Below, piece after piece: positions 1 to 49,450 of a stretch of 49,450 nucleotides of DNA. The notes below the pieces were generated by a model. It ran no database searches and had not been told where the DNA came from. It saw nothing but the letters and a program-made list of their open reading frames with translations. Source of the DNA: Flammeovirgaceae bacterium BBD 1991-12. Its GTDB lineage: Bacteria; Bacteroidota; Bacteroidia; Cytophagales; Cyclobacteriaceae. The stretch spans positions 35,747-85,196 of the forward strand of contig LYSV01000047.1 in assembly GCA_001657315.1 (NCBI GenBank), read 5' to 3'. Every line of letters begins with the position of its first letter. Position 1 is the stretch's first letter. Both the position numbers and the translations under genes were made by a program.

Positions 1-135
1 CGGCTGGGTACCAGAAATGAGCAAAAGGGTATCACTTCCTACGTTCACACACCTACATTTGACATTGACGAAGATGCCCTTGAGGTGGGCAGTGGAATGA
101 TGGCCTGGCTTGCTTTGGATCAGCTGGGACGATGA
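1..135 (+). CDS. C-terminal end of a possible M20-type amidohydrolase/peptidase (partial)
   Basis: The first reading frame is open from base 1 to a TGA at 133-135 and gives 44 residues. The tail contains a motif of the form FDIDEDALEVGSGMMAWLAL, which resembles the C-terminal helix of M20-family amidohydrolases (hippurate hydrolase/IAA-amino acid hydrolase type), where an acidic DEDAL stretch is followed by a small-residue helix. The start and all metal ligands lie outside the window, so the family call rests on this short tail only. No gene follows for about 175 bases. Confidence 0.4.
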   Translation, partial: RLGTRNEQKGITSYVHTPTFDIDEDALEVGSGMMAWLALDQLGR

Positions 136-311
136 TGGTTGGTTGATCAGTTTACGTTAGCGACTGGTATAAATCCAGAGTTTATAAGCCAAGTGGAGTT
201 TCATAAAATGATGAGGCTGATCCTTCCGAATGTTCCTTTTACATTTTAAACAAAACAACAAATGACGAAGTCACATGATTTTTTTTCATTTATATCGAAA
301 CATAAACTGTA

Positions 312-545
312 ATGGAATTGAAATTAAATTTAAACTACGACCAGATTTTAAAGCTAATACATCAGTTACCTCAGGATAAATTCGAAAAATTAGCTACTAC
401 ATTACAGTCTGAGCTAAGGCTTCAAAGGAAAGCTTCAAAGGACAAGCTCAAAAAGCTCATTTTGGCTGCACCTACCTGGAATGATCGTCAACTGAAACAA
501 TTTGAGGAATCCAGAGCATTTATCAACAGTTCGAGATTAGGATGA
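312..545 (+). CDS. Antitoxin-like protein of a VapBC-type module
   Basis: A small, charged 77-residue protein. It has an N-terminal stretch like those of Bacteroidota antitoxins (repeated hydrophobic/Lys pattern with QLPQDKFEKL) and a C-terminal LILAAPTWNDRQLKQF segment. That Trp-containing motif is typical of small proteins encoded just upstream of PIN toxins in this phylum. Its stop codon overlaps the ATG of a PIN-toxin-like frame (ATGA at 542-545), the usual translational coupling of VapBC pairs. The partner toxin is broken, so this is probably an orphan antitoxin that may still be made. The role is inferred from context and composition; I cannot assign a defined antitoxin family. Confidence 0.6.
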   Translation: MELKLNLNYDQILKLIHQLPQDKFEKLATTLQSELRLQRKASKDKLKKLILAAPTWNDRQLKQFEESRAFINSSRLG

Positions 546-683
546 TACTGTTGGATTCCTCGATTCTCATAGATCGATCTCGCTGATTTACTGATAGGAG
601 CTACTGCTGTTACACATCAACTTCCAATTGCTACATTAAACAGAAAACACTTCGAACGGGTACGAGGTATTGAAATAGTATAG
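542..683 (+). pseudogene. Internally deleted VapC-like PIN toxin
   Basis: The ATG at 542 overlaps the antitoxin stop and reads MILLDSSILIDRSR before a TGA at 584-586. This is the classic PIN-domain first strand with its first catalytic Asp. From 585, in another frame, an open stretch reads DLLIGATAVTHQLPIATLN and ends in a TAG at 681-683. That is the PIN C-terminal part, in which the Asp-Leu-Leu-Ile and Ala-Thr-Leu-Asn motifs hold the last acidic residue and the final strand. The two ends lie directly against each other, so roughly the middle two-thirds of a normal ~130-residue toxin is missing and the frame is shifted. The product cannot be an active RNase. Confidence 0.75.
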
Positions 684-846
684 TTTTACTAAAATGACAG
701 TTTTTATAAAGCTGAATTGATCATCATTATCTGTTTGCAAATCACCAAAACGGATACAGCAGATCTTATCTTTTACTCACAATCCAAAATTCCTTTTTGG
801 TTATATGAGCATATCATAAACATTAATTTATTGTTAAATAAGCTTT

Positions 847-858
847 GTGCTCGTGCAC
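847..858 (+). promoter_or_regulatory. LacI-type operator A upstream of the nagB fusion
   Basis: GTGCTCGTGCAC matches the palindrome GTGnnCGnnCAC with the central CG step that LacI-family proteins bend. It is followed by TTTAT, as are the copies at 13991 and 24030. It lies about 60 bases before the preferred ATG at 914. I see no second copy 21 bp away here, unlike the other two promoters. The likely binding protein is the LacI-family regulator encoded at 2923. Confidence 0.7.
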
Positions 859-913
859 TTTATTAAAAAAAGCTTGTTCTTTCCCTTTAAATTTTATTTC
901 TTTGATGCAGATC

Positions 914-2827
914 ATGGCTATAGTAGATTACCCTTCCACCAAATTTGAAAAGCTGAAAGTAACCGTATTCGGTACCGGCAGCGAAGCCTCCATAGAAATT
1001 GCAAGGGAGATTGCAGAACTTATTCAACTCAGACAAAAGAAAGGGGGGAAAGCCGTTCTCGGGCTTGCCACCGGAGCTACCCCGATAGGCGTCTACAAGG
1101 AACTGGTCAGGCTCCACCGGGAAGAGGGGCTAAGCTTTGAAAACGTGATCACATTCAATCTGGATGAATACTACCCCATTGGTCCGGAGTCCGTTCAAAG
1201 CTATGACTTTTACATGCGTCATCATCTCTTCAATCACATCGATATACCAAAGGAAAATATCCATATTCCACAAGGTGATATCCCTGAGGGTCTTGTACAT
1301 GATCATTGTATGGAGTACGAGCGAAAAATTGATGATGCGGGTGGGATTGACATTCAGATACTTGGCATAGGCCGTACGGGACACATTGGTTTTAATGAGC
1401 CCGGATCACCTCATAATTCGGAAACAAGGCTTGTTAAGCTTGACCCTGTGACCATCAGTGATGCCAAGAGGGAGTTTATAAAAGAAGAGTTTGTACCACG
1501 CAGGGCCATGACGATGGGTATAAGAAGCATATTCAAGGCCCGGGATATTTACCTGCTGGCGTGGGGTGAGCGAAAGGCAGAGGTAGTTCGCAAGGCTGTT
1601 GAGGGTGAGATCACGGATGAAATACCTGCTTCCTTTCTGCAAAATCATCCCAATGTACATATTGTGCTCGACAAGTGGGCCAGCGAAGAGCTGAGCAGGT
1701 TTAAAACCCCATGGCTTACCGGACTATGTGAGTGGGACAACAAGCTTACAAAAAGGGCTGTGATATGGTTGAGTCAGAAGCTGAAAAAGCCTGTCTTAAA
1801 ACTGACTGACGAAGACTATAAGGGAAATGAACTGGGGGAGCTGATCCCCTATCCGGAGGCCTCTCAGGAGCTCAATGTCCGTATCTTTAATGAACTTCAG
1901 CATACCATTACGGGCTGGCCGGGAGGTAAACCCGGAACAGATGACACGCACCGACCGGAAAGAGCCCTGCCTGCTCAAAAACGCGTTATTATCTTTAGCC
2001 CACACCCTGATGATGATGTGATCTCAATGGGCGGTACCCTGCTCAAACTGGTAGAACAGGGACATGAGGTTCATCTGGCCTATCAAACTTCAGGAAACAA
2101 TGCTGTCTTTGATGATGATGCCCTGCGATTTGCACAATTCGCCAGTGACATTGCTGAGGCGCTATCACCTGATGACATCGAGTTAAGCAAACTGTATAAA
2201 TCCATAGATGAGGTCCTTGTAGCCAAAAAACAGGGTGAGCATGATCCACAGATCATAAAGCTGATCAAGGGGCTGATCCGAAAGGGCGAGGCCTCCGCTG
2301 CCGGCAGATACTGTGGTGTTGCTGAAAAGAACATCCATTTTCTGAATCTACCCTTTTACAATATACCTGAGCTGGATGAACGGGCGATCTCCGATAAGGA
2401 TATTGATGTCATCCTCTCATTGATCAGGGAAATAAAACCTCACCAGATCTTCGCGGCCGGTGATCTTAAAGACCCACATGGAACACATAAGCTCTGTCTG
2501 GATACCATATTCTCCGCGCTGAATAAAGCAAAATCGGATGAATGGACCAAAGACTGCTATCTCTGGCTTTACCGGGGCGCATGGCATGAATGGAAAGCTG
2601 AAGAGATCGAAATGGCCGTCCCCCTCAGCCCGATTGATGTCATGAAAAAAAGAAGGGCTATATTCAAACATCAGTCCCAGAAAGACACCCCCGTTTTTCC
2701 GGGGGAAGACAAACGCGAGTTCTGGCAAAGGGCAGAAGACAGGAACCAACAGACTGCCCGGATCTATGACCTATTGGGCCTTACCGAATACGAAGGGATG
2801 GAAGCCTTTGTCCGCTATCACTTTTAA
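914..2827 (+). CDS. nagB: Glucosamine-6-phosphate deaminase fused to a PIG-L/LmbE deacetylase
   Basis: A 637-residue cytoplasmic protein with two enzymes in tandem. The N-terminal half (about residues 10-280) is a NagB isomerase/deaminase, with the catalytic FNLDEYYP loop and the GIGRTGHIGFNEPGS phosphate/active-site motif. It converts glucosamine-6-phosphate to fructose-6-phosphate and ammonia. The C-terminal part (about 355-600) is a PIG-L/LmbE-type zinc deacetylase, with PHPDDD and a later DPHGTH motif. The fusion could therefore deacetylate and then deaminate GlcNAc-6-P; that coupling is an inference. An in-frame TTG at 845 would start inside operator A, so ATG 914 (or 905) is the better start. 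The gene is followed after 95 bases (to ATG 2923) by the LacI regulator and is probably co-transcribed with it. Confidence 0.88.
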   Translation: MAIVDYPSTKFEKLKVTVFGTGSEASIEIAREIAELIQLRQKKGGKAVLGLATGATPIGVYKELVRLHREEGLSFENVITFNLDEYYPIGPESVQSYDFYMRHHLFNHIDIPKENIHIPQGDIPEGLVHDHCMEYERKIDDAGGIDIQILGIGRTGHIGFNEPGSPHNSETRLVKLDPVTISDAKREFIKEEFVPRRAMTMGIRSIFKARDIYLLAWGERKAEVVRKAVEGEITDEIPASFLQNHPNVHIVLDKWASEELSRFKTPWLTGLCEWDNKLTKRAVIWLSQKLKKPVLKLTDEDYKGNELGELIPYPEASQELNVRIFNELQHTITGWPGGKPGTDDTHRPERALPAQKRVIIFSPHPDDDVISMGGTLLKLVEQGHEVHLAYQTSGNNAVFDDDALRFAQFASDIAEALSPDDIELSKLYKSIDEVLVAKKQGEHDPQIIKLIKGLIRKGEASAAGRYCGVAEKNIHFLNLPFYNIPELDERAISDKDIDVILSLIREIKPHQIFAAGDLKDPHGTHKLCLDTIFSALNKAKSDEWTKDCYLWLYRGAWHEWKAEEIEMAVPLSPIDVMKKRRAIFKHQSQKDTPVFPGEDKREFWQRAEDRNQQTARIYDLLGLTEYEGMEAFVRYHF

Positions 2828-2922
2828 CACCCTACCGGATACCGGCTCTGTACAGGATATCAATCCGCAAGACGGATCATTTAAAATTGTTTATTGATCA
2901 TCTGGAAGTTACTTTTACATTT

Positions 2923-3945
2923 ATGGAAGAAAGGAATTACACAATCAGGGATATTTCAAGATTGGCCAAAGTTTCCAGGGGTACAGTAGACCGTGTGATC
3001 CATAAAAGAGGAAAGGTATCTCCGGAGGCCATTGAAAAAGTGACCAAAGTACTCAAGGAGATCAACTACAAGCCAAACCTGCTTGCCCGATCTTTAAAAT
3101 CCCACAAACACAACCGAATAGCAGCTATCATACCGCATTACCAGGAAGACAGCTACTGGCAAAAATGTGTCAATGGTATTAAAAAGGGTGAGGAGGAATT
3201 CAAAGCGTTTGGAGGCACCATCAATTACTATACCTATGACAAAACAAAGGCTGATTACGAACAGGCATTTGACAAGGTACTGAAGGATAAACCCGACGCT
3301 GTGCTGGTAGCCCCTATCTACTACCGGGAATCACTGCCACTCTTCAGGAAACTCGAAGATCTTGATATCCCCTATGTGCTGATCAATACCCCTATTGAAA
3401 ATGCCAACTATAAAAGTTTTATCGGACAGGATTACTGGAAGAGTGGCAGGGTGGCAGCACAGTTAATGGACCTGCTCCTACCGGGAAAGGGGGATGTCCT
3501 GATCATACACGTAGAAGAGGATTTTGAAAATTCTACTCACCTTCACCGCAAGGAAGAGGGCTTCCGGAGCTATTTTACAGAAAAGAATAAAAACAGGACC
3601 ATACATACCTTTACACTACACGGTGAACCTCCGGATTTTTCTCCCCTTCAGGACGCCATAGCCAGTGCCCGGGGTATGTTTATCACAACATCAAAGGCTT
3701 CCGTACTGCGAAGATACGTGGAGAATGAGGCCATCAGAATTGTAGGGTATGATCTCACTCCGGAAAATATTGAATTCCTGAAGAACGGCAAGATCGATAT
3801 GCTCATCCACCAGAATCCACATCAGCAGGCTTATGATGGGATCTCTTTTCTTTCAGAGTTATTACTATATAAAAAGGAGCCTGAGTACCGCAAGCTCCTA
3901 CCAATTGATATCGTGACCTCCGAGAATGTAGACTGCTACCTGTAA
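2923..3945 (+). CDS. LacI-family transcriptional regulator
   Basis: A 340-residue DNA-binding regulator. The N-terminal LacI helix-turn-helix (about residues 4-50) reads TIRDISRLAKVSRGTVDRVI, followed by the hinge helix with NLLARSLKS, whose Leu inserts at a central CG step. From about residue 60 to the end it has a periplasmic-binding-protein-like sugar sensor. ATG 2923 places the HTH at the N-terminus as in the family; a TTG at 2887 would only add an unrelated leader. It sits directly after nagB and close to three promoters carrying GTGnnCGnnCAC palindromes, so I infer that it controls the whole amino-sugar/glycan locus. The effector is unknown; an amino-sugar or its phosphate would fit. 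Confidence 0.85.
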   Translation: MEERNYTIRDISRLAKVSRGTVDRVIHKRGKVSPEAIEKVTKVLKEINYKPNLLARSLKSHKHNRIAAIIPHYQEDSYWQKCVNGIKKGEEEFKAFGGTINYYTYDKTKADYEQAFDKVLKDKPDAVLVAPIYYRESLPLFRKLEDLDIPYVLINTPIENANYKSFIGQDYWKSGRVAAQLMDLLLPGKGDVLIIHVEEDFENSTHLHRKEEGFRSYFTEKNKNRTIHTFTLHGEPPDFSPLQDAIASARGMFITTSKASVLRRYVENEAIRIVGYDLTPENIEFLKNGKIDMLIHQNPHQQAYDGISFLSELLLYKKEPEYRKLLPIDIVTSENVDCYL

Positions 3946-3963
3946 CAAGGCTAACCTAATCAA

Positions 3964-5961
3964 TCAAAGATCCGGATAGATCGCTTTGGCCGGATAAAGA
4001 TTTTTGAACAGCTCCTTCCTTGCCTTCAGGCCTTCAAAGAAGAAATATACTTCCCCCTGGATGTTGTTATCCCTGTGTGTATAGATCATATCCGCCAGGA
4101 ATTCCTCGTTAGGCACATAGCTACCTACCTGAAGTAGTATCCCCGGGAAAAAGCGTTCCAGTTTGTCATTATTGATCAGTACCAGCTGGCTCTCCAGAAG
4201 CCCGCGATAAACACCGATCCCCTGATCATCCCGGCGATATAACTGTGGACTGGCGGAGTCAGTATAGCCATTGTTAAGCCAGGTGGTATAATCCTGCAGG
4301 TACTCCCTGCGCCCGAAGGTCATAGGGTGGGGACCGTGCATGACCAGGATCTGCGGATCCAGCGCCTTCATCTCATCATATAACGTCTGCGAATAATCAT
4401 TGATCTTATCCACACGCCACTGTATCCAGTTGTCTTCTCTGAAATCTGCGGGCGGTTCGGCGCCACCATGTTCAGTTTTATACAAATTCACGGTATAATC
4501 GTCATATCCCGCTTCTACGGGCATCGCCGGCAACCGGTCATCTCCCTGCACCCCATAGATATCGTAATCCTGCACCACCTCCTTGAACAGATCCGTCATG
4601 AACTGCTGTACATCCGGAAGCAGACCGTTCATCCAGTAGAAGTTGTTTTTTTCTACAATATTGCCCTGATTGTCGCGTGCTGCCCAATCAGGGTTGTCGT
4701 TCAGCAGCTGACCCGGCTGGCCAAACTGAGAGGCAAAACCATATTCAAACCACGCCACCACCTTGATGTCCGTACCCTTTTCTGTATTGACCGCATTGGT
4801 TTCCTCAATCAACTCCTGTAAAGGATCACGTCCCACATTGCCATACACAGGATCGATCCGGGTACCTGTGACAGCTTCTGCCACATCACTGTCAAAAAGT
4901 GTTAACCCTTTATTCCAAACCACCATAAAGATGGTATTCATGTTCAATTCTTCCACCAGTTCCACCGCAGCCCGGATATCCGCACGGGAATTGAGCGCAT
5001 TGCTGGCTACATTGGTCAGCCAAACTCCTCGAACGCCCTTGTCCTGTGGGTAGAATGCCACTTCTACGCTGTATTCGCGAACATCTCCGTTTTCCGCCGT
5101 TACAGTGATCTTTCCACCCGTGGAAAGATCGATCTTCTGAGCCACCGGTGGGTCAGCTGAAGCCTCATCCGAGAGGATGTAATCGAAGGAAAGCGCTGTC
5201 AGATCGGTACCAAACGGAACGTGAAAGGCAACATTGTTGGTACTTTGATCGATAGCTCCAACGGCCTTATTCTCCGATATACGGATATGCCTCAATTCAT
5301 TTTCATTACTCTTTCCCACACTTACCACCACAGTGTAGAGACGCTTGGTACCATCCTCAGCCGTAACTGTATAGATCTGAGGGGTGCTGAAATCAGCCGG
5401 CTGACCTGAAGGTGGATCAATACCTGCCTTGTCCGAGATACCGATTGTCGGTGTCAGGGATTTCAACGAGCTGCCAAAGGGAACCTCTGCCGTGACCACA
5501 GCATTGGCCTCATCAATGGCAGCGGTGACATCGGGCTCAAATTCTTCAAATACAAAAGACAGAATTTCCTTACCAGATGAAGCTTCTTCATTCACCACTA
5601 CGGTATATGCCTTTTTTGTACCATCTTCCGCTGTCACGGTGTAGATCACGCTGTTAGTGAAATCCTGAGGCTGGCCTGAGGGCGGGTCAACCGTGGCTTT
5701 TTCAGAAATTGTAATGGCCGGCACCAGGGTGGTGAGCGAGGTTCCTGAGGGAACAGTGGCTGTGATGAGTGTATTTTCATTGTCTATAGAGGCCGCCACA
5801 TCGGGTTCCAGTTCATCAAACACAAAAGATATGATATCCTTTTCGGATGATCTGGTTGTATCATCATCATCTCCACAACCTGTTGCCATCAGGCCCAGTC
5901 CTGCAAGTAAAACAATTATTCCTGACAGCTTCATTGACTTATTTATCGACTTTAGTAGCAT
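3964..5961 (-). CDS. GHL10 (DUF187)-type glycoside hydrolase lipoprotein with three N-terminal Ig-like domains
   Basis: About 665 residues. A signal peptide ends in a lipobox (LMATGC) followed by a run of Asp, typical of surface lipoproteins in this phylum. Three tandem DUF5018-like beta domains (each about 80 residues, with the signature PPSGQ..DF and YTVTAEDGT) cover roughly residues 40-290. The C-terminal part is a GHL10/YngK-like TIM barrel starting RGVWLTNVASN, with VAWFEYGFA and QGDDRLPAM motifs. It would bind and hydrolyse glycan outside the cell; the bond cut is not known. It is the last gene of the susC operon and shares its catalytic fold with the protein at 14350. ATG 5961 and ATG 5934 are both possible starts; the longer TTG form is less likely. 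It converges with the LacI gene. Confidence 0.8.
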   Translation of the reverse strand: MLLKSINKSMKLSGIIVLLAGLGLMATGCGDDDDTTRSSEKDIISFVFDELEPDVAASIDNENTLITATVPSGTSLTTLVPAITISEKATVDPPSGQPQDFTNSVIYTVTAEDGTKKAYTVVVNEEASSGKEILSFVFEEFEPDVTAAIDEANAVVTAEVPFGSSLKSLTPTIGISDKAGIDPPSGQPADFSTPQIYTVTAEDGTKRLYTVVVSVGKSNENELRHIRISENKAVGAIDQSTNNVAFHVPFGTDLTALSFDYILSDEASADPPVAQKIDLSTGGKITVTAENGDVREYSVEVAFYPQDKGVRGVWLTNVASNALNSRADIRAAVELVEELNMNTIFMVVWNKGLTLFDSDVAEAVTGTRIDPVYGNVGRDPLQELIEETNAVNTEKGTDIKVVAWFEYGFASQFGQPGQLLNDNPDWAARDNQGNIVEKNNFYWMNGLLPDVQQFMTDLFKEVVQDYDIYGVQGDDRLPAMPVEAGYDDYTVNLYKTEHGGAEPPADFREDNWIQWRVDKINDYSQTLYDEMKALDPQILVMHGPHPMTFGRREYLQDYTTWLNNGYTDSASPQLYRRDDQGIGVYRGLLESQLVLINNDKLERFFPGILLQVGSYVPNEEFLADMIYTHRDNNIQGEVYFFFEGLKARKELFKNLYPAKAIYPDL

Positions 5962-5971
5962 ATCCAACAAC

Positions 5972-7351
5972 TCAGGTTGAAATAAATTTATATTTGACCA
6001 GCGCCTGATTAGTGATCAGGCAGTAAATATCCACTTCGGCTTCCGAGATCTTGTTAACCGTGATCCCACCACTGGCATCAATGTTATCCACGGCTCCGGT
6101 CATAAAGTTTTCCGTGAAAAATATATCATCGGTAGTTACATTGGCCAACCCATTGGTGATGTCCATTACCATAAAACGACTCTCAACATTGCTGCGCGGA
6201 AATACTGCTGCTATAAACGTTCTGGATCCCAGTGTGAACATTTCGAACTGATTGGTAAATCCATCGAAGAGTGTACGGGTGAGGTTGGGAAGGCGATCGA
6301 TAAACGCTCCGTCCTTATCAACGTGTGTAAATTCGATCTCATTGGCGCAAACGTAAAGATCCTCCTCACCGGTTGTACCCAAAGCATATACATGGGGACG
6401 CGAACCGAATTTGCCCAGCGTAGGAAGCCCTCCTATGCTAATGATATCTGGCGTAGGATTAAGTACTCCCCCGGTCACTTTCCATCGGAAAACTGTATTT
6501 CCGCGGTCGGTAGGTGGCAGGAACTTACGGCCAAAAGCGGTATAAATGACTGCCTCTCCTTCAATATCCCCTATTACTGTGAAGCTATCACCCATACGGT
6601 ATTCGGTATTGGGAAACTCAAGGTAAACACTGGGACTGGCATTGTTGTCATCCCAAAGGTATATTTTAAAAGGTGCATTGGCGCCGTTTTCGGATTCTAC
6701 CGCATTGCACGCCAGTATTTTACCATCACTGCTTACCTCTACGTCGGAGATCTTTACCGCTCCCCCTTCAATGATGTTGTCCGGGTCGGGCAAAGTACCC
6801 AGATCGGCCCCGTTATCAGGATCGATCAATCGGACCTTGTCATTATTATTGGCTACGTAAAGCATGCCATTGCCATAACCCAGCCCTCTCTCACCATTTT
6901 CAGTAAACCATGATGGAATGTTGCCTTTTCCCTCCCGTTGTTCCCATATAGGGTCTGAAAGGGATAGCCCCAGAGGCACAAAGTTTGTTTCAACTGTCCA
7001 TACCTTGGATACTCCGCTCTGAGAAGTAACGGTATATTGCACAGGATTATCCGGATCGGAAAAGTCCCGTGCCTGATCCGTGGCGGGGTCAATGGTAGAA
7101 TTTTTTGATATTTCAATAAGCGGTGTAATACCGGAAATGTCGGTACCTTCTGTCACATCTATTTTAATGATCTTTGTGGCCTTATTGATCAGTCCCACAC
7201 GAGGTGGTGCCAGATCAGGGAACTCGAACCGCTCGATATCACTTTTCCTGAAAATGAGCTCTCCTTCCTGAAAGTCATCATCTTCACAGGAAACCACGGC
7301 GATTCCCATTGTCAGTAACATCAACAGAAAGTATTTGATCCGGTTAGCCAT
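5972..7351 (-). CDS. SusD-linked surface lipoprotein with DUF5018-like and DUF4623-like domains
   Basis: A 459-residue secreted lipoprotein: the signal peptide ends at VVSC before an acidic EDDDF stretch. One Ig-like DUF5018-type domain (about 35-125, with DPATDQARDFSDP and YTVTSQSG) precedes a beta-propeller-like region. The latter contains LGYGNGMLYVANNNDKVRL and matches what I recognise as DUF4623 proteins of Bacteroidota polysaccharide loci. No catalytic motif is visible, so a glycan-binding role is the best guess. It is a paralogue of the next gene upstream in the operon (7426-9108), with which it shares the motifs P.W and WFT.N..R near the start of the C-terminal region. Confidence 0.65.
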   Translation of the reverse strand: MANRIKYFLLMLLTMGIAVVSCEDDDFQEGELIFRKSDIERFEFPDLAPPRVGLINKATKIIKIDVTEGTDISGITPLIEISKNSTIDPATDQARDFSDPDNPVQYTVTSQSGVSKVWTVETNFVPLGLSLSDPIWEQREGKGNIPSWFTENGERGLGYGNGMLYVANNNDKVRLIDPDNGADLGTLPDPDNIIEGGAVKISDVEVSSDGKILACNAVESENGANAPFKIYLWDDNNASPSVYLEFPNTEYRMGDSFTVIGDIEGEAVIYTAFGRKFLPPTDRGNTVFRWKVTGGVLNPTPDIISIGGLPTLGKFGSRPHVYALGTTGEEDLYVCANEIEFTHVDKDGAFIDRLPNLTRTLFDGFTNQFEMFTLGSRTFIAAVFPRSNVESRFMVMDITNGLANVTTDDIFFTENFMTGAVDNIDASGGITVNKISEAEVDIYCLITNQALVKYKFIST

Positions 7352-7425
7352 AATTAAATGTGATTGTATTTTTCTTCACCATAGGAGGGGATGCCTGTGA
7401 CACCCCCTCCAAACAACCTTATGAA

Positions 7426-9108
7426 TCATCCTTTGCCTATATCCACGGTGATATCGTAAACACCCACACCAAAATTGGTGACTAAACCCACGAGTGTAAC
7501 AGTTTTACCATCCTGGGACACGACAAAATCCACACCGCCGGTTCCATTGAAATTGGTATCAATACCTCCGTTCACTGTGAAGACTACCTCATAATAATCA
7601 CTTTCCGAGGCATTTGCCAGTCCGTCAGTAACATCAATAAGGATCAACCTGCCTACGGTGGCATTATTGGTTGCAGTGAATTCAGTACTCATCCCGGCGA
7701 TCACTTTGCGGCCATCTACCTCAAAGTAGCCCAGATCCAATACAAAGCTTCCCAACCATGGTTTGGCTGTGATCAGATCTGCATTCAGCTCATCTTTTTT
7801 GGTACCATCCTGGCCGTACACGGCTATTGCCCTGCCTGTACCTGTAATGAGGATATCTGAATTGGCATCACTTGAAAGTGGCCATACATCGGGGGCATTG
7901 CCCATAACTTCGTCTCCTTCCAGATCTATAATGGCAGGATTGGTACCGGATCCGGTAAATGTGCCACCACTGATCTCAAATTTCAATACTTTGTCATTCT
8001 GTGTTCCAAATCCACCACCAGGAACATAAACCAACGCATTTCCTGTAACATCCCCTATGACGGTCAGGTTTTCTCCCAACCTAAGTCCTGCCGCGCCTAC
8101 ATAGCCGAACAAAAGCTCCTGATCAGAATCCTTATCAGCCCACTTATATACATTCCATGGGTTAGCGTCGTCTGTCACCCGCAGATTTGAGGCCACAATC
8201 ACACCATTATCATCCGTGTGCGTACCCAACAGGAAGAGATTTCCTGAGGCAAAATTCTGCTTTCCGTTAATAAACTCAAGGTCAGGATTTTCTGCATCAC
8301 CCGCTACACCTGCCGATACATCTGAGCCATCAGCAGCACTCATCACCCTTATCTTGTCATTGTTGTTATGTACATAAACATAATCCCCATGAATAGCAAC
8401 ATCACGATCGTTATTGGCAGTGAACCATTCAGGCAACCCTTCATTAGCCAATGTTTTTTCCCATTTAGGCGTAATCACCAGGGTGAAGGTCGGTACTGTC
8501 ACTGTTACGGTCCAAACTTTTTGAGTAGTACCGTCTTCTGCAGTTACCGTGTATTCCACAGGGTTTGTAAAATCCTGCTCAACACCTGAAGCAGGAGCGA
8601 TGTTGGCACTTGCCGAAATCTCAATAGTCGGTGTAAGGGCTGACTTATCCGTACCGTCCGGCATATCTACCACAACAGTTCCGGCTCCGGAATCTATGGT
8701 ACCGCTCACTCCGTCTATAGTGAAACCCGTGATCTCGGCTTCGGTGCTCAATACGGGAGTGTTGACAGTTACGGTCCATGTTTTTTGGGTCGTTCCGTCT
8801 TCCGCCGTTACGGTATAGTCCACGGGATTGGTAAAATCCTGAGCTACGCCCGATGCAGGAGCTACGGAGGCCCCGGTAGAAACGGCTATGGCAGGGGTAA
8901 GGCTGGTTACATCGGTCACTTCGGTAAAGTCCACAGTTATAGTCCCTGCGCTTGCATTGATGGTACCGTTTACGCTATTGATCACGAAACTGGTGATCTC
9001 TGCCGCGTTGCTCAATGTTGGACCGTCATCATCATCGCCACAGGAGCTTATGAAAAAGAGGCTCATCAACGCTGCGATGAACATGACATTCCTGGTAATA
9101 GATTTCAT
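7426..9108 (-). CDS. SusD-linked surface lipoprotein with two DUF5018-like domains and a DUF4623-like region
   Basis: A 560-residue lipoprotein with signal peptide and lipobox (FFISSC) followed by GDDDDG. It has two very similar Ig-like repeats (about residues 35-115 and 120-205), each ending in DFTNPV.YTVTAEDGTTQK. The remaining 350 residues form a propeller-like region beginning P.WEKTLANEGLPEWFTANN. This region is homologous to that of the neighbouring protein at 5972. It lies 56 bases after susD in the same operon. I infer a surface glycan-binding protein that helps SusCD; no catalytic site is recognisable. Confidence 0.65.
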   Translation of the reverse strand: MKSITRNVMFIAALMSLFFISSCGDDDDGPTLSNAAEITSFVINSVNGTINASAGTITVDFTEVTDVTSLTPAIAVSTGASVAPASGVAQDFTNPVDYTVTAEDGTTQKTWTVTVNTPVLSTEAEITGFTIDGVSGTIDSGAGTVVVDMPDGTDKSALTPTIEISASANIAPASGVEQDFTNPVEYTVTAEDGTTQKVWTVTVTVPTFTLVITPKWEKTLANEGLPEWFTANNDRDVAIHGDYVYVHNNNDKIRVMSAADGSDVSAGVAGDAENPDLEFINGKQNFASGNLFLLGTHTDDNGVIVASNLRVTDDANPWNVYKWADKDSDQELLFGYVGAAGLRLGENLTVIGDVTGNALVYVPGGGFGTQNDKVLKFEISGGTFTGSGTNPAIIDLEGDEVMGNAPDVWPLSSDANSDILITGTGRAIAVYGQDGTKKDELNADLITAKPWLGSFVLDLGYFEVDGRKVIAGMSTEFTATNNATVGRLILIDVTDGLANASESDYYEVVFTVNGGIDTNFNGTGGVDFVVSQDGKTVTLVGLVTNFGVGVYDITVDIGKG

Positions 9109-9164
9109 AGTCTGGTGAATTTTAAGTTAAATTTTCAGATTTGTTCAGCTGACCGATCATCAGT

Positions 9165-10673
9165 TTAAAGTGGTTTCTGATTATCGGTTTCTTCATTTAC
9201 ATCCCACCACATGCGGGTGGTCAACAGGTCTGGTCCCTGCTGTTGTACAGCCTGATCATATCCCTCTCTGTTCAGGGATTGCAGGATAGCAGGATACTTC
9301 GCCCTCACGGGCACTTTCCCGCCTGTTTCACTTTCTTGTGGGGTTGCGATCTCGTATACCACCGGATAGCCCGTGCGTCTGTACTCGGACCAGGCCTCAA
9401 AGCCGTTGTTAAAAAGCGCCAGCCATTTCTGTGAGATGATCTGTTCCATTGCCATGGCCGGATCATAGGCTATATCCGTTTGCTCTATGTATGTATCTAT
9501 GGCATCGTCGTCCGTGATCTCATATTGCTCCATAGATGCTCTTATACCCAGCTCATAGTGCTCACCTGCATTTCCGGGTCCCCAGCCTTTCAATGCCGCT
9601 TCAGCCTCAAGGAATTTCACTTCACTGTACAGCATCAGATCTATCGGATAATCCTCACGCGCAACGAAAATCCCGTCCTTGGAAAAATCATCAATATCAA
9701 TGGCATCGATCTCCCCTATGCTCAGGCCATTGGTAAGGCCTGTAAATTCTCCGGTATTGGCAGCAGGATCAGCATATACCGGCAGTCTCGGGTCATCATA
9801 ATCTGTGAGCCACTCCATGATCAACCGGCTCATACGATACTCCTGGGTGAAGATCCGGCTCAATACACTGATCGGGTTCTTGTTGTCAATGACCACATCG
9901 GAACCACCAAACGTTATCAGTCGGGCTGATTCATCGTTGCTGGTGATGATCATACCCTCGTTCAGTACTTCGCGCACATGCTGTTCCGCCAGCGCAGGCT
10001 CTACATCGGATATCCTCATGGCGAGCCGGAGGCGCAGAGAGTTGGCAAACCGTTCCCATTTGTCAAGATCGTCGTTGTACAGTACATCCGAAGCGTCGAA
10101 ACGCAGGGAGCTTCCCGTAATGGAGGGGTCAAGCGCTTCTGCCGCTTCCTTCAATTCATTCAGCATATCTTTGTAGATTTCTTCCTGCCGGTCAAAGGCA
10201 GGCTTGGCGTTGCCCGTGAAGGCACCGAAATATGGCACATCGCCAAAAAAATCCGTCATGCGATGCATCATGAACACCTTCCATATCCGGGCAATGGCTG
10301 TCTGATTGATCTTTTGGGGGTCTTCCTGGGTAAGTGATATGATCTGGTTCGTGTTGGTACCCGGCTCAGTATAGACCCAATTGTAGTAGGCAGTGGCCCA
10401 GTCATCACGATGTATGTAGCGCCCGGTCTCAAAATAATTCACGGAAATGGCATGATACTGCATGAATGTATTGGGAAACAGCTCGTTGGATCGCTGATAA
10501 ATGTTGTACCGAAGGGCACCGTATACCAGAGCGCGTGTGAGCAGGAAATCCACGTTGATCCGATCCTCGTTCACTGTCCTCGGATTGGTATTCATCTCTT
10601 CAAAGTCACTGGTACAGGCATTCAGCACCACAAAAGCGAATAACAGGCAGATTATTTTTTTGAATTTCATCAT
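9165..10673 (-). CDS. SusD/RagB-family outer-membrane glycan-binding lipoprotein
   Basis: A 502-residue lipoprotein; the signal peptide ends with the lipobox VLNAC and is followed by the family start TSDFEEMNTNP. The sequence has SusD-type TPR helices, including YNWVYTEPGTNTNQ, IARIWKVFMMHRMTDFFGDVPY, and a late KWLALFNNGFEAWSEYRRTGYP. This arrangement is typical of the SusD-like_2 group. SusD lids the SusC channel and captures oligosaccharide at the cell surface. The start codon overlaps the stop of susC (ATGA), so the two are translationally coupled, as is usual for these pairs. Confidence 0.92.
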   Translation of the reverse strand: MMKFKKIICLLFAFVVLNACTSDFEEMNTNPRTVNEDRINVDFLLTRALVYGALRYNIYQRSNELFPNTFMQYHAISVNYFETGRYIHRDDWATAYYNWVYTEPGTNTNQIISLTQEDPQKINQTAIARIWKVFMMHRMTDFFGDVPYFGAFTGNAKPAFDRQEEIYKDMLNELKEAAEALDPSITGSSLRFDASDVLYNDDLDKWERFANSLRLRLAMRISDVEPALAEQHVREVLNEGMIITSNDESARLITFGGSDVVIDNKNPISVLSRIFTQEYRMSRLIMEWLTDYDDPRLPVYADPAANTGEFTGLTNGLSIGEIDAIDIDDFSKDGIFVAREDYPIDLMLYSEVKFLEAEAALKGWGPGNAGEHYELGIRASMEQYEITDDDAIDTYIEQTDIAYDPAMAMEQIISQKWLALFNNGFEAWSEYRRTGYPVVYEIATPQESETGGKVPVRAKYPAILQSLNREGYDQAVQQQGPDLLTTRMWWDVNEETDNQKPL

Positions 10674-13600
10674 CAGAGCTCAAGGTTTAAGTTAAATCCC
10701 ACACTGCGCGTTGATGGAAATGCGTAAGCCTCTATTCCCTGGCTGTTGCCAGCATTGAACGATGCCTCAGGGTCAAAGCCAGGGGTGTTTTTGTGTATGA
10801 TCCACAGGTTTCTGCCTATGACTGAAAAGCTTACTTTTTTAAAGGGTGTATTGCTGATCCATGATGTGGGAAAATTGAAACCAGCGGTCACTTCCCTAAG
10901 CTTCACGAAGCTGGCATCATAAACAAACTCTTCTCCTACGGGGCTGCGTCCTCCTACACGATTCCAGTAATCCTGAGGATCTACGAAAATGTCATTGCGC
11001 TCTCCGTTTTCGAATACGCCCTGCGCCAGATATCCACCGGCTTCGGCATACCAGTCCCGCCTGCCCTCCAGTGTATAATCTGCATTACCATTAGCGGCAG
11101 CTATGGCATTCGAATAGGAAAATACTTCACCCCCCTGCCTTATATCGACCAGAAAGCTCAAGTAGGCCCTCTTGTAATTGATACGGGAGCCTATTCCCAT
11201 CAGCCAGTCGGGCTGGAAGTTGCCGATCTTTTTCTCAACCGACTCGCGGACCGGCAGGCCGAACTCATCAATGATCCTTTCTCCGTTTTCATTCCTGCGA
11301 TAGCTGCTGAGTGCGTAGATATCCCCAAACGGATCACCCACTCGTGCCTGCACCACTACACCCAGCACATCGAACGTCTGTCCCAGAGGAAAGACATCGA
11401 GACCGTCCGCCAGTTCCTCTATCTCCGAAACATTGCGGGTAAAGTTTGCATAGGTCTCAACAGTCAGTCCGTTTTTGTCTTCCAGTACTGTCCCGGTGAT
11501 CCCCAGTTCAACCCCTTTGTTTCGGATCAAACCAGCATTTTGGACCTGATTTCTGAAGCCTGAAGCCGGATCTACAGCCACATTCAGGATCTGATTCCTG
11601 GTACCGGCATTGTAATAAGTAAAATCAAGACCCAGCCTGTTCCTGAAGAGTTTCAGCTCGGTACCTGCCTCCCATGATGTGGTCTCTTCAGGCTGCAGGT
11701 CCAGCAGAGGCAGAGTAGGTGTGACATTGCCAAAGGTTTGGCCCCCATGACTCAACGGTCCCACAAAGTAGTTGAAGTCCAATGCATAAGGATTGGTGTC
11801 ATTACCTACCTGTGCCCATGAAACGCGGAGCTTGCCAAAGTCCACAAATCGTGGCAATGTCAGGAAAAAGTCAGTCCAGATAACACTCAGTGCCGCTGAA
11901 GGATACAAGTACGACCAATTGTTCGAAGGCAGGGTGGAAGACCAGTCATTGCGAAGGGTCAGGTCCAGGTGTATCCGGTCTTTATGGCTGATCTGCGCGG
12001 ACCCGAAAAGCGAGTGCACCTCTTTTTCGCTGAATTCATAGTCCGGTATAGGGGCGGTGGCATTGCTGATGGTAAACAGGTCAGGCACGTTCAGTCCTTC
12101 TGATCTGTAACCGATCAATTCAGACCTGAAGTACCGGATGTTACCTCCAAGGTTGGCTGTAAAAGCCAAGTCATGTTTGAGAGATGGTGTAATGGTAATG
12201 AGAAAATCAGAATTGGTCTCCTCTACTCTGCGCTCAGACAAGGAATAAAAAGCCTTATCACCATTTGTACGGTACACCGTGTTGGTAGCGTTGCGGTTTT
12301 CCCTTCTATCATAGTAGTAGTCTATGCCTGAGCGTAGCTGCAGGCTGATCCAATCCGTGAAATCATATTTCAACGAGGCGAAGCTTATGATACGGTCCCG
12401 GTCGTCTTCGTTGGTATTCAGGTTCACCGCCCAGTAGGGGTTTTGCCAGTTACCGGCGGTAACATTGTTGATCACCCTTGGCAAAAGGTCGCTGGTCCTG
12501 AAGTCCTTAAGATCAGACAGCCGGATATTCCTGGGCATTTCGATGAGGCTTTTCTGAGGGTTATCAGGACTTAGCGCCAGGTTCGGCCGGTTAAATCCTC
12601 TTTGTTTGACATAATTGACCTTGGCATCCAGTGACAGCCTTTCGGTCAGTTTGGAATTGGCCCTGAGCGCAAGTGATGTTCTGTTGAATTCACTGTTGGG
12701 CTGGATCCCCTCATTTCTGAGATCAGTGATCGAAAAGCGTGCTGTGGTTTTTTCACCACCTCCGATCAACGCAAGGCTGTTGGTAAAAGTGGTGCCGGTA
12801 CGCCAAAAGTCCCTGATGTTATCTTCCTGAGCAGCATAAGGTACCTGGGCACCGGTCCAGTTCTCCTCTACGACTCCGTCAAACCTGCGGCCCCAGCTAC
12901 TGATCACGTCAGCATTAAAACCTGCGTCACTGGCCGGTGAGTTACCTTTACTACCCCGGCCGTAGATGTCCTGAAACTCAGGCTGGACAAGTACTTCCTC
13001 AAAAGTAAAATTGGAGTTAAAGGAAATACCGATGCCTTTGCGCTGCTCACCGCTTTTGGTGGTGATCATGATCACACCGTTCTGAGCCCGCGAACCATAA
13101 AGCGCTGCAGCGGCTGCACCCTTAAGCACGGATACAGATTCTATATCATCAGGATTGATATTGGAAATACCATCTCCAAAATCAATCCCTCCAAATTCGA
13201 CGCCACCGCCAGTTTGATTATTGATAGGAATACCATCTACGACATACAGGGGATCATTGGCACCAGCCAGAGAGCTGCTTCCGCGAATGACCACCCGGGA
13301 CGACCCCGCCGGACCGGTAGCAGAACGGCTGATCTGAACCCCTGTGATCTTTCCGGACAGGGCGTTGACCACATTGTTCTCCCGGGCTTCGTCGATCTCA
13401 TCAGTCCTTACATCCTGTACTGCATAGCCCAGCGATGCTTTATCCCGTTTGATACCAACGGCAGTCACGACAATGGTATTTAAGGTAACAAGGTCCTGGC
13501 TGAGGGATACATCAATGGTATTGGTCTCTCCGGTGACCAGTACCTGCTCCGTTACAAAACCGACATAGGAAAAGATCAGCGTAGCTCCAACAGGTACGTT

Positions 13601-13852
13601 AAGTGTGTAGTTTCCGTCAAGATCAGTGACCGTACCCCGGGTAGCATCCTCCTTAACCGCAACGTTCACACCAATGAGCGGCTCATTGTCAAATGTATCC
13701 AGGACCCTACCACTTACAGTGATCATAGTGTCCTGTGAAAAGATCAGATCATCTCCCGTAGTAAATGCCAGCAAAGGGGCATGGGCCAATAGCATGAAAA
13801 TGATATGCAGAGACATAATATGTACCAACCGGGAGAAATCCTTGTACACCAT
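10673..13852 (-). CDS. SusC/RagA-family TonB-dependent outer-membrane transporter
   Basis: A 1059-residue outer-membrane importer. It has an N-terminal signal peptide, then a carboxypeptidase-regulatory-like beta domain (about 45-125, with GRVLDTFDNEPLIGVNV and GTVTDLDGNYTL). The SusC box and plug follow (about 130-270, including ALSGKITGVQIS, DPLYVVDGIPI and GSRAQNGVIMITTKSG). A long 22-strand-type barrel ends in a conserved aromatic/Leu terminus (GFNLNLEL). It imports oligosaccharides using TonB energy, paired with the SusD just downstream. It is the first gene of a five-gene operon whose promoter region carries the double LacI operator at 13967-14005. ATG 13852 or the in-frame ATG 13816 could be the start. 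Confidence 0.95.
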   Translation of the reverse strand: MVYKDFSRLVHIMSLHIIFMLLAHAPLLAFTTGDDLIFSQDTMITVSGRVLDTFDNEPLIGVNVAVKEDATRGTVTDLDGNYTLNVPVGATLIFSYVGFVTEQVLVTGETNTIDVSLSQDLVTLNTIVVTAVGIKRDKASLGYAVQDVRTDEIDEARENNVVNALSGKITGVQISRSATGPAGSSRVVIRGSSSLAGANDPLYVVDGIPINNQTGGGVEFGGIDFGDGISNINPDDIESVSVLKGAAAAALYGSRAQNGVIMITTKSGEQRKGIGISFNSNFTFEEVLVQPEFQDIYGRGSKGNSPASDAGFNADVISSWGRRFDGVVEENWTGAQVPYAAQEDNIRDFWRTGTTFTNSLALIGGGEKTTARFSITDLRNEGIQPNSEFNRTSLALRANSKLTERLSLDAKVNYVKQRGFNRPNLALSPDNPQKSLIEMPRNIRLSDLKDFRTSDLLPRVINNVTAGNWQNPYWAVNLNTNEDDRDRIISFASLKYDFTDWISLQLRSGIDYYYDRRENRNATNTVYRTNGDKAFYSLSERRVEETNSDFLITITPSLKHDLAFTANLGGNIRYFRSELIGYRSEGLNVPDLFTISNATAPIPDYEFSEKEVHSLFGSAQISHKDRIHLDLTLRNDWSSTLPSNNWSYLYPSAALSVIWTDFFLTLPRFVDFGKLRVSWAQVGNDTNPYALDFNYFVGPLSHGGQTFGNVTPTLPLLDLQPEETTSWEAGTELKLFRNRLGLDFTYYNAGTRNQILNVAVDPASGFRNQVQNAGLIRNKGVELGITGTVLEDKNGLTVETYANFTRNVSEIEELADGLDVFPLGQTFDVLGVVVQARVGDPFGDIYALSSYRRNENGERIIDEFGLPVRESVEKKIGNFQPDWLMGIGSRINYKRAYLSFLVDIRQGGEVFSYSNAIAAANGNADYTLEGRRDWYAEAGGYLAQGVFENGERNDIFVDPQDYWNRVGGRSPVGEEFVYDASFVKLREVTAGFNFPTSWISNTPFKKVSFSVIGRNLWIIHKNTPGFDPEASFNAGNSQGIEAYAFPSTRSVGFNLNLEL

Positions 13853-13966
13853 GATTCTGAAAAGCTCTTTTAGTTTCCCTTGATTTTGGTGACAACCCTT
13901 CTACAGCCTACTCTCCAAACTGATCACCGATAAGTGAAGGTATACAATAAAAACCATTTTTCAAAG

Positions 13967-14005
13967 AAAGTGCACGAACACATTTAAAAAGTGTTCGTGC
14001 ACTTT
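13967..14005. promoter_or_regulatory. Double LacI-type operator B upstream of susC
   Basis: A perfect 15-bp inverted repeat (AAAGTGCACGAACAC at 13967-13981 and its complement at 13991-14005) is separated by 9 AT-rich bases. Each arm is also a LacI-type palindrome of the form GTGnnCGnnCAC, at 13970-13981 and 13991-14002. The centres are 21 bp (two helical turns) apart, which would place two dimers on the same face. On the minus strand, TTTG (13962-13965) directly follows, in a position that could serve as a -33 element for susC. Confidence 0.75.
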
Positions 14006-14292
14006 ATCTAAATCCTGTTTTTGGAGGGTAACCTGAAAGAAGAGCAGGAAGAGGCAGGAAAAACGCCTGAACAGACACGTGATGATCCTGTATGTCTTCG
14101 TGTCTTCCCGGCACGGACATTCTTTGAAAAATATATGAAATGACGTGTGTCAATTCACCTCATTCCAGCCTCGATGAAAATGTTCAAACTCCGTTTGCAA
14201 GAGGGTGAGTTGACCTATTCAATTGCAAAACCAAAGAAGTTTTGATTTTCAACAGATTACGAACTGACTACGGATACAAGTGAATATGCGGG

Positions 14293-14310
14293 AGGAGGGG
14301 CCTGCCTCCT
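14293..14310 (-). terminator. Possible hairpin at the end of the symporter-GHL10 operon
   Basis: On the minus strand, AGGAGG and CCTCCT form a 6-bp stem around a 6-base loop about 40 bases after the stop of the GHL10 gene at 14350. No T-run follows, so it is a weak terminator candidate. The rest of 14010-14349 shows no gene or clear motif. Confidence 0.25.
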
Positions 14311-14349
14311 GTTGTCATAGTAATAACAATGAAAAAAGGTGATGAGAAC

Positions 14350-15561
14350 CTATTTGCTGCGAAACGGCCGGGGAAGCAGTGCCGGCTCCCTGTACCACGT
14401 GGCCAGTAGTGTATCAGCCAGCAGGCCGTCATTGGCACGCAAGCCTTCGTAAAAGAAATAAACCTCACCCTGGAAACCTTTCGCACGGTTGTAGGCCACA
14501 GCTTCCAGCAGGTACTCAGGAGATATCAGGTAGTTATCCACCTGCATCAATATTCCGGGATAGATCTGCTCCATCAAGGCAGCCGGGATATCCAACGTGT
14601 CAGGATGAAGAATATCGACCGTGGTCTTATAACGCTCGAATGAGTAACGATAATTCTGTGGATGAACAAATTCAGAATAGCCCTGACGCATCCATTCGGG
14701 CCAATCCTGCAGGTATTCCTGCGTGGACCATGGAAAGATACTGGGAGACCAGGTCACACAAATATCCGGATCCGCCTCTTTTACCGTCTTATATACCTTT
14801 CCGGCAAACTCTGTTAGCCGGTCAGCTCTCCAGCGAAGCCATGTTGTGTCTTTAGCATTAGCAGGGGGAGTATTTCCGGTCTCTTCCTGGTACAGTGAGC
14901 GGGTGTATTCAGAATAACCCCCTTCACTCGGCTGAGCAGGCAGACGATCATCCCCCTGGATTCCGTCTACTGCATAATTTTCTACCACTTCTCTGATCAA
15001 GGCCAGAATGAATTCCTGCACTTCAGGGTGGAACCCGTTCATCCATTCAAAACCGTTTTTGGTCAAAAGCGCTCCTTCTTCATCCCTCGCTGCCCAATGA
15101 GGGAATTTTTCAATTAACGACCCGCCACTTTTATGATAGGAAGCTGCAAACCCATATTCAAACCAGGGAACAACCGCCATATTGTAACGATGAGCCACCT
15201 CAATAAGCTCCGCCAAAGGGTCACGACCGGCAAAACGCGGATCTATTTTTATACCAAACAAACTGTCCATAACCGCACTGGGGTACAAAGTAAAGGCGTC
15301 ATTCCATACCACCGGGTAGATCACATTGAAATGATGATCCGAAAGGAAGGTCACAGCCTCTTCAATGGATTCACGGGAATCCAGCACATCACTGGCAACA
15401 TTGGTCACCCAGACTCCCCGAAGCTCCGTTACCGGACTTTCTTCTGTCGGGGTCTGGCAGCACAAAAGCAATACCATTAATGACAGTACAAGTCCGTACA
15501 GGTATGGGTGGTAATTTCGCCGGAACTGTGATGTTATAAACTTCATGCTATTCCTTTTCAT
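14350..15561 (-). CDS. GHL10 (DUF187/YngK)-type glycoside hydrolase lipoprotein
   Basis: A 403-residue lipoprotein with a hydrophobic signal ending LLLCC, then a GHL10-type TIM barrel over almost the whole length. Signatures include RGVWVTNVASD, IYPVVWNDAFTLYP, VVPWFEYGFAA, QGDDRLPAQPSEGGY and YLQDWPEWMRQGY. It is a single-domain paralogue of the C-terminal half of the protein at 3964, without the Ig-like spacer domains. It is the last gene of the symporter operon, 19 bases after the FAD-protein stop. I infer a periplasmic or surface glycosidase; its linkage specificity cannot be read from sequence. ATG 15546 is an alternative start. Confidence 0.82.
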   Translation of the reverse strand: MKRNSMKFITSQFRRNYHPYLYGLVLSLMVLLLCCQTPTEESPVTELRGVWVTNVASDVLDSRESIEEAVTFLSDHHFNVIYPVVWNDAFTLYPSAVMDSLFGIKIDPRFAGRDPLAELIEVAHRYNMAVVPWFEYGFAASYHKSGGSLIEKFPHWAARDEEGALLTKNGFEWMNGFHPEVQEFILALIREVVENYAVDGIQGDDRLPAQPSEGGYSEYTRSLYQEETGNTPPANAKDTTWLRWRADRLTEFAGKVYKTVKEADPDICVTWSPSIFPWSTQEYLQDWPEWMRQGYSEFVHPQNYRYSFERYKTTVDILHPDTLDIPAALMEQIYPGILMQVDNYLISPEYLLEAVAYNRAKGFQGEVYFFYEGLRANDGLLADTLLATWYREPALLPRPFRSK

Positions 15562-15580
15562 TTACAAGTAAACATGGCTA

Positions 15581-17548
15581 TTACTCCTGACTAATGGCTT
15601 CATGATCAACTGTGATCATTTCAAGCGGCAATTGATTGAAAGGGTCGTAGATCTTATCTATCAAATACGCCAGTTCTTTTCTCACCAAAGGCTCATCAAG
15701 CTGGTCAGTATTTGCATCCGACCATGGTCTGGTCCAGCCCTGCTCCCTGAAGTAGCTCATCGCCTGCCTGAGTATTTCATCATCAAGGCCCATATAATCT
15801 GGCGCCTCCTTCATAGCCTGTGGCCGGTTTATGGAGGACCATAAATATTTAATGGTCCATGACCTGCTCAGCATTGGATCATTCTTTGTTTCTTCAGACT
15901 TCAGTCTACCATCAGTGGCTATGTGAATAGCGCTGGCGAACTCCGCTCCGGACACCATGCTGTCAGGATAGATCCAGGTCTGATTGGCCCATTGATAGGG
16001 CACACCATGTCCTTTGAAGATACCTGTTGCCCCCATCTTCTGAAGAGGCTCGAAATGCCAGTCCGACGGTTGAGTATCTATAAAAGGCAACAGCCAGCAC
16101 CCCGCCTCCAGAAGCTGGCTTTGTAATTCTCTTACGGGAACTTCTCGTGGCACTATATTCTTTCTTGCTGCCAGCGCTGCGGCTGTGCCTGCCGCCTGGC
16201 CGATCAGGATCACACATGGCTGGAGCCGGGTAGAGCCATTGGCGGCATGGCTCACACTAATGTTCTTATCTGCCACCAGCAGTCCATCGATACTTTCAGG
16301 CACCAGGCATTCGTAGGGGACGGAAAAAGACGGTATCGCAGGAAAGATCTCTTTAGGCGACCTTTCATTCTGATCATGATGATGGTCGAGGGGATAATCA
16401 CCCACAGCCACAGCTGTTTTATAATAAGGCCTTGTTGTATCGGCATACGGATCCTGCAGATCGGATACGGTGAGAAAAACCACTCCCTGAAGCCTTCTGC
16501 TTTCACGGTGATAAGGAATGAAAGGAAGATTGTCATCTGTGGGGTACTCGTCCTCTGCGATGCCCAAATGGCTATAGCCACCTTCGGTTTGCAGAAAGTA
16601 AACACAGTTCAGGGTATGTTCCTTTGCCTTTTCATAAACCCTGAGCCGTTCTTCCCGGGTCATTTCGAGAACGTTGGCATAGAAATCATTGCCTTTGTTT
16701 GGCCAGTTGATCATGTATTTATTGCCTGGCAAACGTCCGTATTCCAGCATTTTATCGCAAGAGACCATATTCTCGTCCGGCTGGCTGCACAGTTCGGCAC
16801 ACATACAGTCAAAAACCGACGGGTCATACGACTCAGGCCGCGGGATGGTTTTATCTGTGCCGTAATCCTTGAGAATAGCCACATAGGTTAGATCCTGAAC
16901 AAAGTCATTGACTTCTTCAGGAGCAAATTCCTCACCGGTCAGTGACTTTGGGTCCTGTCCGGCACGCCAGGCTGCCCCTGAAAGAGCTATGACATCCCCC
17001 AGCTCTGTAGCATCTATGACTACCTTTGCATTAACCCGCATCTGCTCACCAGCTTCATTTTGGAAAACGGCTCCTCTCACCGTACTACCTTCCCTGATCA
17101 CCTCTTCTACCCAATATCCATGCATCCTTCGAAGCGTTTTTTCCTGGTCAGCCATACGTTCCCATATTTGATTCCCCACATGTGGCTCAAACTGGGTATT
17201 GCTCACCCATCCGGTGGCTACAGCTTCCGGCCCTCCGTAGTGTTCATAAAGTTTTTGCCGGAATTCTCCCCAGATACCGGAGGGTAATCTGTGATTTCCA
17301 TCTGTAGCGCTCACCCCGGCGGTAGTGAGCATACCACCTAACCACGGAGTGGATTCCACCAGTATCACATCGGCATAGGACCGGGCTGCCTGGATGGCTG
17401 CCGCAGTACCCCCGGTTCCACCACCAATAACAAGCACATCGGTTTCGATAGCTTCCAACGTCGGGCTATTGTTCGAACTACATCCTGAAAACAACGAAAC
17501 TGTTATCAAAAAGAGGATGAATAAGCATTTTGCAAGTATCTGGTTCAT
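15581..17548 (-). CDS. FAD-dependent oxidoreductase lipoprotein (PF12831-like)
   Basis: A 655-residue protein with signal peptide and lipobox (LFSGC), then a Rossmann FAD-binding motif VLVIGGGTGGTAAAIQAAR (about residues 38-56) and a second FAD contact region, VVIDATELGDVIALSG. A later segment has NGSTRLQPCVILIGQAAGTAAALA, typical of this oxidoreductase group in glycan loci. The last about 170 residues are a separate C-terminal region that I do not recognise. A lipid-anchored flavoprotein inside a glycosidase operon suggests oxidation of a sugar or removal of an unusual modification outside the cytoplasm; the substrate is unknown. Its ATG overlaps the GH92 stop (ATGA). Confidence 0.78.
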   Translation of the reverse strand: MNQILAKCLFILFLITVSLFSGCSSNNSPTLEAIETDVLVIGGGTGGTAAAIQAARSYADVILVESTPWLGGMLTTAGVSATDGNHRLPSGIWGEFRQKLYEHYGGPEAVATGWVSNTQFEPHVGNQIWERMADQEKTLRRMHGYWVEEVIREGSTVRGAVFQNEAGEQMRVNAKVVIDATELGDVIALSGAAWRAGQDPKSLTGEEFAPEEVNDFVQDLTYVAILKDYGTDKTIPRPESYDPSVFDCMCAELCSQPDENMVSCDKMLEYGRLPGNKYMINWPNKGNDFYANVLEMTREERLRVYEKAKEHTLNCVYFLQTEGGYSHLGIAEDEYPTDDNLPFIPYHRESRRLQGVVFLTVSDLQDPYADTTRPYYKTAVAVGDYPLDHHHDQNERSPKEIFPAIPSFSVPYECLVPESIDGLLVADKNISVSHAANGSTRLQPCVILIGQAAGTAAALAARKNIVPREVPVRELQSQLLEAGCWLLPFIDTQPSDWHFEPLQKMGATGIFKGHGVPYQWANQTWIYPDSMVSGAEFASAIHIATDGRLKSEETKNDPMLSRSWTIKYLWSSINRPQAMKEAPDYMGLDDEILRQAMSYFREQGWTRPWSDANTDQLDEPLVRKELAYLIDKIYDPFNQLPLEMITVDHEAISQE

Positions 17549-19785
17549 AAGGTATCGGGCTGACGGGTCATAATTATTTTCAATATTCCTTTGTCCCTGA
17601 TCCTGCTGTGGTCAAAAAATGGGGTCTCAAGGCGCTCTCCATCCAGATACATCTCCCGGATATACTTATTCTCCCTGCTGTTGTTTTCAGTCACTACGCA
17701 AAAAGTACCTCCTTCCGGCAGGTGGATGGTCACTTTGTCGAACAGGGGTCTTCCTATGGAGTAAACAGGCTCACCCGGACAGACCTGATAGAAACCGATC
17801 GCATTCAACACATACCATGCTGACATCTGTCCGCAATCCTCATTCCCCGGGATCCCGTCCGGTGCAGGATGATACAACGCATGCAGTATCGTATCGATCC
17901 GTTCCTGAGTTTTCCACGGCCGGCCAATGAAGTTATAGAGGTGAGCCACATGGTGGCTGGGCTCATTGCCATGGGCATACTGCCCGATGAGCCCGGAAAT
18001 ATCTTCAGGTATCTCTTCACCTTCCAACGTACTGCTGGCACTGAAAAGCTCATCCAGCTTGTCATTGAAGGCATCAGCACCACCGGCCATCCGTATCAGC
18101 TCCTTCACATCGTGAGGCACAAACCATGACCACTGCCACGCATTTCCTTCAATAAAATCGCCATAAAAGTCCGATTCGAAAGGGCTGAACGGCTCACGCC
18201 AGCTTTGATCTGCCAGTTTTCCCCGCATGAATCCCACGGACGGATCAAAGTAGTTTTTATAGAATTTCGAACGCTGCAAATATTTATCCCTTACCCGATC
18301 ATTTTGAGCAATGGTGGCTATACGTGAAATACACCAGTCATAATAGGCACACTCCAGGCCGTAGGAAACGGACCAGCTCACGGAATCTGCAGGGATGAAC
18401 CCCCGTTCTGCAATATATTTAAGATGTGGTGGCAACACCTGCTCACCTCTTGGTTCAACAAACTGAAACTGAGGATGAAAGGTGGAGCTAAAAACGGCTG
18501 CCTCCAGGGCCAGATCCATATTGAAGTTGGTCATACCCTTGCCTGCCGCATCTGCCATTAGTGCCACAGCGGGATAACCTACCATGGTACCGGTGTAATT
18601 GGATGCCAAAGGCCATTTAGGCAGCACTCCCCCTTCCTCATACTTACGAAGAAGGGAAGTGATCCAGCCTTCTGCCCTTTCCTTATTGATCATGGTCATC
18701 AGCGGGAACCACGCGCGAAAGGTATCCCAAAGTGAAAATACCGTATAGTTCGTAAAGCCCGGCTCTGCCTGATGGATCTGCTTGTCCATGCCTCTGTACT
18801 TTCCATCTGCATCCTGATGGAGCATAGGCGCGATCATGGTATGGTACAGCGCAGTATAAAAATTACGAAGTAGTGCCTCGTCACCTGATTCCGCTATGAT
18901 CGAGGACAGCTCCCGTTCCCATGCCGACTCTGCCTGTTGCCTGACCCTGTCAAAGTTCGTATCGGGCACTTCGTCCTCTAGATTTTTTCTGGCGCCCTCC
19001 AAACTTACGGGCGAAATACCCACATCTATAACCACCGTGGCAGAGGTATTTTCAGTAAACTCAAGCCATGCTCTCAGATCTTTGCCAGTTATATCTGTGC
19101 CTGCCAACCGGTCGATGCCATTTTTTAATGACAACACTTTAAAAGGCGACGAAAACCGAGCATAAAAATATACCTTGTGATCAAATGCCCAGCCCGAAGA
19201 TGTCCTTTCACCCTGTATGGTCTGATCATCCAAGAACTGTAAGGCACCACCAGTACTTTTGTGCCCCCAGTCAGACTGCAGCAAATGCCCAAGGTCTATC
19301 AGGAGCTTTTGCCCACTGGTGTCCGGAAATGTATATCTGTGTACCCCCACCCGTGGTGAAGCTGTAAGCTCAGCAGTAACATCATAGTTTTTTAAGTGTA
19401 CCCGATAGTAACCGGGTGAAGCGCTCTCAGTTTCCTTGTCAAAAAAAGCCAGCAGGCTGTCTCTCTCCTCTCCGGTGTAGGGCAGGAACAGGATATCCCC
19501 CATATCGCCAATACCTGTACCACTGAGATGAGTGTGTGAGAATCCGTGAATGGTAGAATCAGAATAGTGGTAGCCACTGGAAGCGTCCCAGCCGAAAAGC
19601 CGGGTATCAGGACTAAGCTGCACCATGCCGAAGGGAGTGGTGGCACCTGGGAAAGTATGTCCATGTCCCCCTGTCCCGATGAACGGGTCTACATACTGCA
19701 GTAAACTTATGTCTGACGGCTCCTGAGTGGCACAGGAGCATAGCGCAACGGCGCCAATGGTTATAAGGGCCCTGGGGATGTTCAT
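17545..19785 (-). CDS. GH92-family alpha-mannosidase lipoprotein
   Basis: A 746-residue exo-acting glycosidase of family GH92, whose members are Ca2+-dependent alpha-mannosidases. The family start YVDPFIGTGGHGHTFPGA appears about residue 31, after a signal peptide with a Cys-containing end (ALCSC). Later signatures are VFSLWDTFRAWFPL, the acid-bearing HGNEPSHHVAHLYN motif, and GNEDCGQMSAWYVLNAIGFY near the C-terminus. It would release mannose from N-glycan-like or mannan side chains. It overlaps both neighbours by 4 bases (ATGA at the AGE stop and at the FAD-protein start), so translation is tightly coupled within the operon. Confidence 0.92.
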   Translation of the reverse strand: MNIPRALITIGAVALCSCATQEPSDISLLQYVDPFIGTGGHGHTFPGATTPFGMVQLSPDTRLFGWDASSGYHYSDSTIHGFSHTHLSGTGIGDMGDILFLPYTGEERDSLLAFFDKETESASPGYYRVHLKNYDVTAELTASPRVGVHRYTFPDTSGQKLLIDLGHLLQSDWGHKSTGGALQFLDDQTIQGERTSSGWAFDHKVYFYARFSSPFKVLSLKNGIDRLAGTDITGKDLRAWLEFTENTSATVVIDVGISPVSLEGARKNLEDEVPDTNFDRVRQQAESAWERELSSIIAESGDEALLRNFYTALYHTMIAPMLHQDADGKYRGMDKQIHQAEPGFTNYTVFSLWDTFRAWFPLMTMINKERAEGWITSLLRKYEEGGVLPKWPLASNYTGTMVGYPAVALMADAAGKGMTNFNMDLALEAAVFSSTFHPQFQFVEPRGEQVLPPHLKYIAERGFIPADSVSWSVSYGLECAYYDWCISRIATIAQNDRVRDKYLQRSKFYKNYFDPSVGFMRGKLADQSWREPFSPFESDFYGDFIEGNAWQWSWFVPHDVKELIRMAGGADAFNDKLDELFSASSTLEGEEIPEDISGLIGQYAHGNEPSHHVAHLYNFIGRPWKTQERIDTILHALYHPAPDGIPGNEDCGQMSAWYVLNAIGFYQVCPGEPVYSIGRPLFDKVTIHLPEGGTFCVVTENNSRENKYIREMYLDGERLETPFFDHSRIRDKGILKIIMTRQPDTL

Positions 19786-20984
19786 GCTGTTTTGATCTGT
19801 TGTGCCGGCCGGGAGAGTTTGTCAAATTCCTGCATACACAGGTACAATGCACGAGGTACATGGAAGCACCCTTTCCATTTGCCTCCCTTTAGCTTCAGCA
19901 GTACCTGCCCCTGGCGATTGAGATATCCATACCATTCCATTCCTCCCTGTGGATCACGGAAATGCTCCCATGTATAGTCATGCAGTCTTTTGAACCATCT
20001 GACACAACGTGGATCTCCTGTAAGGCGGTAGGCTTTACTCAGCGCTACCAGGGCTTCCAGGTGAACCCACCATAGCTTCTGATCCCATTCGAGCTGCTGT
20101 GGAGGATGTCCATCCACGTCAAGGAAATAAAAAATACCATCAAATTCCTTATCCCAGCCATATTCAAGCAGGCTCAGACATATATTGACACACTTTTTCA
20201 GCAGGATAGAATCTCCTCTTCGCTCCGCCACGTCCATCAAAAACCAACAGGCCTCAATACCATGACCAGGATTGATCAAACGACCGTCAAACGAATCCGA
20301 CCTGGTGCCATCGTGAAGCACATTTTCGTAGATGATCCCCTTTTTGTCATCCAGGAAATCGTTCATGATCTCATCCAGGCAGTCATCAATCGTCTTTTCG
20401 ACGGTATCGGACGGAAGGACATTTTCCAGCTCCAGTGAAAGGTTACACAGGATCATGGGAAGTGCAAAGTTCTTCAGGGGCCGGTTTTCCGTGACCTGTT
20501 TGTTATATACACCTTTTGGATTGCCCTTTCGTTCAAGTATGCTTTGAAATATCTGCTTTGAACGATGGATAAACCATGATTTTTGCGCAGCCTGACCATA
20601 CCGGGCATAGGCCATTGCCATGAAACAGTCTGAAAAAATATTATAGGCCTTTACCAGTGGTTGCCCGTTCCTGTCGAGGGCAAAAAAACAATCCCCCTGC
20701 TCATCAAAGGCATACTTGTCCAGAAAATCAACACCCAGCCTGGCTATTTCCAGCCATTCAGACCTGGCTTCCAACTGAATAAAAAGCATGGAAAAGGTCC
20801 ATACCTGTCTGGCCTGAAGCCAGACGAACTTGTCCTGATCGAAAACGTTACCTTCAGCATCGAGGCAGGTGAAATATCCTCCTTTTTCCCAATCGGGTGA
20901 ATAATGCTGCCAAAAGGGAATGACATCCTCCAGCAATGACTTTCGATAGATATTCGTAAATCTTTTTACTTCTTCCGGATCCAT
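19782..20984 (-). CDS. AGE-family N-acylglucosamine 2-epimerase
   Basis: A 400-residue cytoplasmic (alpha/alpha)6-barrel enzyme. It has the AGE/renin-binding-protein signatures KFVWLQARQVWTFSML, LINPGHGIEACWFLMDVA and KLWWVHLEALVAL, and the terminal LKGGKWKGCFHVPRALYLC. The GHGIE and C-terminal CFHVPR motifs carry the catalytic His residues of the family. The closest known activity is reversible GlcNAc/ManNAc epimerisation; mannose or cellobiose epimerases share the fold, so the substrate is not certain. The start at ATG 20984 (MDPEEVKRF) is preferred, since the upstream extension overlaps the DUF4434 gene and has low-complexity basic residues. Placement with nagB-type catabolism supports an N-acetylhexosamine role. 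Confidence 0.85.
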   Translation of the reverse strand: MDPEEVKRFTNIYRKSLLEDVIPFWQHYSPDWEKGGYFTCLDAEGNVFDQDKFVWLQARQVWTFSMLFIQLEARSEWLEIARLGVDFLDKYAFDEQGDCFFALDRNGQPLVKAYNIFSDCFMAMAYARYGQAAQKSWFIHRSKQIFQSILERKGNPKGVYNKQVTENRPLKNFALPMILCNLSLELENVLPSDTVEKTIDDCLDEIMNDFLDDKKGIIYENVLHDGTRSDSFDGRLINPGHGIEACWFLMDVAERRGDSILLKKCVNICLSLLEYGWDKEFDGIFYFLDVDGHPPQQLEWDQKLWWVHLEALVALSKAYRLTGDPRCVRWFKRLHDYTWEHFRDPQGGMEWYGYLNRQGQVLLKLKGGKWKGCFHVPRALYLCMQEFDKLSRPAQQIKTA

Positions 20985-20994
20985 GATAAAACTA

Positions 20995-21984
20995 TTATTG
21001 CCGGAGTTTATTCCCCGATGGCGCCACTGCCGGACCATCTTCCCTGACCAGACCGAAATAGTCTTTGTACCGGTTGAACAGGTGACGCGCCTGAGCATAG
21101 CTGGAGTTGGGACTCATAAAATGTGAAAATTCAAAGGTGATAACCTTTTCTGCTCCGGCACTGGCTGCGGACTGTAGCTTCATCAGCATTTTATCCCATT
21201 TGATAGGCAAAAATTTGATGGGCATGTCACGGTCAAATGACTCGCAATTACTCCAGCACTGAACACCATGTTTAATGGCCAGTTTTTTATTGGTCTCCAT
21301 ATAGTTTTCAATATCATGAAAATCCACGTGACCATCCTGAAAGGCTACAATATCAATAAACTCGCTGGTCTTACCCAAAATCTCATCCCAGTCTCTTTCA
21401 TGCTGGCGGAGTGATATGGCTTCTGACTTGTAAAGCTCTTTATCTGCGGCATTTACAGCTTTTTCACCATCAATGTAAGGAGAGATCAACACGGAAAGAT
21501 CGGCCACCTCCTTGCAGTGCTTCCCCAACCGGGCGTACAGGTCTGCGATACCCGGCACATTGCGATTGATCTCATGAGAAATATACCATCCCTGAAATGC
21601 CGGTGAATTGCTGTAGCCCCTTCCGACTTCATCAATTATGGCCAGGTTGATGTCCACTTCCTTTTCATATTCGCCATTTACCCAGTACTTCCCGGAATCA
21701 TAAAGCCCGAAGTAAAACTTCATCTCATATTTCTCACTCAGGCGCAGGAACATTTCCAGGTAATTATTGTAAGGCTCAAAGCATCGTTCCCGGCCCATCA
21801 ACACTTTTGAAGGATAGGTGATCCATCTCCTGTAACCGCACCGGATCATGATCACCGTGTCTATGCCAATGGACTTCATTGCGCAGAAGTCAGCATCCCA
21901 CTCTTTTTCTCCCCAGTTCTGATGATTGATGTCATGACTTATCTCATCCAGAAAGGTACCCGTTATTTGAATTGCCTGACTCAT
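20995..21984 (-). CDS. DUF4434-family protein, probable TIM-barrel glycosidase-like
   Basis: A 329-residue protein without signal peptide or membrane segment. The start, GTFLDEISHDINHQNWGEKEW, and the following MKSIGIDTVIMIRCG match DUF4434 proteins, which are predicted (beta/alpha)8 barrels found beside carbohydrate genes. Further barrel-like motifs are GWYISHEINRN, IDIVAFQDGHVD and VITFEFSHFM, with acidic residues at strand ends. It probably acts in the cytoplasm on an imported sugar or glycoside; no reaction is established for it. It sits between the symporter (37-base gap) and the epimerase (10-base gap). Confidence 0.72.
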   Translation of the reverse strand: MSQAIQITGTFLDEISHDINHQNWGEKEWDADFCAMKSIGIDTVIMIRCGYRRWITYPSKVLMGRERCFEPYNNYLEMFLRLSEKYEMKFYFGLYDSGKYWVNGEYEKEVDINLAIIDEVGRGYSNSPAFQGWYISHEINRNVPGIADLYARLGKHCKEVADLSVLISPYIDGEKAVNAADKELYKSEAISLRQHERDWDEILGKTSEFIDIVAFQDGHVDFHDIENYMETNKKLAIKHGVQCWSNCESFDRDMPIKFLPIKWDKMLMKLQSAASAGAEKVITFEFSHFMSPNSSYAQARHLFNRYKDYFGLVREDGPAVAPSGNKLRQ

Positions 21985-22021
21985 AATCTAAAGATTTACA
22001 ACTCCTGGTTTTAAATAATTT

Positions 22022-23896
22022 TCATTCGTTCTCCAGCGTGTCCCACCAAAATATTTTCAGCAAAAGGCTGCATATGATCAGGATCAGTATGCTGCCTGCC
22101 AGGGAAAAATACTCCCCGATCACCAGGTACATGGGAATTATAACCATGCTCATCTGCCACGTCATGCCAATGATCACATTGAACACGTCACGGCCAAACT
22201 GTTGATTACCGATAAACGAGGGGTTTTCCTCTACTACAAGGTCATGAACAGGCTTCCAAAAGCCCCATGGCCGTACTTTTTTGTAAAAATTCTTCAATGT
22301 TTCCATATCATCAGGAGGTGTCAGCAATGTACCCAGTAAACATCCCGCCAAAGCGACCAGGAGAATGATAGGAAAGGTATACAGATCAAACACCCCAGGC
22401 ATGAGCTTTGGAACGGTCATCGACCCTACCAGACCGGCAAGCATGCCCCAGAAATAACCGTAGCCGTTGAATCTCCACCAGATCCATTTCAGTACGTTTG
22501 ATGCAGTATAACCGCCATAAAGAGAAGCCACTATCCACTTGGTCAATGAATCGATCGAATCGATGAAAAAGCCAACAAAAACTCCTATGACCACGATCAC
22601 GAAAGAAGCCAGGTAGCTCATCCAGATATATCTTTTGGGAGGGGCATCGGGACGGATATACTTTTTGTAGATATCATTAACGAGGTAGGCCGGCGCTGCA
22701 TTTACAAAGGCAGAAAACGTAGACATGAACGCCGCCACAAGGCCTGCCAGAATAAGCCCCATGGCGCCGGCAGGCAGGAAATTGTTGATCACATACGGCA
22801 GTATGATCTCAAAATCAATGGACTCTCCCATTTCAAGCAGTTGCGGGCGAAGGTAAACCAGCGCCAGTACGGTGAGCCCAACGATCAGCATGTAACGTGG
22901 TATATAAAGAACAGCTATGGTGAACCCACTCATTTTGGCAGCTTCCTTAGGAGATTTGGTGGCCAGTATCCGCTGCATGTCATAGCTGGGAACCGGTCCT
23001 GCCAGTGAGGCCAGTATGCCCTTGAACACCATGAGCATAACCACCAGCCCGAAAAAATTGAAATCATCATTGGCTATGTAGCGGTTTACAGAAGGCAGTA
23101 TCTGTGACCAGTCCATGTCCAGCTTCCAGTCAAACCAAAGATCCTTCCAGCCATCGGGGACAGCTCCCTCCAGATCACCAGGAGATACTCTGTCCAGCAC
23201 CACATATCCAATGACCACGCTGGCTATGGTCATCAACAAAAACTGAAGCAACTCGGTACCCACCACACTATACATACCCCCTTTAACCACATAGAGCGTA
23301 GTAATGAAAATTATGATCAGCGCATAGGTCCGTTCGGAAGAAACCTCTGCATTGGCAATATGAAAGGACAGGTCATATGGAAAAAAGGTGACGGCAAACT
23401 TACCTATTCCTTCAAATCCATAGGCAATGAATCCGATAACACTGATCACCGCAAAGGCCACAACCACAATGTGGGACAGTTCTTTTCCACTGTTATTGCC
23501 AAAACGGGTGGAGAGCCATTCGGCCCCCGTCATCGCTCCCGACCTCCGTAGCCATATGGCCAGAAAAACCATAATAAAGACCTGGTTCCAAACCGGCCAC
23601 AGCCATGGGATCCAGGCGCTTTTAAGGCCATAGACAAAGCAGATGGCCACCGTCCACATCACTCCGGAGATGTCAAACATCCCTGAAGCGTTGGAAATGC
23701 CCAATATATACCATGGGATCTTGTTACCACCCAGAAAATAGGCCTGCAGGTTTCCCGAAGCGCGTTTGGAGATATAGAACCCAATGGCTACCGACAACAC
23801 GAGGTAGCCAATGACAATGGAGATATCTAATGGTTGTAACTTCACAATACAATTGCAGGCCTTACTACTCCCTGAATCGGAAGATCCAATTGGCAC
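22022..23896 (-). CDS. Sodium:solute symporter (SSS family), likely sugar transporter
   Basis: A 624-residue inner-membrane protein with about 13-14 hydrophobic segments and the SSS hallmarks. These are the LDISIVIGYLVLSVAIGFY first helix, YFLGGNKIPWYILGIS, GAEWLSTRFG, and the Na+-binding region LAGLVAAFMSTFSAFVNAAPAYLVNDIY. It uses the sodium gradient to import a sugar or sugar derivative. It is the first gene of the six-gene catabolic operon and lies downstream of operator C. An in-frame GTG at 23845 would remove a polar 17-residue leader and fits the family N-terminus better than ATG 23896; the true start is open. Confidence 0.88.
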   Translation of the reverse strand: MPIGSSDSGSSKACNCIVKLQPLDISIVIGYLVLSVAIGFYISKRASGNLQAYFLGGNKIPWYILGISNASGMFDISGVMWTVAICFVYGLKSAWIPWLWPVWNQVFIMVFLAIWLRRSGAMTGAEWLSTRFGNNSGKELSHIVVVAFAVISVIGFIAYGFEGIGKFAVTFFPYDLSFHIANAEVSSERTYALIIIFITTLYVVKGGMYSVVGTELLQFLLMTIASVVIGYVVLDRVSPGDLEGAVPDGWKDLWFDWKLDMDWSQILPSVNRYIANDDFNFFGLVVMLMVFKGILASLAGPVPSYDMQRILATKSPKEAAKMSGFTIAVLYIPRYMLIVGLTVLALVYLRPQLLEMGESIDFEIILPYVINNFLPAGAMGLILAGLVAAFMSTFSAFVNAAPAYLVNDIYKKYIRPDAPPKRYIWMSYLASFVIVVIGVFVGFFIDSIDSLTKWIVASLYGGYTASNVLKWIWWRFNGYGYFWGMLAGLVGSMTVPKLMPGVFDLYTFPIILLVALAGCLLGTLLTPPDDMETLKNFYKKVRPWGFWKPVHDLVVEENPSFIGNQQFGRDVFNVIIGMTWQMSMVIIPMYLVIGEYFSLAGSILILIICSLLLKIFWWDTLENE

Positions 23897-23996
23897 GCCC
23901 TAATTTATGACACTTCTCTTCACCCCGGTGCAAACAGCGTGATATACCTCAGGTTGAATTAATGAACAGCGATCCTAAAAAGCAAAGCCTGTGGAA

Positions 23997-24004
23997 CAAA
24001 TATA
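23997..24004 (-). promoter_or_regulatory. Bacteroidota -7 promoter box for the symporter operon
   Basis: The minus strand reads TATATTTG, an exact match to the TAnnTTTG box used by the primary sigma factor of this phylum. It lies just 4 bases downstream of operator C1 (24009-24020), so a bound LacI dimer would cover the -33 region. That geometry suggests repression. Confidence 0.5.
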
Positions 24005-24008
24005 GTAC

Positions 24009-24041
24009 GTGCTCGAACAATATAAAAATTTGCTCGAGCAC
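24009..24041. promoter_or_regulatory. Double LacI-type operator C upstream of the symporter operon
   Basis: Two sites related to GTGnnCGnnCAC: GTGCTCGAACAA at 24009-24020 and TTGCTCGAGCAC at 24030-24041. Each differs from the full palindrome at one end base. Their CG centres are 21 bp apart, exactly as in operator B, and an AT-rich spacer separates them. The right copy is followed by TTTTAT, like operators A and B. The bases from 24048 to 24246 hold no recognisable gene. Confidence 0.7.
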
Positions 24042-24246
24042 TTTTATCATAAATACACAAATTGACAACTCCCGGAACAGGAATTATTACCTACTGAAGC
24101 TGCTGAATATCAAGCTGCATTGATACGTTGAGCCGCACCGGTTCACTCGGTAATATCAATCATTGAAAAGTTATCTGAGCGGGAAATTACAAGGGCAGGA
24201 CATCCATCCTTTAACACAGGATACCGATGTCATATGTGGTAAGGTG

Positions 24247-25980
24247 TTACTGCGGATTTTTAACGACTCCGCTATCCATATCTTCCTCATCCCTCGCCAG
24301 GGCTCCGGTGACCCCTTCTGAGACGTTGATGATATGATCCCCGATCCGCTCTGCAAGACTGAACAGATCCGAATAGATCATGCTGCTGAGCAGGTTGTAC
24401 TCTCCCTTCTCAAGATTCTTGAGATGCTTTTTCCTAAGTTTATCGCGGAAGCGGTTGATCTGTTTTTCTTTCGATACTGCTTCTGCAAGGCTGACTTTGC
24501 TATATTCCATGTCCAGGTTCTCATTCATTATAGCGAATGCCTCATCCACCAGCCCGAGTATGGCCAGCAGGTTTTTTACCTGGGTCTCATTAAACCAGGC
24601 CTCACTGTCATTTTTACGCTCTATAGCCAGTGACATCTGGAAGAACAGGTCTGCTATTCTCTCCAGATCATTGGATATAGACAGCATTCCCCTTAGCCTT
24701 ACAGAGCCTTCTTCACTGATATTATCGAAAGAAAGTTTTGACAGATAATCCGCTATTTCCAGTTCTACCCGGTCGGTGATCTCTTCGTATTTTTTGATCC
24801 TCTTCAGTAGTTTTGATCTGTTCTTCAGTTTTTTATCCTTGATCAGGGCCTGAACAAAACCTGACATTCTGGCGGTGATCTTACCAAACTTGGCCAGCTC
24901 ACGGGCCGCTTCTTCCAGGGAGACCTCCGGCGTTTTCATGAAGCTACTGGTAATGTACTCCAGCCTGAATTCATTCTCCTCTCCTCTGATGGGTACCATT
25001 TTCGTGACTATGGAAGCAATGAATTTCACAAACCCAATAAGAACCATGGTATTGATAATATTGAAAGTGGTGTGGAAGATAGACAGGCCAATCGGAACAG
25101 CCTCAGCATCCTGAAAGGGAGAGGCATTATAAGTGCTGCTCATATAACTATCAATACCGTTCAAAAACAACGGGAATAATATGATCATCCAAAGAACGCC
25201 GAAAATATTAAATATAAAATGTGCTCTGGCGGCTCTTTTGGCATGTGAATTGGCTACCAACGCAGCCAGATTGGCCGTAATGGTGGTACCAATGTTTTCT
25301 CCCAATACCATAGAGGCAGCTATATCAAAGGATATCCAACCCTGATTGGCCATAAGTATGGTTATGGCCATAGTTGCACTGGAGGACTGCACAATAATGG
25401 TAAGTAAAGTACCTATACCCACAAAGATCAGCGTAGAGATCAGGCCCAAGTCTGTGTAGTTGGCCAGAAACTCAAGCATTTGCGGGTTGGACCTGATATC
25501 CGGAACAGAAGATTTAAGCGCCTCCAGTCCCATGAACAACAGCGCAAACCCTATGATCACTTCTCCCCACGATCTCAGCTTACTTTTTGACGAGAAAAGC
25601 AGGGGGAATCCCAGAGCAATGATCGGCAGGGAGGCAGCAGCTATTTTTACCTTTAGTCCCAGTATGGATATGATCCAGGCGGTAATGGTAGTACCTATAT
25701 TGGCACCCATGATCACTCCTATGGCCTGTATCAGTGAGAGTAGCCCGGCGTTAACAAAGCTAACGACCATGACAGTAGTAGCGGACGATGACTGTACCAA
25801 ACCGGTGAGGAGAAAGCCTGTTAATGCTCCTGAAAAACGGTTGGAGGTCATTATGCTGAGTATCTGACGCATTCTGGCGCCAGCTACCTTCTGAATGCCC
25901 TCACTCATTATTTTCATTCCGTAAATAAAAAACCCGAGCGAACCAAGCAGGGTGAGAGCATCAAATATGCCGAAGTCCAT
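24247..25980 (-). CDS. Na+/phosphate symporter family protein with C-terminal PhoU-like domain
   Basis: A 577-residue membrane protein. The N-terminal about 330 residues hold two inverted Na/Pi-cotransporter repeats, each with the QSSSAT signature (LVQSSSATTVMVV and IVQSSSATMAITI) and a GANIGTTITAW or GENIGTTITANL motif. From about residue 345, a helical PhoU-like region includes RLRGMLSISNDLERIADLFF and FSLAERIGDHIINVSEG. It likely couples Na+ to phosphate movement, with the PhoU-like tail as a regulatory part. It is transcribed away from a second family member at 26228, so they share a 247-base intergenic region. Confidence 0.88.
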   Translation of the reverse strand: MDFGIFDALTLLGSLGFFIYGMKIMSEGIQKVAGARMRQILSIMTSNRFSGALTGFLLTGLVQSSSATTVMVVSFVNAGLLSLIQAIGVIMGANIGTTITAWIISILGLKVKIAAASLPIIALGFPLLFSSKSKLRSWGEVIIGFALLFMGLEALKSSVPDIRSNPQMLEFLANYTDLGLISTLIFVGIGTLLTIIVQSSSATMAITILMANQGWISFDIAASMVLGENIGTTITANLAALVANSHAKRAARAHFIFNIFGVLWMIILFPLFLNGIDSYMSSTYNASPFQDAEAVPIGLSIFHTTFNIINTMVLIGFVKFIASIVTKMVPIRGEENEFRLEYITSSFMKTPEVSLEEAARELAKFGKITARMSGFVQALIKDKKLKNRSKLLKRIKKYEEITDRVELEIADYLSKLSFDNISEEGSVRLRGMLSISNDLERIADLFFQMSLAIERKNDSEAWFNETQVKNLLAILGLVDEAFAIMNENLDMEYSKVSLAEAVSKEKQINRFRDKLRKKHLKNLEKGEYNLLSSMIYSDLFSLAERIGDHIINVSEGVTGALARDEEDMDSGVVKNPQ

Positions 25981-26227
25981 GTAAGATCAGGATATTAAGC
26001 TTTTTATAAGGGCGTAAAAGTAATTTAACTACCATTCAATCGATCCAAACATCATGTTAACTTTATGTTAACTCAGTTTCAGAAAAGGCACGCACTTTGA
26101 AAAAACAGTTCCATTTTGGAAAAATACGAAATACTAAGATATGTTTTTGTTAACAATTGCTTTACATCAGTAATATTAAATTCATCTTTATAACTTCTAA
26201 ATTCGCAGCTTGTTAAAGCCATAACCC

Positions 26228-27817
26228 TTGACGAAAACCAACAACAGGAAAAAGCAACTTATGCAGGCTGCGCTACTAGCGCTGGTCATCATTTCCGTTT
26301 TCCTTTTTTCTGTGGATCTGATGGGTGAAGCCTTCAAGCACCTGGGCAAAAACGCCGCCGAATCCCTCATATTTGCCACGACCAATCCTTTCATCGGGCT
26401 TTTTATAGGTCTGCTGATCACAGCCATCATCCAAAGCAGTTCTACCAGCACTTCGATGGTGGTGGCGATGGTAGCATCAGGATCGATCACCATCAGTGAT
26501 GCGGTACCCATGATCATGGGAGCCAATATAGGCACCACGCTTACGAGCACTATTGTATCGCTGGGGTTCATTACCAAAAAAAATGAATTCAGAAAGGCTA
26601 TAGCCGGAGGCACGGTACATGATTTCTTCAATATCCTCACTGTACTGCTACTGTTCCCGCTGGAGTTCTATTATGGATTAGTCTCTTCTTCAGCCCAGCG
26701 CATCACAGAATTTCTACTGCCTTTGGATGCTCAGGGCTCAACGGGTGATTTTGGCTTCAAGCTTTTTGATGCCATCCCGTTGACAAATTTCCTGATAGAG
26801 CTGATTGGCAATAGTCTGATCAGTATTATTCTCTCCTTTCTGCTGCTGTTTGGAAGTATAAAGATCCTCTCCCGGCTTATTTATAAGATGGTGATCGGGG
26901 GCTCTCAGGGTAAGCTGAGGGATTTTATTTTCAGTAATCCATTCAAGTCCTTTACATGGGGTGCCATACTTACAGCGGCCGTACAGTCCAGTTCCATTAC
27001 TACCTCACTTGTAGTGCCTTTTGTAGCTACCGGAAAAATAAAGCTGCAAAGCGCAACCCCGTTCATCATGGGGGCCAATATAGGTACTACTATTACTGCT
27101 TTCATAGCCGTACTCATAGAATCGAACCTGGCTATGAGCATAGCCGTAACCCATCTGCTTTTCAATCTTGTAGGGGTGATAGTCTTCCTCCCTTTCCGTC
27201 AGCTTCGTAACATACCCATAAAGCTTGCGCATAGCTTTGGTGCCCTTACCATGAACTACAGGCTGGCTGGCGTCACCTATATTTTATTCACTTTCTTTAT
27301 CATACCATTTGCCCTTATCTACTTCAACAGAAATGCCAGTGAGATCAAGGAACTGACCTACACTATCTACAAAGGGTCCGAGGTTACTCAGAAAAAGGTA
27401 CTTAATGTGGTGGCACCCGATAAACGCTACGGCTCTCTGTGGGGACACAATGCCAACCCGTTCATGAAAAGCAGCAGTGACGATATCTACAATATCTACA
27501 GGAGCAATGATGTGCTGTTTATCAATAACAGGCTTTATCTGATCAAAAAGGAAGGCTTTTGCTGGGATGATCAGGAAGGGCAGGACAAATACAGTATGTG
27601 CATTGAGGAGGTGCTGCCTGTATGGAGCAATGGCCGGTTTTCCTTTGATTCTGTGTATGTTTTCAAAAAAAACTATTACGAGCCCGTGGATGCTGACTCT
27701 TCATGGTTCCGCTATTTCATCAGCATTGAGGACAAGGTACTGGTAAGAACGGAGAAACTCACCAAAGACCAGGAGATAGGGTTGGTGGAAGAGCTGACGG
27801 ATATACAGGCAAGGTAG
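26228..27817 (+). CDS. Na+/phosphate symporter family protein with an unusual soluble C-terminal domain
   Basis: About 529 residues. The membrane part (to about residue 375) has two Na/Pi-cotransporter repeats with IIQSSSTSTSMVVAMVASG and VQSSSITTSLVVPFVA, plus two MGANIGTT motifs. Instead of a PhoU tail, it ends in about 150 soluble residues with paired Tyr/Trp-rich strands (RYGSLWGHNANPF, NNRLYLIKKEGFCWDD) that I do not recognise. An in-frame TAA at 26222 forces the start to TTG 26228 or ATG 26261. The TTG form gives a basic segment before the first helix and is slightly favoured, but this is undecided. Confidence 0.82.
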   Translation: MTKTNNRKKQLMQAALLALVIISVFLFSVDLMGEAFKHLGKNAAESLIFATTNPFIGLFIGLLITAIIQSSSTSTSMVVAMVASGSITISDAVPMIMGANIGTTLTSTIVSLGFITKKNEFRKAIAGGTVHDFFNILTVLLLFPLEFYYGLVSSSAQRITEFLLPLDAQGSTGDFGFKLFDAIPLTNFLIELIGNSLISIILSFLLLFGSIKILSRLIYKMVIGGSQGKLRDFIFSNPFKSFTWGAILTAAVQSSSITTSLVVPFVATGKIKLQSATPFIMGANIGTTITAFIAVLIESNLAMSIAVTHLLFNLVGVIVFLPFRQLRNIPIKLAHSFGALTMNYRLAGVTYILFTFFIIPFALIYFNRNASEIKELTYTIYKGSEVTQKKVLNVVAPDKRYGSLWGHNANPFMKSSSDDIYNIYRSNDVLFINNRLYLIKKEGFCWDDQEGQDKYSMCIEEVLPVWSNGRFSFDSVYVFKKNYYEPVDADSSWFRYFISIEDKVLVRTEKLTKDQEIGLVEELTDIQAR

Positions 27818-28102
27818 TTTGATAGAGGGTAGTTGATGGTTGATGGCAGATAGTTGGTGGTATCTACTCATTTTCAAATTTCATCTATCCGATTTCATAT
27901 TTTTCCACAAGGATTGATAAATTTCATCTATAGACATAAACTTAACAAAGTAAGGTTAATGGCTTATTGATGTTCATTGGTGATAAGGAGATGTTGGATG
28001 ACCATAAGGGGACAGGATCATTTCACGTTTGTGATTTCCAATTCGGGCGGTTGCCCCGTATTTCTCTTTCCATTTATTATCTTTATTCAAATTTGTACTT
28101 GT

Positions 28103-28468
28103 ATGGCCGAAAAAAAGGGCTTTTTTAATTTTTTAAAACCGGATGGTATCATAGAGCACTTTGTAGCACTGCTGGAATCGAGAATAATGATCGCCAAAAT
28201 TGAGGTAAAGGAGGAGATCGCCCATATCCTGTCAAGAGGCCTGGTCACGTTTGCATTGGTATTTGTTGCAACACTTTTCTTTTTGTTTCTGAACTTTGCC
28301 TTCGCCTTTTTTGTGGGAAGCGCCATGCAAAATGTATCCTATGGCTTTCTTATTGTCTCGGGTTTTTACCTGATGGTATTTATCATCCTTTTTCTATTGA
28401 AGGACAGGCTTGGCCTCGACAAGTATTTTGAGAAAAAACTGAGCCATGCATTAAAAATAAAAAAGTAG
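28103..28468 (+). CDS. Phage-holin-like (PF07332-type) membrane protein
   Basis: A 121-residue protein. A short charged head (MAEKKGFFNFLKPDGII) precedes an amphipathic helix. Two transmembrane helices follow, around LVTFALVFVATLFFLFLNF and YGFLIVSGFYLMVFIILFLL, with a Lys-rich tail. The pattern fits the Phage_holin_3_6/Actinobacteria-holin-like group, which in free-living bacteria is a chromosomal membrane protein rather than a phage part. ATG 28103 is preferred to an upstream in-frame ATG because the added residues are Cys/Phe-rich and untypical. It is followed after 7 bases by another small membrane protein and then GGGP synthase. Confidence 0.65.
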   Translation: MAEKKGFFNFLKPDGIIEHFVALLESRIMIAKIEVKEEIAHILSRGLVTFALVFVATLFFLFLNFAFAFFVGSAMQNVSYGFLIVSGFYLMVFIILFLLKDRLGLDKYFEKKLSHALKIKK

Positions 28469-28475
28469 AAGCAGC

Positions 28476-28835
28476 ATGAATTCAGATCAGGAAATAGCAA
28501 AGCTCAGGCGAGTCTCAGACCAGCATAAACAGGCCATAAAAACTGAATTCGAGGAGCTGGTAGGGCGGTCAAAAAAACTAGCCATACGCATACTGATCAT
28601 TGGGGGAGGCCTTGCACTGGCCTATACCATTGCCAGGATCTTCCTGGACCCGGATGACGAAAAAGGATCCAGGGATGAAACCGGGAAAAAAAAGGTATCT
28701 GCATTTGCAGAAGTAAGAAACTTTGTAATGGCTGAGCTGGCGGCCTTTCTTTTATCGCTGGCAAAGGAGAAACTGACGGAATATTTGAACGAGGTTAAAA
28801 CGGAGACACATGTCCATACTGAAAGTACTGAATGA
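28476..28835 (+). CDS. Small membrane-anchored protein of unknown function
   Basis: A 119-residue protein with a charged N-terminal helix (about 1-33), one transmembrane helix (LAIRILIIGGGLALAYTIARI), an acidic linker with DPDDEKGSRDE, and a second amphipathic or re-entrant helix (FVMAELAAFLLSLAKEKL). I do not recognise a family. Its 3' end overlaps the GGGP-synthase start by 26 bases and its start follows the holin-like gene by 7 bases, so the three are probably one transcript with linked membrane roles. Confidence 0.6.
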   Translation: MNSDQEIAKLRRVSDQHKQAIKTEFEELVGRSKKLAIRILIIGGGLALAYTIARIFLDPDDEKGSRDETGKKKVSAFAEVRNFVMAELAAFLLSLAKEKLTEYLNEVKTETHVHTESTE

Positions 28836-29571
28836 CTGGAAAGCGACGGGTCAGAAGTCACTGGCACTGCTGATAGATCCTGACAAGGTGGAGGATCTTT
28901 CTTCCCTTACACAGCTTTTGCTCATTGCCGAGGAGTGTTATGTAGACTTTTTCTTTGTGGGAGGCAGTCTCATCACGAATAATAACCTTTCCCAGGTGGT
29001 GCGGACGATCAAAACCAATACGGAAATCCCGGTGGTGCTGTTCCCCGGTAACACCATGCAGATCGATATCCAGGCAGACGCCATCCTTTTCCTCAGTCTG
29101 ATATCAGGTAGAAATCCTGACCTTCTGATAGGGCAGCATGTGATATCTGCACCTATTTTAAAAGGAAGTTCACTGGAAATACTGCCCACCGGTTACATGC
29201 TGGTCAACTCAGAAAGCACTTCCGCCGCATCCTATATGAGCAATACCCGGCCTATCCCTCCTGACAAGGACTCGGTAGCTGCCTGCACGGCTATGGCAGG
29301 TGAAATGCTGGGGCTGCAGTTGATCTACATGGACGCTGGCAGTGGATCCAGACAACCTATACCTTCCCGTATGATCAGTAAGGTAAGAAGATCTGTGGAT
29401 GTACCGCTGATCGTGGGAGGAGGCATCAACTCTCCGGAAAAGGCGAGGCTCGCCCTGGAAGCAGGCGCCGACATGATCGTAGTGGGTAATGCCATAGAAA
29501 AAAACCCCAATCTGCTGATTGAGGTTTCTGAAAAGATCTATGATTTTAACAAGTCTTTAGACATTCATTAA
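28810..29571 (+). CDS. Geranylgeranylglyceryl/heptaprenylglyceryl phosphate synthase (GGGPS/PcrB family)
   Basis: A 253-residue TIM-barrel prenyltransferase. It has the N-terminal ALLIDPDK motif, FFVGGSL, VLFPGNTMQI, YMDAGSGSRQPIPS and the phosphate-binding VGGGINSPEKARLALEAGAD plus VVGNAIE. The family joins glycerol-1-phosphate to a polyprenyl diphosphate, the first ether bond of archaeal-type lipids. Homologues in Bacteroidota are known and active, although the lipid product in these bacteria is not well understood. It overlaps the previous small membrane gene by 26 bases and converges with the AraC gene, overlapping its 3' end by 15 bases. Confidence 0.88.
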   Translation: MSILKVLNDWKATGQKSLALLIDPDKVEDLSSLTQLLLIAEECYVDFFFVGGSLITNNNLSQVVRTIKTNTEIPVVLFPGNTMQIDIQADAILFLSLISGRNPDLLIGQHVISAPILKGSSLEILPTGYMLVNSESTSAASYMSNTRPIPPDKDSVAACTAMAGEMLGLQLIYMDAGSGSRQPIPSRMISKVRRSVDVPLIVGGGINSPEKARLALEAGADMIVVGNAIEKNPNLLIEVSEKIYDFNKSLDIH

Positions 29572-30483
29572 CGTCTCACGCTTGCGCATTTTTCCAGCGG
29601 GTATACCGTACATCATCTTGAAACGACGGCAGAAATAGGCTGTATCCTTGTAGCCACACGCCCGGCCAATGTCACGAATACTCATTTTGGAAGTACGTAA
29701 CAGCTTTACGGCATGCTCCATACGCTGATATTCAATATAATCCTGAGGGTTAATGCCTGTCAGTGTTTTAAAATACTGACCTACATAATCCTCCGATACT
29801 TCTGCTACTTCGGAAAGCACCTTATTCGTGAGCTCGCCGCCCAGGTTATCCTTGATATATTTGAACACAGTGATGAGTCTCGGATCTTTAAAGTAGGTAC
29901 TGTTGGTGGCCATCTGTTCCACAAACATCCTGTTGTCTATGATATGACGGATGGTCTCTATTACCAGTGATTCCGTCTTGATCTTGATGGACCTTTGATT
30001 TCCCTCTTTCTTCTGGATCTCCTCCATGATGACATCATAGATGAGATTGTTGATCCTTGTATTCTCCATGGAGAAGGCGGGAATATCCAGCGCCGTGAAG
30101 AAGTTGACAGTATCAAACACTTTGGTATCGAATGATACTATACTGAAATCTGCCGACAAGCTTCCCGATATTTCATCCAGATTAGTGGTTCTGAAATATT
30201 CTGCCTGCTTAAAACCGAACTCGTCCATGCTCAGCTGGGTGGTTTTTTCACTCACCTCTCCAAAGTGTAAAGTACTTACACGATTGGCCGGTATGAACAA
30301 GGCATGCCCCTCCTTTAAAAGGTCCCTGTTCTTACCAAAACGGACAAAACCCTTTTTCAGGATAATGATTATGTTCTCCGTATCTCTAAAATCCTTTATA
30401 GTAAAGGGATTTGTTACCTTCACATTATTGGACTTCACATACTTAATTCCTAAGGATTCAATTATTTTGTTGTAATCTTCCAT
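29557..30483 (-). CDS. AraC-family transcriptional regulator
   Basis: A 308-residue regulator. The first about 200 residues form a cupin-like sensor region (FVRFGKNRDLLKEGHALFIPAN). The last about 100 residues hold two helix-turn-helix motifs: LTNKVLSEVAEVSEDYVGQYFKT and a second with MSIRDIGRACGYKDTAYFCRRF, the AraC/XylS signature. The target genes are unknown. An upstream dyad at 30541-30557 and a -7 box at 30509-30516 suggest a dedicated, possibly autoregulated promoter. The downstream ends of this gene and GGGPS overlap, so their transcripts are antisense at the 3' ends. Confidence 0.88.
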   Translation of the reverse strand: MEDYNKIIESLGIKYVKSNNVKVTNPFTIKDFRDTENIIIILKKGFVRFGKNRDLLKEGHALFIPANRVSTLHFGEVSEKTTQLSMDEFGFKQAEYFRTTNLDEISGSLSADFSIVSFDTKVFDTVNFFTALDIPAFSMENTRINNLIYDVIMEEIQKKEGNQRSIKIKTESLVIETIRHIIDNRMFVEQMATNSTYFKDPRLITVFKYIKDNLGGELTNKVLSEVAEVSEDYVGQYFKTLTGINPQDYIEYQRMEHAVKLLRTSKMSIRDIGRACGYKDTAYFCRRFKMMYGIPAGKMRKRETLMNV

Positions 30484-30508
30484 TAACCTTGTGTATTAAA
30501 CCAATAGG

Positions 30509-30516
30509 CAAAGATA
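30509..30516 (-). promoter_or_regulatory. -7 promoter box for the AraC gene
   Basis: The minus strand reads TATCTTTG, an exact TAnnTTTG match, about 25 bases before the ATG at 30483. This leaves a short leader of about 20 bases. No good -33 TTG is seen at the usual 19-21 base spacing, which would be consistent with an activator-dependent promoter. Confidence 0.4.
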
Positions 30517-30540
30517 AAAATAAACAACAAACTTACATGC

Positions 30541-30557
30541 ACTATTCTAAGAATAGT
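30541..30557. promoter_or_regulatory. 7-bp inverted repeat upstream of the AraC gene
   Basis: ACTATTC-TAA-GAATAGT is a perfect inverted repeat with a 3-base spacer. It lies 25-41 bases upstream of the -7 box of the AraC gene and after the acyl-CoA dehydrogenase stop. It is not followed by a T-run on the minus strand, so an operator fits better than a terminator. The protein that binds it is unknown. Confidence 0.4.
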
Positions 30558-30582
30558 ATGATTTTTTCCAGAAACGGTTTAT

Positions 30583-31725
30583 TTACTCTTTGAGTAGTTC
30601 TCTTGAGATGACAATCCTTTGGATTTCTGATGTGCCTTCATATATCTGGGTGATCTTGGCGTCCCTCATCAAACGTTCCACGTGATACTCCTTTACATAC
30701 CCGTAACCTCCGTGCACCTGCACAGCCTCAACAGTCACATCCATGGCCACCTCTGAAGCAAACAGCTTGGCCATAGCGCTGGCTCTCGCATAGGGCTTCT
30801 TCTGATCCTTGAGACTGGCGGCCTGCAGGCATAGCAGACGTGCGGCATCGATCTGTGTAGCCATGTCGGCCAGTTTGAATTGAATGGCCTGGTGTTGTGA
30901 TATTTCCTTACCAAAAGCCTTTCTTTCCTTTGAATACTTCAGTGCCAGCTCATAGGCTCCGGAGGCTATCCCCAGCGCCTGAGAGGCTATCCCTATGCGT
31001 CCTCCGTTGAGGGTGGACATGGCAAAGTTAAAGCCAAAGCCGTCCTCGCCTATTCTGTTTTCCTTTGGGACTTTTACATCAGTGAACATGAGCGAGTGGG
31101 TGTCCGAGCCTCTTATCCCCAGCTTGTCTTCCTTCTTGCCTACTACAAAGCCATCCATCTCCTTTTCTACGATAAGAGCGTTTATCCCTTTATGTTTCTT
31201 TTCAGGGTTCGTCTGTGCCATTACAATATACACACCGGCACTGTTGCCATTGGTGATCCAGTTTTTGGTTCCGTTCAGCAGGTAGTGATCCCCCTTGTCC
31301 TCGGCTGTGGTCCTCTGGCTGGTGGCATCTGAACCAGCCTCGGGCTCCGACAGGCAGAATGCTCCTATGGTTTCTCCACTGGCCAGCCGGGTAAGGTATT
31401 TTTGCTTTTGCTCTTCGTTACCATACGTCTCCAGCCCCCAGCATACCAATGAATTGTTGACTGACATGGCTACGGAAGCCGAAGCATCAATTTTGGATAT
31501 CTCCTCCATGGCCAGCACATAGGATACGGTGTCCATACCACCACCATTGTATTTTGGATCTACCATCATACCCATAAACCCCAACTCTCCCATCTTTCTG
31601 ACCTGCTCTGCCGGAAACTGCTGCTTTTCATCTCTTTCGATCACACCCGGAAGCAATTCGGTCCTCGCAAAATCACGCGCCGCAGCCTGAACAGCCTGCT
31701 GCTCTTCACTCAATTCAAAATTCAT
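30583..31725 (-). CDS. Acyl-CoA dehydrogenase (short/medium-chain type)
   Basis: A 380-residue flavoenzyme for the first step of beta-oxidation. It has family signatures FCLSEPEAGSDA (FAD/substrate contact), the WITNG segment, and KITQIYEGTSEIQRIVISR. The Glu in IYEGTSEIQ is the catalytic base position of short-chain and butyryl-CoA dehydrogenases. Length and N-terminal start (MNFELSEEQQAVQ) match the family. It sits alone between the pan operon and the AraC regulator. The substrate is probably a short acyl-CoA, but chain length cannot be fixed from sequence. Confidence 0.93.
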   Translation of the reverse strand: MNFELSEEQQAVQAAARDFARTELLPGVIERDEKQQFPAEQVRKMGELGFMGMMVDPKYNGGGMDTVSYVLAMEEISKIDASASVAMSVNNSLVCWGLETYGNEEQKQKYLTRLASGETIGAFCLSEPEAGSDATSQRTTAEDKGDHYLLNGTKNWITNGNSAGVYIVMAQTNPEKKHKGINALIVEKEMDGFVVGKKEDKLGIRGSDTHSLMFTDVKVPKENRIGEDGFGFNFAMSTLNGGRIGIASQALGIASGAYELALKYSKERKAFGKEISQHQAIQFKLADMATQIDAARLLCLQAASLKDQKKPYARASAMAKLFASEVAMDVTVEAVQVHGGYGYVKEYHVERLMRDAKITQIYEGTSEIQRIVISRELLKE

Positions 31726-31758
31726 GCTCTAAAATCGTTTACATTAAATACAACAAAA

Positions 31759-31782
31759 GGGCTCACAAACGTTTGCAAGCCC
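31759..31782 (-). terminator. Terminator of the pan-rfaE2-zinc peptidase operon
   Basis: A near-perfect 24-bp dyad, GGGCTnnCAAACGTTTGnnAGCCC. On the minus strand it is followed by TTTTGTTG, the arrangement of an intrinsic terminator, 28 bases after the stop of the gene at 31811. Because the sequence is symmetric and sits before the acyl-CoA dehydrogenase start, an operator role is an alternative. Confidence 0.55.
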
Positions 31783-31810
31783 CCAAAAATACAATTTCTG
31801 AAGAATTTAC

Positions 31811-32506
31811 TTAATCACGATTCCCTAAAAACATGCTGACGTAATACAGCAATGTAACCAGTGAGCCTATCGCAGCAACCACATAGGTCATGGCCGCCCA
31901 TTTCAGTGAATCCTTCGCCATGTCATACTCACCGCTGTTTACAATATTGCGCTGTTTTACCCATGCCAGTGCTCTCTTGCTGGCATCAAATTCCACAGGC
32001 AGGGTAACAAACGAAAACAGTGTCATCACACCATAGGCGCCAATGATGGTAAGTAGCACCGGCTGAACAGGAAATGCACTGAACAGGAACATACCTCCAA
32101 AAAGCATGACCATCATAATGACATTCAGAATTCTGGCGCTTGCATTCTGGATAGGCACCATGGCCGTTCTGAATTCAAGCATACTGTAGGCTGTAGCATG
32201 CTGAACAGCATGGCCACACTCATGTGAGGCTACAGCTGCGGCAGCCGCATTTCTTCCATGATAGACCTCCTCGCTCAGGTTGACTGTCTTGTTTACCGGG
32301 TTATAATGGTCCGTCAACTGCCCGGGCACTGAAATAACCTTTACATCATGTATACCATGGTCTGCAAGCATTAGCTGTGCTATCTCCGCTCCCGAAAGAT
32401 TCTTATTCAGCGGTATGCGGGAGTACTTTCTGAATTTGCTCTTCAATCGCGAGCTCACCGCAAAACTGATGATCCCGAAACCGATAATGATTATCCAAAT
32501 TTCCAT
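31811..32506 (-). CDS. YugP-type membrane zinc metallopeptidase
   Basis: A 231-residue integral membrane peptidase of the YugP/PF04298 family. The N-terminal helix (IWIIIIGFGIISFAVSS) precedes the zinc-binding HECGHAVQHATAYSMLEFR motif. Then two or three transmembrane helices follow (VMMVMLFGGMFLFSAF, LLTIIGAYGVMTLFSFV, YVVAAIGSLVTLLYYV). The HExxH-like HECGH and a downstream EF-D region supply the expected ligands. The substrate is not known. It is the last gene of the operon that starts with panC, 23 bases after rfaE2. Confidence 0.88.
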   Translation of the reverse strand: MEIWIIIIGFGIISFAVSSRLKSKFRKYSRIPLNKNLSGAEIAQLMLADHGIHDVKVISVPGQLTDHYNPVNKTVNLSEEVYHGRNAAAAAVASHECGHAVQHATAYSMLEFRTAMVPIQNASARILNVIMMVMLFGGMFLFSAFPVQPVLLTIIGAYGVMTLFSFVTLPVEFDASKRALAWVKQRNIVNSGEYDMAKDSLKWAAMTYVVAAIGSLVTLLYYVSMFLGNRD

Positions 32507-32529
32507 AACTATAAAATCTCCTTTTCTCG

Positions 32530-33021
32530 TTACAAGTTTTTTATTTTATCAATAATACCAGAGGTGGAATACCCCTGAACCAGTTCAACAGTCTCCACCT
32601 TCCCACCATTGGCTATTACAATATCTGCACCAACAATATTTTCTGCCAAATAGTCATTTCCTTTAACGAGAATGTCAGGCTTAAGTTCCCGTATGAGAGC
32701 GTAGGGAGTGTCCTCTGCAAACAATATTACTGCATCCACGAAGGCCAGTGCCGCCAGCATCCTTGCACGTGGTTCCTCTGCATTGACAGGCCGATCCTTT
32801 CCCTTGAATTTTCGGACGGATCCATCGGTATTCAGGCCCACAACGAGGTGGTCTCCCAAACCTCTCGCTTTTTCCAGATAATCGATGTGACCCAGGTGCA
32901 GAATATCAAAGCAGCCATTGGTGAATACCACTTGCTCCCCGGCAGACTGCCATTCCGCCACCGTGGTTCTGAGCTCATCCAGGGCCTTTATTTTATCCGC
33001 TGTTCCGGCGTTTGCTTCCAT
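32530..33021 (-). CDS. rfaE2: D-glycero-beta-D-manno-heptose 1-phosphate adenylyltransferase
   Basis: A 163-residue single-domain nucleotidyltransferase equivalent to the C-terminal half of HldE. It contains the [18 protein letters not shown] motif (nucleotide-binding T/HxGH type), [19 protein letters not shown] and [11 protein letters not shown]. It makes ADP-heptose for the lipopolysaccharide core. The kinase domain (RfaE1) is not in this window. The start overlaps the upstream membrane protein by 29 bases, and the operon also holds panC and panD. Confidence 0.93.
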
Positions 33022-34027
33022 AGTACTGACTTAAAAACATGGACATAGCCCCAAGTATGATAATGATAAGGGTCTGCCATCCATGGAGGATAAATGTATA
33101 TGCCACAGCGATGTCCTGCTCCAGACCATATAAAACGACCAGCCCAAGTGGCACAAGCACGTGATAGCTACCGGCTCCGCCTGGCAAAGGTATGGCCACG
33201 GCTATTCCACCGATCACAAAAATAGTAAGGGCAGCCAGCAGACCTATATGCTCCGTTTCGGGGAAGGCCAGAAGAATAAAGTAGCTCATCAGATAATACA
33301 GCAGCCATATGAACAACGAGTGGAATATAAAAAGCTCCTTGCTGTCCAGCCTGAAAATGACTAATATCCCGCTTTTTACACCTTTGAACACGCTTCTGGA
33401 CCGGGATAACATTCTTAAGGCGAAGTACCGGCGCGTCTTGTATATATAGAAAAGGACAAAAAAGACTCCCAGCAGAAACAGCACCAGACCCACCCATATG
33501 AACATGGGCACCCCTCCGCCGGACGAGGCTTCCTCCTGCAGATTGATGTTTTCAAAGAAAAAGACCAGCTTTTCGAGCTGGACCAGAAATGAAACCCCTA
33601 TCAGTACAAGGAGAAAAACGAGGTCTACCACTCTTTCAGCTACTACGGTGCCAAGTGATACATCCGCGGGGGTTCTATTCAGCCGGTACAATGTATAACA
33701 CCGGGACACCTCTCCTCCTCTGGGTATGGCCAGATTGATAAAATAACCGACCATTACGGATACAAATCCATCCCGCAGGGATAAACGATGTCCAAGAGGA
33801 TTCAGTAATATCTTCCACCGCTCAGCGCGAATGACATGGCTGAGTATGGCCGCTACGGCGGATAGCATCAGATAGAACTTGTCTGCCGAATGCCACGCTT
33901 TGGCAATGAACTTCAGCTTGCTCTCGCCCTCCGCTACCTCGATATTTTGAAATGAGAGCCATAAAAGGAATCCGGTGATCCCCAGCATCACCGCATATTT
34001 AAGAATGTTCTTAATCCTGCTGTTCAT
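32993..34027 (-). CDS. Lysylphosphatidylglycerol-synthase-TM/flippase-like membrane protein
   Basis: A 344-residue protein with about eight transmembrane helices, of the UPF0104/LPG-synthase-TM family. Landmarks are [69 protein letters not shown] and [19 protein letters not shown]. It lacks the catalytic MprF synthase domain, so it is a lipid-transport-like or uncharacterised envelope protein. ATG 34027 (MNSRIKN) is the sensible start, 4 bases after the panD stop; the longer frame would overlap panD completely on its N-terminal side. Confidence 0.82.
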
Positions 34028-34031
34028 CGGT

Positions 34032-34382
34032 TCAGACCGGAAGCCGGTTATCGGCGTCGGGAAATATGACGGTAGGCTTGAATTTTTTTGCTTCTTCAAA
34101 GTCCATGGAAGCATAGGAAATGATAATAATGATATCGCCCACCTGGGCCTTTCTGGCTGCCGGACCATTCAAACAGATCATACCACTGCCGCGCTCCCCG
34201 GTGATCACATAGGTTTCCAGCCGCTCGCCATTGTTGATATTCACCACCTGAACCTTCTCACCATCGATAAGATTGGCAGCATCCATCAGATCTTCGTCAA
34301 TGGTGATACTTCCCACATAGTGAAGCTCAACCTGGGTCAGCCTGACCCGATGTATTTTTGATTTTAAGACTTCAATATTCAT
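34032..34382 (-). CDS. panD: Aspartate 1-decarboxylase proenzyme
   Basis: A 116-residue pyruvoyl enzyme that makes beta-alanine for pantothenate. The self-cleavage site is visible as YVGSITID (Gly24-Ser25), with the preceding [11 protein letters not shown] strand and the later [15 protein letters not shown] substrate loop. Length is right for the family. Its start overlaps the end of panC by 11 bases, linking production of both pantothenate substrates. Confidence 0.95.
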
Positions 34383-35220
34383 TACCTATGATCACATTAT
34401 CAATTAGCCTGATCTCCCCTACATAACCTGCAATGCACATGGCAACGTTCTTTTTAGTGGTATCTTCAATTTTTTCCAGGCTGCACGCGTCCACAATCTC
34501 AAAGTATTCGAGTATCACCTCACCTGAATCAAAGAGGTTTCTTACCTCGGTACCGATGAAATCGATAGAATTTCCCTGCAAATAAAGCTTTTCAGCCATC
34601 TTCAACGCTTCATAGAATATCGGGGCTTTCTTTCGTTCGGCCGGGCTTAACCGCCTGTTGCGCGAAGATAAGGCTAATCCGTCCGGTTCCCGAATAATTG
34701 GCATGCATTTTAACTCCACATCATAGGAAAGGTCCTTCACAAGCTGTTGGATCACAGCAAATTGTTGCAGATCCTTTTGTCCAAAATAGGCTTTGTGAGG
34801 CTTTGCAATGCCTAGCAGCTTGGCTACAACAATCCCCACACCGTTAAAGTGTCCCGGCCGGAATTCTCCCTCCATCCTTCTTTCAAGCTCCCCAAAATCC
34901 ATGGAAACCACTGGCTTATCCGCATACATTTCCTGTTGCTCCGGGTAAAACACCACATGATCCCCTACTTCACCCAAAAGCGTGAGGTCCTCCTCCAGTG
35001 TTCCCGGGTACCGGATCAGATCATCAGGATTATTGAATTGTACCGGATTTACAAAAATGCTTGTAACGGTGATGTGGTTGTCCTGAATGGACTTTTTCAC
35101 CAAAGACAAATGGCCGTCGTGAAGCGCTCCCATAGTAGGGACAAGGCCTATGGTTGCCCCTTCACACTTTTTGATTTCCAAATATGCCTGAAGGGCCTTT
35201 ATTTCCCTGAATACCTGCAT
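34372..35220 (-). CDS. panC: Pantothenate synthetase (pantoate-beta-alanine ligase)
   Basis: A 282-residue ATP-dependent ligase. Motifs in order: [19 protein letters not shown] (nucleotide-binding HxGH type), [45 protein letters not shown] and [14 protein letters not shown]. It joins pantoate and beta-alanine. ATG 35220 (MQVFREIK) is preferred. A further upstream TTG at 35244 is in frame, but a TATTTTTG promoter-like box overlaps it at 35242-35249. It is the first gene of the panC-panD-flippase-rfaE2-peptidase operon and diverges from the GT5-like gene at 35335. Confidence 0.95.
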
Positions 35221-35292
35221 TTGACGAGATTCCGGATGGCTCAAAAATATGTTTTTAAAAAAACTTAGCGTGGATTACAGCCAAAATTTTAG

Positions 35293-35300
35293 TACTTTTG
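35293..35300 (+). promoter_or_regulatory. -7 promoter box for the GT5-like gene
   Basis: TACTTTTG matches TAnnTTTG exactly and lies 35 bases before the ATG at 35335. No clear -33 element is present at 19-21 bases upstream. Short intergenic distance and position support it as the promoter of the 35335-37513 pair. Confidence 0.4.
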
Positions 35301-35334
35301 TGGATTAAATTCTGAAAATCAAATCCATACAAAT

Positions 35335-36141
35335 ATGTCGAAACTTCGTATTCTATATGTTGCCAGCGAGATCAATCCATTTTTGCAAACCTCGGAAGTT
35401 GCGGATTTTGTAAGAAAGCTGCCTCAGGCTATGCAGGAGCGGGGGATGGAGATCAGGATTCTGGTACCGAGATTTGGGTTGATCAATGAGAGAAAGAACA
35501 GATTACATGAAGTTGTAAGATTGTCAGGCATTAATATTGCTGTGGGTGATGAAGAAAAGCCCCTGATTATTAAGGTAGCGTCTATACCCAACGCCAAGTT
35601 GCAGGTATATTTCATTGATAATGAGGACTATTTTCACAGAAAGTCTGTTTTCCATGATAAGGAAAACAACTTCTATGAAGATAATGATGAGAGGGCAATA
35701 TTTTTCTGTAAGGGCGTTATAGAAACGGTCAGAAAGCTGGGCTGGACACCGGATATTGTACACTGCAACGACTGGATGACGAGTTTGATCCCGTTGTACC
35801 TTAAAACCACCTATAAAAATGATCCTTTGTTCAAGGAATCCAAAACGGTTTTTACAGTGTACAATACAAGCTTCTCCCATAAGTTTGACAGTGACCTTAT
35901 TGAAAAGGTCAAGATGATAGATATTGAGGACAGCATGCTGACCTATCTGCAAACTGCGGATTTTAACGGCTTTATTAAACTGGGTATTGAGTATTCAGAC
36001 GCTGTGATAAAAGCAGAAGATCATCAGTCACTGAACGGGCTTTTCGGTGAGTTTGCAGAGGAGAAGAAGGTAGAAACCATTGAGAACAACGAAAATTTCA
36101 CGGATTCATACTATAACCTATATAATGAACTTGCGGGCTAG
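35335..36141 (+). CDS. Short GT5 N-terminal-domain protein (glycogen/starch synthase-like), likely non-catalytic
   Basis: A 268-residue protein matching only the first Rossmann domain of GT5 starch/glycogen synthases. It has the family start LRILYVASEINPF, a DIVHCNDWMTSLIPLYLK segment (equivalent to the H-x-x-D-W region), and VFTVYNTSFSHKF. The ADP-glucose-binding KTGGL motif is replaced (FLQTSEVADFVRKLP), and the whole C-terminal catalytic domain is absent. It is probably not an active synthase. Such short forms are seen in Bacteroidota and may be structural or regulatory. The end overlaps the DUF4270 gene by 17 bases. Confidence 0.75.
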   Translation: MSKLRILYVASEINPFLQTSEVADFVRKLPQAMQERGMEIRILVPRFGLINERKNRLHEVVRLSGINIAVGDEEKPLIIKVASIPNAKLQVYFIDNEDYFHRKSVFHDKENNFYEDNDERAIFFCKGVIETVRKLGWTPDIVHCNDWMTSLIPLYLKTTYKNDPLFKESKTVFTVYNTSFSHKFDSDLIEKVKMIDIEDSMLTYLQTADFNGFIKLGIEYSDAVIKAEDHQSLNGLFGEFAEEKKVETIENNENFTDSYYNLYNELAG

Positions 36142-37513
36142 AAGTAAAAGGCTCGGGCTGCTGACCCTCGCAGCCCTTGTGCTTTTTTCTTGTGAAGAGG
36201 AAAATACAATAGGCTTACCCCCTGAGGATAATCTGGGGATTTTTTTTGCCGAGATATCCCTTAAAGAAGCTGTCTCCCAGATATGGATAGATGACACAGA
36301 GTCGGATCTCTCGAACCGTTTAATTGCCGGCAGTCACGAAGATCCGGAGCTGGGGACTATTACGTCGGTGGCCTATGCCGATCTGGATCCTACTGCAGCA
36401 AGGAACCTGATCGATCCTACCGAAGAGAACACGACCTATGTGTTCAGTTCGGCTACTATGTCCCTGAGGATCATCGATGCGTATGGCAATATTGACAATA
36501 CGCCTGATCTTACCTTTGGACTATATCAGCTGGCGGATACCGTTGACGGAAATATCACCTATACCAACTCAAGCTCTATTCCCCTGGGTGAAAAGATCGG
36601 TGAGGCCAACTTTTCCTATTTCAGGGATTCACTTGGGCTCGAGTACTCATCCGTCCTTGACCTGGACAGCACATTGTTTGATGTAGATAGTATTTACCTG
36701 TATACTGCTGACTTTGAGCTTGACCAGTCCTTTTTCAGGAATATATTTAATCAGTACAGAGCAGTCCTGCTGGATACTGTCACTTATGAGCTTGCTGACA
36801 TTAGCCGGGCCTTTAACGATATTGTAAAGGGGATTGCCGTTGTGGGTGAATCAGAAGGCACCTCGCTAATATTCGATGGTGGTGATATACGGTCGGCAAT
36901 CCGTATCAGCTATATTGAAAATGATGGCTCATCGGATACCACTAAGACGTTTGCAATGATCACAAACCGGTTCAAGGCGTTTAATGAGATCGCTCCCAAT
37001 GCCTCTGAAAGCTGGACTCTGGGTAAGTTTGGGCCGTTGACCTCCTTTTACACGCCTACTGTTTTGGACGATCCCAACGCCTATATTCAGTCCGGAGCAA
37101 ACTTGTTTCTGTCCATTGACTTTTCACCTTTCAGGAACTTTGCGGACACGGCCACCAATGCTACTGTTCAAAAGGCTCAGTTGTTTATAAATTCCGGTGA
37201 ACCACTACTCGACGACCGGTTTGATGCCGTACGGCAATTCCTCTTCCAGGTTACGTCGGATGAGCGACTGGCGGAGAATGATTTCGATGTAAGACCGGAT
37301 GTATCATTTCTGGGTGAGCTCCCAAGTGGTATCAATTTTGATAGAGACTCTGTAAACTTTATCGATATGCCTACTTATCTGAATCAACTGATCCTGAACA
37401 GGACCAATCTGGATCTTGTGGTAGTGAGAGGTTCAGTGAATTCGATCCTTAGCCGGGTGGTAATTCCTAAAGACAGTATTTTTCTAAGAGTTTTCTATAG
37501 TAAAGCCAACTAA
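36125..37513 (+). CDS. DUF4270-family lipoprotein
   Basis: A 462-residue secreted lipoprotein. The signal peptide ends with the lipobox LFSC followed by EEENTIGLPPEDNLG, and the body is beta-rich with Asp/Asn-rich loops, as in DUF4270. Typical features are the DNLGIFFAEISL start and the late SILSRVVIPKDSIFLRVFYSK end. I see no catalytic motif. ATG 36125 overlaps the end of the GT5-like gene by 17 bases. The protein directly precedes glmS (5-base gap); this order may reflect a shared envelope role. Confidence 0.8.
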   Translation: MNLRARSKRLGLLTLAALVLFSCEEENTIGLPPEDNLGIFFAEISLKEAVSQIWIDDTESDLSNRLIAGSHEDPELGTITSVAYADLDPTAARNLIDPTEENTTYVFSSATMSLRIIDAYGNIDNTPDLTFGLYQLADTVDGNITYTNSSSIPLGEKIGEANFSYFRDSLGLEYSSVLDLDSTLFDVDSIYLYTADFELDQSFFRNIFNQYRAVLLDTVTYELADISRAFNDIVKGIAVVGESEGTSLIFDGGDIRSAIRISYIENDGSSDTTKTFAMITNRFKAFNEIAPNASESWTLGKFGPLTSFYTPTVLDDPNAYIQSGANLFLSIDFSPFRNFADTATNATVQKAQLFINSGEPLLDDRFDAVRQFLFQVTSDERLAENDFDVRPDVSFLGELPSGINFDRDSVNFIDMPTYLNQLILNRTNLDLVVVRGSVNSILSRVVIPKDSIFLRVFYSKAN

Positions 37514-37518
37514 TAACT

Positions 37519-39354
37519 ATGTGTGGTATCGTAGCCTATGTAGGGTCCCGTCAGGCCCATGAAGTCATCATAAAAGGTTTAAAAAGGTTAGAGTATCGTG
37601 GGTACGACAGTGCGGGCATAGCATTGTTGAACGACGGTTTGAATATATACAAAAAGAAGGGCCGTGTAACGGACCTTGAAGATACACTGACAGAAGAAAA
37701 GCTTAACAGCCACATAGGGATAGGCCATACGCGATGGGCCACACACGGTGAGCCTAATGATGAAAATGCTCACCCGCACTATTCATTCTCAAAGAACCTT
37801 GCCATTATCCACAACGGGATCATTGAAAACTACAGCTCCCTGAAACAGGAGCTGCTCAACAAGGGCTACACCTTTAAAAGTGAAACAGATTCTGAAGTTT
37901 TCATTCAGTTCATTGAGGATGTTCAGCTCAACAATGATTGCTCTCTGGAAGAAGCTGTAAGACTGGCCCTTACCAAGGTGGTGGGAGCATATGCCATTGT
38001 GATCATGTCGAAGAATGATCCCAACCTGCTGATAGCTGCCAGAAAGGGGAGCCCGCTGGTGATAGGTATAGGCAAGGATGAGTTCTTTCTGGCCTCCGAT
38101 GCTACACCGATTATTGAGTATACCAATGAGGTCGTATATCTTAATGACTATGAAATAGCCATTATTGACAACAATGAGCTGAGGCTAAAAAATACACAGG
38201 ATGTAGCCAGCACACCCTATATTCAAACGCTGGACATGGAGCTGGAGGCTATCGAAAAAGGTGGTTATGAACATTTCATGCTAAAGGAGATATTCGAGCA
38301 ACCGAAATCGATCAGTGACTGCATGAGAGGACGGCTGAATGCAAACAAAGGCAGGCTGGTATTGGGAGGTATACGTGAATATGCCAACAAGCTGGTCAGC
38401 GCCGACAGGATCATCATTGTAGCCTGCGGCACCTCATGGCATGCCGGGCTCGTAGCAGAGTACTTCTTTGAGGAGTTTTGCCGTGTACCGGTGGAGGTAG
38501 AATATGCTTCCGAATTCAGATACAGAAATCCGGTAATAAAAGAAGGCGATGTGGTGATCGCCATTTCCCAGTCCGGTGAAACTGCGGACACGCTGGCAGC
38601 CATTGAACTGGCCAAATCAAAAGGCGCCATTATCTTCGGGGTTTGCAATGTGGTAGGTTCATCCATTGCCAGAGTCTCACACGAAGGGGCCTATACACAT
38701 GCCGGTCCTGAAATAGGAGTGGCATCTACCAAGGCATTCACTGCGCAGCTGACAGTCCTTACCATGATCGCGCTGAGGGTAGCGCATAAAAAAGGGACGA
38801 TCACCGAACGACGGTACCATGAGCTGTTGGTAGAAATGGAAAATATCCCTTCCAAAGTGGAAAAAGCCCTCGAGCTGGACGCTCAGATCATGGGTATTGC
38901 AGAACGATTCCAGGATGCGAGGAACTTCCTTTATCTCGGCCGCGGGTATAACTTTCCCGTGGCGCTGGAGGGCGCTCTTAAGCTGAAGGAGATCTCCTAT
39001 ATACATGCAGAAGGCTATCCTGCAGCAGAAATGAAGCATGGTCCCATAGCCCTGATCGACGAAGAAATGCCGGTGGTTTTTATCGCCACGCGGGACAGCT
39101 CCTATGATAAGATAGTATCGAACATACAGGAAGTAAAGGCACGTAAGGGAAAGGTAATAGCCATAGTGACTGAAGGGGATGCATTGATCCCCAAAATGGC
39201 AGAATTTGTAGTGGAAGTACCCAAAACGGATGAGGCACTTATGCCTATGGTATCAGTTATCCCTCTCCAGTTGTTATCCTATCATATAGCCGTAATGCGG
39301 GACTGCAACGTAGACCAACCAAGGAACCTCGCCAAATCCGTTACGGTGGAGTAG
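37519..39354 (+). CDS. glmS: Glutamine-fructose-6-phosphate aminotransferase (isomerising)
   Basis: A 611-residue enzyme that makes glucosamine-6-phosphate. It begins MCGIVAYVGSRQA, with Cys2 as the glutaminase nucleophile, followed by the YRGYDSAGIA and GHTRWATHG motifs. Two SIS isomerase domains follow from about residue 285, with CGTSWHAGL, SQSGETADTLAA, STKAFTAQLT and the terminal LAKSVTVE. It provides the amino-sugar that the NagB fusion at 914 would break down, so the two must be regulated oppositely. No riboswitch-like structure is evident in the short 5' leader. Confidence 0.97.
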   Translation: MCGIVAYVGSRQAHEVIIKGLKRLEYRGYDSAGIALLNDGLNIYKKKGRVTDLEDTLTEEKLNSHIGIGHTRWATHGEPNDENAHPHYSFSKNLAIIHNGIIENYSSLKQELLNKGYTFKSETDSEVFIQFIEDVQLNNDCSLEEAVRLALTKVVGAYAIVIMSKNDPNLLIAARKGSPLVIGIGKDEFFLASDATPIIEYTNEVVYLNDYEIAIIDNNELRLKNTQDVASTPYIQTLDMELEAIEKGGYEHFMLKEIFEQPKSISDCMRGRLNANKGRLVLGGIREYANKLVSADRIIIVACGTSWHAGLVAEYFFEEFCRVPVEVEYASEFRYRNPVIKEGDVVIAISQSGETADTLAAIELAKSKGAIIFGVCNVVGSSIARVSHEGAYTHAGPEIGVASTKAFTAQLTVLTMIALRVAHKKGTITERRYHELLVEMENIPSKVEKALELDAQIMGIAERFQDARNFLYLGRGYNFPVALEGALKLKEISYIHAEGYPAAEMKHGPIALIDEEMPVVFIATRDSSYDKIVSNIQEVKARKGKVIAIVTEGDALIPKMAEFVVEVPKTDEALMPMVSVIPLQLLSYHIAVMRDCNVDQPRNLAKSVTVE

Positions 39355-39414
39355 TGGTGGATGGTTGATGTTTGATTGTATGGTAAATCGAATGAGGCCG
39401 AAAAAACCATGAGA

Positions 39415-39807
39415 TCACCACGCAACTAATTTAACCGAAGGAACATAGGAAAAATGACGGTCACGTGTTACCAATACTAAGTCATACTCCAGGGCAATAG
39501 CAGCTATCCACATATCATTTTCCGGGACGGGTTTCCCTTTTTGCTTTAATGCATTTTTAATCACCCCGTAGTGTTTGGAAGTGGTTTCTGTTACAGGCAA
39601 AACTGATACCTGGTCCACAAACGCTTCAATCTGTCGTTGATTTGATAATTTTTTACCTGACTTCTCTGCTCCAAACCATAGTTCGCCAATCACGATAGAA
39701 GGCACGTAGATTTTGGCTTTGGCAATCTCTTTTAATACGTTGGGATCCTTATCATAAAACGCAATGATGATATTGGTATCTAGTAAATAATTACCACTCG
39801 TCCTCAT
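39415..39807 (-). CDS. PIN-domain toxin (VapC family)
   Basis: A 130-residue protein with the PIN fold. It has the YLLDTNIIIAFYD start with the first catalytic Asp, a VPSIVIGELWFGAEKS helix with the second acidic residue, ENDMWIAAIALEYDLVLVTRD with the third and fourth acids, and a final FSYVPSVKL strand. PIN toxins are Mg2+-dependent RNases. ATG 39807 is preferred over a GTG at 39819 because it starts next to the first strand. It overlaps the upstream antitoxin gene by 17 bases. Unlike the toxin at 542-683 it is complete. Confidence 0.85.
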   Translation of the reverse strand: MRTSGNYLLDTNIIIAFYDKDPNVLKEIAKAKIYVPSIVIGELWFGAEKSGKKLSNQRQIEAFVDQVSVLPVTETTSKHYGVIKNALKQKGKPVPENDMWIAAIALEYDLVLVTRDRHFSYVPSVKLVAW

Positions 39808-40015
39808 CAATTTGCTCACAGCCTTCTTTTATGGCCTCTTCCATTAATTTCAAATCCTGTGATGAGATGCTACCAGCCAGTGCCAGCAAACCCTGGTTGG
39901 AGCTTTCATCCCTCTTTAACAAGGATTTCAGATAGTTTAATACGTCCAGTTGCTGCGGCTTGGCCAACGCATGGAAATAGCTCAACAACTCGGTATCTAT
40001 CGTCTTTTCTGTCAT
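39791..40015 (-). CDS. Antitoxin of the PIN toxin pair
   Basis: A 74-residue acidic protein that begins MTEKTIDTELLSYFHALAKPQQ and ends in an acidic EQIDEDEW tail. The central LDVLNYLKSLLKRDESSNQ helix and the position directly upstream of, and overlapping, the PIN toxin support antitoxin function. The sequence does not match a named antitoxin family that I know. It is likely co-translated and autoregulates the pair. Confidence 0.7.
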   Translation of the reverse strand: MTEKTIDTELLSYFHALAKPQQLDVLNYLKSLLKRDESSNQGLLALAGSISSQDLKLMEEAIKEGCEQIDEDEW

Positions 40016-40115
40016 TACTGTTTTTTTATTCCTTCCTAAAGATAACGGTTTCTTTTTTCTTTTGGTTTGATTGGGAAAAAGGTCGCTATGATCACAGCCT
40101 CAGAAATATACCTTG

Positions 40116-40298
40116 TTACCCCATAGCCATGCTGTTGATATAACCTCCTATAGTATAGGTTGTGAATTCTGAACCTTCATGATCAAAATAAGGACTCAAC
40201 TCTCTGTTTTGGTTCTTTTTCTTCTCGTTAAATCCATAGTAACAGGCTACGTCGTTCTGATCACAGGCCCTGAGATATGAGCCCTTCGTGATTGATAG
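40116..40298 (-). pseudogene. Remnant of an unknown protein gene in a 300-base gap
   Basis: Between the antitoxin and the 3HCDH-like gene, the minus strand is open for 60 codons to a TAA at 40116-40118, but it has no start codon. The peptide ends in TYTIGGYINSMAMG and starts with GSYLRACDQNDVACYYGFNE, which has normal protein-like composition. A related stretch (about 40080-40110) again reads similarly to the bases around 40255-40280, so the gap seems to hold a decayed, partly duplicated coding sequence. No family is recognised. Confidence 0.35.
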
Positions 40299-40314
40299 TT
40301 AATTAGTAGTATGA

Positions 40315-40995
40315 TCAGATCTCCGGGTTGAAACTTCCAATCTCAGATCGCATGTATTCCTTCTTTAGCAGCGGGCATATCTTGTATCGTTCATCTTTAG
40401 TATCCTCATAGAGTGCTTCAAGCACCTCATATACATGATGAACACCGATACGCTCCGTCCATTCGAACGGGCCGAAGGGATAGTTGGTACCTAGTTTCAT
40501 TCCCATATCAATATCCTCCCGCGATGCCGTACCCTCCTGCACGGTGTAAAACGCCTCGTTGATGATCATCATGATCACCCTGGGAGTGACCATTCCCACA
40601 CGATCATCGCACAATAGAAAATCAGCCTGAAGTGTGGAAAGTATCTCCTCAGGTTGCTCTGCACTATCCAGCACACTTACTTCCATCTGATCCCTATCGA
40701 AAAAACCAGGCAGACCATTGAAGCCAAAAACCGGTGTCTCCGGTTTTCCAAAAGTAAAGCAAAGCTCTGTAAGCGTGATCTTTACCGTATTCAGGAAAAC
40801 CGGTAACTTCATAAGCTCCATGATCCATTGCATGTGATCCTGATTTTCATCAATGGTGAAGTGAAAGATGACATCCTGCGTCTTCAGGTATTCCGCAGAA
40901 TCAATGTCCGACATAAAGGTATATTCGTGATCCTCACCAAATTTTGATTTAAACTCTTCAAAGTTTTTGCGTTCACCGATAACTGCTATTTTCAT
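40315..40995 (-). CDS. 3-hydroxyacyl-CoA dehydrogenase-like protein with a degenerate NAD domain
   Basis: A 226-residue protein. The C-terminal domain (about 130-226) has the 3HCDH-type sequence GMVTPRVIMMIINEAFYTVQEG and TNYPFGPFEWTERIGVHHVYEVL, the dimerisation/substrate domain of beta-oxidation dehydrogenases. The N-terminal region begins MKIAVIGERKNFEEF, without the GxGxxG dinucleotide motif, and the catalytic His-Glu region is not recognisable. It is shorter than normal (~280-320). I infer a pseudoenzyme or highly diverged form. It is divergent from ridA (52 bases apart). Confidence 0.75.
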   Translation of the reverse strand: MKIAVIGERKNFEEFKSKFGEDHEYTFMSDIDSAEYLKTQDVIFHFTIDENQDHMQWIMELMKLPVFLNTVKITLTELCFTFGKPETPVFGFNGLPGFFDRDQMEVSVLDSAEQPEEILSTLQADFLLCDDRVGMVTPRVIMMIINEAFYTVQEGTASREDIDMGMKLGTNYPFGPFEWTERIGVHHVYEVLEALYEDTKDERYKICPLLKKEYMRSEIGSFNPEI

Positions 40996-41047
40996 TCTTG
41001 CTTAAAAGGCTTACATTTCGGGCAAAAATAGACAGAATCGATAGATT

Positions 41048-41428
41048 ATGAGCAAGACCACTATAAACAGTTCAAAAGCTCCCGCTCCCATTGGTCCATA
41101 CAGTCAGGCTGTGGTGATCAGGGATACATTGTATATCTCCGGACAAATTGCCATAGACCAGTCATCAGGAAGTTTTGTTAATGAAAATATCAGCAAGGAA
41201 ACCGAGCAGGTGATGACCAACCTGGGGTATATACTGGAGGAAGGAGGCTTTTCTTTTGAGGATGTAGTGAAATGCAGCATCTTTATCAGTAATATGGACG
41301 ATTTTGCCGAGATCAATGGCGTGTACGGGAAATATTTCACCAGCAACCCACCGGCTCGCGAAACGGTAGAGGTATCCCGCCTGCCTAAGGATGTCAATGT
41401 AGAAATATCCTGTATTGCAATGAAATAA
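41048..41428 (+). CDS. ridA: RidA-family enamine/imine deaminase
   Basis: A 126-residue protein with the complete Rid signature: APAPIGPYSQAVV near the N-terminus, LYISGQIAID, and the active-site Arg in PPARETVEVSRLP, with the VEISCIA end. RidA hydrolyses reactive enamines formed by PLP enzymes such as threonine dehydratase. It diverges from the 3HCDH-like gene and is followed after 1 base by the small membrane gene, so these are probably co-transcribed. Confidence 0.92.
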   Translation: MSKTTINSSKAPAPIGPYSQAVVIRDTLYISGQIAIDQSSGSFVNENISKETEQVMTNLGYILEEGGFSFEDVVKCSIFISNMDDFAEINGVYGKYFTSNPPARETVEVSRLPKDVNVEISCIAMK

Positions 41429-41429
41429 C

Positions 41430-41900
41430 ATGTTATTGCCGTATAAAAGGGAGACTATGGTCCTGCCCGTGCCAATGGAAAAGATCCTGACGGACCTGGC
41501 ACGGGTAACACGACCTGTTTCACTTTCGGTTAAAAAAGGAGAAACCCGATACCTGTTCAACGGCTCGGTAGAGCGTGGCCGGTTTATCATATCCAGAAAG
41601 GTAGACTATCCCAATAACTACATCCCTTTGATCACCGGGTGGGTGGAAGATTCCACCCGTGGTTGTATTCTTTTCCTGAAATACAGGTTGTTCTTCAGCT
41701 CCCTGATATTTCTTATCTTCTGGTCAGTAGTATGCATTCTGCTCAGTCTGTTCCTCTTTTTTATGGCCGGAGAAACCACGTACGCCCTGATCGCGCTGGC
41801 GGCAGGTGCTACGAATTATGTTGTCACCTTAATGAATTTTCACAAACAGTATTCACTGAGCAGAAAATTGCTCCTCAAAGCCATTGATCTCAGCGGCTGA
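41430..41900 (+). CDS. Small membrane protein of unknown function
   Basis: A 156-residue protein with an N-terminal soluble part (about 1-80, with a RYLFNGSVERGRFIISRKVDY strand pair) and two transmembrane helices around LIFLIFWSVVCILLSLFLFF and ALIALAAGATNYVVTLM, with a basic C-terminus. I do not recognise a family. It begins 1 base after the ridA stop, suggesting one transcript. Its N-terminus could also start at an internal Met (residues 10 or 16). Confidence 0.6.
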   Translation: MLLPYKRETMVLPVPMEKILTDLARVTRPVSLSVKKGETRYLFNGSVERGRFIISRKVDYPNNYIPLITGWVEDSTRGCILFLKYRLFFSSLIFLIFWSVVCILLSLFLFFMAGETTYALIALAAGATNYVVTLMNFHKQYSLSRKLLLKAIDLSG

Positions 41901-41927
41901 TCCTCCTTCACTTACCACAGGATTTCT

Positions 41928-41935
41928 TAATTTTG
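41928..41935 (+). promoter_or_regulatory. -7 promoter box for gltX
   Basis: TAATTTTG matches TAnnTTTG exactly and lies 20 bases before the gltX ATG. A TTG-type -33 element is not clear. Confidence 0.35.
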
Positions 41936-41954
41936 CAGCGCAAAAAAAACATTC

Positions 41955-43508
41955 ATGACAGAACAGGTAAGGGTGCGATTTGCACCAAGCCCTACCGGGG
42001 CGCTGCATATAGGTGGGTTACGAACAGCCCTTTACAATTATCTTTTTGCCAAAAAATACAACGGGTCCATGATTCTCCGCATTGAGGATACCGACCAGGC
42101 CAGGTATGTGAAAGGCGCTGAGGAATACATAATTGAATCCCTGACGTGGGCTGGTATCCTGCCTGATGAAGGACCCGGTACAGGCGGTGAGTATGGCCCC
42201 TATCATCAGTCAAAACGCAAGGATACCTATGCCAGATATGCCCGGCAACTGGTAGAGAAAGGTCATGCCTACTACGCCTTCGACACCTCCGATGAACTTG
42301 ATGCTATGCGGGAACGCCTGAAAGAAGCGAAGGCAAGTTCACTGCATTATAATGCCATCACCAGAATGCAGATGAAGAACTCACTGACATTATCAGCGGA
42401 GGAGGTACAAAAACGTGTTGATTCCGGAGAACCCTATGTCATACGTTTCAAAGTACCCTTAAAGGAGGATGTCCGCATCAATGATATGATAAGAGGATGG
42501 GTAGTAGTACATACCAGCGCTCTGGATGATAAGATCCTGTTAAAGTCAGACGGGATGCCCACCTACCATCTTGCCAATGTGGTGGATGACCATCTGATGA
42601 AGATCACGCACGTAATAAGAGGAGAAGAATGGCTACCATCAGCTCCTCTCCACGTACTCTTGCACAGAGCACTGGGTTGGGAAAGCACCACACCCCGGTT
42701 TGCCCACCTGCCATTGCTGCTCAAACCTGACGGTAACGGAAAACTCAGCAAACGTGACGGTGACAAACATGGCTTCCCCGTTTTTCCGCTGGATGGTGAC
42801 TTTCCTGACCAAAAAGGTAAAACAGAGCATCTCAAAGGATTCAGGGAAGCAGGATATTTGCCCGAAGCCTTTGTTAATTTTCTGGCACTGCTGGGCTGGA
42901 ATCCGGGCACGGAACAGGAGCTTTTTTCCATGCAGGAATTAATTGAAGATTTTTCCATAGAACGCATCAATAAATCAGGTGCCAAATTTGATATAGAAAA
43001 GGCACGGTGGTTCAATCAGCAGTACATTAAAAAAATGACTCCGGCAGAGCTTGCAAAATTCCTTGCAAAAGAGCTGGAAGATGAGGGTATTGATTATGCG
43101 ACAGAAACTCTTAATGAGATCTGTGAGCTGATGCGTGAAAGGATTGAATTTCCACACGAGCTCTGGACAGAAGGAGAGTTCTTTTTCAAAAGCCCTGACA
43201 CGTTCGACCAACAGGTGGTGAAAAAGAAATGGAATGAGCAAGCCGTGGAGATCCTGGACGCGTATAAGTCACGAATTACCGACGTCAGCGAACTGACCGA
43301 TGAACAGGCTAAGGAGACTTTGGGTAACCTGCTGGAGGAAAAAGGCGTTAAACCAGGACAGGTGATGCAGATATTGCGTTTGGCCATCACAGGTAAGAGC
43401 GGCGGCCCTGACCTGATGAAAATCATAGAAATTTTAGGGACACATGAAGTAGTTTCACGTATACATTATGCAATAGAGAATATACCAGTGAAACAATCAA
43501 ATCAGTGA
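41955..43508 (+). CDS. gltX: Glutamyl-tRNA synthetase
   Basis: A 517-residue class I aminoacyl-tRNA synthetase. It has the first signature APSPTGALHIGGLRTALYNY, with the HIGG form of HIGH, and the second signature KLSKRDG (KMSKS type). The Glu-binding loop and C-terminal anticodon-binding helical domain complete the usual length. It charges tRNA-Glu. Its stop overlaps a GTG start of the next small gene by 4 bases. Confidence 0.97.
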   Translation: MTEQVRVRFAPSPTGALHIGGLRTALYNYLFAKKYNGSMILRIEDTDQARYVKGAEEYIIESLTWAGILPDEGPGTGGEYGPYHQSKRKDTYARYARQLVEKGHAYYAFDTSDELDAMRERLKEAKASSLHYNAITRMQMKNSLTLSAEEVQKRVDSGEPYVIRFKVPLKEDVRINDMIRGWVVVHTSALDDKILLKSDGMPTYHLANVVDDHLMKITHVIRGEEWLPSAPLHVLLHRALGWESTTPRFAHLPLLLKPDGNGKLSKRDGDKHGFPVFPLDGDFPDQKGKTEHLKGFREAGYLPEAFVNFLALLGWNPGTEQELFSMQELIEDFSIERINKSGAKFDIEKARWFNQQYIKKMTPAELAKFLAKELEDEGIDYATETLNEICELMRERIEFPHELWTEGEFFFKSPDTFDQQVVKKKWNEQAVEILDAYKSRITDVSELTDEQAKETLGNLLEEKGVKPGQVMQILRLAITGKSGGPDLMKIIEILGTHEVVSRIHYAIENIPVKQSNQ

Positions 43509-43750
43509 ATGTCATGACCCGGAGAAACAAGAATGATAAAAAGAAGGATAAACCGACGGTGAACCCGGACCTGGAAGGATTCAATATTGAGATCGATTCC
43601 TTTGGTGAGATAAAAACGACCTACAACATTGATGATATCAATGACTTTCTGAACAAGAATGTGGAGGACAAGAAGCTGGAGGAGCGGGAGGATTATGAAC
43701 AGCTAAAGTCAGGTAAAAAGAAGCAAAACCCTAAGGAAGACAAAGGGTAA
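43505..43750 (+). CDS. Small highly charged protein of unknown function
   Basis: An 81-residue (or 78-residue, from ATG 43514) protein rich in Lys, Asp and Asn. The central part, [27 protein letters not shown], is more ordered. Both ends are Lys/Glu-rich and likely disordered. No family is recognised. It overlaps gltX and its TAA overlaps the AIM24 ATG (TAATG), so it is co-translated with both. Confidence 0.65.
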
Positions 43751-44526
43751 TGGCCGGAAGTTCACATGAGATCGATTATGAAATAAAGGGTGAAAGCATC
43801 CAGATCGTAGAGATAGAGCTTGACCCTGGCGAGACGGTCATTGCCGAGGCCGGAGCTATGCTTTATATGGATGAGGGCATAACTTTTGAAACCAAAATGG
43901 GTGACGGCTCCAATCCCAATAAGGGGCTCTTCAATAAACTGGTACAGGCAGGAAGCAGGCTACTGACAGGCGAGTCGCTTTTTATGACCCATTTTACTCA
44001 TCAGGGAGCAGGCAAAGGCAAAGTGGCGTTCTCAGCACCCTATCCGGGAACAATCGTCCCCATTGATCTGGCGGAGAGCCACCACAATGAGTTAATAGTA
44101 CAAAAAGATGGATTTTTATGTGCTGCCCTCGGAACAAACATATCACTGCACTGGAACAAACGAATAGGCTCCGGTCTTGTAGGAGGTGAAGGATTCATCC
44201 TGCAAAAGCTCAGCGGAGATGGTAAGGCGTTCGTTCATGCCGGCGGCACGGTGATCGAAAGGCATCTGAATAACGAAACCCTCAGAGTAGACACCGGGTG
44301 CGTTGTGGCTTTTGAATCCAGTGTGGATTTCAGTGTGGAAACCGCCGGAGGACTACGGTCCATGCTTTTTGGAGGAGAGGGCCTGTTTTTAGCCACCCTA
44401 AGAGGCACCGGCAGGGTATGGCTTCAATCCATGCCCATCCGCAAGCTGGTACAGGCTCTGGCTCCTTATGGTAAGAATGCGGATAAGGAATCCAGCTCTC
44501 TGCTGGGAGGTCTGTTCGAGTCTTGA
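43750..44526 (+). CDS. AIM24/TIGR00266-family protein
   Basis: A 258-residue cytoplasmic beta-helix-like protein. It has the family start [22 protein letters not shown] and the conserved motifs [43 protein letters not shown] and [13 protein letters not shown]. The function of the family is unknown; the yeast homologue AIM24 affects mitochondrial inner-membrane organisation. The start overlaps the preceding stop by one base. Confidence 0.88.
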
Positions 44527-44660
44527 TCTGCGCCTGCACATCACCGCAAGGCTAATAAACCGAAGATTTTCAACCCATACGACTTATCGCTGTAGTTTGG
44601 TGCAGGATATTTTGTGATCTCTCAGGGTTCGGTCTTCGATGTCCTGGTGTGAGAAAACAC

Positions 44661-45260
44661 TTAATCCAATCCTGTACCCCTCCGTTTGAATGAGGGGATA
44701 AGCATAGGCACATTCCTACGGTATTTCAGGTAAGTGTCCCCAAATTCCTTCACCAGCTTCTTTTCCTCCAGATAAATGCCAATGGGAAGATAAATGAATG
44801 TACATAACATTGAGAGAAGCGTAGCAGGTCGTGAATCATACACAAAAAAACCAAGCACGATCAAAATGGTAGCGGTATACAATGGATGCCTCACATAGGC
44901 CAGGATACCGGAAGACTGAAAGCTGCCTTGCTTTTCCTCCTGTAAACCAAGGAAGGAGCTCAGACTGTAGGATTTGAAGGCTGCTCTCACCATAAGAACC
45001 CCTCCTGCAGCCAGAAAAAGACTCAAAAACTGCATAATGTCTGTTTCCGGGAGTAGCTTCCGGCCTCCAAGCAACCCATTGTAAAACAAAAGAGCCAACA
45101 CTCCTACTGTGGATATAAAAGAATATGCCAGCCTTTGTGCTCTCTGCCCCAACCCCAGCGATCCTTTAATAAATTCCTTGACACTGCTGGCAACGAGCAG
45201 GCTATGAAGAAAAAAATACAGGCCCCAGCCTGCTGCCAAAAATACATATGGTGTGATCAC
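44661..45260 (-). CDS. Isoprenylcysteine carboxyl methyltransferase-like membrane protein
   Basis: A 199-residue protein with about five transmembrane helices and the PEMT/ICMT-type C-terminal core: YVRHPLYTATILIVLGFFVY and EEKKLVKEFGDTYLKYRRNVP. These motifs hold the SAM-binding and conserved Arg/His/Glu residues of the family. It is probably a membrane-bound methyltransferase or NnrU-like protein; the substrate is unknown. It diverges from the gene at 45341. Confidence 0.78.
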   Translation of the reverse strand: MITPYVFLAAGWGLYFFLHSLLVASSVKEFIKGSLGLGQRAQRLAYSFISTVGVLALLFYNGLLGGRKLLPETDIMQFLSLFLAAGGVLMVRAAFKSYSLSSFLGLQEEKQGSFQSSGILAYVRHPLYTATILIVLGFFVYDSRPATLLSMLCTFIYLPIGIYLEEKKLVKEFGDTYLKYRRNVPMLIPSFKRRGTGLD

Positions 45261-45307
45261 GATTGAAAATTACGAATCGACCCATAAAACCTATAGGAAT
45301 ATAGTGA

Positions 45308-45337
45308 TATATTTGTGCACGGTAGAAAAACCGTGCA
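45308..45337 (+). promoter_or_regulatory. -7 box followed by a 22-bp dyad before the AlaDH/SDH-like gene
   Basis: TATATTTG (45308-45315) matches TAnnTTTG exactly. Directly after it, TGCACGG (45316-45322) and CCGTGCA (45331-45337) are perfect inverted arms around an 8-base A-rich loop, ending 3 bases before the ATG at 45341. The dyad spans the expected transcription start, so it could be an operator or a start-codon-proximal RNA hairpin. Confidence 0.5.
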
Positions 45338-45340
45338 AGA

Positions 45341-46552
45341 ATGGCAAAAACAAAAATTGGTATTATAAAAGAGGGTAAAGTACCCATTGACCGAAGGGTG
45401 CCATTCACTCCCGGGCAGGCGGAAGAGATAGCCCGGATATTTAAAAATGTGGAGGTAAAGGTCCAGAGCAGTGACATACGATCGTTTTCCGATGAGGAGT
45501 ACAGAGATTACGGTGTCAAGGTGACCAGAGATGTCTCGGATTGCGATATATTAGTAGGCGTAAAGGAAGTACCGGTTAAAAACCTCATTGAAAATAAAAC
45601 CTACTTTTTCTTTTCTCATACCATCAAGGAACAAGCCTATAACCGCGACCTGCTACGCACTATACTGAAGAAAAAGATCCGCCTTATTGACTATGAAGTA
45701 TTAACAAACAGTAATGGCATAAGAATTGTAGCATTTGGGAGGTATGCAGGGCTGGTAGGAGCGTATAATGCCGTACTCACTTATGGCAAACGGTATAATC
45801 TCTTTCACTTAAGGCCTGCACATACCTGTTTTGATCTGGAAGATCTCAAAACAGAATACGGTAAAGTAAAGTTACCGGCTGTAAAGATCGCGCTTACAGG
45901 TGGCGGCAGAGTGGCAAAGGGGGCTATGGAAGTATTGAACGGTATGAGGATAAGGAAGGTGACACCCGCTGTTTTTCTGAATGAGCGGTTCCAGGAACCT
46001 GTGTACACCCAACTGAACAGCCGGGATTATAACCAAACACGGGATGGCTCGGAATTCTCCCGTACTGAGTTTTACAGGAATCCACAAAACTTTGAAGGGG
46101 ATTTTCTCAAATATGCCCGTAAAGCTGATCTCCTCATAGCCGGAGCCTACTGGGCGCCTCATGCTCCGGTGCTGTTTACAAGGCAGGATGCAGTTAAGCC
46201 GGATTTCAAGATCAGGGTCATTGCAGACATCACGTGTGATATAGAAGGGTCTATCCCCTCTACAAAACAACCTGCTACTATAGATGACCCTATCTATGAT
46301 TATAACCCTACGGATGACAAGGTAGAACCCCCGCTCTCCGACGAAGGGAATATCACCGTAATGGCGGTAGACAACCTACCATGTGAACTCCCCCGTAATG
46401 CTTCTGAAGATTTTGGACGGGAGCTGATCGATAACGTGTTGCCTCATCTTCTGGGGGATGATCCGCAAAAAATTATTGAAAGGGCTACCATCACAAAGGA
46501 CGGTGCGCTGACAAACCACTACAAATACCTCAGGAACTATGTGGCCGGGTAG
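45341..46552 (+). CDS. Alanine/saccharopine dehydrogenase-like NAD(P)-dependent oxidoreductase
   Basis: A 403-residue enzyme with the AlaDH/PNT N-terminal fold: IGIIKEGKVPIDRRVPFTPGQ near the start and CDILVGVKEVPVKNL. The Rossmann region ALTGGGRVAKGAMEVL follows and the C-terminal half includes VIADITCDIEGSIPST. This pattern is common to lysine-type saccharopine dehydrogenase and alanine dehydrogenase relatives; the substrate cannot be decided. The upstream promoter carries a strong dyad, so it is probably specifically regulated. Confidence 0.85.
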   Translation: MAKTKIGIIKEGKVPIDRRVPFTPGQAEEIARIFKNVEVKVQSSDIRSFSDEEYRDYGVKVTRDVSDCDILVGVKEVPVKNLIENKTYFFFSHTIKEQAYNRDLLRTILKKKIRLIDYEVLTNSNGIRIVAFGRYAGLVGAYNAVLTYGKRYNLFHLRPAHTCFDLEDLKTEYGKVKLPAVKIALTGGGRVAKGAMEVLNGMRIRKVTPAVFLNERFQEPVYTQLNSRDYNQTRDGSEFSRTEFYRNPQNFEGDFLKYARKADLLIAGAYWAPHAPVLFTRQDAVKPDFKIRVIADITCDIEGSIPSTKQPATIDDPIYDYNPTDDKVEPPLSDEGNITVMAVDNLPCELPRNASEDFGRELIDNVLPHLLGDDPQKIIERATITKDGALTNHYKYLRNYVAG

Positions 46553-46600
46553 ACCAAAACCGTTTAAACCATCGTTAAAGTACTATTGTTATTACAAAAA

Positions 46601-47830
46601 ATGACTACATTAGCTATAGTGGAAGAAACGGCTCTTATTAAAAAAACCAGAGCATATGTGGAAGGTATCCTCAAATCCTTGCCTGAAGGATACCATTATC
46701 ACAACCTTGAGCACACCAAAGAGGTGGTAGATGCTGCTATGGAAATCGCCTCAAGGTCGGAATTAACGGAGGAAAATCTGGAAACGGTGATACTCGCCGC
46801 CTGGTTCCATGATGTCGGATACAGCTGCAACGCTCAGAATCATGAAGATGAGAGTATCCGGCTTATGAAGGAAAAGCTGACTCAGTTTGGAGTGGCTGAT
46901 GAGCGTATCAGGGAAATAGCAGAGATCATCAAAAGTACCCAGATGCCGCAGAGCCCAAAAGATCAGCTTAGCAAGATCATGTGCGATGCCGATCTTTACC
47001 ACCTTTCCACAGATTTCTTCCAAACAAGAAGTGAGGAGCTACGAAAAGAGCTGGCAGATATCTGCGATAACGACTTTAGCGAAAAGGAATGGAAGAAGGT
47101 AACGGCAGAGTTTATGAGTGCCCATACCTACTTCACCAATTATGCTAAATTGATCCTGGAGCCCAAAAAGAAGAAGAACCTCAAAAAGCTTAAAAAAGAT
47201 AAGAACAACAGGAGCGCAGACTCGAAGTACGTAGAAAAGCTTGAGGATCAGGTAGTCAGGCTGCAGAACAAGGTAGAACAGACCAGGATACAAAAGCCGG
47301 ACAGGGGGATTGAAACAATGTTCCGCATCACCTCAAAAAACCATCTTACCCTGAGCGCCATGGCTGACAATAAGGCCAATATCATGATCTCCATTAACTC
47401 GATCATTTTATCCGTGCTGGTGTCCGTACTTTTCAGAAAACTGGAGGATTACCCGCACCTGATCGTCCCGGGCCTTATACTCGTTTTCGTTTGCCTGGCT
47501 ACGATTGTATTTGCCGTGCTGGCCACCCGGCCTCAGGTATCTTCCGGTACCTTTACCCGTCAGGATATTGAGAATAGGAAAACCAATCTGTTGTTCTTTG
47601 GTAACTTTCATAACTCAGAGCTCCCGGACTACCTGTGGGGTATGAAGGAAATGATGAAGGATGCAGACTTCCTCTATGGAAGCATGATCAAGGACATTTA
47701 CTTCCTTGGGCTGGTGCTGGGCAAGAAATACAAAATGCTCAGAAAAAGCTATACCGTATTCATGTACGGTTTCATTATATCCATACTCGCCTTTTTGGTG
47801 GCTATGCTCTTCTTCAAGCCTGGCACCTGA
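46601..47830 (+). CDS. HD phosphohydrolase fused to a Pycsar effector-like transmembrane domain
   Basis: A 409-residue two-domain protein. The N-terminal part (about 1-190) is an HD domain with the metal ligands YHYHNLEHT (His34, His38), WFHDVGY (His70-Asp71) and MCDADLYHL (Asp129/131). A basic linker and short coiled coil (about 195-240) precede the C-terminal part. That part reads SKNHLTLSAMADNKANIMIS and then three hydrophobic helices, matching what is annotated as Pycsar system effector (PycTM, DUF5706). HD domains hydrolyse nucleotide phosphates; PycTM effectors respond to cyclic pyrimidine nucleotides. No pyrimidine cyclase gene is nearby, so the role here is unclear. ATG 46601 is the preferred start. 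Confidence 0.8.
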   Translation: MTTLAIVEETALIKKTRAYVEGILKSLPEGYHYHNLEHTKEVVDAAMEIASRSELTEENLETVILAAWFHDVGYSCNAQNHEDESIRLMKEKLTQFGVADERIREIAEIIKSTQMPQSPKDQLSKIMCDADLYHLSTDFFQTRSEELRKELADICDNDFSEKEWKKVTAEFMSAHTYFTNYAKLILEPKKKKNLKKLKKDKNNRSADSKYVEKLEDQVVRLQNKVEQTRIQKPDRGIETMFRITSKNHLTLSAMADNKANIMISINSIILSVLVSVLFRKLEDYPHLIVPGLILVFVCLATIVFAVLATRPQVSSGTFTRQDIENRKTNLLFFGNFHNSELPDYLWGMKEMMKDADFLYGSMIKDIYFLGLVLGKKYKMLRKSYTVFMYGFIISILAFLVAMLFFKPGT

Positions 47831-47915
47831 CCGGGGCGGGGCAGGCTGGTAACTCCAGACTGTTGATTGATGTAAACTGGTAGTGGTTTTTGAAGGAATA
47901 AAAGAATCTGCCCTA

Positions 47916-49450
47916 CTACTTACCCTGCTCTACCGCCTCACATTCCGCAAGCCATTCATAAAAAGCATGCTGCGCACGGATAGGTTCCTGACCGTTTTCC
48001 ACTTTTACATTGTTCAGGTCAGGGTCAAGCAGGCAGCCTTTAATATTATCCGCAAGCTGAACATTGAGCAATTCGATCATTTCCCTTTTTAGCACAGGAT
48101 CATAAAGCGGGAATACCACTTCTATCCGATGGTAGAGATTTCTTTTCATCCAATCCGCAGATCCCATATAAATATCCTCGCTGCCATTGTTGTAAAAATA
48201 GAATACCCGCGAGTGCTCCAGGAACCTGTCCACTATCCGGTGGACAGTAATGTTGTCACTCAATCCTGCTAAACCAGGCCTCAGGCAGCATATGGCACGT
48301 ACAATAAGCTCGATCTTTACCCCGGCTTTACTTGCCTCATAAAGCTTATCTATCATAATATCATCCTGCAGATTATTCAATTTTACTATGATGTGTGCCT
48401 TGTTTCCCTGATTTGCATGAGCGATCTCCCGGTCGATCAGTTCCATAAACCGATCGGTAATGTTGAACTGGGCCACCAACAGTTCGTGGAAGGTTATTTC
48501 CCTTTTCTGGTCGCTGAGATAGGCAAACAGGTTATCAAGCTCATCAGTGAGATAGGACTGATGCGTCAGCAGCGCCTCATCAGCATAAATGATCGCTGTT
48601 TTTTCGTTGAAGTTGCCTGTACCGAAATAGCCATACTTTCTGATAGTGCCATTTTCCATTTCCCTCTTTACCAAAGCCACTTTGGCATGTACCTTCAGGC
48701 CAGGGATGCTGTATACGATCCTGATCCCTGCCTTTTTCATTTTTTCAGCCCACCGCAGGTTGTTGGCCTCATCAAAACGGGCCTTGATCTCAACAAATAC
48801 GGTGACATTCTTGCCGTTGCTGGCAGCGCTGATCAGGGCATTACATATAAATGAATCCGGCGCTATCCGGTAAAATGTAACGTTGATCTCCTTTACCTGT
48901 GGGTCAAGCGCTGACTCATTAAAAAAACGCAATACATAGTCATAGGTCTGATAAGGAAAGTGCAACAGAATATCCTGCTCATCTATGGCGTCAAAAATGA
49001 GACGTCTACCGTCTAAAACTCCTTTTCGGATAGCAGGTAGAGCTTTGTTTTCCAACCTGGGGCTCAGCGGATTCTGAAGCTGGAAGAGATCGTTCATGTT
49101 GTGATACCTTCCCCCGGGAACGAGGTCATCATCGCTCAGATCAAACTTTGCCTGTACATACTCCAGGGTCTGCCGGGGCATGACACTGTCGTATAGAAAT
49201 CGTGAAGGTACGCCAAGGTCCCTCTTATCGATCTGCTTTCTTATTTTTTTGATCAGATCGCCGGAATATTCATCTTCAATGTTAAGATCAGCATCGCGAT
49301 TAAGCTTGATACTGTAGCAGCCTTCAATCTGATACTGGTGGAACAGAAAGGTCAGGTTCTCCCTTACTATGTCTTCAATAGCTATGTAATAATAAATGTC
49401 ATCTGTACGTGGGAGTGAAATAAACCTTGACAGCTGATCAGAAGGGACAT
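47916..49450 (-). CDS. ppk1: Polyphosphate kinase 1 (partial, N-terminus outside window)
   Basis: The frame is open to the end of the window, giving 511 C-terminal residues. Motifs include LGVPSRFLYDSVMPRQ, FPYQTYDYVLRFFNESALDP, TFYRIAPDSFICNALI, VHAKVALVKRE with the phosphorylated catalytic His, YFGTGNFNEKTA and HRIEVVFPLYDPVLK. PPK1 transfers the gamma-phosphate of ATP to polyphosphate at the inner membrane. An internal Met at 49181 is not the start, because the upstream codons continue with family-like residues (SIKLNRDADL). It converges with the HD-effector gene. Confidence 0.95.
   Translation of the reverse strand, partial: VPSDQLSRFISLPRTDDIYYYIAIEDIVRENLTFLFHQYQIEGCYSIKLNRDADLNIEDEYSGDLIKKIRKQIDKRDLGVPSRFLYDSVMPRQTLEYVQAKFDLSDDDLVPGGRYHNMNDLFQLQNPLSPRLENKALPAIRKGVLDGRRLIFDAIDEQDILLHFPYQTYDYVLRFFNESALDPQVKEINVTFYRIAPDSFICNALISAASNGKNVTVFVEIKARFDEANNLRWAEKMKKAGIRIVYSIPGLKVHAKVALVKREMENGTIRKYGYFGTGNFNEKTAIIYADEALLTHQSYLTDELDNLFAYLSDQKREITFHELLVAQFNITDRFMELIDREIAHANQGNKAHIIVKLNNLQDDIMIDKLYEASKAGVKIELIVRAICCLRPGLAGLSDNITVHRIVDRFLEHSRVFYFYNNGSEDIYMGSADWMKRNLYHRIEVVFPLYDPVLKREMIELLNVQLADNIKGCLLDPDLNNVKVENGQEPIRAQHAFYEWLAECEAVEQGK

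Follow-up and report, generated by a model that had tools for sequence, protein, structure and literature searches.

A putative LacI-family local regulon with operator pairs 21 bp apart at amino-sugar and glycan-import genes of a Flammeovirgaceae bacterium

The window, a stretch of 49,450 nucleotides from Flammeovirgaceae bacterium BBD 1991-12, carries three units of interest. The first, on the + strand, comprises a nagB-PIG-L fusion gene for a glucosamine-6-phosphate deaminase-like protein (914-2827; Pfam matches, with NCBIfam NF002557 and TIGR00502 above cut-off) and, probably co-transcribed with it, a gene for a LacI-family regulator (2887-3945). The second, a five-gene unit on the - strand, begins with a SusC-type TonB-dependent transporter (10673-13852) and continues with a SusD-like protein (9165-10673), two DUF5018 proteins (7426-9108 and 5972-7351) and, last, a DUF5018 and GHL10 glycoside hydrolase-like protein (3964-5970). 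The third, a six-gene unit also on the - strand, begins with a sodium:solute symporter (SSF; 22022-23896), followed by a DUF4434 protein (20995-21984), an N-acylglucosamine 2-epimerase (19782-21098; NCBIfam NF052547, 613.1 bits with a cut-off of 600), a GH92 family glycoside hydrolase of the alpha-mannosidase family (17545-19785), an FAD-dependent oxidoreductase (PF12831; 15581-17548) and a GHL10 glycoside hydrolase-like protein (14350-15561). The epimerase frame was taken from its first start and, given that it overlaps the DUF4434 gene, the true start probably lies further in; among solved structures its best relatives, 6f04 and 2gz6, both bear the name GlcNAc 2-epimerase.

Profile and sequence comparison place the regulator, with its recognition helix VSRGTVDR and a Peripla_BP_4 sensor domain, in the LacI family: residues 19-64 match PF00356 at 51.3 bits (cut-off 27) and residues 80-327 match PF13407 at 106.3 bits (cut-off 35.1). 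The nearest solved relative of the sensor domain by sequence is 3gbv (E 2.9e-31, residues 69-351), a putative LacI-family regulator with a solved sensor domain whose listed name gives no function and for which, to our knowledge, there is no known DNA site. Eleven LacI-type helices are found in the genome, of which GTVDR is unique to the window LacI, the other ten being TVSR (7), TISR, AVSK and TVSM. Another LacI as a better-linked partner of the sites, which the sequence-only reading had named as something that would refute its regulon, was sought among these eleven helices and none was found.

Five CG-centred palindromes lie in the promoters of the three units, as had been proposed from the letters alone, three of them exact and two with one end base changed. 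The exact copies of GTGNNCGNNCAC lie at 847-858, 13970-13981 and 13991-14002 (3 observed in the window, 0.43 expected; 2 of 100 shuffles reach at least 3). The first, GTGCTCGTGCAC, is a putative single LacI-type operator 55 bp upstream of the nagB start at 914, and the other two form a putative pair at susC, read on the - strand, in which the proximal copy (13970-13981) is 21 bp from the distal (13991-14002). At the symporter unit, the putative operators proximal (GTGCTCGAACAA, 24009-24020) and distal (TTGCTCGAGCAC, 24030-24041) to the gene are those with the changed end base. The starts of both pairs are 21 bp apart and so, therefore, are their centres, which bears out the identical spacing claimed before. 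The two susC copies are exact reverse complements of one another over 15 bp including flanks. On the - strand, 4 bp from the proximal symporter operator, lies a -7-like element, TATATTTG (23997-24004), matching the Bacteroidota -7 consensus TAnnTTTG; of the three window units, only this one has a full element of this kind that was recognised. A scan for sigma-70 promoters and terminators near susC gave results at chance (1 found, with 1.1 and 1.0 expected). A TTTnAT extension, said to be shared by the right-hand copies, does not hold: these continue TTTATT, TTTATC and TTTTAT, of which one in three fits, and the extension is absent from the nagB sites of three relatives.

The form of these sites agrees with the published rule for LacI-family operators, namely an even palindrome with a CG centre and a G at NT-6 accompanying Arg at AA-20 (PMC2978694), in that they read GTGYWC/GWRCAC (two of them differ at one end base), beside a regulator whose helix is GTVDR. 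The number of single matches is not in itself remarkable. A relaxed form of the pattern, TGNNCGNNCA in which one end or both must be complete, matches seven times in the window: at the five reported sites, all intergenic although the gene list leaves about 10% of the window between genes, and at two coding positions. In 300 dinucleotide shuffles the mean was 3.3 matches, and 15 of the shuffles reached at least seven. Two equal pairs, however, are remarkable: any pair 12-60 bp apart arose in 4 of the 300 shuffles and two pairs in none. Across the genome the loose motif shows no enrichment (27 matches vs 71 for the reversed pattern), and a tighter pattern built from the window sites, KTGYWCGWRCAM, has 11 matches in 8.6 Mb, as many as its control (11). 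Scattering of the motif, which had been named as grounds for doubting the regulon, is seen with the loose motif, but of the 11 matches of the strict one five are the window sites and five of the remaining six fall within open frames of more than 100 amino acids. Given these background-level counts, the argument turns on position and conservation, and a wider regulon is not claimed.

Conservation was assessed in the three genomes whose LacI is closest to that of the window (G011, G012 and G073). In all three, the nagB promoter has one site, so that it is single in all four genomes, the susC promoter has a pair at 21 bp, with one arm weaker, and the symporter promoter has a pair at 21 bp; in G073 the symporter target was predicted before its genes were read and was then borne out. 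When the nagB promoters of the four genomes are aligned, the longest invariant run falls in the 847-858 site. A scoring matrix derived from the five window sites only finds, at 13.5 bits or more, 15 matches in seven stretches of these relatives vs 0.5 expected (40 shuffles each), and these are the same 15 nagB, susC and symporter sites; this cut-off was chosen afterwards, and at a loose 9.5 bits the counts are near those of shuffles in some stretches. The recurrence of the same layout in related bacteria indicates that the arrangement is real. Furthermore, lacI lies inside the cluster in each of the three relatives, flanked by susC and the gene for the FAD oxidoreductase. The earlier proposal, a local regulon in which the lacI next to nagB controls three units and 13 genes, draws support from site number and spacing in these relatives, and further from the place of lacI in their clusters, from sites upstream of lacI across the family and from the sole GTVDR helix.

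Sequence comparison shows the sites, their spacing and conservation and their link to this LacI, and it is very probable that the product of the gene at 2887-3945, acting as a dimer, recognises the 12-bp palindrome GTGYWCGWRCAC and governs the three units, with pairs 21 bp apart. Its targets would be the nagB-lacI unit, through one site, and the susCD and symporter units, through two sites each; since the nagB-lacI unit has a site, autoregulation would be included. Where sites are paired, two dimers would occupy the same helix face at a distance of two turns and would probably help each other in binding, a cooperativity suggested by the spacings of 21 and, elsewhere in the family, 31-32 bp (close to two and three helical turns) and by published precedent (PMC4052901). 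The inducer would most likely be an amino sugar, free or phosphorylated (GlcNAc, ManNAc, GlcNAc-6-P or GlcN-6-P), derived from the imported glycan, and the effectors proposed before (GlcN-6-P, GlcNAc-6-P, ManNAc and mannose) are plausible candidates.

In the absence of inducer the protein would most likely repress, given that the proximal symporter site directly precedes the -7-like element. It is possible that the LacI acts mainly as an activator, or as an activator at the pairs and a repressor at the single site: the susC pairs of G011 and G012 end just before a possible -33 element, a position that suits activators. However, this is unlikely, both from the position of the proximal symporter site and because most characterised LacI-family members are repressors.

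A second alternative is that the sites serve a different regulator, be it another LacI or a PUL regulator such as an HTCS or the product of the AraC-type gene at 29557-30483. The genome does hold ten other LacI-type helices, and in Bacteroides the alpha-mannan units are described as under HTCS control, through direct repeats of two 16-bp sites 5 bp apart (PMC3878776). Nevertheless, this is improbable for three reasons: first, none of the ten other helices is GTVDR. Second, the GTVDR LacI is the gene that accompanies these sites across the family. Third, each window site is a palindrome inverted about a central CG, unlike the direct repeats of an HTCS unit, which would also have an HTCS gene in or beside it; there is no HTCS among the 27 window proteins scanned, the search elsewhere in the genome having been for LacI only.

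Still less probable is that the paired sites are the arms of an RNA hairpin, an attenuator or terminator, and not protein sites. The window pairs fold strongly (-26.6 and -18.4 kcal/mol, z -9.5 and -5.4), but adjacent palindromes of one family yield such stems automatically, and the nagB site is single in every genome compared. Folding in relatives covered three pairs: those at the G011 symporter and G012 susC promoters form a joint stem with mismatches (z -3.7 and -4.0), whereas the arms at the G012 symporter promoter do not pair with each other, each folding on itself (z -2.4). The hairpin, strong in the window, is interrupted or absent in these three pairs, in none of which was the exact reverse-complement match of the window's susC pair seen. 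That the palindromes arose by chance would accord with whole-genome counts equal to or below controls, but has next to no probability given the shuffles without two pairs and the same sites at orthologous promoters.

The window system would be a further case of the already known double-operator control by LacI-family proteins. Published work on other bacteria describes tandem LacI operators at 21-22 bp and reads the double operators of RafR in Enterobacteriales and ScrR in Burkholderiales as binding two cooperating dimers (PMC4052901). The likeness lies in the even, CG-centred palindromes and the fixed spacing, which is 21 bp in both window pairs, and the distance peaks in that paper, 22 and 32 bp (also 13), compare with 21 and 31-32 bp in the family of the window LacI. 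The differences are that the putative window targets are Bacteroidota-type SusCD and GH92, that the helix is TVDR and not the common TVSR, and that the RafR and ScrR regulons are described with double sites only, whereas the nagB site here is single in four genomes; a word search of the main text of that paper finds 'Bacteroidetes' 0 times. Within Bacteroidota, the LacI-family regulators KdgR, UxaR, UxmR and UxuR of Bacteroides thetaiotaomicron are likewise assigned to sugar use, namely of uronates, while the same account assigns sialic acid and GlcNAc to NanR (ROK), mannosides to ManR (GntR) and alpha-mannans to HTCS systems (PMC3878776).

In a family-wide survey, which covered 80 places, mostly the strongest, 53 of 81 LacI loci carry such a palindrome within 400 bp upstream vs 4 of 81 when the pattern is reversed; the 28 loci without a site in that range include the window's own, where lacI follows nagB. 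Among family-wide pairs, 16 of 24 are spaced at 21 bp and 7 of 24 at 31-32 bp, and 16 of 26 close pairs in the 81 LacI loci are at 21 bp. The proposed link to the LacI gains from the finding that pairs occur mainly in genomes that bear it (19 of 22 pair-bearing genomes vs 81 of 390 overall); two of the three pair-bearing LacI-negative genomes have a 38-40% LacI homologue beside the pair. For four of the 24 pairs (G046, G085, G116 and G170), the stretch examined contains nothing homologous to a window protein. The sequence GTGTGCGCACAC occurs in 18 of 24 chosen LacI-positive vs 0 of 24 LacI-negative genomes, a comparison whose positive side is not independent since the 24 were chosen after many sites had been seen; its control, the reversed 12-mer, occurs in 3 of the 48, and G103, of the Arg type with a differing site, is among the six positives lacking GTGTGCGCACAC.

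Beside the sites in relatives nagB is a repeated target. Ten of 13 unknown neighbours were scanned, of which six are amino-sugar-like (a ROK kinase twice, an HGSNAT-like protein twice, a GH20 and an APH-type kinase) and four are not (a GH3, a glycosyltransferase, a DUF3592 and an endonuclease/phosphatase-type protein). Residue AA-15 of the helix varies with the half-site: a G at NT-2 in at least one half-site is found in 25 of 26 rows with Val vs 0 of 7 with Arg, and a tree-aware test gives four independent pairs on well-supported branches (three under another grouping), the link being clade-wide. The idea of Arg/Val recognition at AA-15 contrasts the sites GTGCTCGAGCAC and GTGTGCGCACAC.

This raises a broader possibility, for which we stop a little short of calling it probable: that a LacI subfamily with the GTVDR helix, found throughout this family and also at the level of the class, governs units for amino sugars and glycan import, often via helically phased double operators (21 or 31-32 bp), with AA-15 retuning the half-site. 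If so, GTVDR LacI proteins would join HTCS, SusR and sigma/anti-sigma systems as a further means of controlling such units, and the residue at AA-15 (Val, Arg, Ala or Glu) would alter which bases are read at the inner half-site positions NT-3/NT-2, outside the published NT-5/NT-4 code. With differences that occur naturally at one helix residue and in site layout (single, 21 and 31-32 bp), this group of bacteria offers a ready set for the study of LacI recognition and cooperativity. For the organism, the analysis names a putative regulator, its operator and its targets in a glycan-use unit, all of which can be put to the test; here one regulator would tie the import of glycan across the outer membrane to the cytoplasmic use of amino sugars by nagB and the GlcNAc epimerase.

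The window contains exactly three copies of GTGNNCGNNCAC (starts 847, 13970 and 13991) and two one-base variants of it (starts 24009 and 24030), with a start-to-start distance of 21 bp in both the susC pair and the symporter pair. Single palindrome matches in the window are little more numerous than in shuffles; two pairs in one shuffled window occurred in 0 of 300 shuffles. The five palindromes and two 21-bp pairs of the sequence-only reading are thereby confirmed, and the TTTnAT extension that it gave to the right-hand copies is matched by the copy at 24030 only. The genome scan that it called for reveals no enrichment across the 8.6-Mb genome, the loose motif falling below its reversed control pattern (27 versus 71 matches) and the stricter KTGYWCGWRCAM equalling it (11 versus 11); 5 of the 11 strict matches are the window sites. 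Taken alone, the window sequence suggests a regulon without amounting to proof. The susC operators and their flanks (13967-14005) make up an inverted repeat that is perfect over 15 bp and encloses a 9-base loop, a strong hairpin in the window that is broken or missing in the three folded pairs of relatives.

Site 847 lies upstream of nagB-PIG-L and then the LacI gene (2887-3945). Downstream of the susC pair lie susC, susD and the genes of two DUF5018 proteins and one GHL10 protein; downstream of the symporter pair lie those of SSF, DUF4434, N-acylglucosamine 2-epimerase, GH92, FAD oxidoreductase and another GHL10 protein. In all, the three units comprise 13 genes with gaps of less than 80 bp. 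The epimerase exceeds the NCBIfam cut-off and its closest solved relatives are named GlcNAc 2-epimerases. Just past the symporter operators, two adjacent Na/Pi-cotransporter family proteins are encoded divergently (24247-25980 and 26228-27817).

Three relatives, G011, G012 and G073, carry a LacI with 53-58% identity, its gene flanked in each case by susC on one side and the FAD oxidoreductase gene on the other; their nagB orthologues (67-68%) share the LacI contig in G011 and G012 and lie on a separate small contig in G073. Scanning them with a matrix derived from the window's five sites only, as the sequence-only reading had proposed, supported its regulon: one site is found upstream of nagB in 3 of 3, an exactly 21-bp pair, with GTTCTCGTGCAC as its weaker second arm, precedes susC in 3 of 3, and a 21-bp pair lies upstream of the symporter in G011 and G012. 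For a further 21-bp pair on a G073 contig, a symporter target was correctly predicted before the genes were read, the pair preceding SSF (78%), DUF4434 and the epimerase. Given that shuffles yield 0.5-2.5 matches per stretch at a 9.5-bit cut-off, weak matches carry no meaning; at 13.5 bits, all 15 matches in seven stretches (0.5 expected) are these named sites. When the nagB promoters of four genomes are aligned, the longest invariant run falls within the operator. A second LacI paralogue (42-43% identity) is present near a second nagB in G011 (contig C82, locus L066) and G012 (C30, L067), with a site between the two genes in G011; in the window it is as if the lone LacI after nagB had taken over both roles. 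The window's own genome has three more nagB-PIG-L paralogues (54-57%; contigs C90, C52 and C237), and no operator-type site is present in the 1.5 kb preceding that on C90 (L188).

Own genome counted, 81 of 390 family genomes contain a LacI match with an E-value no higher than 1e-70. The set of loci analysed also numbers 81 (the window and 80 fetched). A palindrome lies within 400 bp upstream of LacI in 53 of these, versus 4 for the reversed pattern, most often as GTGTGCGCACAC (17 of 53). This 12-mer is present in 18 of 24 LacI-positive genomes, picked after many sites had already been seen, versus 0 of 24 LacI-negative genomes, and its reversed form in 3 of 48. At class level, LacI matches occur in 7 of 247 genomes (own counted), with a site approximately 100-120 bp before the match in 3 of 7 examined loci.

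Close pairs (70 bp or less) in the 81 loci are spaced by 21 bp in 16 of 26 cases, by 31 bp in three and by 22 bp in one, the others being registers that overlap or one-off cases. Five close pairs, none at 21 bp, arise from two control patterns. A family-wide scan for starts 12-42 bp apart, whose results overlap with this set, identified 24 pairs, spread over 22 genomes; 16 of them are spaced by 21 bp, six by 31, one by 32 and one, in G085 and probably due to chance, by 12. The reversed pattern matches in two genomes. The scan pattern requires T at one position and therefore misses the window's own pairs. LacI-positive genomes make up 19 of the 22; in the others, a 38-40% LacI homologue adjoins the pair (G081 and G186) or the pair precedes nagB (G008). 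No window-protein homologue is found within the stretch inspected around the pairs of G046, G085, G116 and G170; beside the 21-bp pair of G170 (contig C137; L194, 3817-3849) are genes without window homologue.

The own genome encodes 11 LacI-type helices above the Pfam cut-off, the window's being GTVDR and the remaining ten TVSR (seven), TISR, AVSK and TVSM. None of the ten reads GTVDR, which speaks against another LacI as the better-linked partner, an outcome that the earlier reading named as refuting it. LacI and sites match the rule, described in PMC2978694, that pairs Arg at recognition-helix residue AA-20 with G at half-site base NT-6; the bases varying here are NT-3 and NT-2. Residue AA-15 tends to go with the inner half-site: Val mostly with TG or TA, Arg with CT, TT or CA, and Ala, His and Pro chiefly with TT, a pattern that tracks clades.

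Of 54 representative loci, 37 contain intergenic sites, 65 in all, which lie near LacI, susC, nagB, GH92, SSF and DUF4434 genes and also near 13 genes that lack a window homologue. Ten of the 13 were scanned: six are amino-sugar-like (two ROK kinases, two HGSNAT-like proteins, GH20 and an APH-type kinase) and four are not (GH3, glycosyltransferase, DUF3592 and endonuclease/phosphatase type). Some of these site-adjacent genes may be mere neighbours rather than targets. HGSNAT-like (heparan-alpha-glucosaminide N-acetyltransferase) membrane-protein genes at L124:8222-9361 and L121:8212-9336 are divergent to LacI behind GTGTGCGCACAC sites. Given the amino-sugar-like neighbours and the window's own nagB and GlcNAc epimerase, the likeliest signal is an amino sugar or its phosphate.

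LacI would act by repression, relieved by induction. At the symporter unit the nearer operator is 4 bp from TATATTTG, which we take to be a -7-like element, and distances of 21 and 31-32 bp would keep two dimers on one DNA face. PMC4052901 describes distance peaks of 22 and 32 bp for LacI operators and, for RafR and ScrR, exclusively double sites at 21-22 bp, with cooperative binding as the authors' interpretation; the spacings here are 21 and 31-32 bp. The Bacteroides LacI regulators treated in PMC3878776 are assigned to uronates, with GlcNAc and mannoside control by other families. No report of such a regulon was found in the literature, subscription papers and regulon databases aside. LacI regulons with tandem operators are already a known kind, of which this particular one appears to be a new member.
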